Below, in pieces: positions 1-42,797 of a stretch of 42,797 nucleotides of DNA (position 1 is its first letter; every line of letters begins with the position of its first letter). Both the position numbers and the translations under genes were made by a program. The DNA comes from Terriglobia bacterium (lineage in GTDB: Bacteria > Acidobacteriota > Terriglobia > Terriglobales > Acidobacteriaceae): the NCBI GenBank assembly GCA_020073015.1, contig JAIQFZ010000079.1, positions 1 through 42,797 of the forward strand. Reading direction: 5' to 3'. The notes under the pieces were generated by a model. That model was not told where the DNA came from and did no database searches. It saw only the letters and a list, made by a program, of their open reading frames with translations.

Positions 1-65
1 CGCGCTTGGGATTCCAACACCGTCCGTTGCTCCGGACTCAACGTAATGGCAGGGGCTATGCGCAT
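1..65 (-). CDS. IS630-like transposase, 5' end only (runs off the window)
   Basis: Read on the minus strand, an ATG at 65 opens a frame that runs off the left edge and begins MRIAPAITLSPEQR. This matches my recollection of the N-termini of IS630/Tc1-mariner-type transposases in soil bacteria. An AAGGAG ribosome site lies at 76-81, ten bases before the ATG. Only 21 codons are visible, so neither the DDE catalytic domain nor the terminal repeats can be seen. The element's upstream end probably lies between 66 and about 180, which holds no other gene. An unrelated gene with a similar start is possible. Confidence 0.5.
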   Translation of the reverse strand, partial: MRIAPAITLSPEQRTVLESQA

Positions 66-191
66 CCGCAACTATCTCCTTCATCATAAGACGCGCGCGG
101 ATCGATAAAGGTTGTTAGTTGTGACGCACTACACTAGCAAGCACCCAGGAACCTCCTTAGCGCATCCAACTCTCTACCCCAGTTGGTCTCG

Positions 192-527
192 ATGAGGTTC
201 GACTTGAAGACATCCCGGCTCACAACAGTCATGTGCTCCTTACTCTTCGCACTCACCACGGTCTCCGCTCAAACCCCGCCGTCTGGCGCTCTTACCGCTA
301 ACCCCGTCTTCCACAAAAACTGTGCTAAGTGTCATGGCAAAACCGCCGAAGGCCGCCACTTCGGCGGCCCACCGCTCGTCTCGGACAAGGTCTCCGCCGC
401 CTCTGCCGACGACCTGCGCACCATCATCACCAACGGCCAAGGCCGCATGCCGAAGTACGCCAGCAAACTGACACCAGAAGAAATCGACACACTGGTCGAG
501 CAAATTAAAGCCCTGAACAAGAAATGA
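192..527 (+). CDS. Small secreted mono-haem cytochrome c (class I type)
   Basis: A 111-residue protein with an N-terminal signal peptide (hydrophobic stretch about residues 13-25, cleavage likely after VSA) and one CxxCH haem-attachment site, Cys44-Ala-Lys-Cys47-His48. A downstream Met86 in a GRMP context is the likely distal ligand, as in class I cytochromes c. It would act outside the cytoplasmic membrane as an electron carrier; its partner cannot be told from the context. ATG 192 was preferred to TTG 183 because the signal peptide then starts normally; no clear ribosome site is visible. Haem attachment would need the Ccm system encoded at 14.7-17.6 kb. Confidence 0.85.
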   Translation: MRFDLKTSRLTTVMCSLLFALTTVSAQTPPSGALTANPVFHKNCAKCHGKTAEGRHFGGPPLVSDKVSAASADDLRTIITNGQGRMPKYASKLTPEEIDTLVEQIKALNKK

Positions 528-542
528 AGGGCGCGATGGAGA

Positions 543-562
543 GACGGGCGCCTTCGCCCGTC
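543..562. repeat. Palindromic element (GACGGGCG hairpin)
   Basis: A perfect 8-bp stem, GACGGGCG / CGCCCGTC, around a CCTT loop, 16 bases after the cytochrome stop codon. The flank GATGGAGA just before the stem recurs in inverse orientation next to the hairpin at 26501, so these copies share sequence beyond the stem. There is no T-tract, so it is not a typical terminator. Confidence 0.75.
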
Positions 563-609
563 GCCTTTCACCTTGGCCCCACCCCACCAGGCACGCTACA
601 CTTTCGCCC

Positions 610-1740
610 GTGACCTCGGCCCCTTCTTCCCGTCTCGCCTGGATCGACTGGATGCGCGGCCTCGCTTGCCTGCTGATGTTTCAAACCCACTGCTACGATT
701 CGTGGCTCGGCGGCGGCGCGCGCAAATCGTCTTTCCTTACATGGTCTCAACTCGGAGGCACGCTGCCCGCTCCGCTCTTCCTGTTTCTGGCAGGCATTTC
801 GTTCGCCTTCGTCACCGACAAACTCGTTCGTAAGGGCATCAGCACCGCGGAAATCACTCGTACCATGGCGCGTCGCGGTGCCGAGATCTTCGCCTTCGGC
901 TTGCTCTTCCGCCTGCAGGAATTTCTGATCGCCTGGGGATGGGCCCCCAAATCGGATCTGCTCCGCGTCGACATCTTGAACACGATCGGCCTGTCGATGA
1001 TCCTGATGGCGCTCGTCTGCGGCCTCGCACTGCGCGCGGCACGCCAGCACGGTCGCCGCACCACTCTGGTCGCCGCAGCCATTTCCTCGGCCGCGCTCAT
1101 TGCGCTCCTCACCCCGCTCCTCTGGACCACCGCGCGCCCCACCTGGCTTCCCTGGCCGCTCCAGTCCTATATCAACGGATGCCACAATCTCGGCGCGCCC
1201 CAGTCCTGGCTCTTCCCCATCTTCCCCTGGACCGCCCTCGCCTTCGCTGGCCTGGCCGCTGGATTTCTTCTCTTCAGCGATTGGGCTCGCGCCCACACCG
1301 CCCAGACTCTGGCTCTCAGCGGAGTCTCCGGCGCCGCGTTAATCCTCATCGCACGCGGACTCGATCATTCGCCCATCCGTTTTTACTCGGTCTACGACTA
1401 CTGGCACACGAGTCCCAACTTCTTGTTTACGCGTGTCGGCATCTTGTTAATGATCGCCTTCCTGAGTTACGCCTGGTGCCGCTGGGGACTTGGCGCCTGG
1501 GGCTTCAGCCCGCTCATCCAACTCGGCCAGACCTCGTTGCTCGTCTACTGGGTGCACATCGAATTCGTCTACGGACGCTTCTCGATCGTCCCCAAACGCG
1601 CCGCAGGGATCCGCACGGCTTCGCTGGGACTGCTGACAATCTTTCTGATGATGCTGGCCCTATCCCTGCTGCGGACCCGCATCAACTGGAAGACTGCGGC
1701 CCTGGCGTTGCGGTCCAGAATCTCGCAACCAGCCGCCTAG
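610..1740 (+). CDS. Multi-pass membrane protein, DUF1624 / heparan-glucosaminide acetyltransferase-like
   Basis: A 376-residue integral membrane protein with about ten hydrophobic segments. The N-terminus reads RLAWIDWMRGLACLLMF, the first-helix signature of the DUF1624/HGSNAT-like and acyltransferase-3-like families (R-x-x-x-x-D-x-x-R-G). These membrane enzymes move acyl groups, often acetyl, across the membrane onto sugars. A pocket-like FLFLAGISFAF segment at residues 56-66 is also typical. The substrate cannot be told. The start is a GTG at 610 without a strong ribosome site. It stands alone and converges with the next gene. Confidence 0.75.
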   Translation: MTSAPSSRLAWIDWMRGLACLLMFQTHCYDSWLGGGARKSSFLTWSQLGGTLPAPLFLFLAGISFAFVTDKLVRKGISTAEITRTMARRGAEIFAFGLLFRLQEFLIAWGWAPKSDLLRVDILNTIGLSMILMALVCGLALRAARQHGRRTTLVAAAISSAALIALLTPLLWTTARPTWLPWPLQSYINGCHNLGAPQSWLFPIFPWTALAFAGLAAGFLLFSDWARAHTAQTLALSGVSGAALILIARGLDHSPIRFYSVYDYWHTSPNFLFTRVGILLMIAFLSYAWCRWGLGAWGFSPLIQLGQTSLLVYWVHIEFVYGRFSIVPKRAAGIRTASLGLLTIFLMMLALSLLRTRINWKTAALALRSRISQPAA

Positions 1741-1780
1741 CAGATCGGCGTCCCAACCCGTCGCGCAGGGTGCAGGGTGC

Positions 1781-1811
1781 CCCGCTCATCGCGTACTTTG
1801 TGATGAGTGGG
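1781..1811. terminator. Hairpin between convergent genes
   Basis: CCCGCTCATC at 1781-1790 pairs with GATGAGTGGG at 1802-1811 (one G-T pair) around an 11-base loop, in the gap between two convergent genes. It has no T-run on either strand, so it may be a repeat element rather than an intrinsic terminator. Confidence 0.45.
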
Positions 1812-1827
1812 ATTCCGCACGCTCGCC

Positions 1828-2403
1828 CTAAGTCACGTCCCGCCCCGACAACTGCACAATTGCGTTCCCCACCAACTTCATTCCGATCGCCCAGTTCTGC
1901 CGAGCCACTGCCTCATCGTTCTCGTATCCATTCACGTAGACGGTGAAATAGAAACCCTCGCGCGCCTCGCCTCCTTCGCTCAAGAAGCAGCGCCGCACGC
2001 ATACTTCTGCCGACGAAGACGTTTCCGGCGCACTCCGCAGCAGCGCCGCCAGCCGCTTCGCAAATTGTAGGTGCTCTGGGAAGGAATGCCGCTGATCAGC
2101 GTTGGATAGAACCAAGTCCACGTAACTCGCAAATTTGTGCGACGCCCCAAAGATTTTTTCCTCCGGCGTCAGTTCCATCGTCGTCCACACATCGCACTTC
2201 GCGCTCTCCACTACGCTGCGCGCCGAATTGACGCTTCGCAAGAACTCCGCCAGTTCCGGAAGGTCTCTCGTCTCCTCCACCTGTGCCAGCAATTCCGGAT
2301 GCCGCTTGAGATCAAAGTAGGCCAGCCGGCCCGAAGCATCGGTCCAGGGAAAATCGAGCACCGGATCTTCACCGCCCAGTTCTACTGAGAAATCAGCGTC
2401 CAT
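1828..2403 (-). CDS. Conserved hypothetical protein coupled to the YheT-type hydrolase
   Basis: A soluble protein of 191 residues with no signal peptide or membrane segment and no motif I recognise. The composition is acidic. The C-terminal part (FYFTVYVNGYENDEAVARQ and following) looks like alternating beta strand and helix. The ATG at 2403 overlaps the stop codon of the upstream hydrolase gene (TGATG arrangement), which indicates translational coupling and a common transcript. The function is unknown. Confidence 0.7.
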   Translation of the reverse strand: MDADFSVELGGEDPVLDFPWTDASGRLAYFDLKRHPELLAQVEETRDLPELAEFLRSVNSARSVVESAKCDVWTTMELTPEEKIFGASHKFASYVDLVLSNADQRHSFPEHLQFAKRLAALLRSAPETSSSAEVCVRRCFLSEGGEAREGFYFTVYVNGYENDEAVARQNWAIGMKLVGNAIVQLSGRDVT

Positions 2404-3446
2404 CAGAACCCGCGCAGGAAATTCACAATCTGGCTCTCCGCCCAGTAGCCGTCATCCGCACCGTTTCGCGCTCCCACAAACGCGCAATGCCCGCCGTCCG
2501 CCGTCTCACGAAACGTGATGTTCGCATTCGCCGCAATCTTCCGCCGTGTCTCCGGCGTGATGCGAATAAACGGATCGTCTGCCGCGTGCACAATCAGTGC
2601 CGGCACCGCGATCTGCCCAACCACATGCGCGGCCGAAGCCCGGTCATAGTAGTCGTCGACGCCAGTGAAGCCGCAATAGTAAGCCGTCACCCGGTCGTCG
2701 AACTCACGCAGGCTGCGGATGCCACGCAGGCGGCTCGTGTCGAAATGTGCCGGGAACAGCCGCGCCTTGTGAAGCATCCGCCGCCGCAGCGCCCACAGAA
2801 AATACGTCTCGTAGATCCGGTTCGCCGGCTCATGCAGTGCGTCCGCCGACGCTGCCAGATCCAGCGCCGGACAACATGCCGCTACCGCCCGAAATTGCGC
2901 AGGCGCCTGCTCTGCCCACTCTCCCGCCAGCTTCAGCACCAGGTTCCCGCCCATCGAAAAGCCCACCAGCGCCAAGTCAGAAATACCGTCGCGCGCAATC
3001 AACTCACGCGCTACCACCGCAACATCATTCGACAATCCCGAGTGGTATAACACGGGCGCCAGCGCATCCGTGCCGCCGCAGTTGCGCTGGTTGTAGCGGA
3101 TCACATTCATCCCCGCCGCCAGCGCCTTCTCCGTGACGCCCTGCATGTACTGCGATTCGCTTGACCCTTCCAGCCCGTGCACAATGATGATGGTCAACGG
3201 CTTCGTACGATCGGCCTGCCAGTGACAATGACAGAGCACCTGGATTCCGGGCGCCACTTCGACCATCCTCTCCTCGGGCGCGGGCAGATGAAAACGGCGT
3301 TGGATCAGGAAGCTCGCGACGGTCTGCACGTGCCCTCCGCGCAACCAGCGCCGCGGCACGAAGGTCGAGGTAATTTCGGGTGATTGCGAAATGCCCACGT
3401 CTGATTTTAAATAGAAACGGGAAGTTTTCTTCCCGGAGTCATTCAT
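2403..3446 (-). CDS. Alpha/beta hydrolase of the YheT / EMB8 family
   Basis: The protein has the YheT family opening FVPRRWLRGGHVQT and an alpha/beta hydrolase core with the nucleophile elbow GFSMGG. The likely acid is the Asp in HAADDPF near the C-terminus, and the catalytic His lies in GGHCAF. Relatives are esterases of uncertain natural substrate. Start choice is open: ATG 3446 gives 347 residues and overlaps the divergent fmdB-like ATG by two bases, while GTG 3398 gives 331 residues, closer to the family norm. Neither has a good ribosome site. The downstream gene overlaps its stop codon. Confidence 0.85.
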   Translation of the reverse strand: MNDSGKKTSRFYLKSDVGISQSPEITSTFVPRRWLRGGHVQTVASFLIQRRFHLPAPEERMVEVAPGIQVLCHCHWQADRTKPLTIIIVHGLEGSSESQYMQGVTEKALAAGMNVIRYNQRNCGGTDALAPVLYHSGLSNDVAVVARELIARDGISDLALVGFSMGGNLVLKLAGEWAEQAPAQFRAVAACCPALDLAASADALHEPANRIYETYFLWALRRRMLHKARLFPAHFDTSRLRGIRSLREFDDRVTAYYCGFTGVDDYYDRASAAHVVGQIAVPALIVHAADDPFIRITPETRRKIAANANITFRETADGGHCAFVGARNGADDGYWAESQIVNFLRGF

Positions 3447-3678
3447 GCCCATCTTCGAGTACGTCTGCAAGGAATGCCAGCACCAGTTCGAAGCTCTCGT
3501 CTACGGCAAGGAAAAAGCCGCGTGCCCGAAGTGCCAGAGCAAGAGATTGGAACCCCAGCTGTCGGTATTCGCCGTCTCGGCCAAGGGCAATTCCGCGCCC
3601 ACCATGAGCGCTAGCCCCTGCGGCTCCTGCGGCGATCCCCGCGGCCCGGGCGCCTGCGCGATGAAAGACTTCAACTAG
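3445..3678 (+). CDS. FmdB-family zinc ribbon protein
   Basis: A protein of 77 residues starting MPIFEYVCKECQHQFE, the regulatory FmdB-type zinc ribbon. Two CxxC knuckles (Cys-Lys-Glu-Cys near residue 8 and Cys-Pro-Lys-Cys near residue 31) should bind zinc. The C-terminal tail is rich in Ser, Gly and Cys (SPCGSCGDPRGPG), a common ending for this family. Its cellular role is poorly known; the original FmdB was proposed as a regulator of an amidase operon. A GGAG ribosome site at 3435-3438 sits well before the ATG. It is divergent from the YheT-type gene. Confidence 0.88.
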   Translation: MPIFEYVCKECQHQFEALVYGKEKAACPKCQSKRLEPQLSVFAVSAKGNSAPTMSASPCGSCGDPRGPGACAMKDFN

Positions 3679-3695
3679 TCCGACACCCCAACTCT

Positions 3696-3779
3696 GTCAT
3701 CCCGAGCGCCGGGCGCGGGAGCGAAGCGACCAAGCACAAGTCGAGAGCCTACCCTGAGCTTGCCGAAAGGGACCTTGTG
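3696..3779. repeat. Interspersed GTCATCC...GGGACCTT repeat
   Basis: The intergenic sequence starts GTCATCCCGAGCG, contains AGCGAAGCGA and ends GGGACCTTGTG. The same skeleton (GTCATyC.GAGC ... GAAG ... GGACCT) recurs at 13205-13232 and 40108-40168. It is a decayed dispersed repeat in the gap before the PilZ gene. No gene is seen here. Confidence 0.6.
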
Positions 3780-3892
3780 TTCTTCCTTCCCGCTCCGCCA
3801 AGTAACTTCCGGCACTCCAGCCCGGTAACCCTTGTGACGTTTCCCTTCCCGCGCTTCCGGGCTATGATCCTGTCGAATCCGGGGAGCGCACG

Positions 3893-4207
3893 ATGGACCG
3901 GCGAGCAGAGCGCAGACTTAACCTGGAATTGCCCGTACGCGTCTGGGGAGTTGATCGGATGGCGCGCCCCTTCGCCGAACTTGTCCGCGTGCGCAATGTG
4001 AGCCACCGCGGCGCAGTCCTGGTCGGCATACGCTCCAAGGTCCGCACCGGCGAATTGCTTGACGTGCAACACGGCGCCTTGCGCGCCCAGTTTCGCATTA
4101 TCTGGATCAGTGTTTCCGGGGAGGCCGGAATCCAGGCTCTTGCCTTTGAGCCGCCCATCTGGGGCATCGGCCTCCCCACAAGTTTTGAGATGGTGGGAAC
4201 CGGATAG
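3893..4207 (+). CDS. PilZ-domain protein
   Basis: A stand-alone PilZ domain of 104 residues. It opens MDRRAERR, giving the RxxxR c-di-GMP contact, and carries the second motif (D/N)xSxxG as Asn35-Val-Ser37-His-Arg-Gly40. Both signatures are intact, so c-di-GMP binding is likely. As there is no output domain it probably acts by contacting a partner, which is not identifiable here. It converges with hemW, 29 bases apart. Confidence 0.82.
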   Translation: MDRRAERRLNLELPVRVWGVDRMARPFAELVRVRNVSHRGAVLVGIRSKVRTGELLDVQHGALRAQFRIIWISVSGEAGIQALAFEPPIWGIGLPTSFEMVGTG

Positions 4208-4236
4208 GCCTACGCCGAACGGCTCTCATCGGCCAA

Positions 4237-5601
4237 CTAACGTGGATTCACGTGGCCGGTTCCCACTTTTCCTTCTTCCGCAAGAAACCGCGCAAACACT
4301 TCGTTCGACAACAGCCTCCCGCGCGCCGTCAGCCGAACCGTGGTTCCGTGCTTCTCCAGCAGCCCGTCGTCCGCACACTCGTCGATCGCAGCCTCGCAGC
4401 TTGCGACGCTCTCAGCGCCGAACTCCGCGCGGATGCGCTCCAGATCGACGCCACAATTCAACCGCAATCCAAGGAAGAAGCTCTCTTCCAGCGCCGCCTG
4501 TTCCGACACCGGCGTCACCGTCCGCGCCGCGCGATTCATGTAGGCATCGAGCGAATCAGGTGTTGAGAACCGGAAGGCCTGGAAACTTCCGCCGTCAGCA
4601 GTCTGCTGAACAGCTGGGATTGAGCCTTGGTTTTGGGTGGCGCAGCGCTTCAGCGCTGCGGTATGCCGTCCCTGACAAGATTCGGCTTTAGCCGCTGAGG
4701 TCCCGGGATCAGGACCAGAAGAGTCTGCCGGCCGCCCGACCGCGGAAAGCATCGAGTGCGCATCCACGCCAAATCCGAGATACGGCTGACGCGTCCAATA
4801 CTTCAAGTTATGCCGCGACTCCGAACCCACCCGCGCAAAATTGGAAATCTCGTACTGCTCAACCCCCGCCGCATTCAAAGTGTCGCAAGCCTGCTGATAG
4901 AAATCCGCCGTCGCCCCCTCATCCGGCACGAAGTGCGCATGATAGCGCGTGCCGCCCGCGATCAGTTCCCGGCCCAGCCGCGAATCTTCATCCACTTCGA
5001 GCATGTAAACGCTGGCATGCGGCGCCCCTGCAGCAACCGCCTCCGCCAGCGAGAATTCCCAACTCGCCGCCGTCTGATGCGGCAATCCCGCAATCAAGTC
5101 AATATTGATATTGACGATCCCAGTGGCCCGCAGCCGAGCAATTTCTTCCAACACCGTCGAGCGCTTGTGCAGCCGCCCAACCGACTGCGCTTCCTGATCG
5201 ACAAACGATTGCACTCCCAAGCTCACGCGATTCACGCCGCACAGCAAAAGCGTCTCGATCAAACCCGGACTAAGCGTGCCCGGAGCGCACTCCACCGTAA
5301 TCTCCGCGTCCGCGGTCAAAGCAAACTCGCCTCGCACCGCCTCGAAGATTCGCATCAACTGCGACGACTCCAAAATCGAAGGAGTCCCGCCCCCGAGATA
5401 CACCGAATCCGCGCTCTCCTCGAACACGCCCCCAAGTTCAGTAGCAGCCGTCCGCGCATTGCCGATGTCCTCAATCACGCGCGCCACGTAGTTCTCAAAC
5501 GCCCCCTTCGAAAACACGTCGGAAGCAAAGTTGCAGTAGCTGCACTTAGTCCGGCAGAACGGCACCGAGATGTAGAGGCCGAGCGGCATACTTACTTCCA
5601 T
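4237..5601 (-). CDS. hemW: HemW-like radical SAM haem chaperone, carrying an in-frame insert
   Basis: The protein has the radical-SAM cluster motif CX3CX2C (Cys16, Cys20, Cys23), the GGGTPS motif, and the HemW-like core (QSFVDQE, LIAGLPHQT, YEISNFAR, LGFGVDAHS). Family members lack the coproporphyrinogen-oxidase residues and act as haem-binding chaperones. Length is 454 residues against about 380 for the family. The excess includes a roughly 49-residue low-complexity stretch at residues 289-337, encoded by palindromic repeat DNA at 4590-4735. It sits in a loop just after the conserved DAHSML segment, so the fold could tolerate it. MPLGLY at 5589 is an alternative start. Confidence 0.85.
   Translation of the reverse strand: MEVSMPLGLYISVPFCRTKCSYCNFASDVFSKGAFENYVARVIEDIGNARTAATELGGVFEESADSVYLGGGTPSILESSQLMRIFEAVRGEFALTADAEITVECAPGTLSPGLIETLLLCGVNRVSLGVQSFVDQEAQSVGRLHKRSTVLEEIARLRATGIVNINIDLIAGLPHQTAASWEFSLAEAVAAGAPHASVYMLEVDEDSRLGRELIAGGTRYHAHFVPDEGATADFYQQACDTLNAAGVEQYEISNFARVGSESRHNLKYWTRQPYLGFGVDAHSMLSAVGRPADSSGPDPGTSAAKAESCQGRHTAALKRCATQNQGSIPAVQQTADGGSFQAFRFSTPDSLDAYMNRAARTVTPVSEQAALEESFFLGLRLNCGVDLERIRAEFGAESVASCEAAIDECADDGLLEKHGTTVRLTARGRLLSNEVFARFLAEEGKVGTGHVNPR
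4590..4735. repeat. Composite palindromic element inserted in frame in hemW
   Basis: Three separate stems lie in this stretch: TCAGCAG-T-CTGCTGA at 4595-4609, CGCAGCGC-TTCA-GCGCTGCG at 4641-4660 and CGGCT-TT-AGCCG at 4683-4694. The DNA is read through in the hemW frame without a stop and encodes Ala/Ser/Gln-rich sequence with no counterpart in the HemW family as I know it. Confidence 0.7.
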
Positions 5602-5690
5602 TCTACGGGGCTAACGGCCTAAGTCAGACTAATCCCGTTGCTTTTCAAAATAGGCTGCATATACGCTGTTGGCACTCGTTTTCCGCCAGG

Positions 5691-6851
5691 GTGATTGTGA
5701 ATAGAGCCAGGAACATCTTGCCACTCCGCCTTCAGAAGCCAAAACCAGGCAAGACGTATGCCCTATTCGTCGTTCTGCTGCTAATGTCGTTTGTATCGGC
5801 GCAGGATGATGGTTACCAGCAGGACGGGATTTCCTATCTGCTTCGTCTCGAACGCTTCGATAGGTACCACGGCGTATGCGTGCTGTTGCGCGGAGACGGC
5901 AAATACCACCTCGAACACCGCACCCGCGAGAGGGCCCGTATCTTCGAAGGCAAACTAAACCCCGACGACTTGAGAGACCTCGTTCACATCGTCTCCGGTG
6001 ATCAACTCTTCAATCTCCGGCAGGACCGGATCTCCGATCCCATGCTCCACTCGGATTCTGACCAGGTAATCCTGGCCGTTCTCCGCCCCGGTTCCTGGCA
6101 GGATCTCTCGTTTCCAGACTCGACCACTCGTAAACCATACCGGGAATCTCTCGATCCGCTGCTGCATTGGCTTGAGCGTCTCCAGAAAAGGAAAGATGGA
6201 AAGCTTTCGGAAGAAGCTGCGCGCAACAATTGCCTGCCACAAAGCAATCTCGAATTTACACAACGCAAGAGCAATCATCACGGCCAGCCTAATGCGAGCA
6301 CACCCACGGCAGGCACCAGCGCTGCGGGCACCGGCGCTCTAACGCCCGAGAAAATTCCGGAACAAACTTACGTTCTGCAGATGGTGGATACTCGCAATGT
6401 AGGTAGAAAACTCGAGGCCACATGCCTGATCGTGGCCATTTCCGGCAGCTATCACCAGGTGAAGCAATCTCACGAGGTTAGCAGCAAGGACGTGAAGAGC
6501 ACCGTACTCGACGGTACGTTTGGCCCTGCAGAGATCACGTCCCTTCGCGCCATCCTCGATACTCCCGAACTGAAAGATCGGGTAGAAGAAAAACCTCAAA
6601 AAGCCGTCAAAGTGATACTCGGACCGGACTCGTTCTCGACTCACCTCTCGATACCGAGGAACGGAAAAGTTCAGGGAATTGCGGTCTGGAAAGCGAATCG
6701 GGTCGTCGGTGGCAGATTCTCACAATCGATGGAGGAACACGGAGCAAGACTCCTCGACCCCCTCCGCGTGTGGCTTAAATCGCATTTGGACGATGCAAAG
6801 GCGGCGCCGTCGTTCAATCCTCAGAATGCGCGGTGCAGCCCTGAAGGATAA
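5691..6851 (+). CDS. Secreted hypothetical protein with an internal duplication
   Basis: A protein of 386 residues with a signal peptide (hydrophobic segment about residues 24-36, ending SAQ). After that come two related halves, about residues 55-170 and 235-370, joined by a Thr/Ala/Gly-rich linker. Each half shows a G-x-Y-H strand, a pattern like LxPxDLxxLxxI, and closes with L(D)DPLxxWLxxL. I do not recognise a named domain. The start is GTG 5691, with GTG 5697 as an alternative. It stands alone; 6852-6953 downstream holds no gene. Confidence 0.7.
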   Translation: MIVNRARNILPLRLQKPKPGKTYALFVVLLLMSFVSAQDDGYQQDGISYLLRLERFDRYHGVCVLLRGDGKYHLEHRTRERARIFEGKLNPDDLRDLVHIVSGDQLFNLRQDRISDPMLHSDSDQVILAVLRPGSWQDLSFPDSTTRKPYRESLDPLLHWLERLQKRKDGKLSEEAARNNCLPQSNLEFTQRKSNHHGQPNASTPTAGTSAAGTGALTPEKIPEQTYVLQMVDTRNVGRKLEATCLIVAISGSYHQVKQSHEVSSKDVKSTVLDGTFGPAEITSLRAILDTPELKDRVEEKPQKAVKVILGPDSFSTHLSIPRNGKVQGIAVWKANRVVGGRFSQSMEEHGARLLDPLRVWLKSHLDDAKAAPSFNPQNARCSPEG

Positions 6852-6953
6852 CGGGCACCAGCTACTAACCCTCAACCTTTTCCATCCTCCGCCCCTGTTC
6901 CACCATCTATTTAGGGTAATCTTTACTTTTCGGCTCGGGACCTCCAGCAGCGA

Positions 6954-8984
6954 ATGGCTTCCAATCAGGAAGAGGAAGTATTAGGCAAAGCGTACGACGG
7001 CCGGCTGATGCGGCGGTTGCTCACCTACCTGCGTCCCTACAAATGGCACGTGATGGTGGCGCTTGCGGCCATCATCCTGAAGTCGGTAGCCGACGTGCTC
7101 GGCCCCTTCCTCACTAAAATCGCGATCGACAAGTACCTAGCCAAGGCGCCCAACTCGCATTCCTGGCTCGGCGACCACCTCAGCGACACAGCTCTCACCG
7201 GCATCGCGCAAATCGGAGGCCTCTACATCGGCCTGCTGCTGTTCACCTTCGCGCTCGAATTCGTCCAAACCTACCTGATGCAGTGGACCGGACAGAAAGT
7301 CATGTTCGATCTCCGCAAGCAGATCTTCCGTCACCTGCAGTTCATGCACGTCGGCTTCTTCGATAAAAATCCCGTCGGACGCCTCGTCACCCGCGTCACC
7401 ACCGACGTGGACGCGCTCAACGAAATGTTCACCGCCGGCGTCGTCTCGATCTTCGAAGACGTCTTCGTGCTCTTCTTCATTCTCGCCATCATGCTCGACA
7501 TGAACTGGAAGCTCGCGCTGATCACCTTCGCCGTGCTTCCGCTCATCGTGTACGCGACCAAAATCTTCCGCGACAAGGTGCGCGATTCCTACCGGCGCAT
7601 CCGCACCGCGATCGCCCGCATCAATTCGTTCCTGCAGGAATCGGTCTCCGGCATGCTGGTGCTGCAACTGTTTAACCGCGAGAAACGCGCCTTCCGCCAG
7701 TTCTCCGACATCAACGCCTCGCACATGGAGGCGTTCAAAGACGCCATCATGGCCTACGCGGTCTACTACCCGGTGGTCGAAGTTCTGTCGTCGATTGCAG
7801 TGGCGGCCATCATCTGGTTCGGCGGAAATGGAATCATCCAGTACCTGGGCGCCGCGAGCGTGGCCATTGGATTCTCCAAGAAGAGCCTCCTCACCTTTCA
7901 CCTCGTGCCCATCGTGCAGAATGTGATGACGCTCGGCGTGCTGGTCGCCTTCATGCAGTACGCGCAGCGCTTCTTCCGCCCGATCCAGGATCTCAGCGAA
8001 AAGTACAACATCCTGCAGTCGGCCATGGCAGCCGGTGAGCGAGTCTTCAAGCTGCTCGATACAAAAGCAGAAATTACCTCACCCGCCGTAACCAAACAGC
8101 CGCAAGGCCCGGGAAGAATCGAATTCGACCATGTCTGGTTCGCCTACAACGTTCGGGGAGGGACGGGCGCCCCCGCCCGTCCAGGCGAGCCGAGCCCGGC
8201 AGAGGCGGCGGACAAGAGTGTCCGCCCTGCCCCCGATTGGGTCCTGCGCGACGTCAGCTTCGCCCTCGAACCCGGCGAAACTGCCGCTGTCGTCGGCCAC
8301 ACCGGCGCGGGCAAGACCACCCTGATCTCGCTCCTCATGCGCTTCTACGACGTGCAGCAGGGCGCCATCCGCATCGACGGCGTCGATATCAAAGAAATGG
8401 ACCTCGTCGACCTGCGCGCCCGCTTCGGCGTCGTGCTGCAGGACCCGTTCCTGTTCTCGGGTACGGTCGAGGGCAACATCCGCCTCGGCACCACGCGCAT
8501 TCAGGACGAAGATGTCGAGCAAGCCGCCGAAGACGTCAACCTCGCCGACTTCATCCGCACGCTCCCCGGAGGCTTCAAAGAAGAAGTCCGTGAACGCGGT
8601 TCCACGCTCTCGACCGGCCAGAAGCAGCTCATTTCATTTGCGCGAGCCTTGGCGCACGATCCCAAGATCCTGATCCTCGACGAAGCCACCTCCAGCGTCG
8701 ATACCGAAACCGAATTCCGGCTCCGCGACGCGCTCAGCCGCATGGTCGAAGGCCGCACCTCGTTGATCATCGCCCATCGCCTGTCGACGATCCAGCGCGC
8801 CGACAAGATCATCGTGATGCACAAAGGCCAGGTCCGCGAAATGGGCTCGCACCAGCAACTGCTAGCCCAGCGCGGGATTTACTACAAGCTCTACCAATTG
8901 CAGTACAAAGACCAGGAAATCAATGTGGCGCGGGCGCCCTCGCCCGCGAACGCCCCTCAAGTCGCAGTGCGCGGCGACGATTAG
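6954..8984 (+). CDS. ABC exporter, fused permease and ATPase (MsbA/MdlB type)
   Basis: Type IV ABC half-transporter of 676 residues. The six-helix membrane domain covers about residues 20-340 (RPYKWHV... to QYAQRFFRPI). The ATPase follows with Walker A GHTGAGKTT near residue 450, Q-loop LQDPFLFSG, signature LSTGQKQ near 552 and Walker B ILILDEATSSVD, all intact. It should work as a homo- or heterodimer exporting a lipid, peptide or drug. Between the first ATPase strand (FDHVWFAYN) and WVLRDVSF sits a roughly 28-residue Gly/Ala/Pro insert (399-427) encoded by palindromic repeat DNA. The C-terminal tail also contains a hairpin element. Confidence 0.92.
   Translation: MASNQEEEVLGKAYDGRLMRRLLTYLRPYKWHVMVALAAIILKSVADVLGPFLTKIAIDKYLAKAPNSHSWLGDHLSDTALTGIAQIGGLYIGLLLFTFALEFVQTYLMQWTGQKVMFDLRKQIFRHLQFMHVGFFDKNPVGRLVTRVTTDVDALNEMFTAGVVSIFEDVFVLFFILAIMLDMNWKLALITFAVLPLIVYATKIFRDKVRDSYRRIRTAIARINSFLQESVSGMLVLQLFNREKRAFRQFSDINASHMEAFKDAIMAYAVYYPVVEVLSSIAVAAIIWFGGNGIIQYLGAASVAIGFSKKSLLTFHLVPIVQNVMTLGVLVAFMQYAQRFFRPIQDLSEKYNILQSAMAAGERVFKLLDTKAEITSPAVTKQPQGPGRIEFDHVWFAYNVRGGTGAPARPGEPSPAEAADKSVRPAPDWVLRDVSFALEPGETAAVVGHTGAGKTTLISLLMRFYDVQQGAIRIDGVDIKEMDLVDLRARFGVVLQDPFLFSGTVEGNIRLGTTRIQDEDVEQAAEDVNLADFIRTLPGGFKEEVRERGSTLSTGQKQLISFARALAHDPKILILDEATSSVDTETEFRLRDALSRMVEGRTSLIIAHRLSTIQRADKIIVMHKGQVREMGSHQQLLAQRGIYYKLYQLQYKDQEINVARAPSPANAPQVAVRGDD
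8160..8226. repeat. Double-hairpin palindromic element, in frame inside the ABC exporter gene
   Basis: Hairpin one is GGGACGGGCG...CGCCCGTCC at 8160-8182. Hairpin two is GGCGGACA-AGAG-TGTCCGCC at 8207-8226, a perfect 8-bp stem. The first hairpin and its flank GTCCAGGC match the intergenic element at 23962 (GTCCAAGC). The second matches the hairpin at 31121 (GCGGACA-GGAA-TGTCCGC). The length and frame preserve the reading frame of the transporter. Confidence 0.8.
8924..8948. repeat. Palindromic element in the 3' end of the ABC exporter gene
   Basis: The 10-mer TGTGGCGCGG leads into a perfect stem CGCGGGCG-CCCT-CGCCCGCG at 8929-8948. The CCCT loop is identical to the one at 23971. The 10-mer recurs in reverse at 25013-25022 and 31135-31144. 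It encodes ARAPSPA near the C-terminus of the exporter. Confidence 0.7.
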
Positions 8985-9055
8985 CCCCAACTCGAACGGG
9001 GCATCGCTGAGAACCAGCGGTCGGAACGCAGTCTGATGGCAGGATTGTGCCGGAA

Positions 9056-9132
9056 TGGCGACCCCGGAGGGAGTCGAACCCCCAACCCTCAGATCCGAAG
9101 TCTGATGCTCTATCCAGTTGAGCTACGGGGCC
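9056..9132 (-). tRNA. tRNA-Arg (anticodon UCG)
   Basis: The minus strand folds as a full cloverleaf. The acceptor stem GGCCCCG pairs with CGGGGTC, the discriminator is G and CCA is encoded at 9058-9056. The T-arm is GGGGGTTCGACTCCC. The anticodon arm TCAGA-CTTCGGA-TCTGA gives anticodon TCG (reads CGA). No strong promoter is visible upstream. Confidence 0.96.
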
Positions 9133-9286
9133 GTCCGCCTGTAAACACACTGCGCAAACCGCCGGGCCTTAACCCTCATGGCGAACCTGCGGGGTCGATT
9201 CTACACCCCCGCGCCACTCCGTCTGTGACTTGTGTGAGAAGGCGATTTTTCGCCAACCAACGGCGATCACGTATAACATCTCAGCC

Positions 9287-9691
9287 ATGAGAGCCAGCAG
9301 TCGAGTGAGGCAGGTCTTCATCTTTTTACTGATCCTTGATTTCTCACTGGGCATTGCTTGCAGAAAGAGCTTCCCGCGCTCTCGGTTTGTAGCGTTGTAC
9401 GAAGCGGAGCATGAAAACGGAACGGAGACGGTGGAGCTATTTAGCGACGGAACCTACCTGCAGCAATTCAAGGCCAAAGATGGAATCGAATCAACCTCGT
9501 CAGGAACGTGGGAGCTTTCGATCGATCACCAGACACAGGCAATCTTAGTCCACAGTTTCACGCTGCACTTTCCAGGCCATCCCACTACACCGACTGACCG
9601 GACCCTCGAAGTCTACGAAGACTACGGGCTGATGCGACTCTACGTGAGTCGCCAGCCAAGGCAGTTCTACTTGGAACTACCGCGTAAGTGA
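9287..9691 (+). CDS. Small hypothetical lipoprotein
   Basis: A protein of 134 residues when started at ATG 9287. It has a basic N-terminus, a hydrophobic stretch (VFIFLLILDFSLGIA) and a cysteine at residue 25, where GIAC could serve as a weak lipobox. The mature part contains a beta-rich repeat pattern (GTETVELFSDGTYLQQF, SGTWEL) like small lipocalin-type or META-like domains, but I cannot assign a family. It stands alone between tRNA-Arg and lpxB. Confidence 0.7.
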   Translation: MRASSRVRQVFIFLLILDFSLGIACRKSFPRSRFVALYEAEHENGTETVELFSDGTYLQQFKAKDGIESTSSGTWELSIDHQTQAILVHSFTLHFPGHPTTPTDRTLEVYEDYGLMRLYVSRQPRQFYLELPRK

Positions 9692-9790
9692 GCACGCTTA
9701 GAGAAAACAGCCATTTCACCAATTGATCGGCCGGTAACAATGCGACCAGCGGCCGAACCGTGAGACCGCTCCCACCTTTACAATGCTTTC

Positions 9791-10960
9791 TTGCGCATCC
9801 TGATCTCAGCAGGCGAAGCTTCCGGTGAAATGTACGGCGCGCAGTTGATCGAAGCGCTGCGGCGGGCTGCGGAGCTTCGCTCCGCTGGGCGGACGGGGGC
9901 GTCCGCCCCTACGCAAGCCGTGCCGCTTCAATTCTTCGGCGCCGGCGGAGAGCGCATGCGTGCTGCCGGCTGCGACGTCATCATCGACGCCAAAGACCTC
10001 GCCGTCGTCGGCATCACCGAAATCGTCAGCCATCTCCCGAAAATCCTCGGTCTCTACAAAAAGCTCATCCGCGCCGCCGACGACCGCCACCCCACGCTCG
10101 CCATCGTCATCGACGCGCCCGCCTTCAACTGGCGCATAGCCCGGCAGATGCGCAAGCGCCGCATTCCCGTCGTCTACTACGTCTGCCCGCAGTTCTGGGC
10201 CTGGCGACAGGGACGCGTGAAGCTCCTGCGCAAATACGTCAACAAGGCGCTAGTGATTTTCCCCTTCGAAGAAAAGTTCTACCGCGATCGCGGCGTCGAC
10301 GCGGCCTTCGTGGGCCATCCGCTCGCCGATCTGCCCGCGCCTGCCATCACCCGCGCAGCCTATGCCGCCGAGCACGCGCTCGACGCCGCCAAGCACTGGA
10401 TCACCCTCATGCCCGGCAGCCGCCGTAAAGAAGTCCGCATGAATCTGCCGACCATCCTCGAAGCCGCCGACCGCCTCGGCGCAAGCTACGAATTTCTGCT
10501 GCCGGTAGCGCGCACGCTCGAACCTGCGTTTCTGAAGCTGCTGATCGGCGATCGCAAAATTCGCCTGGTCCCCGAATCCCTCCCCGCGCTCCACCACTCC
10601 CGCGCCGGAATCGTCGCCAGCGGCACCGCCACCGTCGAAGCCGCCCTGATGGGCACACCCTTCGTCATGGTCTACCGCGTCTCGCCCTTGACCTACGCAA
10701 TCGGCAAGCCCCGCATCAAGGTTCCTCACTACGCCATGGTCAACCTGATTGCCGGCGAAGAAATCGTCCCCGAACTCGTACAGCACAAGTTCACCGCCGA
10801 GAACATCGGCGCCGAGTTGGGCAAGATCATCCCCGACGGCCCCTCACGGGAAAAAATGATGCGAGGTCTAACATCAGTGCGAGAAAAGCTGAAGAAGCCG
10901 GAGGGCGCCCAACGCCCTGCCGAGTGCGCTGCCCAGATCATCCTGGACATGCTGAAATAG
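9791..10960 (+). CDS. lpxB: Lipid-A-disaccharide synthase LpxB, carrying in-frame palindromic inserts
   Basis: LpxB condenses UDP-2,3-diacylglucosamine with lipid X to form the lipid A disaccharide at the inner membrane. The family signatures are clear: SAGEASGEMYGA at the N-terminus, IDAPAFNWRIARQ, YYVCPQFWAWRQGR, LMPGSRRKEV, SGTATVEAAL and PFVMVYR. The length is 389 residues. Residues 25-42 (a stretch containing LRSAGRTGASAP) are extra relative to the family and are encoded by two adjacent hairpins. A third small hairpin lies in the C-terminal codons. The start is TTG 9791, as no in-frame ATG lies upstream. The gene indicates an organism making lipid A. Confidence 0.93.
   Translation: MRILISAGEASGEMYGAQLIEALRRAAELRSAGRTGASAPTQAVPLQFFGAGGERMRAAGCDVIIDAKDLAVVGITEIVSHLPKILGLYKKLIRAADDRHPTLAIVIDAPAFNWRIARQMRKRRIPVVYYVCPQFWAWRQGRVKLLRKYVNKALVIFPFEEKFYRDRGVDAAFVGHPLADLPAPAITRAAYAAEHALDAAKHWITLMPGSRRKEVRMNLPTILEAADRLGASYEFLLPVARTLEPAFLKLLIGDRKIRLVPESLPALHHSRAGIVASGTATVEAALMGTPFVMVYRVSPLTYAIGKPRIKVPHYAMVNLIAGEEIVPELVQHKFTAENIGAELGKIIPDGPSREKMMRGLTSVREKLKKPEGAQRPAECAAQIILDMLK
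9869..9908. repeat. Double-hairpin palindromic element, in frame inside lpxB
   Basis: GCGGAGC-TTC-GCTCCGC at 9869-9885 (7-bp stem) is followed directly by GGGCGGAC-GGGGGC-GTCCGCCC at 9887-9908 (8-bp stem). The two-hairpin layout with a TTC loop in the first is the same as at 21135-21174. It is translated in the lpxB frame. Confidence 0.8.
10902..10918. repeat. Short palindromic element near the 3' end of lpxB
   Basis: AGGGCG-CCCAA-CGCCCT forms a perfect 6-bp stem inside lpxB codons encoding EGAQRP. It is probably a second, smaller insertion of the same repeat class. Confidence 0.5.
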
Positions 10961-10981
10961 CGGATTTCGTTCCTGCCCAAA

Positions 10982-11008
10982 CTCCGCGCCCTCCGCGAAC
11001 TCTGCGGT
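10982..11008. repeat. Single arm of the CCACAGAGG-type dispersed repeat
   Basis: The intergenic stretch CTCCGCGCCCTCCGCGAACTCTGCGGT reads in reverse complement as an ACCGCAGAG...GCGGAG pattern. It resembles one arm of the long hairpin at 35952-36026 (ACCACAGAGG...CACAGAGG). Only one arm is seen. Confidence 0.4.
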
Positions 11009-11093
11009 AAAAAAGTTGTAACCCTTGTCCTCCCAGCATCTTTTGCGGGAGAATTAACATCTTACGAAGTGTCGTGCTCCCAGGAGAATCTAC

Positions 11094-13103
11094 TTGACGC
11101 TCTTCCACTCTCGACCCCTGCGTCGGGCGCTCTATTTGTTTCTGATTTTCTCGCCTTCCTACATTGCGTCGCGCCCCGCGCTTGCGGCTGAGAAACCTCG
11201 CCTGCGCGTCGAGGACTACCAAATTGAGGCCGAACTCCTGCCCCAGACCCACAAGATCACGGCGCGCGCCACCGTCAAAGTCACCGCGCTCGACGATCTC
11301 AGCGTCGCCACATTTCAGTTGAACAACGGCCTTCGCATCACCAAGGTGACCGACGCCAACAACAAGCCGCTTACGCCCGAGCGCAACACGCAGGATTCCA
11401 GCGTGCGCTTCGGCCTCACCAGCGGCCTCGCCAAGAACGCCAGCACCTCGTTCACCTTCGAATACGAAGGCACGCTCGAAACCGCCGACGACAGCCCGGT
11501 GCAGGGCCTTAAGCTCGCCTACATCGGCCCCGACACCAGCTATCTGCTGTACTCCGGCCTCTGGTTCCCGATCGCGGGCTACGGCACGAATCGCTTCACT
11601 TCGACCATCAGCATCACTGTCCCGGCGCACATGATCGTCATCGGCAGCGGGAAACAGCCGCCGAGCGCCGCGGCCACCCGGAAGCCCGAGGTCGCAAACT
11701 CCAAGACCTTCACCTTTTCCTGGGACAAGCCCAGTTTCCCCGGCACGATCATCGCCGGCACGTTTCAGGAGTTCAAGAGCGACGAGGCTGGCCTCGATCT
11801 GCACGTGTTCTTCAAGCCCACACACAAGGACCTGGGCGCTGAATATGCCTCGACGGCCGTCAAGGAGTTCACCTACTTTGTCACGCAGTACGGCAACGCT
11901 CCTTCGACGACCCTGAAGATCGTCGAGCTTCCCGATGACACCGTGCCCTCGGCGTGGGCGCCGGAAATCGCGGCCATCGCGGGTCGTGCCCTCACGGAAA
12001 AAATCAACTACCGCCTGCTCGCCAACACCATCGCGCACCAGTGGTGGGGCGTATCGGTCAGTCCTGCTACGAAAGACGATTGGTGGATCAGCGACGGCTT
12101 CTCGCGCTACTCCGAGGCGCGCTACGTCGAAAGCGCCGCCGGACGCGCCGGCCTTGAGGAAATGGTGAAGGACATGTCGGTAGGAGCGCTCGCCTACGAC
12201 AGCGTGCCTCTTTCCAGCGCCGCCAAGCTCGATTATTTCTCGCCTGAATTCCAGTCGCTCGTGACTGACAAGGGAGCGATGATCCTGCACATGCTGCGCT
12301 GGGTGCTCGGAGAGGACAAGTACCTGAAGGTGATGCGGGACTTCGCGACCAAGTTCGGCGGTAAACCCGCTTCCACCGACGACTTCCGCGCGCTCGTCGA
12401 GCAGGTGTACGGCGACAAGCTCACCTGGTTCTTCTCCCAGTGGATGGACTCGACTAGCGCTCCCGAGTTCAAGACCAAGTACACCGTGTACCGCTTGGGC
12501 AGCAACAAGGGCTTCCGGGTGGTCGGCGCCATCACCCAGGATCTCGATCTGTTCCGCATGCCGGTCGATCTGCGCATCGATACCGACGGCAAAACCGAAG
12601 AAAAACGCATTGAAGTCGTGGGCACCGATTCACCCTTCACCATCGAGACCTTCGGACGCCCCCGGCGCATCATCGTCGATCCCGATAACCGCGTGCTCAC
12701 CAACTCCGCCGACATCAAACTGCGATCTTCGATCCTGCGCGGACAAGGCCTGATCCAGCAGGGCGATCTCGCCGGCGCACTGAGCGAGTTCAATAAAGCT
12801 CTCGAAGTGAATAAGAACAGTTCGCTCGCACATTACCGCATCGCCGAAGTGTTCTACCTGCAGCGTAACTACCAGGCCGCGGCCAATGCCTATCGCGAGT
12901 CGCTCAACGGCGACGGTGAGCCGCGCTGGACCGAGGTCTGGAGCCACCTGCAACTCGGCAAGATCTTCGACGTCACCGGCCAGCGCGAGCGCGCCGTGAA
13001 CGAATACAGGCAAGCCGTCCAGACCAACGACAACACCCAGGGCGCGCTGGACGAGGCTCGCAAATACCTGCAGAAAGCCTACGAACGCGAGAAGGGGAAT
13101 TAG
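11094..13103 (+). CDS. Secreted M1-peptidase-like protein lacking the zinc site, with a C-terminal TPR region
   Basis: A protein of 669 residues with a signal peptide ending near ALAAE. Residues 40-500 follow the M1 aminopeptidase layout: beta-saddle domain, then AHQWWG, DDWWISDGFSRY and a helical domain. The metal site is broken: the motif HExxH reads Asn311-Thr312-Ile-Ala-His315, and the third ligand Glu in NEGF is Asp334. No GAMEN motif is seen. Residues about 545-665 form two or three TPR-like helix pairs (ALSEFNKALEVNKNSSLAHY, YQAAANAYRESL). It is probably a non-catalytic periplasmic scaffold. TTG start with AGGAG at 11082-11086. The stop codon lies inside a heptamer array. Confidence 0.85.
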   Translation: MTLFHSRPLRRALYLFLIFSPSYIASRPALAAEKPRLRVEDYQIEAELLPQTHKITARATVKVTALDDLSVATFQLNNGLRITKVTDANNKPLTPERNTQDSSVRFGLTSGLAKNASTSFTFEYEGTLETADDSPVQGLKLAYIGPDTSYLLYSGLWFPIAGYGTNRFTSTISITVPAHMIVIGSGKQPPSAAATRKPEVANSKTFTFSWDKPSFPGTIIAGTFQEFKSDEAGLDLHVFFKPTHKDLGAEYASTAVKEFTYFVTQYGNAPSTTLKIVELPDDTVPSAWAPEIAAIAGRALTEKINYRLLANTIAHQWWGVSVSPATKDDWWISDGFSRYSEARYVESAAGRAGLEEMVKDMSVGALAYDSVPLSSAAKLDYFSPEFQSLVTDKGAMILHMLRWVLGEDKYLKVMRDFATKFGGKPASTDDFRALVEQVYGDKLTWFFSQWMDSTSAPEFKTKYTVYRLGSNKGFRVVGAITQDLDLFRMPVDLRIDTDGKTEEKRIEVVGTDSPFTIETFGRPRRIIVDPDNRVLTNSADIKLRSSILRGQGLIQQGDLAGALSEFNKALEVNKNSSLAHYRIAEVFYLQRNYQAAANAYRESLNGDGEPRWTEVWSHLQLGKIFDVTGQRERAVNEYRQAVQTNDNTQGALDEARKYLQKAYEREKGN

Positions 13104-13144
13104 CTCGTAGCTCGTAGCTCGTAACCTCTTGGGTCTCAGGTCTC
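13102..13144. repeat. Heptamer tandem array overlapping a stop codon
   Basis: AGCTCGT is repeated three times exactly at 13102-13122, beginning within the TAG stop of the M1-like gene. A second short run, GGGTCTC then AGGTCTC, follows at 13131-13144. The rest of the 13104-13373 gap holds only the 13205 dispersed repeat. Confidence 0.75.
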
Positions 13145-13204
13145 AGGATGTGCGATTGTGACGGAGGTGAACGGGTTGCCCGTCCCATCATCTCCCGACA
13201 CTCG

Positions 13205-13232
13205 GTCATCCTGAGCGAAGCGAAGGACCTAC
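13205..13232. repeat. Interspersed GTCATCCTGAGCGAAGCGAAGGACCT repeat
   Basis: It shares the GTCATyCTGAGCGaAGCGAAG skeleton and GGACCT end with copies at 3696-3779 and 40108-40168. It is short and intergenic. A weak inverted relation between its halves (CCTGAGC/GCGAAGG) is present. Confidence 0.55.
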
Positions 13233-13373
13233 GCATTCGTTCGCACATTCCCTCAATCCGCGCAAGCAACGAAGCAGACCCCATGGGATTCTTGACTAGC
13301 AACTGGCAGCCAGCGACTCTTTCCTGTTTTGCGCTTTTGCGTCGGATGGGATTCGTGGTAGGATAATAGTAGT

Positions 13374-13607
13374 ATGAAGGAAAAGACTTCCATCACACTT
13401 TCACCCGACGTCCTCGCCGGCATCGACCGGCTGGCGGGATCAAAGCGCTCGCGTTCGGCCGTCATCGAGCACGCCCTGCGCCGCTACTTGAGCGAACACG
13501 CGCGCATGCGGATCCAGGCCCGCGATCTCGAGCAACTCAATCGTGCGGCCGACGAACTCAATGCCGAAGTGGCCGAAGTGCTCGACTACCAGATCACCGA
13601 GGGCTGA
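13374..13607 (+). CDS. Ribbon-helix-helix antitoxin (CopG/MazE-like)
   Basis: A protein of 77 residues. The N-terminal ribbon-helix-helix is plain: [19 protein letters not shown] followed by [16 protein letters not shown]. This should dimerise and bind operator DNA. The charged helical C-terminus ([18 protein letters not shown]) would wrap the toxin. The MazF-like gene follows after seven bases, the standard antitoxin-toxin order, and the pair would autoregulate. Bases GGATAATAG upstream could contain a -10 element. Confidence 0.88.
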
Positions 13608-13614
13608 CCGGCCA

Positions 13615-13938
13615 ATGCGACGCGGCGACCTCTATCGCGTTTCCAAGCCTGGTGGCGATCCCAAAAGTTCACGCGTATTTGTAGTTGTCAGCCGTCAGGT
13701 GCTGCTCGATTCCCGTTTTTCAAGCGCGATCTGCGCCCCGATCTTTTCCAGTGGTCACGGACTCTCGACGCAGGTGGCCGTAGGTATCGAAGAGGGATTG
13801 AAGCACGATAGTTGGATCATGTGCGACAACCTGGTTTCGCTGCGCAAGGCAGATTTGACGCAGTTTATCGGCACCCTTCCGGCCACTAAACTCGCCGAGT
13901 TGAACCGGGCTCTGAGGATGGCGCTCGATCTGGACTAA
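13615..13938 (+). CDS. MazF/PemK-family toxin
   Basis: A protein of 107 residues starting MRRGDLYRV, the usual MazF/PemK beginning (R-G-D-L/I-Y/W). The fold pattern continues with [22 protein letters not shown] and a C-terminal helix of the form [20 protein letters not shown]. MazF enzymes are endoribonucleases that cut mRNA at short sequences; the target site cannot be predicted here. The start ATG 13615 gives the family-typical N-terminus; a longer frame exists upstream but overlaps the antitoxin. It is co-transcribed with the RHH gene. Confidence 0.88.
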
Positions 13939-13941
13939 GCC

Positions 13942-14496
13942 CTACCCCGCCGCCCCCTTGAATCCCTTGCGCCGCTGCTCGCTGTAGCGGTGCAGAGCAT
14001 CCTCGATGATCGGATACGCCTCCGTCGCGGGGCGGATCTCGTCCACCTCGACCGACTTCGCTTCCAGTTGCTTGTAGTCCTGAAAGAAGCGGCGCAGCAT
14101 GATGAGCCGGTGCGGTGGCATCTCCGCGGCCTCGCGATAGGAGTTGAATTCCGGGTCTTCGGTCGCGATCGCGATGATCTTGTGGTCCTTCTTGCCGGAA
14201 TCGATCATCGTCATGAGCCCGATCGCGCGCGCGTGGATGATGGTCAGCGGAACCACCGTCTCCTGGCACAACACGAGCACATCGAGCGGGTCATCGTCCT
14301 CGGCGAGGGTCTGTGGGATGAAGCCATAGTTGGCTGGATAGTAAACAGCCGAATAGAGAATGCGATCGAGTTTGATGAGGCCGCTGGTTTTGTCGAGTTC
14401 ATACTTCACGCTCGACCCGAAGGGAATCTCGACCACTGTGTTGAATTCCTGCGGGAGCTTGCTGCCGGGGGTAACGTCGTGCCAGGGATGGATCAT
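13942..14496 (-). CDS. ppa: Inorganic pyrophosphatase, family I
   Basis: Hydrolyses pyrophosphate to two phosphates in the cytosol, pulling biosynthetic reactions forward. Family I signatures are present: VEIPFGSSVKYELDK, YPANYGFIPQT and the metal-binding DDDPLDVLVL. The start at ATG 14496 (MIHPWHDV) gives 184 residues, close to the usual 175-180; an in-frame ATG at 14544 would add 16 residues without a ribosome site. The gene converges with mazF, separated by only three bases between stop codons. Confidence 0.95.
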   Translation of the reverse strand: MIHPWHDVTPGSKLPQEFNTVVEIPFGSSVKYELDKTSGLIKLDRILYSAVYYPANYGFIPQTLAEDDDPLDVLVLCQETVVPLTIIHARAIGLMTMIDSGKKDHKIIAIATEDPEFNSYREAAEMPPHRLIMLRRFFQDYKQLEAKSVEVDEIRPATEAYPIIEDALHRYSEQRRKGFKGAAG

Positions 14497-14674
14497 GGTT
14501 ACGGCCTGCCTTTGTGATTCCGACGGACGCCACTGATTAGGCATTGTAAATGCAACAGGATAGCCAAGAGGTGGCGCAAACGTGTTGCTCTGGGGTGGGG
14601 AGGTTCAGAATTCTGGGCATCTTGACCCCAGCCCGGAGCAGCGCGTACAGTTTTTAGTCAGGGTGAGGTATTGT

Positions 14675-15160
14675 ATGTCGAGTGAAACCAGCAAGTATCT
14701 GAAATTTGGCGCGGTGACCGTATTGATTTTGGTCTCACTCGGCTACCTGGCATACACCGGTGTCGAGGACAGCAAGAGCTATTACGTCACCATCAAGGAA
14801 CTGAACGGGATGGGCGACCGCGCCTACTCCAAGCGCCTGCGCGTGGCCGGCAACGTGGTGCCCGGCTCGATCAAGCGCTCCGGCACTCGCGTGGACTTCC
14901 TTTTGAAGGAGCAGGATCTCACGCTGCCGGTTTCCTACACCGGGACGGAAGCTCCTCCTGACACTTTCAAGGACGACTCCCAAGCCCTGGCCGATGGCAG
15001 TTTCGGACGCGATGGAGTTTTCCACGCCAAGGGACTGCAAGCCAAGTGCGCTTCGAAGTACGCGCCCAAGCCCGGGCAGCCGGGCGTTGCTCCGGCGGCC
15101 GAGCCCGCCAAGAGCGTGACGCAGAACCAGAGTTCCGGTTCGAGCGGGATGGCAAACTAA
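14675..15160 (+). CDS. ccmE: Cytochrome c maturation haem chaperone CcmE, cysteine (CxxxY) type
   Basis: A protein of 161 residues with one N-terminal membrane anchor (about residues 11-28) and the CcmE OB-fold (KRLRVAGNVVPGSI, VDFLLKE, LPVSYTGTEAPPDTF). CcmE carries haem covalently in the periplasm on its way to apocytochromes. The usual haem-binding HxxxY is here Cys125-Ala-Ser-Lys-Tyr129, the variant described for CcmE of Desulfovibrio and archaea. A disordered Pro/Ala/Ser tail follows. The start ATG 14675 has GGGTGAGG upstream. It is the first gene of ccmEABCD, in an order that places the chaperone ahead of the exporter. Confidence 0.9.
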   Translation: MSSETSKYLKFGAVTVLILVSLGYLAYTGVEDSKSYYVTIKELNGMGDRAYSKRLRVAGNVVPGSIKRSGTRVDFLLKEQDLTLPVSYTGTEAPPDTFKDDSQALADGSFGRDGVFHAKGLQAKCASKYAPKPGQPGVAPAAEPAKSVTQNQSSGSSGMAN

Positions 15161-15171
15161 GATCGAACCGA

Positions 15172-15846
15172 TTGACTGAAACCGCGCCCGTCATCACCGT
15201 CTCCAATCTGATCAAGCAGTTTGGCCGTTTCGCGGCTTTGCGCGGCGTTAGTGCCGACTTTGCGGGCGGAAAGCTTTACGCCATTCTCGGCGATAACGGT
15301 GCGGGCAAAACCACGCTGCTGCGCACTCTCGCGGGGCTCAATCAGCCCTCCAGCGGTCAGATCACGATTCTCGGAACCAGCAACTTTCACGACATCTGCC
15401 AGCAGGTCGGCTACATGGCGCACCCATCGCTGCTCTATGACGAAATGAGCGGGATGGAGAACCTCGCGTACTTCGCGCAGTTGTACGGAATCGCCGAGGG
15501 TTCGCGTTGCGCGGACATCATTCGCGCGGTCGGCCTGGACCCCGAACTCAGCCGCCCGGTCGGCCAATATTCCCAGGGCATGCGGCAACGGATGTCGCTG
15601 GCACGCGCGCTGCTGCACGACCCCAAAATTCTGTTGCTCGACGAGCCCTTCTCGAACGTCGATATTCATTCGGCCGGTGATATGGTGCGACTGCTTGGAG
15701 GTACGCGCGATCAGGGCAAGACCATCTTCGTAGTCACACACCAGGCCGCCCTGCTCGAAGGCACGGCTGACGAATTCGTCTGGATGGAAGCGGGCAAGAT
15801 CATCGGCCGCACGCGTAGCTTCAAGCCGCCGGAGCCCGTGGCATGA
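15172..15846 (+). CDS. ccmA: CcmA, ATPase of the haem-handling ABC complex CcmABCD
   Basis: Complete ABC ATPase: Walker A GDNGAGKTTLL, signature YSQGMRQRMSLARALL, Walker B ILLLDEPFSNVD and the switch His in VVTHQ. With CcmB, CcmC and CcmD it releases haem-loaded CcmE, driven by ATP. The start is assigned to TTG 15172, 11 bases after the ccmE stop, giving 224 residues; a longer frame to 15046 would overlap ccmE in another frame and adds non-family sequence. The stop overlaps the ccmB start (ATGA). Confidence 0.9.
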   Translation: MTETAPVITVSNLIKQFGRFAALRGVSADFAGGKLYAILGDNGAGKTTLLRTLAGLNQPSSGQITILGTSNFHDICQQVGYMAHPSLLYDEMSGMENLAYFAQLYGIAEGSRCADIIRAVGLDPELSRPVGQYSQGMRQRMSLARALLHDPKILLLDEPFSNVDIHSAGDMVRLLGGTRDQGKTIFVVTHQAALLEGTADEFVWMEAGKIIGRTRSFKPPEPVA

Positions 15847-16544
15847 GCCCGGCTTCTGACATCACGCGGGGCCCCGCGCGCGGCATCACGCGCGCCACGC
15901 TGCTCAAAGACCTGCGTCTGGAGTGGCGCTCGAAGGATGCCATTAACTCCATGCTGTTCTTTTCACTGCTGGTAGTCGTGGTCTTCAGTTTTTCGTTTGA
16001 TCCGGTGGCGGAAGAGTCGCGGCACATTGCGGGCGGGCTGATCTGGGTGGCTTTCCTGTTCGCAAGCGTGGTCGCTCTGAATCAGACCTGGGCGCGAGAA
16101 CTGCGCAACCAGGTACTCGACGCCTATCGGGTCTCGCCCGCGCCCGCCAATTCCCTGTTCCTGGCAAAGGCCATCGGCAACTTCATTTTCGTCAGCGTGC
16201 TTGAAGTACTAATGACTCCGCTGTTTATCGCGTTCTACCGGCTGCGGGCGTTGGGTCCGGCATGGCAATTGCTTGTCGTGGGAGTGCTGGGGACGTGGGC
16301 CCTGGTCGTGAACGGGACTTTCTTTGCGGCGATGTCGATCCGCACCCGCAGCCGGGAGATCATGCTGCCGCTGCTGCTGTTTCCGATTTCGATTCCTGCG
16401 ATCCTGGCCATGGTCCAGGCAACCACAGCCATTCTCACCGACGAGAACAGCGCCCGCTTCTGGATTGTGTTGCTTGTGACCTACGATCTGGTGTTTACTA
16501 CCAGCTGTTTGCTTCTATTTGAAACCGTATTGAATGCAGAATGA
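15843..16544 (+). CDS. ccmB: CcmB, membrane subunit of the haem-handling ABC complex
   Basis: A 233-residue membrane protein with six hydrophobic helices. The family opening RATLLKDLRLEWRSKDAINSM and the segment LNQTWARELRNQVLDAYRVSP are typical of CcmB. It pairs with CcmA. The ATG overlaps the ccmA stop by four bases, indicating translational coupling. The gap to ccmC is 24 bases. Confidence 0.92.
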   Translation: MSPASDITRGPARGITRATLLKDLRLEWRSKDAINSMLFFSLLVVVVFSFSFDPVAEESRHIAGGLIWVAFLFASVVALNQTWARELRNQVLDAYRVSPAPANSLFLAKAIGNFIFVSVLEVLMTPLFIAFYRLRALGPAWQLLVVGVLGTWALVVNGTFFAAMSIRTRSREIMLPLLLFPISIPAILAMVQATTAILTDENSARFWIVLLVTYDLVFTTSCLLLFETVLNAE

Positions 16545-16568
16545 CGAACGTGGAATGACGAGCACGAA

Positions 16569-17432
16569 ATGAAACGAGCCTTCCCTGTCCTCAGCATCCT
16601 GACCGCGATCCTGCTGAGTTACGCCCTGTACCAGGCGCTGGTGGTCGCGCCGACTGAACAGACGATGGGCGACGTGCAGCGGATCTTCTACTATCATGTG
16701 CCCTCGGCATGGACCGCATTCTTCCTCTTTTTCATTAACTTCGTCGCGTCGATTCAGTATCTGGCTCGAGCGAACTCCAAGACGGACCGCCTTGCCTCTT
16801 ATCTAGCGGTGGGCATCGGAGTCGTGGTGTTCGCAGCGGCGTTTTTCATACCATTGCCCGAAGGCATGCGACCGTCGGCGGTCGGGACCACCGGCCTGCT
16901 GGCCACTGGCTTGTATCTTCTGGTTCGCTCCCTGTTTTCCCAGGCCGATACCGACGTACTGGCGCTGGTGACTGCGGAGGTGGGAGTGGCCTTCTGCCTG
17001 ATCGTGCTGGTTACCGGTCCCATTTGGGCGCGGCCGGTATGGGGAATTTGGTGGGCTCCGGGAGACATTCGTCTGACTTCGACGCTGGTACTGTGGCTGA
17101 TCTACGTAAGCTACCTTGTATTGCGCCGTTTCTCAGCGAGCGGACAGACCCCCATTCTGGCCGCCGCACTGGCCGTGCTCGGCGCGCTGTGCGTTCCGTT
17201 TGTGTACCTATCGATCTGGTTCTTCCGCACGCAGCACCCGCAGCCGGTCATGGGCGGCAGCGGATCGATCGATCCCCGCATGATGCACGCGCTGCTGATC
17301 AATTGGCTTGCGTTTATGTGTTTCGCGTTTCTAGTGTGCTGGTCGCGCTACCGGCTGGAAAAGTTACGGCGTGAAGTGGATGAAGTTCACGCCCTCGAAT
17401 CTCTGAAAGATGTCTCCAGGAGCGCACGATGA
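16569..17432 (+). CDS. ccmC: CcmC, haem-delivery membrane protein with an altered WWD motif
   Basis: A membrane protein of 287 residues of the CcmC/F/CcsA haem-handling superfamily, which loads haem on CcmE. The two axial His positions are visible in YYHVPSAW and TQHPQPVM. The tryptophan-rich WWD loop reads WGIWWAPGDIRLTS, where the usual form is WGTWWVWDARLTS: the third Trp is lost and a residue is inserted (APGD). Such a change may go with the cysteine-type CcmE. A charged C-terminal tail follows the last helix. The stop overlaps the ccmD ATG. Confidence 0.93.
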   Translation: MKRAFPVLSILTAILLSYALYQALVVAPTEQTMGDVQRIFYYHVPSAWTAFFLFFINFVASIQYLARANSKTDRLASYLAVGIGVVVFAAAFFIPLPEGMRPSAVGTTGLLATGLYLLVRSLFSQADTDVLALVTAEVGVAFCLIVLVTGPIWARPVWGIWWAPGDIRLTSTLVLWLIYVSYLVLRRFSASGQTPILAAALAVLGALCVPFVYLSIWFFRTQHPQPVMGGSGSIDPRMMHALLINWLAFMCFAFLVCWSRYRLEKLRREVDEVHALESLKDVSRSAR

Positions 17433-17557
17433 TAGGAAACGGATACCTCTTTGCAGCCTACGCGGCTACCTGGATCATCCACATCGGCTACCTCTTGACG
17501 ATCGTCTCGCGCTACTCGCAGCTGAAGCGGGAGATTGAGGAATTGAAGAAGAAGTAG
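17429..17557 (+). CDS. ccmD: CcmD-like small membrane protein
   Basis: A 42-residue frame beginning MIGNGYLFAAYAATW at the ATGA overlap with ccmC. It has one membrane helix (about residues 5-26) followed by a charged coil ending REIEELKKK, as in CcmD. CcmD holds CcmABC and CcmE together and helps release holo-CcmE. It is very short and easily missed. The stop codon lies in a heptamer array. Confidence 0.85.
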   Translation: MIGNGYLFAAYAATWIIHIGYLLTIVSRYSQLKREIEELKKK

Positions 17558-17630
17558 TCAGTAGTCAGCAAAACCTTTCGCCCGCACCGTCGATACCGAA
17601 TGCCGACTACTGGCTACCGACTACGACTAC
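17553..17630. repeat. Paired inverted heptamer arrays after ccmD
   Basis: AGTAGTC occurs twice in tandem at 17553-17566, spanning the ccmD stop. After a 37-base spacer the opposite orientation follows: CGACTAC, TGGCTAC, CGACTAC, GACTAC at 17604-17630. The arms are complementary and could form a long hairpin ending the ccm transcript. The rest of the gap up to 17767 holds no gene; TTGACA at 17695 followed by AAAAGT is a weak possible promoter. Confidence 0.7.
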
Positions 17631-17767
17631 ATTCCTTACAACCATTTCTCCCTCTCCCGCCGTCTAAACTGGCGGCGCCAATCCCTGCTTGGCTTGACAG
17701 GGTATCTCCCAGATGTAAAAGTATTTGTTTGCTTTAATCCCAGTTCTGGTGACAGGTACGCATCCGC

Positions 17768-20700
17768 TTGCTTAGGGCGTCGAGCCGCTGTGGTGTTTGT
17801 GTGCCGTTCTTGTTCTCAGAGTCGGGTCTCAAGTCGCGGGCGCGCGCCATTGGGCGGCCGTTCGTCGCTCTTCTTCTAGTGGCGATGGTCATCGGGACCG
17901 GCGCTGCTTTCTATTTGGCCACCGGAGCCCGCCTCGCCAAGGCCGGGCCCTCGCAGCCTGGTCCACGAAAGATTGTCTCTACTGTGTCGGTACCCCTGTT
18001 TTTTGAACCCAACCTGGGCCAAACGGACCCACAGGTCAAATTCCTGGCGCGCGGTAGCGGCTACGGGTTGTTCCTGACCGCCAATGCGGCGGTGCTCGAA
18101 CTGCAGCCTTCAGGCCATCAGCCTTCCGCTAGTTCGGTGATCCGGATGAAGCTGGAGGGTGCGAACGATTCGGCTCGGGTTTCGGGTGCTTCGCCTCTGC
18201 CGGGCAAGAGCAACTACTTTATTGGCAACGATCCTTCCAAGTGGCGCCACGGCATTCCGCAATTTGCCCGCGTCGAATATCAGGCCGTTTATCCGGGCGT
18301 CGATCTCGTTTATTACGGCGACCAGGGACAGCTCGAATACGACTTCCGCGTCGCGCCCGCCGCGGATCCGAACCAGATTGCTCTGCAATTCGACGGCGCC
18401 TCGGCTCATCTTGATTCGGGAGATCTGCTCCTCTCGACCGATCAGGGCGATGTGCGCTTCCACGCCCCGCGCATCTATCAGCAGGATGGAAATGCCCAGA
18501 GAGCGATTTCAGGTAGCTTCCGGCAGATCGCGGACAACAAGATTGGATTCACCGTCGGAGCCTACGATCGCAACCGCGAGTTGGTGATTGATCCGGTGCT
18601 GAGCTACTCGACCTACATCGGTGGATCGCTCGACGAGTCGCTCGTGCACGTCGCGATCGGTCAGGATGGCAATATCTATCTGGCTGGGTCGACCCTCTCG
18701 TCGGATTTTCCGACGGTGAACCCGTTCCAGGGTGGACTGGGAGCTGCGGGCGCGCAGAACATCTTCATCGCGGTGCTCAATCCCAATCTGCAAGGCACTT
18801 CGCAACTGGTTTACGCGACCTATCTGGGAGGTTCGCTGCCGGTGAACGAGGTGGATTCGGCGGCGGGTGTTGCGGTGAGTAGCAATACCGACAACGGACA
18901 GGGCTACGACGTGTACGTCGCGGGCTCAACCACTTCGACGGACTTCCCCACCAACGGCGCGAACGGTCCGTTCCAGGCAACGATTCCATCCACCGCTCCC
19001 GCCGGGAACCACGGCTTCGTCACGCGGCTGAATTGGGCAACCAACTCGCTGCGTTACTCCACCTACCTGGCCGGCACCAACGGAAAGGATACGGTTACCG
19101 GCCTGGCCATCGACACGGTCGGAAACGCCTATGTAACCGGATTTACGACCTCGACCAACGACGTGAGCAACGGATTCCCGGCCAATAGCAACGGGTTCCA
19201 AACCGTATCGAATGCGCCCAGCCAGTTCTTTGCGAGCAAGATCAACACCAAGGGCACAGGGACCCTGAGCATGCTGTACTCCACCTACTTCGGCGGTGGG
19301 AACCCGCAGTCCGGGACGACCCAGGGAGGCGGCATTGCGGTGGACGCCTCGGGCAACATGTACATCACTGGCGGTACGAATTTTCTAGGTCCGCCGACGG
19401 GACCGAACGGGGAAGCCCCATTTCCGATCTTGAACGCGCAGCAGAGTTGCCTCGACGAAGCCAGCACAACGGTTTGCCATCTGACCAACCCGACGGCACT
19501 CGATGCCTTCGTCGCGAAGATCAATCCGAATATCGCCGGTGTCGGGAGCCTGGTGTATTCGACATATCTGGGCGGCGCGGGTAACGATATCGGGTATGGC
19601 GTCGCAGTCGATCCGGCCGGCAGTGCCTACCTCACCGGTTCGACGACCTCGGCTGGCGCCACGGGATGGGTGGCACCGACCGCGATCACTCCTTTCCAAA
19701 GTGATAATGGAGGCGGGGTTGACGCGTTCATCGCGAAGATTGGAAACCCTGGGTCGGGAACCTCGTTTCCCTTGACCTACTTCACCTATCTGGGTGGATC
19801 CGGTACCGATATCGGCCAGGCAATCGTGGTCGACGCCAACCAGGCGGCCCACGTCGCCGGCACGACGAATTCCGCCGATCTGAACTTCCTGAACCAGTTG
19901 CAAGGATACGGCGGATCCAACGATGCGATGGTTGCCCTGATCTCGACGACTCTTTCAGGCCGTCCCACCACCAACAACGGGGACTACCTGACTTGGCTTG
20001 GTGGTAGTGGGGACGATCAGGGCTTCGGAATCGCGCTCGACTCGAGCAACGTGACCTATGTAAGCGGCATTACCAACTCCGCGACCGACTTTCCCACCAC
20101 GCCCAACCCGTACCAGTCGCAACTGAATGGGTCTCATTACGATGCTTTTGTGAGCAAGCTCGGCGCCAACAGCGTTCTTCTCTTGAGCCCGGCTGCGAAC
20201 AGTCCATCCCCCAAAACGGTGGCCGTTGGAAACCAGGTTGCGTTCACGTTCGACATTTTGAACCAGGGGCCGGACACGGCCACCAACGTGATCTTTATCG
20301 CAACGATACCCGCGACTGGCGTCGGTTCGCAGGCGGCCAAAGTCACGAGTGGCAGTGGCTCGTGCGGGACGCTGGTTCCCGGCGGAACTACGATCACGTG
20401 CACGATCTCGCAGTTGGCCCCGGGAGCGACCGGCAAGGTAGAAGTCGATTTGACGCCCACTGTTCCCGTGATCAACCCGTCGATCACGGTTAAGGGCGTG
20501 GTCAGCGCAAATGGCGGCCCGGTTCAGTCGTCAGTGACACAGCCGTCCGCCAGCATCACCGACTTCAAGATCAGCGCCACGGCTCCAGCTACGATCACCG
20601 CTGGGGAGACGACCAGCACCACCGTCACGCTGACGCCGTTGCCGACGTACACGGCGTCGATCTCCGTGACGGACTCGGGACTGCCCACGGGTGCGACCGG

Positions 20701-21076
20701 GACGTTTAATCCGATCTCGCCGATCAACATGAGTGGAACCACGTCGATGACCACCACCCTAAGCATCGTCACCACCGCGCGGCCGGTGACGACGGGCAGC
20801 TTGCTGCGTGGGCGCTCGTTCTATGCCACCTGGCTGCCGGTCGGAGGTTTGAGCTTGCTCGGACTCAGCGTGGGCGCAGGCTCCAAACGACGGCGCTGGC
20901 TGGCAGGAGCGCTGCTGGGACTGATTGCTGGCCTCATCTTGCTGCAGGGAGCGTGCGGCTCTTCGAGCAGCCCCACCACAAGTGGCGGCACTCCGGCGGG
21001 GACCTACACCATCACCATCACGGGTTCCTCCGGCACCATCTCGCGCAACACGACGGTGCAGCTGATCGTGAACTGA
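17768..21076 (+). CDS. Large secreted SBBP beta-propeller protein with DUF11/Ig-like domains
   Basis: About 1100 residues; the exact start is uncertain (TTG 17768 or a later GTG/ATG). A signal-anchor (VALLLVAMVIGTGAAFYLA) is followed by the FFEPNLGQTDPQVKFLARG domain at about 75-270. Then come many SBBP repeats (YSTYLGGS...D.G.GIAVD...AYVTGSTTS.DFPT) at about 275-800, predicted as beta-propeller, and a DUF11-like domain (NQGPDTATNVIFIATIP) near 830-910. Ig-like sequence follows. The C-terminus has a hydrophobic segment, basic KRRR, a second hydrophobic segment ending QGACGSSSS, then a final strand GTYTITITGSSGTISRN. Surface display is likely. It ends at a clear terminator. Confidence 0.88.
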   Translation: MLRASSRCGVCVPFLFSESGLKSRARAIGRPFVALLLVAMVIGTGAAFYLATGARLAKAGPSQPGPRKIVSTVSVPLFFEPNLGQTDPQVKFLARGSGYGLFLTANAAVLELQPSGHQPSASSVIRMKLEGANDSARVSGASPLPGKSNYFIGNDPSKWRHGIPQFARVEYQAVYPGVDLVYYGDQGQLEYDFRVAPAADPNQIALQFDGASAHLDSGDLLLSTDQGDVRFHAPRIYQQDGNAQRAISGSFRQIADNKIGFTVGAYDRNRELVIDPVLSYSTYIGGSLDESLVHVAIGQDGNIYLAGSTLSSDFPTVNPFQGGLGAAGAQNIFIAVLNPNLQGTSQLVYATYLGGSLPVNEVDSAAGVAVSSNTDNGQGYDVYVAGSTTSTDFPTNGANGPFQATIPSTAPAGNHGFVTRLNWATNSLRYSTYLAGTNGKDTVTGLAIDTVGNAYVTGFTTSTNDVSNGFPANSNGFQTVSNAPSQFFASKINTKGTGTLSMLYSTYFGGGNPQSGTTQGGGIAVDASGNMYITGGTNFLGPPTGPNGEAPFPILNAQQSCLDEASTTVCHLTNPTALDAFVAKINPNIAGVGSLVYSTYLGGAGNDIGYGVAVDPAGSAYLTGSTTSAGATGWVAPTAITPFQSDNGGGVDAFIAKIGNPGSGTSFPLTYFTYLGGSGTDIGQAIVVDANQAAHVAGTTNSADLNFLNQLQGYGGSNDAMVALISTTLSGRPTTNNGDYLTWLGGSGDDQGFGIALDSSNVTYVSGITNSATDFPTTPNPYQSQLNGSHYDAFVSKLGANSVLLLSPAANSPSPKTVAVGNQVAFTFDILNQGPDTATNVIFIATIPATGVGSQAAKVTSGSGSCGTLVPGGTTITCTISQLAPGATGKVEVDLTPTVPVINPSITVKGVVSANGGPVQSSVTQPSASITDFKISATAPATITAGETTSTTVTLTPLPTYTASISVTDSGLPTGATGTFNPISPINMSGTTSMTTTLSIVTTARPVTTGSLLRGRSFYATWLPVGGLSLLGLSVGAGSKRRRWLAGALLGLIAGLILLQGACGSSSSPTTSGGTPAGTYTITITGSSGTISRNTTVQLIVN

Positions 21077-21095
21077 ACCTTCCGACGTTCTTGAA

Positions 21096-21121
21096 GCCTC
21101 CGCTTCGGCGGGGGCTTTTTT
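21096..21121 (+). terminator. Intrinsic terminator after the SBBP gene
   Basis: GCCTCCGC-TTCG-GCGGGGGC forms an 8-bp stem (one G-T pair) with a stable UUCG tetraloop, followed directly by six T. It lies 20 bases after the stop codon and is the best terminator in the window. Confidence 0.92.
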
Positions 21122-21134
21122 GTTTTGGGCGACG

Positions 21135-21174
21135 GGCGAGCTTCGCTCGCCTGCCCGGACGAAGCCGTCCGGGC
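21135..21174. repeat. Double-hairpin palindromic element (intergenic)
   Basis: GGCGAGC-TTC-GCTCGCC at 21135-21151 is followed by GCCCGGAC-GAAGCC-GTCCGGGC at 21153-21174. Both stems are perfect. The layout matches the copy inside lpxB. Confidence 0.8.
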
Positions 21175-21219
21175 CTGCGCGACTCCTCTAAGTCGCTCAA
21201 AAGGCGACAGATTCCGTTC

Positions 21220-21247
21220 TTGACAATATCGCATATTGCTATATAGT
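21220..21247 (+). promoter_or_regulatory. Sigma-70-type promoter of the XRE/flotillin/PspA operon
   Basis: A perfect -35 TTGACA (21220-21225), a 16-base spacer and -10 TATAGT (21242-21247). A start point about seven bases downstream would leave only some 10 bases before the ATG at 21264, and no Shine-Dalgarno is seen, so the first gene may be translated from an almost leaderless mRNA. Confidence 0.8.
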
Positions 21248-21256
21248 TATTGCGAT
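21228..21256. promoter_or_regulatory. Palindromic candidate operator over the -10 element
   Basis: ATCGCA at 21228-21233 and TGCGAT at 21251-21256 are inverted around an AT-rich centre that is itself nearly symmetric (ATTGCTATATAG / TTAT). It covers the -10 box and the predicted start point, a good place for autorepression by the XRE-type protein encoded next. Confidence 0.6.
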
Positions 21257-21263
21257 TTGATAT

Positions 21264-21773
21264 ATGACACTGGGCGAGAAAATTCGTTACCTCCGCGAAG
21301 TAGATGGCTCGCTGCGCGGGCTGGGACGGCCCATGACCCAGCAGGAGCTGATGAAGGCGATCCGCAAGGAGACGAGCAAGACGATCAGCCAGTCGTACCT
21401 GTCGCAGATCGAAAGCGGGAAGCGCCGGCACATGACGCAATCGACGCGCACGCTGCTGGCGCGGTTTTTCAAGGTGCACCCCGGGTTTCTGGTGGATGAC
21501 CCGGAGGGCTATCACACCGAACTGGTGTCAGATTTGCGCACGACGGAGGGGCAGTTGGACGTGTGGCTGCTGCAGGGCTCGGAGCGATTTGCGAGCGATC
21601 CGGAGGTGAGCGAGGTGCTGATCAAGCTGGCGCGCGCCAAGGATACGCGGGGGTGCATGCTGCTTCTGGGCGAGATCCTGAACACACCGGGGCTGGCGGA
21701 CCGGTTGTTGGAAGCGCTGCGTCCAGAACTGGGGCGCGCCGCGGGCTCGGCCGCGAGGAGGCGAAACCTATGA
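21264..21773 (+). CDS. XRE-family transcriptional regulator
   Basis: A protein of 169 residues. An N-terminal helix-turn-helix of the XRE type spans about residues 3-65: LGEKIRYLRE, MTQQELMKAI, and the recognition region ISQSYLSQIESGKRR. The helical C-terminal part (VSDLRTTEGQLDVWLLQGSERF and following) has no domain I can name and may sense a signal or form dimers. It is the first gene of a five-gene run with the NfeD-like, flotillin, small membrane and PspA genes. Its stop overlaps the next ATG (ATGA), preceded by GAGGAGG. It is likely to regulate the operon. Confidence 0.88.
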   Translation: MTLGEKIRYLREVDGSLRGLGRPMTQQELMKAIRKETSKTISQSYLSQIESGKRRHMTQSTRTLLARFFKVHPGFLVDDPEGYHTELVSDLRTTEGQLDVWLLQGSERFASDPEVSEVLIKLARAKDTRGCMLLLGEILNTPGLADRLLEALRPELGRAAGSAARRRNL

Positions 21774-22390
21774 CCTGGGCTGATTTTTATTTGATCTGTT
21801 TCGCCGTTGGGTTTTTGTTGAGCGCGATTTCGTTCATCGCGGGTGGGCTGCGCTGGCATGTGCATCTGCCGCATTTCCCGCACGGCGGCGGGCATGTTGG
21901 GGCCGGGCACGCGCCGGTGGCCAACGGGAGCGCCGGCAACGGTACAGCCGCGCATGCAGGGCACGTGGCACCCGTGTCGCCGTTCAACTTCATCACGCTG
22001 ACGGCGTTTCTAGCGTGGTTTGGCGGGACGGGATTTTTGATCACTCGCTTCTCCAGCATCTGGTTCGCGCTGGGGCTGCTGATTTCGATAGGCGCGGGGC
22101 TGGTGGGAGCGGCCATTGTGTTCCTGTTTCTGTCGCGTGTGCTGATCTCGCACGAGGAGAACATGGACGCGGCCGACTACGAGATGGTGGGCGTGCTGGG
22201 ACGCACCTCCATACCGATCCGCGCCGGCGGTACGGGCGAAATCATTTACTCGCAGATGGGCACGCGCCGGACGTGCGGCGCGCGCAGCGAAGACGGAAGC
22301 GCGATCGAGAAGGGCGCGGAGATTGTGGTCACACGCTATGACAAGGGCATTGCGTATGTGCGGTTGTGGGAGGAGATGAGCGGCGAGTAG
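21770..22390 (+). CDS. NfeD-like membrane protein with a cytosolic/OB domain
   Basis: A protein of 206 residues with membrane helices at about residues 5-27, 74-95 and 101-124. A His/Gly-rich loop between the first and second is unusual (HVHLPHFPHGGGHVGAGHA). The C-terminal OB-type domain (MVGVLGRTSIPIRAGGTGEI, IEKGAEIVVTRYDKGIAYV) is that of NfeD/YuaF proteins, which partner with flotillins. The ATG at 21770 has the strong ribosome site GAGGAGG (21755-21761) inside the XRE gene. The His-rich loop could bind metal. The flotillin gene lies 129 bases downstream. Confidence 0.85.
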   Translation: MTWADFYLICFAVGFLLSAISFIAGGLRWHVHLPHFPHGGGHVGAGHAPVANGSAGNGTAAHAGHVAPVSPFNFITLTAFLAWFGGTGFLITRFSSIWFALGLLISIGAGLVGAAIVFLFLSRVLISHEENMDAADYEMVGVLGRTSIPIRAGGTGEIIYSQMGTRRTCGARSEDGSAIEKGAEIVVTRYDKGIAYVRLWEEMSGE

Positions 22391-22403
22391 CGAGTGGCGA
22401 GTT
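22383..22403. repeat. Heptamer tandem array overlapping the nfeD-like stop
   Basis: GCGAGTA, GCGAGTG and GCGAGTT stand in tandem with a strict 7-base period. The TAG stop codon of the NfeD-like gene (22388-22390) lies inside the array. Confidence 0.75.
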
Positions 22404-22476
22404 TGGAGGACCGAGCGACTAGTAGGTGCGAAGGATTTAAAGAGACGGCTTTGGGAAGTGACAGCTTTAGTCCGCG

Positions 22477-22504
22477 AGAGGCTAGAAGCCAGTAGCTAGA
22501 GGCG
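22477..22504. repeat. Heptamer tandem array before the flotillin gene
   Basis: Four consecutive heptamers, AGAGGCT, AGAAGCC, AGTAGCT, AGAGGCG, end a few bases before the flotillin ribosome site. The period is exact and every unit fits AGNNGCN. Confidence 0.75.
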
Positions 22505-22519
22505 ATTTTAGGAGGCGAT

Positions 22520-23944
22520 ATGTTCGGCATTGCAATTGAAATCTGGGTCATCGCGGGGCTGGTCGTATTGGCGACCTTGTTCCTGATGAGCATGCTGGCC
22601 CGCTTATACCGTAAGGCGGGACCGCATGAAGCTTTGATCGTCTACGGCTTTCGAGGCCCGCGCGTGGTCAAGGGACATGGCACGGTTATCTTCCCGATGA
22701 TCGAGAACTGCCGCGATCTTTCCCTCGAGTTGATGTCATTCGACGTCGCTCCGCAACAGGATCTCTACACCAAGCAGGGCGTGGCGGTGACGGTTGAGGC
22801 GGTGGCGCAGATCAAGGTCAAGTCCGACACAGAGTCCGTCCTGACGGCGGCCGAGCAGTTCCTGACCAAGACGGACCAGGAACGCGAAGGCCTGATCCGG
22901 CTGGTCATGGAAGGCCACCTGCGCGGCATCATCGGACAGCTCACGGTGGAAGAGATCGTGAAGCAACCCGAAATGGTGGGCGACCGGATGCGCTCGACCT
23001 GCGCCGATGACATGAACAAGATGGGCCTGGAAGTCATCTCGTTCACCATCAAAGAGGTGCGCGACAAGAACGAGTACATCTCGAACATGGGCAAGCCCGA
23101 TGTAGCGCGCATCCGGCGCGATGCCGACGTCGCGACCGCAGAAGCTGAGCGCGACACGGCCATCAAGCGTGCGCTGGCAACGCGGGAAGCCGCTGTCGCC
23201 AGGGCGCAAGCCGACCAGGACCGGGTGCAGGCCGAAACCGCGTCACTCGCCAAGCAGGCCGAGGCACAGCGCGACCTCGAAGTGAAGAAGGCGCAATACC
23301 TGGAAGTCACGAAGCGGCAGCAGGCGCAGGCCGACAAGGCCTACGACATCCAGACCAACATCATGCAGCAGCAGGTGATCGCCGAGCAGGTGCGGGTACA
23401 GCAGGTCGAGAAAGAAGGACAGGTCAAGGTGCAGGAAGCGGAGATCAACCGCCGTGAGAAAGAACTGATCGCGACCGTGCTGAAGCAGGCGGAGATCGAG
23501 CGTCAGCGGATTGAAACGTTGGCGAACGCTGAGAAGGCGCGCCTGATGGCCGAAGCCGAGGGCCACGCGTCCTCGATCCGGCAGCAGGGTGAGGCCGAGG
23601 CCGAGATCATCTTCAAGAAAGGCGACGCCGAAGCGAGGGCAATGAACGTGAAGGCCGAGGCCTTCCAGGAATACAACCAGGCCGCGGTCATCGACAAGCT
23701 GCTTACCGGCTTGCCGGAAGTGGTCCGGGCGCTGGCTTCGCCGCTGGCGAATGTGGACAAGATCACCATCGTGTCCACCGGCAATGGCGATGCCGCCGGC
23801 ATGAACAAGATCACCGGCGACATCACGAAGATGGCGGCGCAGGTGCCGGCGCTGTTCGAAACGCTCTCGGGCATGCCGCTCACCGAACTGCTCGGCAAGG
23901 TGCGCCAGATCGGGGACAAGTCGCCGAAGCCGGATAAGAAGTAA
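22520..23944 (+). CDS. Flotillin-like SPFH/band-7 protein (YqiK/FloT type)
   Basis: A protein of 474 residues. An N-terminal hydrophobic hairpin or helix (residues 5-27) anchors it. It is followed by the SPFH domain (about 30-200: EALIVYGFRGPRVVKGHGT, DVAPQQDLYTKQGVAVTVEAVAQIKV) and a long Ala/Glu-rich coiled coil (about 195-390) with repeated EAE/AEAEA motifs, the flotillin region. The C-terminus (MNKITGDITKMAAQVPALFETLSG) matches flotillins. It assembles in membrane microdomains, in Bacillus together with an NfeD-like partner. AGGAGG sits just ahead of the ATG. Confidence 0.92.
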   Translation: MFGIAIEIWVIAGLVVLATLFLMSMLARLYRKAGPHEALIVYGFRGPRVVKGHGTVIFPMIENCRDLSLELMSFDVAPQQDLYTKQGVAVTVEAVAQIKVKSDTESVLTAAEQFLTKTDQEREGLIRLVMEGHLRGIIGQLTVEEIVKQPEMVGDRMRSTCADDMNKMGLEVISFTIKEVRDKNEYISNMGKPDVARIRRDADVATAEAERDTAIKRALATREAAVARAQADQDRVQAETASLAKQAEAQRDLEVKKAQYLEVTKRQQAQADKAYDIQTNIMQQQVIAEQVRVQQVEKEGQVKVQEAEINRREKELIATVLKQAEIERQRIETLANAEKARLMAEAEGHASSIRQQGEAEAEIIFKKGDAEARAMNVKAEAFQEYNQAAVIDKLLTGLPEVVRALASPLANVDKITIVSTGNGDAAGMNKITGDITKMAAQVPALFETLSGMPLTELLGKVRQIGDKSPKPDKK

Positions 23945-23961
23945 CAACGATGGTCGTGTGG

Positions 23962-24002
23962 GGACGGGCGCCCTCGCCCGTCCAAGCCGAGCGTAGCTCG
24001 GC
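23962..24002. repeat. Double-hairpin palindromic element (intergenic)
   Basis: GGACGGGCG-CCCT-CGCCCGTCC at 23962-23983 and GCCGAGC-GTA-GCTCGGC at 23986-24002. The first hairpin plus its flank is nearly the same as the copy inside the ABC exporter gene at 8160. Confidence 0.85.
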
Positions 24003-24038
24003 AGCCCTTGCTGCCAATGCAATCTAAGGAGGGATTCC

Positions 24039-24197
24039 GTGCAGGAAGAAGTTCGTCACGCAAGATCACTGGGCCTGGGAGCCGCGATGGGTGCGGCCAT
24101 GGGAGCGGCCACTGGACACATGGGTGTCTGGGTCGCCGTCGGAATCGCGGCGTACATCGCGATCTCGGTGGTGGGTGGGGCATGGAGTACGAAGTAG
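24039..24197 (+). CDS. Small membrane protein between flotillin and pspA
   Basis: A 52-residue frame beginning VQEEVRHARSLGLGAAMGAA. A very good ribosome site, AAGGAGGG (24026-24033), precedes the GTG start. The protein is Gly/Ala-rich with GAAMGAAMGAATG followed by a hydrophobic helix (VWVAVGIAAYIAISVVGG). The first part has the small-residue spacing of glycine-zipper helices, so oligomerisation in the membrane is possible. I do not recognise a family. Its location inside the operon suggests a role with the flotillin/PspA system. Its stop codon is part of a heptamer array. Confidence 0.7.
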   Translation: MQEEVRHARSLGLGAAMGAAMGAATGHMGVWVAVGIAAYIAISVVGGAWSTK

Positions 24198-24276
24198 CAA
24201 GTGGCGAGCGGCGATTCTGACTTGCCGCTCGCTACGGCTACTCAAACTCGCGACTCGCTTCTCGCGACTCGCGATT
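24193..24276. repeat. Paired inverted heptamer arrays before pspA
   Basis: Forward units AGTAGCA, AGTGGCG, AGCGGCG at 24193-24213 include the stop codon of the small gene. Reverse units CGCGACT, CGCTTCT, CGCGACT, CGCGATT follow at 24249-24276. The two arms are complementary and could fold in the mRNA just ahead of pspA. A GAGG ribosome site follows the array. Confidence 0.75.
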
Positions 24277-24292
24277 ACTTACGAGGTGTTTT

Positions 24293-24952
24293 ATGGCATT
24301 ACTGGAGCGTGTTTCGACGTTGGTCCGGGCGAACCTCAACGATCTGATCGACAAGGCTGAGGAGCCCGAAAAGATGATCAAGCAGGTCATCCTCGACATG
24401 CAGAACCAGTTCCTGCAGGTCAAGACGCAGGTGGCGATCGCGATTGCCGACCAGCACCTGCTGGAGAAAAAGAAATTGGAGAACGACGACAAAGTGCAGG
24501 AATGGATGCGCAAGGCGGAACTGGCCGTCGACAAGAAGCAGGACGACCTGGCGCGGGCGGCCCTGCTGCGGGTGGAAAGCTATCGCGAGATGAGCGCCGG
24601 CTTCACACAACAGGTGGAAGATCAGAAGGCGCAGGTCGAGAACCTGAAGTCGGCGCTGCGCAAACTGGAGCAGAAACTGGCCGAGGCGAACGCGAAAGCC
24701 GATCTGCTGATCGCGCAGCACCGGCGGGCGCGCGCCGCCAGCCGGGCGACGGACGCGAATTCGGGTATGAGCGCGAATTCGAAGTCGGCGACCTTCGACC
24801 GCATGAAGCGGAAGGTGGCGCACGAGGAAGCCGTCGGTCAGGCGAAAGCGGAGTTGCTGGCGGATGACGTTGACGATCGCCTGGCGGTGCTCGAGAAGGA
24901 AGACCGCATTGAGCAGTTGCTGACGGAGTTGAAGGCGAAGCGCGGGGCATAG
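24293..24952 (+). CDS. pspA: PspA/IM30-family membrane-stress protein
   Basis: A protein of 219 residues, almost all alpha-helix and coiled coil, with the PspA/Vipp1 beginning (LLERVSTLVRANLNDLIDKAEEPEKMIKQ). The ILDMQNQFLQVKTQVA segment and long heptad regions match ESCRT-III-like PspA proteins that bind and protect the inner membrane. A Ser/Asn-rich loop near residue 150 interrupts the coil. It is the last gene of the XRE-nfeD-flotillin-small protein run, which together looks like an envelope-stress unit. The following gap contains a decayed GCGCCCGTCTCTC repeat remnant. Confidence 0.92.
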   Translation: MALLERVSTLVRANLNDLIDKAEEPEKMIKQVILDMQNQFLQVKTQVAIAIADQHLLEKKKLENDDKVQEWMRKAELAVDKKQDDLARAALLRVESYREMSAGFTQQVEDQKAQVENLKSALRKLEQKLAEANAKADLLIAQHRRARAASRATDANSGMSANSKSATFDRMKRKVAHEEAVGQAKAELLADDVDDRLAVLEKEDRIEQLLTELKAKRGA

Positions 24953-25012
24953 CACTGACGAGCGAGGCGCCCGTCTCTCTATTGCTCGTGGTGGCGCCGT
25001 CGGTAGGATGCC

Positions 25013-25048
25013 CCGCGCCACAGCCGGCGGGACGCCGACGCTACAAGG
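25013..25048. repeat. Palindromic-element fragment
   Basis: CCGCGCCACA at 25013-25022 is the reverse of the TGTGGCGCGG leader seen at 8924. Further on, GCCGACGCTACAAG is the reverse of TTGTAGCG.CGGC, as found at the start of the 31 kb cluster. It lies directly before the DUF4019 ribosome site. Confidence 0.55.
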
Positions 25049-25058
25049 GAGGACTCGA

Positions 25059-25505
25059 ATGATTGTCAGATTCTGGCAAATTGAATCCAAATTTGTGTCG
25101 GCTTTTTTGCTGCTCATGTTGCTGCCGGGAATTTGCTCGACGGCCCAGGCGCAGCAGAAACCTGAACAGGTGGCCAAGCAGTCGTCGGACTCATGGCTGG
25201 GGCTGGTTGATTCGGGCAAGTACGGGGAGAGTTGGCAGGAAGCCTCGCAGCTTTTCAAGGCCGCTGTCACCAAGGAGCAGTGGCAAAGCGCGCTGCGGGG
25301 GAGCCGCGATCCATTGGGCAAGATGCTGTCGCGCAAGCTCAAGAGTGCTACCTACACTAAAACGCTGCCGGGCGCGCCGGATGGCGAGTATGTGGTGATT
25401 CAGTACGAGAGCAGCTTCGAACACAAGCAGTCGGCGGTGGAGACGGTTACTCCGATGTTGGACAAAGATGGGAAGTGGCGAGTGTCGGGGTATTTCGTCA
25501 AGTAG
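25059..25505 (+). CDS. Secreted DUF4019 protein
   Basis: A protein of 148 residues with a signal peptide (AFLLLMLLPGICSTAQA). The mature domain, with SWLGLVDSGKYGESWQEAS, FKAAVTKEQWQSAL, GEYVVIQYESSFEHK and DGKWRVSGYFVK, fits DUF4019 throughout. The fold is probably of the NTF2/SnoaL type; its function is unknown. The start ATG 25059 has AAGGGAGG before it, whereas the longer frame to 25008 would be built from repeat DNA. Confidence 0.88.
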   Translation: MIVRFWQIESKFVSAFLLLMLLPGICSTAQAQQKPEQVAKQSSDSWLGLVDSGKYGESWQEASQLFKAAVTKEQWQSALRGSRDPLGKMLSRKLKSATYTKTLPGAPDGEYVVIQYESSFEHKQSAVETVTPMLDKDGKWRVSGYFVK

Positions 25506-25546
25506 CGACCCGACTTCACGACAACGGGTAGGGATTGAGGGATTCA

Positions 25547-25972
25547 ATGGCGTTCGCAACCCGCGGATGGATGGCGTTTGCTCTGATCTGTAACCTGCTG
25601 GGGGGCATATTCCTCTTCTTCTCGTTTCAGATCGAGCCATCCCACTTCAAGCTCGTACGAGGAAGCGACAAACAGGCATCCATCTGCGTCGATGGGCGGG
25701 CCGTAATGATCTCCAACGGTGGGCAATACACCATGGGCGGCGGCATTCCATGTCCAGGGTGGGATAATGCGAAACCCACAGCCGAGATTCATGTGGAAAA
25801 ACCTGCATTCGTGTACTTGGGTTTTCTGCTGACAATTGTAGGCTTCTTGCTGCAGTGCATCTCCCTTCCGAAACATAGTGTCGAGCTCGTATCCACTGGA
25901 GAAAATGTCAAGCCTTCCCAGGGCACGGCTGATAACACCGCATCGGGTAAAATCACTTCAACTGCCCCATGA
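25547..25972 (+). CDS. Hypothetical protein with two membrane helices
   Basis: A protein of 141 residues with helices at about residues 9-26 and 88-107. The loop between them would lie outside (it holds two cysteines, ICVDG and PCPGW, that could form a disulfide). No family is recognised. The start ATG 25547 has GAGGG upstream. Its stop overlaps the ATG of the carbonic-anhydrase-like gene (ATGA), so the two are translationally coupled and may work together. Confidence 0.7.
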   Translation: MAFATRGWMAFALICNLLGGIFLFFSFQIEPSHFKLVRGSDKQASICVDGRAVMISNGGQYTMGGGIPCPGWDNAKPTAEIHVEKPAFVYLGFLLTIVGFLLQCISLPKHSVELVSTGENVKPSQGTADNTASGKITSTAP

Positions 25973-26466
25973 AGAAGATCTTCCACTTCGACTCTCCCGC
26001 TGCCCCCTACGTCGCCGATGCCGCGGTGCTGTGCTGCTTCGATCAGCGCATCAGTACGGCCGTGCGAAAGTTTCTTAAGAAGCAGGGCATCGAGCGCGCC
26101 GACATGATCGTTGTAGCTGGAGGAGCGAAGACCCTAGCCTCCCCGCGCAACGACTTCGAGCAGGACTTCATCCTCGAACAGGTCCGCATGTCGATTCGCC
26201 TGCACCAGACCAAACGCGTGATGGTGATGAGCCATTCCGACTGCGCTACGTACGGCGGCCTTGCTCATTTCAAAGGAGACCGGGCAGCCGAGGCCGAGCA
26301 TCACCGGGAAGAATTGCTGCGCGCCGGCGAACTGCTCACCGCGAACTTCCCCGACATTTCCGTCGAACCCTATTTCGTGAAATTTGACGGAGTCTGGGTG
26401 GTCCATGGAGCGTCGCATCTGAAAACTGGTCGAGCCCCGGAACTGACGGCTCGCGAGATCACCTGA
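25969..26466 (+). CDS. Beta-carbonic-anhydrase-like zinc protein
   Basis: A protein of 165 residues. It shows the beta-carbonic-anhydrase zinc ligands: CxDxR as Cys23-Phe-Asp25-Gln-Arg27 and HxxC as His89-Ser-Asp-Cys92. Around these sit strands VMVMSHSDC and a glycine-rich loop VVAGGAKTL. It is shorter than standard beta-CAs (about 200-220 residues) and matches the uncharacterised carbonic-anhydrase-like family. Whether it hydrates CO2 is open: in standard enzymes the residue after CxDSR and the local pocket are needed, and here the Ser is Gln26. It is coupled to the preceding membrane protein. Confidence 0.75.
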   Translation: MKKIFHFDSPAAPYVADAAVLCCFDQRISTAVRKFLKKQGIERADMIVVAGGAKTLASPRNDFEQDFILEQVRMSIRLHQTKRVMVMSHSDCATYGGLAHFKGDRAAEAEHHREELLRAGELLTANFPDISVEPYFVKFDGVWVVHGASHLKTGRAPELTAREIT

Positions 26467-26500
26467 CTCTACCGCGTAGAGTGCTGCTGGCCGCAATCCC

Positions 26501-26520
26501 GACGGGCAAGGGCGCCCGTC
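26501..26520. repeat. Palindromic element (GACGGGC hairpin)
   Basis: GACGGGC-AAGGGC-GCCCGTC with flank TCTCCATCG. The flank is the exact reverse of GATGGAGA before the hairpin at 543. It is intergenic. Confidence 0.7.
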
Positions 26521-26559
26521 TCTCCATCGTCACCGATTTCCTGCTACAAATAATGGCCT

Positions 26560-27579
26560 ATGAAAATTCTGTTCATTGGCGGGACAGGAATCATCAGCAC
26601 GGCTTGTACTGCGCTGGCGGCGCAGCGCGGTATGGATGTTACGCTGCTCACACGGGGCCAGCATATGTCGCAATTGCCGGCCGGGGTCAAGTCTCTGCTG
26701 GCGGACGCGAATGATCCGGCGCTAGTCCAGAAGCTGGTGAACGCGTCGTTTGATGCGGTCGTCGACTTTATCGCGTTTACACCGGCGGATGTGGAGCGCG
26801 ATCTCACGTTGTTCCGGGGGCGCACGCGGCAGTTCGTGTTTATCAGTTCCGCCAGCGCGTACCAGAAGCCGGCGGCGCACTACCTGATTACGGAGTCCAC
26901 TCCGCTCGCCAATCCGTACCTGGAGTATTCGCGGAACAAGATCGCCTGCGAAGAGCGGCTCTTGCGGGCGTATCGCGAAGAAGGGTTTCCGGTGACCATT
27001 GTGCGCCCCTCGCTGACCTATGGCGAGACTCTGATTCCACTGGTGCTGAACAGCTGGCAGCAGTCCTACACGGCGGTCGACCGGATGATTCGCGGACAAA
27101 AGATGGTTGTGCCGGGAGATGGCTCTTCGCTGTGGGTGCTCACGCACAACACCGATTTCGCCCAGGGACTGGTCGGCCTGCTCGGCCACGAGCAGGCCAT
27201 CGGGCACGCGTTTCACATCACGTCCGACGAAGTGCTGACGTGGGACCAGATTTTTCGCATTGTAGGGAACGCGGTGGGCGTGGAACCGCAGCTGGTGCAT
27301 ATTCCATCCGACTTTATTGCAGCCTGCTGGCCCGACAAGAGAGGGACGTTGACGGGCGACAAGTCGGTGAGCGTGGTCTTCGACAATACCAAGATCAAGC
27401 GGTTCGTTCCGGGATATTGCGCGACCACCAGTTTTGCGCAGGGCGTCCGGCGATCGCTGGCGTGGTTCGATGCGGACCCTTCCCGGAAGAAGATTGACCA
27501 GCAGACCAATGCGATCTGGGACAAGCTGATTTCGGGATATGAGAAAGGGATGAGCGAGACGGTACGAAGTTTTGCGTGA
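26560..27579 (+). CDS. NAD-dependent epimerase/dehydratase (extended SDR)
   Basis: A protein of 339 residues. The nucleotide-binding Rossmann motif is GGTGIIS near the N-terminus, with DFIAF and FVFISSASAY as later SDR signatures. The catalytic pair YxxxK is in EYSRNK. The substrate part (PSLTYGETLIP, HAFHITSDEVLTW) resembles the NAD(P)-binding NmrA/CSP41-like epimerases. The natural substrate is unknown. It stands alone and converges with vapC. Confidence 0.85.
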   Translation: MKILFIGGTGIISTACTALAAQRGMDVTLLTRGQHMSQLPAGVKSLLADANDPALVQKLVNASFDAVVDFIAFTPADVERDLTLFRGRTRQFVFISSASAYQKPAAHYLITESTPLANPYLEYSRNKIACEERLLRAYREEGFPVTIVRPSLTYGETLIPLVLNSWQQSYTAVDRMIRGQKMVVPGDGSSLWVLTHNTDFAQGLVGLLGHEQAIGHAFHITSDEVLTWDQIFRIVGNAVGVEPQLVHIPSDFIAACWPDKRGTLTGDKSVSVVFDNTKIKRFVPGYCATTSFAQGVRRSLAWFDADPSRKKIDQQTNAIWDKLISGYEKGMSETVRSFA

Positions 27580-27610
27580 GCCCGATTCGCATGACCAGCG
27601 CGAAGGCGGT

Positions 27611-28024
27611 TCAGGCCTTGGCCCAATCCACCCATTCAAGACGCTTGACCCGGCCGAACTCCTTCCCATTGGCGGTGATCAGCGTCAACTGGTGGCGCAG
27701 TGCCTGGGCGGCAATCAACAGGTCGTAAGCCCCGATCGGTTTTCCCACGGCTTCTAGCGCCGCTCGCACCCGGCCTGCAACTTTCGCATCTTCTTGCTCG
27801 AACGCCAGCAGGCTCACCGGACCCGCGAAGAAGGTCTCCACCAGCCGTGCGTTGGCTTCCGGACGGGCGCTCTTCGCAACTCCGTACCAGAGCTCAAACG
27901 CTACGACAGAAGAGACCAATATCCTTGCGTCATTGGCAAGGGCCTTCTGCAAACGCATCCGGACCGAAGGCGCCTTGTCGTTGATCAGCGCAATGCAGGC
28001 GTTGGTATCGAGCAGATACGTCAC
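27611..28024 (-). CDS. vapC: VapC-type PIN-domain toxin
   Basis: A protein of 137 residues. PIN-domain acidic residues can be seen in [10 protein letters not shown] (Asp6), [11 protein letters not shown] (Glu) and [12 protein letters not shown] (Asp), ending [16 protein letters not shown]. These ribonucleases usually cut tRNA or rRNA. The start is a GTG at 28024 (VTYLLDTN) overlapping the vapB stop by four bases; a longer reading frame overlaps vapB and is not favoured. Confidence 0.9.
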
Positions 28025-28266
28025 TTGAAGATCTCGCGCCGCGGCGTTACCGGCTGGTTCCGGCCTTTGCCGAGGAAGGAGACTTCCCGAACCCGGTCCA
28101 GTTCCGCGAACCACTCGGCAGGATCGGCAATGAGGGGTTCCAGGAGCACCCCCTCCGCTAGGCGGCGCACGCGAACCTGACTGCCCTCAAAGCGAAACTC
28201 GCGAGGCAGACGCACCGCCTGGCTGCGTCCATTGCGAAACAGCTTGGCGATTCCGGTCTCGGCCAT
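28021..28266 (-). CDS. vapB: VapB-type antitoxin (AbrB/SpoVT fold)
   Basis: A protein of 81 residues. The swapped-hairpin DNA-binding domain is typical: [20 protein letters not shown] then [14 protein letters not shown]. The C-terminal part ([15 protein letters not shown]) would bind and neutralise VapC. The start ATG 28266 has GGAGAG a little upstream. A perfect 9-bp inverted repeat lies directly upstream and is probably its operator. Confidence 0.9.
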
Positions 28267-28290
28267 TTGGCAATCTCTCCGGCTCATTAG

Positions 28291-28334
28291 TATATACCAG
28301 AAATCGCTACCATGAACTCTACCAATGGTATATA
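28291..28334. promoter_or_regulatory. Inverted repeat, candidate vapBC operator
   Basis: TATATACCA at 28291-28299 and TGGTATATA at 28326-28334 are exact inverted copies 26 bases apart, in the only AT-rich patch nearby, just ahead of vapB. AbrB-fold antitoxin/toxin complexes commonly bind such paired half-sites over their own promoter. Confidence 0.7.
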
Positions 28335-28371
28335 TCAAGAGCTTCCGCCCATCCCGACAGCCAGCCCAGAC

Positions 28372-29782
28372 TCAACGGCTTGAATCTTCTTCGGAATGCT
28401 CCTCTGTCGTGTGAACTTCTTCTTCAGCCCACACCAGCGCCAGGGTGCGCGAAGTGGTCTCGATCTGGGCGGGTTCCGGCATTTCCACCACGCTCGCCGC
28501 TCCCAGTTCAGGGAACCGCCGCGCCGACACCAGAACCCGGCTCTCCAACGAACCGACTGCCTTGTTGTAAGACTCCACCGCCCGGTCTAGGCCCTTCCCT
28601 ACGGCATCGAGATGGGTCGCAAAGATACGCAAGCGCTCATACAATTCTTTGCCGAGTTCACTGATCTGCTGCGCGTTTTCGGCGATTTTCTCTTGCGTCC
28701 ATCCATAGGCAACCGCCTTGAGGAGCGCAATGAGGGTGGTCGGGGAGGCAGGGATTACGCCCTGATTCACTCCGTGCTCGATTAAGCTTGGATCCTGTTC
28801 GAGTGCGGCGCTAAAGAAGGTTTCTCCGGGTAGAAACATGACCACGAATTCGGGAGCAGGTTGAAACTGTTCAAAATAGGATTTCGAACCGAGTTTGGCC
28901 ATGTGACCTCGAACCTGCTGAGCGTGTTCGAGCAATTTCGCTTTCCGAACTTCATCATCGGTTGTTTCCACGGCATCCAGGTAGGCCTGCGGCATCCAGG
29001 TAGGCCTGCAGCGGTGTTTTTGCGTCAACGACGATATTCTTTCCCGCAGGCAGCTTCACCACTAGGTCCGGGCGCAACCTGCCGTCGTTTGTGTTAACAG
29101 ACACTTGTTCCTCGAAATCGCAGTAGCTAAGCATCCCTGCAATCTCGACAACCCGCTTCAACTGGATCTCTCCCCAGCGACCACGGACCGTGGGTGTGCG
29201 CAGAGCCTTCACGAGGTTTCCGGTCTCGCTGCGCAACTGCTCCTGCGTAGAAATCAATGAGCGGACTTGTTCGGTAAGAGTCCCGTAGGCTTGGCTGCGC
29301 TCCTTCTCGATCTGCTGGATTTGGGCGTCAACCTTAGTTAGAGATTCCTTGATCGGCGTCACCAGGTCTTCCACGGCCTTCCGGCGGGCTTCCAAATCTC
29401 CCTTCGCCTCGGTTTGATACTTCTCCAGCCGCGTCCTTGCCAGCTGCAAGAAGGATTCGTTGTTGCTCCTTAGGGCGTCAGCAGCCAAGGCTTGGAAAGC
29501 TGGGCGCAGTTCCGCCGACGCAGAGTTTAGGAGTTGGAGCTTTTCTGCACCCGTCTTGCGCTCTTCTTGCAGTGTGGAATTGAGTCCTGCAACTTCAGCC
29601 CTAAGGTCTGAGTTATTGGAGTTCGCCGTCCTGAGTTCCTCTCGCACAGCAGTTAGCGTCTGCTCCAGAGTCGATACTTGCTCCCGCAGCACGGCGGATC
29701 TGGTTCGCAAAACCAGCCACGTGACAACGGCCCCCAGCACAGCGGAAATAATTGCCAGGGCCAGTATCGAAAGGCTATCCAT
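28372..29782 (-). pseudogene. rmuC: rmuC, broken by a 19-bp tandem duplication
   Basis: RmuC is a nuclease-like protein that limits recombination at inverted repeats. The N-terminal frame (29782-28955) has a membrane helix, a long coiled coil and the RmuC core start ([51 protein letters not shown]). The C-terminal frame (to 28372) carries the rest ([30 protein letters not shown]). The two are joined at an exact 19-bp direct repeat (28972-29009). Removing one copy restores [15 protein letters not shown] in a single frame. GGAGGT precedes the ATG 29782. This could be a recent mutation, a reversible switch or an assembly error. Confidence 0.88.
28972..29009. repeat. 19-bp perfect tandem duplication in rmuC
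   Basis: The unit GGCATCCAGGTAGGCCTGC stands twice without spacer (28972-28990, 28991-29009). Nineteen is not a multiple of three, so one copy shifts the frame. Confidence 0.97.
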
Positions 29783-30035
29783 GGCTGACCTCCATCTGCT
29801 CCAGGCGACTGGCCATGTCGGCAGTGCTGACACTGATCTTCTGGCCAAGGGTTGAATTGAGACTTTCGAGCGCGCCGGCAAGTTCCGCCTTTACATCCAC
29901 TTGCGAGGCAGCGGAAACGCGGCGCAGCAGTACATCCACTTGCGAGGCAGCGGAAACGCGGCGCAGCAGTACGGCCGAAAACCCAAGCAGGACAAGGGTT
30001 CCGACGAGCACGGTAACTAACAGTAATGTCTCCAT
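29775..30035 (-). CDS. Small membrane protein upstream of rmuC, with a 13-residue duplication
   Basis: A protein of 86 residues: an N-terminal membrane helix ([21 protein letters not shown]) and then a polar helix. The unit [13 protein letters not shown] occurs twice in tandem, from the 39-bp duplication. The rest ([18 protein letters not shown]) looks like coiled coil. Its stop overlaps the rmuC start by eight bases, and the rmuC ribosome site lies within it, so the two genes are coupled. The family is unknown. Confidence 0.65.
29892..29969. repeat. 39-bp perfect tandem duplication
   Basis: A 39-base unit beginning TACATCCACTTGCGAGGCAG is present twice, at 29892-29930 and 29931-29969. It keeps the reading frame of the small membrane protein. 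It lies under 1 kb from the 19-bp duplication in rmuC. Confidence 0.95.
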
Positions 30036-30127
30036 CGTAAGTAGCTGACCTGAATTCTAGAGGCTAGGTTCAGAGATGGAAAGCGGAACTTTCTCGCGTT
30101 CCTGGTTCGAACGCCTGATCCGACGCT

Positions 30128-31012
30128 ATGCTCTGGGCCCTGGTTGCTTCTTTCGCGATGGTGGCAGGCAGTCCGGGACCCGGCGTGGCCACTCCGGCGA
30201 CTCCAGCCCGCGTCCATCCTTCAAAGCTAACTTCACAGCCCACCCCCACAAAAGCTTCGGCGGCCCGCGTGTCTTCGAGCGAAGACACCGCCGCCGAACG
30301 CGAATTGTTGGAACTGGCCAACCGAGACCGTCGGGAAGCAGGCGTGCCGCCGTTGCGCGCCGACGAAAGCCTGACGGCCGCGGCGCGGGCGCATGCGCAG
30401 TTGATGGTGGCGAACGCGCAACTGGAACATCAGTTCTCGGGCGAACCGTCCCTGTTACGACGAATCGCGCAAGTCAGCGCCCTGCGCTTGGATCGCGCGG
30501 GCGAGAACATCGCTCACGATTCTTGCGCAGCCGGGGCCGAGGAGGCTTTCATGCATTCCCCTCCGCATCGGCGAAACTTGCTGGATCGCGGGTTTAATGT
30601 GGCGGGCTTCGCAGCGATCCGGAGCCAGGGGCGCCTGTACGTGGTGCAGGATTTCGGGCATGAGGTTTCGACGCACACCGTCGCGCAAACCAGGGAACTC
30701 GTCAGCCATGCGGTGAATGACGTCCGCAGAGATGCGGGATTGACCGCGCTCAGCCCGTATGCGCCGGCGAAACTCGACGACGCGGTGTGCTCCCTGGCGC
30801 AGCAAGGGCGTCCGAGCGCGCGCCTGCTTCAGACGGCGTACGACAACCGCCGCATCATCACTTACACCCAGAGCCGGCCGGAGATCCTGCCGCCGGGGGC
30901 GGTGAATCTGCTGCACGACCGCGAGGTTCGCCAGTTCGCGGTGGGATCGTGCTACGCGCGCAATGCGGCCTATCCCACGGGGATGTACTGGGTCGCGATT
31001 CTTCTCTACTAG
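30128..31012 (+). CDS. Secreted CAP/SCP-domain protein
   Basis: A protein of 294 residues. The N-terminus is a short hydrophobic signal (LWALVASFAMVAGSPG) and a Pro/Thr linker. The CAP domain at about residues 58-180 shows the expected motifs: LLELANRDRREAGVPPL, AAARAHAQLM, AGENIAH, FMHSPPHRRNLLDRGF. The C-terminal third (about 185-294) is not part of CAP and includes two cysteines. Bacterial CAP proteins are extracellular with mostly unknown roles. The start ATG 30128 has no clear ribosome site. Confidence 0.85.
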   Translation: MLWALVASFAMVAGSPGPGVATPATPARVHPSKLTSQPTPTKASAARVSSSEDTAAERELLELANRDRREAGVPPLRADESLTAAARAHAQLMVANAQLEHQFSGEPSLLRRIAQVSALRLDRAGENIAHDSCAAGAEEAFMHSPPHRRNLLDRGFNVAGFAAIRSQGRLYVVQDFGHEVSTHTVAQTRELVSHAVNDVRRDAGLTALSPYAPAKLDDAVCSLAQQGRPSARLLQTAYDNRRIITYTQSRPEILPPGAVNLLHDREVRQFAVGSCYARNAAYPTGMYWVAILLY

Positions 31013-31033
31013 AACTGGCCCAGCCTTTGTAGC

Positions 31034-31144
31034 GCCGGCACCTTGCCGGCTAGCCTGCCCTGAGCGAAGTCGAAGGGCGAGGGCACCTTGCCCTCGCAGG
31101 GCGTCGCCACACGCCGAGACGCGGACAGGAATGTCCGCGCCACA
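31034..31144. repeat. Cluster of three palindromic hairpins
   Basis: GCCGGCA-CCT-TGCCGGC (31034-31050), GCGAGGGCA-CCT-TGCCCTCGC (31077-31097) and GCGGACA-GGAA-TGTCCGC (31121-31138). All stems are perfect. The motif CCCTGAGCGAAGTCGAAGGG occurs at 31059-31078 and again at about 31224. The last hairpin ends CCGCGCCACA. The 31013-31270 gap is filled by these repeats and contains no gene. Confidence 0.8.
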
Positions 31145-31270
31145 CACCGATAGGCCTCCTGCGGAATTCGCATCGGACCACAGCTGGTGGTACAAAGGCA
31201 GGGAGCGTTACCCGGACAAAGCCGCCCTGAGCGAAGTCGAAGGGAGTGTCCGCACTACACGATTCTGCAG

Positions 31271-32206
31271 ATGGAGAACACCGCGCCAATTCGCATCGGG
31301 ACTGCTGGCTGGTCGTACAAGGACTGGGACGGCGTGCTCTATCCGCCGGAGGTTACGCGCAAGAAGATTCATCCCGTCGAGTTCATGGCGCGATTTTTCG
31401 ATGTCATCGAGATCAACACTTCGTTTTACGGACACATCCGGCCGGAACTGGGGCGGCTGTGGTGCCGCAAGGTGGCGGCAGTCAATCCCAACTTTCTTTT
31501 TACTGCGAAGCTGCACCGGTCATTCACGCATTCTCCGCTGGCGGTGATGGAGCCGACTTCGGCGGCCAGCATTCGTCCCAATGATGAGGATGAGAAGCTG
31601 GCGCGGGAGGGACTGGACTCGCTGGCTTCGGAGGGCAAGCTGGGAGCGCTGCTGATCCAGTTTCCGGTTTCGTTCAAGAACACCGCGTTGAATCGTGAAT
31701 ACCTGGAGCAGTTGTTGCGACAGTTCATCGAGTATCCGCGGGTGGTCGAGGTGCGCCACGAGAGTTGGGATAATCCGGAGACGATCGCGGAATTCATGCG
31801 GCAGAATGTGGGCTTCTGCAATATCGATCAGCCGCTGCTGGGGCGGTCGCTCGCGCCGACCGAGCATGTGACGTCGGGCATCGGATACGTGCGGCTGCAC
31901 GGGCGCAACTACGAGCAGTGGTTCGACAGCGATAGCCGCGACGACCGCTACAACTATCTCTACAAGCTGGCGGAGATGGAAAAGTGGAAGGACAAGGTGG
32001 AGATCATCGCGCACAAGGCGGAGACGACGTTTGTGGTGGCGAATAATCACTTTCAGGCGAAGGCGGCGGTGAATGCCCTGGAGTTGCGGCACCTGCTGAG
32101 CGGGAAGAAAGTGCCGGCCCCGGAGACGCTGGTGAAGCACTATCCGGAGCTGAGGGAGATGGTGGAGATTGAGGATGCGGGCGGGGGTTATTCGCTGCTG
32201 GCGTGA
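31271..32206 (+). CDS. DUF72-family protein (YecE-like)
   Basis: A protein of 311 residues from ATG 31271. It opens with the DUF72 signature IRIGTAGWSYKDWDGVLYPP and continues with FDVIEINTSFYG, FLFTAKLHRSFTH, LLIQFPVSFKNT, VEVRHESWDNPE, YVRLHGRN and a C-terminal NNHFQAKAAVNALEL. These are TIM-barrel-like proteins of unknown function, common in bacteria. A longer frame to 31187 would begin in repeat DNA. It stands alone. Confidence 0.92.
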   Translation: MENTAPIRIGTAGWSYKDWDGVLYPPEVTRKKIHPVEFMARFFDVIEINTSFYGHIRPELGRLWCRKVAAVNPNFLFTAKLHRSFTHSPLAVMEPTSAASIRPNDEDEKLAREGLDSLASEGKLGALLIQFPVSFKNTALNREYLEQLLRQFIEYPRVVEVRHESWDNPETIAEFMRQNVGFCNIDQPLLGRSLAPTEHVTSGIGYVRLHGRNYEQWFDSDSRDDRYNYLYKLAEMEKWKDKVEIIAHKAETTFVVANNHFQAKAAVNALELRHLLSGKKVPAPETLVKHYPELREMVEIEDAGGGYSLLA

Positions 32207-32248
32207 GGGGCTGGTCCACGGTGTCTAATTTATCGAGGGGAGCACTCC

Positions 32249-32876
32249 ATGTCGCCAGAGAACCGCTTTCGCAGGCTGTTACCCATCGTACAGAGTGTTT
32301 TGGCGTGGATAGCCGCTCTGCTGTTGCTTGTGACTCCACGCGCTTCGGGACAAGGAGCAGGCTCGGCGACTACTTTCGTGATTGATCCGAATCGTCCCTT
32401 TGTGTACCTAAGATTCGATCACATGGGCCCCGGCATCCGGAGAAGTGAAGGGGAACCAAGCTCACGCATTTGGCTCCGGCTCGTAAACAACTGCAGGGTT
32501 CCGATCATCGTCTCGACCTTCGGCGTTCCTGACGGTAGTCCGAAAGGCGAAATAGGGGTAATGGATGAAGTTGTTCCTGTTGTGGTTTCCGGCGTCGTGC
32601 ATGGGGTCGGACCCAGTTCCGCTGATTCCCCTTTCGCCACCCTTGGGGCCGCCACTACCTGAACAACAGCCATCTGCCAAAGCCAAGTCGGATGAAACGC
32701 CGAGCGGGTACATGTTCGATGTTGGCTCAACCGAGAGCATCTCTCCCGGTGAAGACATTTTTTTCAGTGTTCCATCCAATCATGTAGGCAAACAATGGTA
32801 TTTCGAAATCCCATTCAGGTTCGACTCAATGTGGGACCTGCCCACAAAGTCCCGCGCCAACATTGAACAGAAATGA
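32249..32876 (+). pseudogene. Secreted hypothetical gene with a probable frameshift
   Basis: The first frame (32249-32662) starts with a signal peptide (VLAWIAALLLLVTPRASG) and runs FVYLRFDHMGPG, WLRLVNNCRVPIIVSTFG, VMDEVVP. It then turns into unlike sequence. The second frame, one base ahead, takes over around 32600-32650 and gives GYMFDVGSTESISPGEDIFF and SVPSNHVGKQWYFEIPFRFD, which reads as the second half of the same beta-rich domain. A one-base insertion (or equivalent) is the simplest cause. No named family is recognised; proteins of this design are familiar in Acidobacteria. Confidence 0.6.
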
Positions 32877-33030
32877 TGTCGTGGCCGTATCTGCTGGCCT
32901 GCCTGCAAGTCTTCGCCGAACTTATCAACGAAGACGGGGGCGGTCGTGAGCGCCACACCGACGGGCGAGGTCGCGCATCTCCACACGGCCCCGGGCGAAT
33001 CCAAAACATCTTGTCTGTCATCTATGCAGC

Positions 33031-34085
33031 ATGAACTTGGACGGGTTTGCTGCGGATTTCCTTATTGCTTCGGATCAGGGCGTGGTTGGCGGGCTTGCGC
33101 AAGATTCTGCGGAGCGCTCGGCTTCGGCTGCTTCAGACGCCTCCCTGCTTGACTCCTATTCCCGCGCGGTGATCGCTGCGGTCGAGAAGGTCAGCCCTTC
33201 GGTGGTTAATGTCGAAGTGCACCAGGCGGCGGGGCGGGGACGCTCCGGCGAGCCTCGGGAGCGGCGTGGGGGCGGGTCGGGCTTTGTATTCACGCCCGAC
33301 GGATTGGTTCTTACCAACAGCCACGTTGTCCACAACACGACGCGCATCGAGATCAAGCTTTCGGACGGGCGGCGCGTTCCGGCGCACACGGTTGGCGACG
33401 ATCCGGCTACCGATCTGGCGGTGATCGGATCGATGCGGGCGGGTTGCAGGCGGCGGAACTGGGCGATTCGCAGCAGTTGCGGCCGGGGCAGATGGCGATT
33501 GCGATTGGGAATCCTTACGGATTTCAGTCGACCGTCACGGCGGGCGTGATCAGCGCTCTCGGTGGTTCCCTGCGCTCGTATTCGGGGCGGCTGATTGAGG
33601 ATGTGATTCAGACCGACGTCGCTTTGAATCCGGGAAACTCCGGCGGGCCGCTGGTGGATTCCCGGGGACAGGTGATTGGTGTCAACACGGCGACGATCCT
33701 GCCGGCGAAGGGAATCTGCTTCGCGATCGGGATCAACACCGCGAAGTTTGTTGCCGGCCGTTTGCTGCGCGATGGGCGCATTCGGCGGAGTTATATCGGA
33801 GTGTCGGCGCAGACCGTGCCTATTCATCGGCGGGTGGTGCGCTTCTACAGCCTTCCTCAGGAAACGGGCGTAGTGGTGGTCGGAGTCGAGGAGCGAAGCC
33901 CGGCGCGGACGGTGGGATTGCGCGAGGGCGACGTGATTGTGGCGCTGGATGACAAGCCGGTAGCGGGTGTGGATGACTTGCATCGCCTGCTGACCGATGC
34001 GCAGGTGGGAGCGCGGTGCTTGCTGACGGTGATCCGGCATACGGAGCGGTTGGCGCTGCCGATCTTTCCCGAGGAAGCCCAGTAA
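33031..34085 (+). pseudogene. HtrA/DegP-type serine protease with a one-base deletion
   Basis: The trypsin-like protease domain carries the full triad: His98 (TNSHVVHN), Asp128 (PATDLAVI) in the first frame, and Ser in GNSGGPL in the second. A PDZ domain follows (GVVVVGVEERSPARTVGLREGD...). The two frames (33031-33549 and 33444-34085) meet near 33426, where adding one C restores [19 protein letters not shown]. No signal peptide is seen, so if repaired it would be cytosolic or secreted in an unknown way. It could be a real null allele or a base-calling error. The stretch 32877-33030 before it holds no gene. Confidence 0.88.
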
Positions 34086-34102
34086 GCCAGCGGCCATCTC
34101 TC

Positions 34103-34137
34103 AGAAGCTAGCGGCTAGGAGCTAGTAGCCAGGAGCT
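34103..34137. repeat. Heptamer tandem array
   Basis: Five consecutive units: AGAAGCT, AGCGGCT, AGGAGCT, AGTAGCC, AGGAGCT, with an exact 7-base period. It begins 18 bases after the protease stop codon and lies upstream of uppS. Confidence 0.85.
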
Positions 34138-34222
34138 CGCCTCTATCGCATTGCACGCACAGGAATTCGTGTGTTAGCTTCGACTTGCAGAGGTTCGCTT
34201 GCGACACACGGTTCCGGCTGGG

Positions 34223-35032
34223 ATGGACCGCAAGGAGAGCGACGTTTACCTGCGGCTCGATCCGGCGCGTCTTCCCAAGCACATCGCGATCATCATGGAC
34301 GGAAACGGGCGCTGGGCCCGCCGCCGGCACATGCCGCGCGTGGCGGGGCATCGCGCTGGCGTCGCGTCCGTGCGTTCGACCGTCGAGACGGCCGCCCGCA
34401 TTGGCATTCCGGCCCTGACGCTCTATGCCTTTTCCGAAGAAAATTGGAAGAAGCGTCCGCGCACGGAAGTGGACTTCCTGATGCGCCTGCTGTGCCGCTA
34501 TCTGAAAGCGGAAATTAAGACGCTCAACGAGAACAACATTCGGCTGGAGTACATCGGCCGGAAACAGGAACTTCCGGAGTCGGTGCAGCGTGAAATGGAA
34601 GAGGCCAGCGAAGCCACCCGGGCGAACACGGGCATGGTGCTGACGCTGGCCCTGAATTACAGCGCGCGCAGCGAAATCGTCGATGCCTTCCGCTCGCTGG
34701 CGGAAGCGGCCGCGCGCAACGGCGGGCTCAGTCATTTCCAGGTGGATGAGCAGCTAATCAGCGAGCATCTCTATACCCGCCACTTACCCGATCCCGATTT
34801 AGTCATTCGCACCAGCGGTGAAATGCGGCTCAGTAATTTCCTGCTGTGGCAACTGGCTTATGCCGAGATCTACGTCACGCAAACGCTATGGCCGGATTTC
34901 CGCGGCGTGCAGTTGCTCGAGGGCATCGAAGAGTATCAGAGCCGGGAACGCCGCTATGGCGGGCTGGGACGTGATCCGGGACAGGCCCACGATCACGCGA
35001 AAGCCCGCCCCCACGCTGAGGCGAAGCGTTGA
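34223..35032 (+). CDS. uppS: Isoprenyl (undecaprenyl) diphosphate synthase
   Basis: Cis-prenyltransferase that builds undecaprenyl diphosphate, the lipid carrier for peptidoglycan and polysaccharides. All signatures are present: HIAIIMDGNGRWARRR with the catalytic Asp, LTLYAFSEENW, and DLVIRTSGEMRLSNFLLWQ. The length is 269 residues from ATG 34223; a longer frame from TTG 34199 lacks family support. It leads the run uppS-cdsA-dxr-rseP-ispG, with cdsA 10 bases downstream. Confidence 0.95.
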   Translation: MDRKESDVYLRLDPARLPKHIAIIMDGNGRWARRRHMPRVAGHRAGVASVRSTVETAARIGIPALTLYAFSEENWKKRPRTEVDFLMRLLCRYLKAEIKTLNENNIRLEYIGRKQELPESVQREMEEASEATRANTGMVLTLALNYSARSEIVDAFRSLAEAAARNGGLSHFQVDEQLISEHLYTRHLPDPDLVIRTSGEMRLSNFLLWQLAYAEIYVTQTLWPDFRGVQLLEGIEEYQSRERRYGGLGRDPGQAHDHAKARPHAEAKR

Positions 35033-35042
35033 TCACCTACCA

Positions 35043-35939
35043 ATGACCAAGCGCATCGCGACCGTCGTCGTCTTGATTCCCCTTGTCCTTGTCCTGGTGC
35101 TGAAAGCGCCGCTTTGGTTGCTGGCGGTGGTGGCAGGCGCCGTGGCCTTGCTGGCGGTCGCTGAATTTCTGAAGCTGGTGACGCGTTACGGAGTGCAGCC
35201 GATCGGGCAGGCGACGCACGTCTACGTTGCGATCTTCTTTGTGTTCGTCATTGTCGCCTCGACCAATCGCACGCCGCTGGTTGAGGCTACCGCCGTGGTT
35301 TATGGGATTGCCTTGGCGGCAGCGCTGGCGCCGTTTCTGTTTCTCACGATTGCCATGCGCCGCGCGGATTTGAGAAGCGGCTACCCGGCGGCAGCGGCGT
35401 CAGTGTTTGCCTTCGCGTATGTCGCGATCCCGATGGCGCTGCTGGTGGAACTCCGGCAACAAGCCGCCGGCGCGATCTGGGTGATCTACACGCTGCTGGC
35501 GGTGTGGGCGGGAGATATCTTCGCGTACTTTGTGGGCAAAGCCCTGGGCCGCCACCGCATGTCGCCGGAAATTAGCCCGAAGAAAACCTGGGAAGGGGCG
35601 ATCGCCTCGATTCTGGCGAGCGTGATCATCGGGACGCTATGGTTTCAGCACGCGCCGGGAATTAGCGCGGCCTTGCTTCGGGTGGGGCTGATTGGGCGGC
35701 GCGATGGCATCTTCGGACTGGAGCAGCCGTCACTGTGGCCGATCATCGTACTGTCGGCGGTCGTGAATATCGCGGCGCAACTGGGAGATCTGGTGGAGTC
35801 GCTGATCAAGCGCGGCGCCGGCGTGAAGGATTCGGGATCGATTCTGCCCGGCCACGGGGGCATGCTCGACCGTATCGACGCGATGCTGTTCGCGGTGCCG
35901 GTGGTGTGGGCTTATCGAGCCTGGCAGTTGATGCAGTAG
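35043..35939 (+). CDS. cdsA: Phosphatidate cytidylyltransferase
   Basis: Makes CDP-diacylglycerol for phospholipid synthesis in the inner membrane. A protein of 298 residues with about eight membrane helices. The CdsA signature is SGSILPGHGGMLDRIDAM near the C-terminus, preceded by PKKTWEGAIAS and DIFAYFVGK. It starts at ATG 35043, right after uppS; the longer frame into uppS is not real. Confidence 0.95.
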   Translation: MTKRIATVVVLIPLVLVLVLKAPLWLLAVVAGAVALLAVAEFLKLVTRYGVQPIGQATHVYVAIFFVFVIVASTNRTPLVEATAVVYGIALAAALAPFLFLTIAMRRADLRSGYPAAAASVFAFAYVAIPMALLVELRQQAAGAIWVIYTLLAVWAGDIFAYFVGKALGRHRMSPEISPKKTWEGAIASILASVIIGTLWFQHAPGISAALLRVGLIGRRDGIFGLEQPSLWPIIVLSAVVNIAAQLGDLVESLIKRGAGVKDSGSILPGHGGMLDRIDAMLFAVPVVWAYRAWQLMQ

Positions 35940-35951
35940 GCAAGAAAATCT

Positions 35952-36026
35952 AACCACAGAGGACACAGAGGATCACAGGGGAAACCGCCTGGCTTTCCTC
36001 TGTGCGACCCTGTGCCCTCTGTGGTT
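35952..36026. repeat. Long imperfect hairpin of the CCACAGAGG repeat type
   Basis: The left arm AACCACAGAGGACACAGAGG continues to about 35980. The right arm (35995-36026) ends CCCTCTGTGGTT and is complementary with few mismatches over about 30 bases. Repeats of this appearance (ACCACAGAGGACACAGAGG) occur in several bacterial phyla. The position between cdsA and dxr suggests an attenuator or RNA-processing site. Confidence 0.8.
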
Positions 36027-36082
36027 GAGGTTCAAGCTGCGGGCCCCTTCCCGTACAATAGAGCTACTGCCCTGACTCCTGC

Positions 36083-37276
36083 ATGAAACGCATTGCCATC
36101 CTCGGCTCGACCGGCTCGATCGGGCAGAGCACGCTGAGCGTGGTCGAGAGTTATCCCGACCGCTTCCAGGTTGCCACGCTGGCGGCGGGAAATAACACTG
36201 ACGCAGTCTTCGAACAGACCGTGCGCTGGAAGCCGCGCGTGGTTTCCGTGGCCCAGGAAGCTGACGCAGCAGCACTGCGCACAAAGCTCCGGAACGCTGG
36301 ACTCGGCGAGATTGAAGTTGTTAACGGAGCGGCCGGCACGGTCCGCGTCGCCACTCACTCCGAGGTCGATTTCGTGGTCAGCGCAATTGTGGGTGTCTCC
36401 GGCCTGGAGGCGACCTACGAGGCGGTAAAGGCCGGGAAATCGGTCGGGCTGGCGAACAAGGAGTGCCTGGTCGTGGCGGGCGAACTGATGACCGCCGAGG
36501 CTCGTCGCCAGGGCAAGCCCTTGCTGCCCATCGACAGTGAACATAACGCTGTCCACCAGTGTTTACGGGGTGGGCGGATGGAGGAGGTTGAGCGCATTTG
36601 GCTGACCGCCTCCGGGGGACCGTTCCTTAAGACGCCGAAGTCGGAATTTGCCTCAATTACGGTACAACAGGCGTTAAATCACCCTACCTGGAAAATGGGG
36701 AAGCGGATCACCATCGACTCGGCCACGTTGATGAATAAGGGGTTCGAGGTGATTGAGGCATGCCGCCTGTTCCACCTGCCACCCAGTCACGTGCAAGTCA
36801 TTGTGCACCCGCAGTCTACGATCCATTCCATGGTCGAATTCGTGGATGGCAGCATACTTGCTCAATTTTCCGTGACCGACATGCGCCTGCCTATTCTCTA
36901 CGCGCTGACTTATCCGGAACGGGTGCCTTCGGACCTGCGCTTCCCGGTCATGGACCTGCGGCATCTCGATTTCTGCCCCCCGGATATGAGTAAATTCCCT
37001 TGTCTGGGTTTGGCTTACGAGGCAGCCCAAGCGGGGGGCGCGAAAACGATCGCGCTGAACGCCGCCGACGAGGTGGCGGTGGCGGCGTTTCTGGCGGAGC
37101 AGATCGGTTTCGAGGAGATCCCGCGGATCATTGCGGATGTAATGGCTGCAACGCCTGCCGGGAAATTGGAATCTATCAAGAAGGTGCTGCAGTTGGACGG
37201 GGAAGCGCGCCGCTTGGCGGGCGAGATGGTGAACCAGCGGAATCGCTCCGCCTCACCCGTGCGTGCCATTCCCTAA
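36083..37276 (+). CDS. dxr: 1-deoxy-D-xylulose 5-phosphate reductoisomerase
   Basis: Second step of the MEP isoprenoid pathway; makes MEP using NADPH. The protein has 397 residues. The NADPH site is LGSTGSIGQST at the N-terminus. The metal and substrate residues are in LPIDSEHNAVHQCL, TASGGPF, and the C-terminal helical domain with LNAADEVAVAAFL. The start is ATG 36083. It lies with ispG and uppS, so substrate flow from MEP to undecaprenyl phosphate is encoded in one place. Confidence 0.97.
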   Translation: MKRIAILGSTGSIGQSTLSVVESYPDRFQVATLAAGNNTDAVFEQTVRWKPRVVSVAQEADAAALRTKLRNAGLGEIEVVNGAAGTVRVATHSEVDFVVSAIVGVSGLEATYEAVKAGKSVGLANKECLVVAGELMTAEARRQGKPLLPIDSEHNAVHQCLRGGRMEEVERIWLTASGGPFLKTPKSEFASITVQQALNHPTWKMGKRITIDSATLMNKGFEVIEACRLFHLPPSHVQVIVHPQSTIHSMVEFVDGSILAQFSVTDMRLPILYALTYPERVPSDLRFPVMDLRHLDFCPPDMSKFPCLGLAYEAAQAGGAKTIALNAADEVAVAAFLAEQIGFEEIPRIIADVMAATPAGKLESIKKVLQLDGEARRLAGEMVNQRNRSASPVRAIP

Positions 37277-37303
37277 TTATGAAACGGGAGTAATCTGAAT
37301 TTT

Positions 37304-38644
37304 ATGCCTCACTTAAGCACGATTGTGGCCGTGGCTGTCGTCCTCGGTTTCATGATTTTGATCCACGAATTTGGCCATTACGCGGCGGCGAAGTTCTTTA
37401 AGGTACGGGTGGAAGTCTTCTCCCTCGGTTTTGGCAAACGGCTCTTCGGCTTTCGCCGGGGAGAGACCGACTACCGCATTAGCGCGATTCCGCTGGGCGG
37501 CTACGTCAAGATGTCGGGCGAAAACCCGATGGACGACCGCACGGGGGATCCCGGTGAATTCCTGTCGCACCCGCGCTGGCAGCGCTTCATCGTTGCTCTG
37601 GCTGGGCCGGCGATGAACATCGCGCTGGCGATCGGTCTGCTGACCGTGGTTTACATGGTGCGCTACGAGCGCCCGGTGTTCGCCGACAAGCCGGCCGTGA
37701 TCGGATGGGTGCTTCCCAACTCGGTGGCTTCGAAGGCCGGGCTCCAGGAAGGCGACCGCATCATCCGCCTGGATGGAATCGAGAATCCGACCTGGGAACA
37801 AGTGGACCCGAAAGTCGCCCTGAGCCCCAATCAGCCGATCCAGCTCACAGTTCTGCGGGCGGGCCAGACGCTGGAAAAAACCGTTATCCCGGAAGCGATT
37901 GGCATCGAGAAGTATGGTTCGCTCGGCTGGGTCCCGGATCAGCCCAACGAGATTACCGATCTGGAGCCGGGTATGCCAGCCGAAAAGGCCGGGTTGAAGA
38001 AGGGCGACCTGATTGTCGCCGTCAATGGCCAGCCCATCCGAGCGATCCCACAGATGATCAGCATGCTCCAGAAGACCAAGGAAGCACCGGTAGAGCTTAC
38101 GGTGCAACGCGGAGCGCAGCAATTGAAGTTCAAGATGCAGCCGGTGGCCACGAAGATGGAGGGCTTGGCCGAACCGCGCTACCGCGTCGGCTTCCAGTCG
38201 GAACCAAGCGTGACGACCCGGCTGTCCTTCCCGCTGGCGCTGAACAAGTCGCTCGACGATAACAAGCGCAGTTCGTTCCTGATTCTGGAGCTGTTGCAGA
38301 AGATGATTCAGCGCAAGGTCTCGATGCGCACGGTGGAAGGGCCGATCGGAATCGGCACAGCCGTGGGACGGGCCGTGCGTGAGGACGGATGGACTCCGCT
38401 GCTGGGCATCACCGCGGCGATCAGCTTGAACCTCGGTATCTTTAACTTGCTGCCGATTCCCATCCTGGACGGCGGCGTGATCATGCTGCTGTTCATCGAA
38501 AGCCTGATGCAAAGAGACATCAGCCTGCCCGTGAAGGAACGCATCTACCAGGCGGCCTTTGTCTTCATCGTGCTGTTTGCGGTGATGGTGATCTTCAACG
38601 ACATCGTGAAGACCGTGCCGGGGCTGGCGCAGAGGCTGCCGTAG
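37304..38644 (+). CDS. rseP: Site-2 intramembrane zinc protease RseP
   Basis: The protein has 446 residues. The catalytic motif is His21-Glu22-Phe-Gly-His25 in the first membrane helix. Two PDZ domains (about residues 125-200 and 215-285: VASKAGLQEGD, PAEKAGLKKGD) follow, and the third zinc ligand motif is in LLPIPILDGG near the C-terminus. It would cut membrane-bound anti-sigma factors or leftover signal peptides. GGGAG precedes the ATG. The stop codon is next to a heptamer array. Confidence 0.95.
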   Translation: MPHLSTIVAVAVVLGFMILIHEFGHYAAAKFFKVRVEVFSLGFGKRLFGFRRGETDYRISAIPLGGYVKMSGENPMDDRTGDPGEFLSHPRWQRFIVALAGPAMNIALAIGLLTVVYMVRYERPVFADKPAVIGWVLPNSVASKAGLQEGDRIIRLDGIENPTWEQVDPKVALSPNQPIQLTVLRAGQTLEKTVIPEAIGIEKYGSLGWVPDQPNEITDLEPGMPAEKAGLKKGDLIVAVNGQPIRAIPQMISMLQKTKEAPVELTVQRGAQQLKFKMQPVATKMEGLAEPRYRVGFQSEPSVTTRLSFPLALNKSLDDNKRSSFLILELLQKMIQRKVSMRTVEGPIGIGTAVGRAVREDGWTPLLGITAAISLNLGIFNLLPIPILDGGVIMLLFIESLMQRDISLPVKERIYQAAFVFIVLFAVMVIFNDIVKTVPGLAQRLP

Positions 38645-38647
38645 GAC

Positions 38648-38727
38648 GGCTGCGAGCTTCGAGCAGTCACGTCCTTCTGTCTTCCGGCATCTTCCTGGTT
38701 GCTCGCAGCCCGTAGCTCGGAGCTCGC
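38648..38727. repeat. Paired heptamer arrays after rseP
   Basis: GGCTGCG, AGCTTCG and AGCAGTC at 38648-38668, then TGCTCGC, AGCCCGT, AGCTCGG and AGCTCGC at 38700-38727. All keep a 7-base period. GCTGCGAGC and GCTCGCAGC are inverted relative to each other, so the region can fold. It fills the rseP-ispG gap. Confidence 0.75.
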
Positions 38728-38775
38728 AGCCATCTGTCACCTATCCCGTTGTAACCTGTTAAAATAAAGCTTCCT

Positions 38776-40029
38776 ATGGCAGAAATTCAGCGCCGAAAAA
38801 CTGTAACCGCCACGATCGGCGGCGTCCGCGTGGGCAGCAGTGCACCGGTTATGGTGCAGTCCATGACCAACACCGACACGGCCGACATCCCCGGAACCGT
38901 GCAGCAGGTCGCCGCCCTCGCCCGTGCCGGAAGCGAAGTGGTCCGGGTCACGGTCAACAACGACGATGCGGCCAAGGCTGTGCCTTACATCGTCGAACAA
39001 CTCGATAAGCAGGGCTTGCGCGTCCCAATCGTCGGCGACTTCCACTACAACGGACACCTGCTGCTGACCAAGTATCCGGGCTGCGCCGAAGGTCTGGCCA
39101 AGTACCGCATCAATCCCGGCAACGTGAGCGTGGGGCGCAAGAACGACGACAATTTCCGCACCATGATTGAAGTGGCCGTGAAGTATCAGCGGCCGGTGCG
39201 CATAGGGGTGAACTGGGGGTCGCTCGACCAGTCGCTGCTAACCAAGATGATGGACGAGAACTCGCGCCTGGCAGAACCGAAAGAGACGCGCGAAGTGACC
39301 ATGGAAGCGATGGTCGTGAGCGCGCTGAACTCGGCGAAACTCGCGGAGCAGTCCGGGCTGCGCGCGGACCAGATCATCCTGAGCGCCAAGGTCAGCGGGG
39401 TACAGGATCTGATTGACGTGTATCGGCGGCTGGCGGCGCGCTGTGAGTATCCGCTGCATCTGGGACTGACCGAAGCCGGCATGGGCGCGAAGGGCGTGGT
39501 GGCCTCGAGTGCTGCAATGTCGGTATTGCTGCAGGAAGGCATTGGCGATACGATTCGCGTCTCGCTCACACCCGCTCCCGGCGGCGACCGCACCGAAGAA
39601 GTACGCGTGGCGCAGCAGATTCTGCAGTCGATGGGCATTCGCAGTTTCACTCCGCAGGTGACGGCCTGCCCGGGCTGCGGACGTACCACCAGCACCTTCT
39701 TCCAGGAAATGGCGCAGCAGATCCAAAGCTATCTGCGCGACCAGATGCCGGTCTGGAAAGGGCACTACAACGGCGTTGAAGAAATGAAGGTTGCCGTAAT
39801 GGGCTGCATCGTAAACGGCCCCGGAGAATCGAAGCACGCGAACCTGGGCATCTCGCTGCCGGGAACGTTCGAGGAACCGAAGGCGCCGGTGTACGTCGAC
39901 GGCCGCCTGTTCACCACGCTCAAGGGCGACAAGATCGTCGCCGAGTTCATCAAGATTCTAGATGACTACGTAGACTCCCACTACGCGGCCAAAGACGGCG
40001 AGCGCGAAGGAGTACCCGCCAGGGCGTAG
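38776..40029 (+). CDS. ispG: 4-hydroxy-3-methylbut-2-en-1-yl diphosphate synthase
   Basis: Iron-sulfur enzyme of the MEP pathway converting MEcPP to HMBPP. The protein has 417 residues. The TIM barrel start is [19 protein letters not shown]. The [4Fe-4S] ligands lie in [10 protein letters not shown] and [11 protein letters not shown]. The domain [12 protein letters not shown] and [15 protein letters not shown] are standard. It is the last gene of the envelope/isoprenoid run. Confidence 0.97.
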
Positions 40030-40062
40030 TCGCAATGGAGAGCCGCGCGTCAATCGAGTGCA

Positions 40063-40168
40063 GGGCGCTCCGCCCGGCTGCTTCTCTCCCTATCATCCCC
40101 AATCCTGTCATTCCGAGCGGAGCCGGGTCGTGAGGAACGAACGAACCGGCGGAGTCGAGGGACCTTAG
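40063..40168. repeat. Palindrome and GTCATTCC dispersed repeat
   Basis: GGGCG-CTC-CGCCC at 40063-40075 is a short member of the palindrome class. GTCATTCCGAGCGG at 40108 leads a decayed dispersed repeat that ends GGGACCTTAG at about 40168, like those at 3696 and 13205. The gap between ispG and tRNA-His contains no gene. Confidence 0.55.
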
Positions 40169-40249
40169 TGTTTCACTCGGCGTACGGCAAACGCACGTTC
40201 TAGCGTGAGGAACAGAGAGTTAATCCCAAGAAGCGGCGACAGGAAAAGT

Positions 40250-40326
40250 TGGGGTGGGAGACGGGAATTGAACCCGCAACCGTCGGAGCCACAGTCCGAT
40301 GCTCTGCCAGTTGAGCTACTCCCACC
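40250..40326 (-). tRNA. tRNA-His (anticodon GUG)
   Basis: On the minus strand the acceptor stem GTGGGAG pairs with CTCCCAC and has the extra G at -1 (40326) opposite C73, the mark of tRNA-His. The anticodon arm TCGGA-CTGTGGC-TCCGA gives GTG. The T-arm is GCGGGTTCAATTCCCGT and CCA is encoded at 40252-40250. Confidence 0.96.
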
Positions 40327-40336
40327 GCAGATTTTG

Positions 40337-40342
40337 ATTATA
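40337..40342 (-). promoter_or_regulatory. -10 element of tRNA-His
   Basis: A perfect TATAAT on the minus strand ends 10 bases before the tRNA 5' end. No good -35 is visible at the usual distance. Confidence 0.6.
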
Positions 40343-40537
40343 GCAAGATTGGGGAATTGGGCTTTAGGCTCTGGGCCTTCGGCCTGAGGCTTCGCTGGAG
40401 AAGAATTAATTAGGAGACCGTGCAAAGGGGAAAAGTGAGCCAGCGTGACAGCAATGTTTTAGTTGGAAATCTTCACCTTCCGCATTGAAACCGAGTGCAA
40501 AACCCTCAGATCCGAAAGGCTAAAGCCTAACGCCGAA

Positions 40538-41806
40538 TTACCGTCTTCCCATGCCCATGTACTGGAATCCCATGGCCCGCAGGCGGGAAGAATCGAGCAG
40601 GTTCTTGGTGTCGATGATGATCGGCCGTTTCACCAGGTGGCGGATCTTGGTGAAGTCGAGCGTGCGGAATTCAGGCCAGCCGGTAGCCAGCACCAGCGCA
40701 TCCACTCCCTCGGCAACCCCGTAGGCTGACTCGCAATACTTCACCATGCCGTTGAGTTGCTGGCGCGCATCGGGAATCGCCACCGGATCGTAAGCCCGCA
40801 CCCGTGCGCCCTTGGCAAGCAGGCCCTGCGCTAACTGCACCGAGGCGGACCCGGCTACGGAGTTGGTGTTCGGCTTGAACGCCAATCCCAGAATGCCCAC
40901 GTCCTTGTTCTGCACCGTCTCGAGTGCTCCGGCAACTTTCTGCAGAAGCCGCTCCGCCAGATTCTGATTCACCTCGCGGGCCGCGTTCAGAATCTTCAAA
41001 TCGACGCTGTTCTCCAGCGCCAGGCTGGTCAGCGAATCCATGTCCGTCGCGGCAAAGATTCCACCCATGCCGGCGCCCGGTTGCAGGCAGCGCGGCGCAA
41101 TCTTCTTGTCGAGTCCTAAGGCCAGCGAGAGGCTGACCGCATCGGCGTGCACATGCTCGCACAGGCTGGCGATTTCGTTGATAAAGGAAATCTTGGTGGC
41201 CACAAATGCGGTAGTCGCTTCCCGCGCCAGTTCCGCGGTCTCATAGTTCGTCACCAGCACCGGAACGCCGCGCATCACCAGGGGATGAAAAATCTGTTTG
41301 ATGGCCGACACGGCTTCGCTGGAGGGCGTCCCCAGAATAATGCGGTCAGGCCAGTTGAAGTCTTCCACCGCGCATCCGTTGGTGAAGAACATGGGCTGGC
41401 AGACCAGCTGGCTGCGCAGTCCCGCAGCCTTCAATTTGCTTTCCAGCGCGGTCGTGGACCCGACCCGCACCGGCGTCACGATGGAGAGCACCTGGAAGCG
41501 GCCCGCCGTGCTCGCCAGTTGGACCACGATCTCGTCCAGTCCCTGGGGAGAATCTTCGGCGAGAAAGATCACCTGCGCCTTGCGCACTAGATCCTGCGGC
41601 TCGGCCGAGTACGTCAGCCGGCCCGAGCGCACATTGCGCCGGATCACTTCCTGAAGATTCTTTTCGTAAAAAGGAATATTGCCCTTGGCAACTTCGAGGA
41701 TGTGCGTCGCGTCCGCATGGCAGCAGCAAACCGGCGTGCCGAAATCCGCGAGACAGGCAGAGATGACAGTTGCGAGATAGCCGGATCCGTAAACCCCAAT
41801 GTGCAT
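40538..41806 (-). CDS. UDP-glucose/nucleotide-sugar dehydrogenase-fold protein without catalytic residues
   Basis: A protein of 422 residues with the whole three-domain UGDH architecture: N-terminal Rossmann GVYGSGYLA, central helix ATKISFINEIASLCE, and a C-terminal Rossmann GILGLAFKPNT. The catalytic residues are all changed. The nucleophile Cys in GGSCFPKD is Phe251 (GGIFAATD). The Glu of PEFL is Met139. The Lys and Asn of the KYxxNAF motif are Arg195 and Thr199. It cannot carry out the usual two-step oxidation of UDP-glucose. The frame is full length without stops, so it is retained for some other, possibly binding or regulatory, function. Confidence 0.85.
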   Translation of the reverse strand: MHIGVYGSGYLATVISACLADFGTPVCCCHADATHILEVAKGNIPFYEKNLQEVIRRNVRSGRLTYSAEPQDLVRKAQVIFLAEDSPQGLDEIVVQLASTAGRFQVLSIVTPVRVGSTTALESKLKAAGLRSQLVCQPMFFTNGCAVEDFNWPDRIILGTPSSEAVSAIKQIFHPLVMRGVPVLVTNYETAELAREATTAFVATKISFINEIASLCEHVHADAVSLSLALGLDKKIAPRCLQPGAGMGGIFAATDMDSLTSLALENSVDLKILNAAREVNQNLAERLLQKVAGALETVQNKDVGILGLAFKPNTNSVAGSASVQLAQGLLAKGARVRAYDPVAIPDARQQLNGMVKYCESAYGVAEGVDALVLATGWPEFRTLDFTKIRHLVKRPIIIDTKNLLDSSRLRAMGFQYMGMGRR

Positions 41807-41896
41807 ATAGCCTCTTTACGATGTAGTCCGCAGCCTGGGATCCGGCGCTTTTGAAACACCTTACATACTATGGTAATCCTGCTAATGGACTTGGCA

Positions 41897-41929
41897 ACGG
41901 ACGGAAAGTACATGTACCGCCGGGTCCGT
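41897..41929. promoter_or_regulatory. Nested palindrome upstream of the UGDH-like gene
   Basis: Outer arms ACGGAC (41897-41902) and GTCCGT (41924-41929) enclose the perfect palindrome GTACATGTAC (41908-41917). It lies about 90 bases upstream of the UGDH-like start, in the 41807-41971 gap, and could be an operator or a hairpin ending the gene on the other side. Confidence 0.45.
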
Positions 41930-41971
41930 GGAAATGGCCGCTGGTTGCGGGTTTTTAGGGGGTATTCCGGA

Positions 41972-42520
41972 CTATAACGTGGAGGACAGCTGGCTGCGGC
42001 CCAATTGCACAGAAGCAACGTCCTGCCAGCAATCGTCAATCTCGCGCACGAACATCAGTTCGCCGACGTGCACCTGGCGAGGGCCCTGGAATCGCGCCCA
42101 ACGCTCCCGCGCCACCACACTCGCCTCGCGCGCCTGCTCGTCCAGTTCCGTTTTCACGATCGTCAGATGGGGAATGTAAGGCCAACTCTCAATGCAGCAC
42201 AAGCCCTGCAAGCTGAGCTGGTCGTGCAGTTCGCGCATGCGGTACGCAAACCGCGTCACCTGAATGAACACCGTCGGAGTCGTGGGAAGGAACGTCTCCA
42301 CGCCTCCTAATTCCACATGGAACGGGACGACGCGGCTACACTCCTCCTCCAGAAATTCCAGCGCGGTAGCCTCGGTGCCCTGCAGATCCCGCGGAGGGAG
42401 AATCGTGAGGTGCGCCGGCATGTGGGGCATCGTCGGATGGAGTTCCCGGCGCAAGTTCTCCACGAACTCCCCCACCGAATTGCGGACGTACGTCACCACT
42501 GCGTAACGTGAACTGGCCAT
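41972..42520 (-). CDS. 2H phosphoesterase / 2'-5' RNA ligase-like protein
   Basis: A protein of 182 residues. It has the two H-x-T-h motifs that define the 2H family: PAHLTILPP near residue 37 and PHLTIVK near residue 117. Such proteins act as cyclic phosphodiesterases or RNA ligases on 2',5' or cyclic phosphate ends; which one cannot be told. The start is ATG 42520. No neighbouring RNA-repair gene is in view. Confidence 0.85.
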   Translation of the reverse strand: MASSRYAVVTYVRNSVGEFVENLRRELHPTMPHMPAHLTILPPRDLQGTEATALEFLEEECSRVVPFHVELGGVETFLPTTPTVFIQVTRFAYRMRELHDQLSLQGLCCIESWPYIPHLTIVKTELDEQAREASVVARERWARFQGPRQVHVGELMFVREIDDCWQDVASVQLGRSQLSSTL

Positions 42521-42701
42521 GAATACGAGAAAGAATTATAGCCTGAGCCTGCAGCGGACGCAGTGCGGAGCTCCCGCCGGTGTCCTGAAAGTCACCTCAG
42601 GAGTCTCCGAAACATCTGAGGATGGGCCACATAGCTCGAAGACAATGCCTGACCATCGCCAGCGCGTACGACGCGAAACACGAAGGCGTTCCGCGGTCAT
42701 T

Positions 42702-42707
42702 TATAAT
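42702..42707 (+). promoter_or_regulatory. -10 element of tRNA-Pro
   Basis: A perfect TATAAT 10 bases before the tRNA-Pro 5' end, the same distance as at tRNA-His. The -35 region is poor. Confidence 0.6.
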
Positions 42708-42717
42708 CAAAGGAAGT

Positions 42718-42794
42718 CGGGGCGTAGCGCAGCCTGGTAGCGCACCTGCCTTGGGCGCAGGGGGTCGTAGGTTCAAATCCTATCGCCCCGACCA
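42718..42794 (+). tRNA. tRNA-Pro (anticodon UGG)
   Basis: Acceptor stem CGGGGCG pairs with CGCCCCG; the discriminator is A and CCA is encoded at 42792-42794. The anticodon arm CCTGC-CTTGGGC-GCAGG gives TGG. The T-arm GTAGGTTCAAATCCTAT is normal. Confidence 0.97.
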
Positions 42795-42797
42795 ATT

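Follow-up and report, generated by a model that had tools for sequence, protein, structure and literature searches.

What are the GC-rich palindromes that recur both between and within the genes of a 42,797-nucleotide stretch of DNA (the window) from a Terriglobia bacterium? It forms one contig (C56) in a genome of 5.50 Mb that is 99% complete and has 245 contigs. A first-pass annotation, made from the window by itself, had counted at least nine palindromes with perfect stems, had taken their shared flanks as an argument for descent from one family and had likened them to Rickettsia palindromic elements and to REPs. We consider that the hairpins are GTAG-superfamily REP elements, with a probability of roughly nine in ten, and probable mobile units of RAYT transposases, the movement itself being inferred.

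Hairpins in the window

Perfect hairpins were found at 543-562, 4641-4660, 8161-8182 with 8207-8226, 8929-8948, 9887-9908, 21153-21174, 23962-23983, 31077-31097 and 31120-31139. Perfect stems of at least 8 bp number 15 in the window, against a mean of 5.0 and a maximum of 8 in 30 first-order simulations, and those of at least 9 bp number seven against 1.5. The palindromes first reported are thus real and above simulation, except that the stem at 26501 is perfect over 7 bp only. Ten of the 15 stems of at least 8 bp form part of the hairpin set and the other five (343, 7713, 20466, 27175 and 30269) were judged to be background. A common two-hairpin plan, originally proposed for four elements, is indeed present at 8161/8207, 9870/9887, 21138/21153 and 23962/23986. 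An exact GTRG stands directly before five of the window hairpins (4637, 8925, 9887, 23958 and 31120), GTAG lies one base off its hairpin at 31029, and the remainder carry degenerate tags. At gathering scores, Rfam returned three tRNAs and nothing else.

On the forward strand at 535..562, a GGGCG/CGCCC-type hairpin with an 8-bp stem, the loop CCTT and a degenerate tag (GATGGAGA) lies upstream of an acyltransferase-like ORF (610-1740); its flank is kept in the nearest relative, G001, where the hairpin has decayed. The class D element GGGTGG-CGCAGCGCTTCAGCGCTGCG (4635..4660, forward strand) lies in a hemW-like ORF of the minus strand (4237-5601), between the Radical_SAM and HemN_C domains. The ORF of an ABC exporter (6954-8984) holds two elements on the forward strand, a two-hairpin insert (GGACGGGCGCCCCCGCCCGTCC and GGCGGACAAGAGTGTCCGCC, with degenerate tags) that is in frame in the linker at 8161..8226, and, close to the C-terminal end at 8925..8948, the class B element GTGG-CGCGGGCGCCCTCGCCCGCG. 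Near the start of lpxB (ORF 9791-10960) a class C two-hairpin element, GCGTAG-GGGCGGACGCCCCCGTCCGCCC-AGC-GGAGCGAAGCTCC, is likewise in frame (9870..9914, reverse strand). The class C-like pair at 21130..21180 (reverse strand; GCCCGGACGGCTTCGTCCGGGC plus GAGCGAAGCTC) is intergenic with the degenerate tag GCGCAG, and the class B pair GTGTGG-GGACGGGCGCCCTCGCCCGTCC-AA-GCCGAGCGTAGCTCGGC (23956..24002, forward strand) lies 11 nt past a flotillin-like gene. A decayed copy at 26501..26528 (reverse strand) retains a 7-bp stem and the degenerate tag GATGGAGA. Further along are the class E hairpin GTAG-C-GCCGGCACCTTGCCGGC (31029..31050, forward strand), which is conserved in G001, then an unstranded stretch at 31058..31097 made up of the untagged palindrome CCCTGAGCGAAGTCGAAGGG (31058-31077) followed by the hairpin GCGAGGGCACCTTGCCCTCGC (31077-31097), and finally the class A element GTGTGG-CGCGGACATTCCTGTCCGCG (31120..31145, reverse strand), whose hairpin is identical in G001.

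The flanking words that had been offered as an argument for common descent are weak evidence as words when set against their rate in an 843 kb sample of the genome: TGTGGCGCGG occurs three times in the window against a prediction of 1.5, GATGGAGA six times against 1.9 and GTCCARGC four times against 3.7. The positions given for TGTGGCGCGG (8924, 25013 and 31135) are right, but there is no hairpin of at least 8 bp at 25013. Two of the words became understandable after a genome-wide search, since the two hairpins of class B meet at GTCCARGC and TGTGGCGCGG consists of the tag and the foot of the stem.

Hairpin classes and their distribution

Class A has the form SGCGG[A/G]CA-loop-TG[T/C]CCGCS and class B is GGACGGGCG or CGCGGGCG with a loop that is mostly CCCT. 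Class C comprises GGACRGCCG-CCCT-CGGCYGTCC and GGGCGGACG forms, frequently accompanied by another hairpin that is GAGCGAAGCTC-like, while class D is GGGTGG-CGCAGCGCTTCAGCGCTGCG and class E is GTAGC-GCCGGC...GCCGGC. When the whole 5.5 Mb genome was searched with up to three mismatches, a 20-base class A pattern gave 178 matches against one for its reversed control, and classes C, D and B gave 86, 54 and 13 matches respectively, each against none. Since ten places stand in both the B and the C lists, classes A-D together come to about 320, a count from individually narrow patterns that leaves out class E and variants. The genome contains several hundred REP hairpins, in at least four GTAG/GTGG-tagged classes and not one family. 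A single family of common descent, as had been supposed, is ruled out by the different stems or loops of these classes and by the different classes that bracket different RAYT genes; what is common to all of them is the tag and the plan.

The distribution of class A is narrow. Of the 24 genomes available for the genus, 21 contain its core with the tag, searched as an exact pattern, and the number of copies per genome ranges from 0 to 132. Across 297 genomes of the phylum the class A core was found in three, namely this genome and two of the same family (six copies and one copy). A scan of one genome per species over 84,980 species, from which records of this genome were possibly left out, yielded 64 stretches, every one of which has Acidobacteria, Acidobacteriaceae, Terriglobales or Terriglobia as its title.

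The tag and the covariation of stems

Members of the GTAG superfamily have a GTRG immediately before the hairpin on its 5' side, and this is found here. A sample of 843 kb (15% of the genome) contains 67 perfect hairpins with GTGG (39) or GTAG (28) immediately in front, three of them being counted on both strands; the other tetranucleotides of that scan with any hairpin had 8, 7, 5, 5, 2 and 1. Relative to the expectation from tetranucleotide frequency, hairpins of at least 7 bp are 7.1-fold enriched after GTGG and 8.9-fold after GTAG (443 kb). In most of the 30 class A copies that were read with their flanks, the stem is immediately preceded by GTGTAG or GTGTGG on the strand with the ACTCC/ACTCT loop.

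Covariation was counted at stem positions that the search pattern left free. Among 39 class A copies of this genome, the outer pair is Watson-Crick in 38 (C-G 21, G-C 17, C-A 1) and the inner pair also in 38 (A-T 30, G-C 8, G-T 1). At 105 loci of relatives, the outer pair is Watson-Crick in 102 (C-G 48, G-C 47, A-T 7, G-T 1, C-C 2), many of these loci having come from a pattern that allowed only G or C at that pair, and the inner pair in 101 (A-T 96, G-C 5, A-C 2, T-T 1, G-T 1). The lpxB hairpins of G000 and G010 have different bases at two positions of the stem, with both partners changed. These pair counts together with the lpxB difference show that the stems vary yet stay paired; a set of 61 hairpins with a tag and a four-base loop, 26 of them distinct, was left out of this evidence because pairing had been a criterion of its selection. 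Tags and loops are of fewer kinds than stems.

RAYT transposases

The first-pass annotation had proposed a search for further copies and for a linked transposase, and both were found; its comparison with REPs was right. The genome has eight matches to Y1_Tnp (PF01797), seven of them above the Pfam cut-off, and such matches occur in 22 of the 24 genomes of the genus. Flanking of a RAYT by the REP that it matches, as in a REPtron, was observed for several classes: in this genome the RAYT gene of C71 is bracketed by GTAG-GGGCGGACGCATTCGTCCGCCCC-type units (class C-like), that of C211 by class B hairpins, that of C53 by GTAGC-GCCGGCGTCCCGCCGGC (class E) and that of C95 by TTAG-CCCAGCGCTTCAGCGCTGGG, which has a class D-like stem and a TTAG tag. 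For class A this arrangement is found in relatives only, where the hairpins bracket a related RAYT gene in G008, G014 and G006. Two full-length proteins were scanned with the NCBIfam model for REP-associated tyrosine transposases (NF047646, cut-off 80), and the class A protein of G014 scored 89.4 bits and the C137 protein of this genome 115.1 bits.

This genome has the most class A copies in the genus, yet it contains no close class A RAYT, the best match being the class B gene of C211 (55% identity over residues 6-136 of 169). A class A RAYT is also missing from G001, which has 79 exact class A copies. Assembly gaps may hide such genes; alternatively, the copies may be relics or may depend on another RAYT. 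The number of RAYTs does not track copy number: no Y1_Tnp match accompanies the 11 class A copies of G009, while G015 has six such matches but lacks class A copies. Two of the RAYT frames of this genome are affected: that of C95 has an internal stop and that of C211 ends short of the conserved C-terminus.

Position relative to genes

The location of hairpins both between and within genes, which was noted from the outset, holds across the sample. After one of the 67 tagged hairpins had been dropped for low GC, 47 of the remaining 66 entries were intergenic, 17 lay inside called genes and two overlapped a gene end, in a sample of which 81% was called coding. The elements are thus mostly extragenic, as REPs are, by a crude gene caller; the intergenic share is rough because of the simplicity of that caller, because the three hairpins counted on both strands are all intergenic, and because at least one 'intergenic' entry (9887) lies within lpxB by its Pfam match. 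Genes of the same direction flank 32 of the 47 intergenic entries.

Presence in frame within protein genes, the trait of Rickettsia palindromic elements, is seen in lpxB, the ABC exporter and hemW. Orthologs of the ABC exporter differ in the hairpins that their linker carries, and the linker is short in G024, which belongs to another genus. The C-terminal copy in the same gene is present in some species and missing from G001, with at least six changes of state on a two-gene tree (states assigned by eye). In the hemW linker, class D is present in G000, in G001 (a different stem with the same loop) and in G021, class B in G007 and another hairpin in G003; the other 17 of 22 genomes have no stem of at least 7 bp there, and G017 has one at an earlier linker.

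Empty sites were sought by matching flanks between 843 kb of this genome and the loci of relatives, with three pairs aligned in full. Among the few sites so compared there was no clean two-edged insertion. By flank matching, C69:177966 and C217:53341 (the latter without full alignment) are common to this genome and a relative, C217:66026 is common but decayed in the relative, and C45:62622 lies within a stretch that differs more widely between the two. At the window site 23958, G001, G003 and G015 have another hairpin or an unrelated spacer.

The lpxB site

An lpxB match was found in 18 of the 24 genomes, and 17 were compared in DNA, that of G013 starting past the site. Measured from the same codon, the length of the site is divisible by three in all 17 orthologs. 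Five of these have a 30-nt empty form and 12 a longer form, and ten of the longer orthologs contain a tag-like hexamer, C(T/C/G)AC(A/G)C. In eight of these ten the hexamer ends exactly 17 nt before the codons TTYTTYGG; it is accompanied by a class C hairpin, whole or as a remnant, in G000, G010, G016 and G020, and by a pair of the unrelated GACGGGGC type, again whole or as a remnant, in G014, G017, G012 and G018. The distance is 8 nt in G003 and 10 nt in G005. Conservation of frame is expected of any working gene, so that the in-gene inserts show tolerance, not function.

Two readings of these differences have to be weighed. They might stem from several insertions, each independent, into a preferred site and not from hairpin turnover where a single old insertion lies, and this has a real chance of being right, if a little short of an even one. 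It is favoured by the two-gene tree, on which the lpxB site undergoes at least four changes between empty and occupied and seven among three states; the states were assigned by eye, unclear ones (G002 and G005) and genomes without the compared site were left out, and such counts, here and for the ABC exporter, are weak because resolution of the tree is poor, with 8 of its 16 inner branches open. Against repeated insertion stands the exact spacing of the hexamer from the same codons next to two hairpin types, and several orthologs of both types also have in common codons of the QAGQLEFF type in the flank, which are missing from the empty orthologs. A constant tag position with exchanged hairpins suggests, as far as sequence comparison goes, turnover of hairpins at a fixed locus within the gene. 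A more general proposal, which we advance tentatively and with more doubt than confidence, is that the in-gene REP loci of the genus are fixed tag-anchored slots, in which the tag and flank would stay while the adjoining hairpin is swapped for an unrelated one, always in frame, by RAYT-mediated exchange or conversion between REPs.

Interpretation and alternatives

The identification of the hairpins as REPs is supported by copy number, the tag, paired stem changes, REP-bracketed RAYT genes, restriction to a lineage and differences between species at orthologous sites. A REP unit consists of a GTRG tag, a perfect stem of 7-9 bp and a loop of 3-4 nt, often paired in a BIME- or REPIN-like manner. 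A RAYT (HUH/Y1, related to IS200/IS605) would recognise the folded single strand through its tag and loop and move the unit in trans. Copies within genes persist where the reading frame is kept and the position is a tolerant linker.

Chance palindromes arising from a GC-rich composition would be expected to give roughly one in three of the stems of at least 8 bp in the window (5.0 of 15 by the simulations), but reversed-pattern controls give 0 or 1 match against 13-178, and this together with the enrichment of the tag before hairpins leaves chance a negligible prospect as an explanation of the set. That the hairpins are selected RNA elements, terminators or stabilisers of 3' ends, and not mobile DNA, is very unlikely. 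Paired stem changes would fit RNA too, and some copies do lie just past called gene ends (5 nt at C69:143886, 3 nt at C228:36115 and 5 nt at C69:177966). The class A copies read with flanks, however, are followed by no T run, unrelated stems stand behind the same tag, and RNA elements would sit poorly with the 17 of 66 tagged entries inside called genes, with RAYT genes bracketed by copies and with a range of 0 to 132 exact class A copies within one genus.

Comparison with known systems

GTAG REP families have short stems, small loops and a terminal GTAG that degenerates to GTRG or GTGG in some (Di Nocera et al., 2013, PMC3733652). According to excerpts of the same paper they occur as singletons and dimers, with several families per genome and RAYT genes flanked by REPs; REPs within genes are on record, more than half as dimers or groups and coding for 20-30 residues, and two Xanthomonas species have different REPs at about the same site in recB. 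The hairpins described here resemble these families, as excerpted, in stems, tag, dimers, several families, flanking of RAYTs and in-gene copies, and differ in that a single acidobacterial genus has several classes side by side and in that orthologous in-gene sites hold different hairpins in many species. In those excerpts Acidobacteria appear with TIR-flanked tyrosine transposases, not with GTAG REPs, and no paper among the literature matches listed (titles and first lines) deals with GTRG REPs in this genus. Acidobacteria also figure in a tool's table of predicted palindromes, in the portion seen of PMC12306157.

For TnpA_REP and the REPtron, the text available from PMC8266576 reports a dependence on the tag and on a base of the loop, damage to cleavage when a perfect stem is given a mismatch, and a modest effect of many block changes of the stem that preserve pairing. 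Such recognition fits the constant tag, few loops and covarying stems of this genus. Closer in lineage are the class 3 TnpA_Y1 repeats of Solibacter, about 600 hairpins tied to a Y1 enzyme (PMC6006769, in extract); both are high-copy acidobacterial hairpins with a Y1 enzyme, the foot there being CnGA and the tag here GTRG. Rickettsia palindromic elements, palindromic repeats in frame within protein genes (as mentioned in excerpts of PMC3733652), belong to a different lineage, and the parallel once drawn with them holds for location within genes only.

The elements belong to a known kind, REPs, and are most likely moved in trans by RAYTs. REPs within genes are not themselves new, and the comparisons suggest that what is less ordinary is the constant position of the tag in lpxB with exchanged hairpins. 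With the present data, GTRG REPs and the RAYTs that match them are a well-supported addition from a genus that has peat-soil Acidobacteriota among its named relatives. If in-gene loci are indeed tag-anchored slots, a conserved protein such as LpxB would keep gaining new linker peptides. In its empty, type 1, type 2 and shortened states lpxB, a lipid A gene, provides a natural series for the study of how short mobile hairpins enter and change proteins.

Further repeats and genes

The spacer that follows the flotillin-like gene carries a class B two-hairpin element in the window (23956-24002, at the 23958 site), whereas in two genomes of the same genus, G001 and G015 (L070 and L079), it contains a hairpin of a different type, GAGACGCGGC...GCCGCGTCTC. 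This is a further example of differing hairpins at one place. In hemW, in-frame repeat peptides were observed in a second linker in related genomes. The peptide is CHPERSEG or a variant of it in G003 (L282), G016 (L285), G008 (L287) and G005 (L290), and is of the EGHDFSRA type in G004 (L291) and others; these peptides derive from other repeats.

Repeats that lack the GTRG tag and are centred on CCTGAGCGAAG were found in the window at 31058-31077, 31225-31244 and about 13210, with 18 matches in the 843 kb searched of the source genome. The copy at 31225 is enclosed by the two arms of a tagged, class A-like element, so that one palindrome is nested in the other. The window also contains a 39 nt unit present twice in tandem (29892-29969), the copies being 100% identical, and an ORF for a PemK/MazF-like toxin (13543-13938; PF02452, 53 bits).

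Elsewhere in the source genome, a gene resembling those of REP-associated tyrosine transposases (L006, C45:51580-54897) is flanked by 12-13 bp stems, CCCACTCAT...ATGAGTGGG, which are not of the tagged classes. This stem-flanked gene recalls the TIR-flanked genes reported from Koribacter (PMC3733652).
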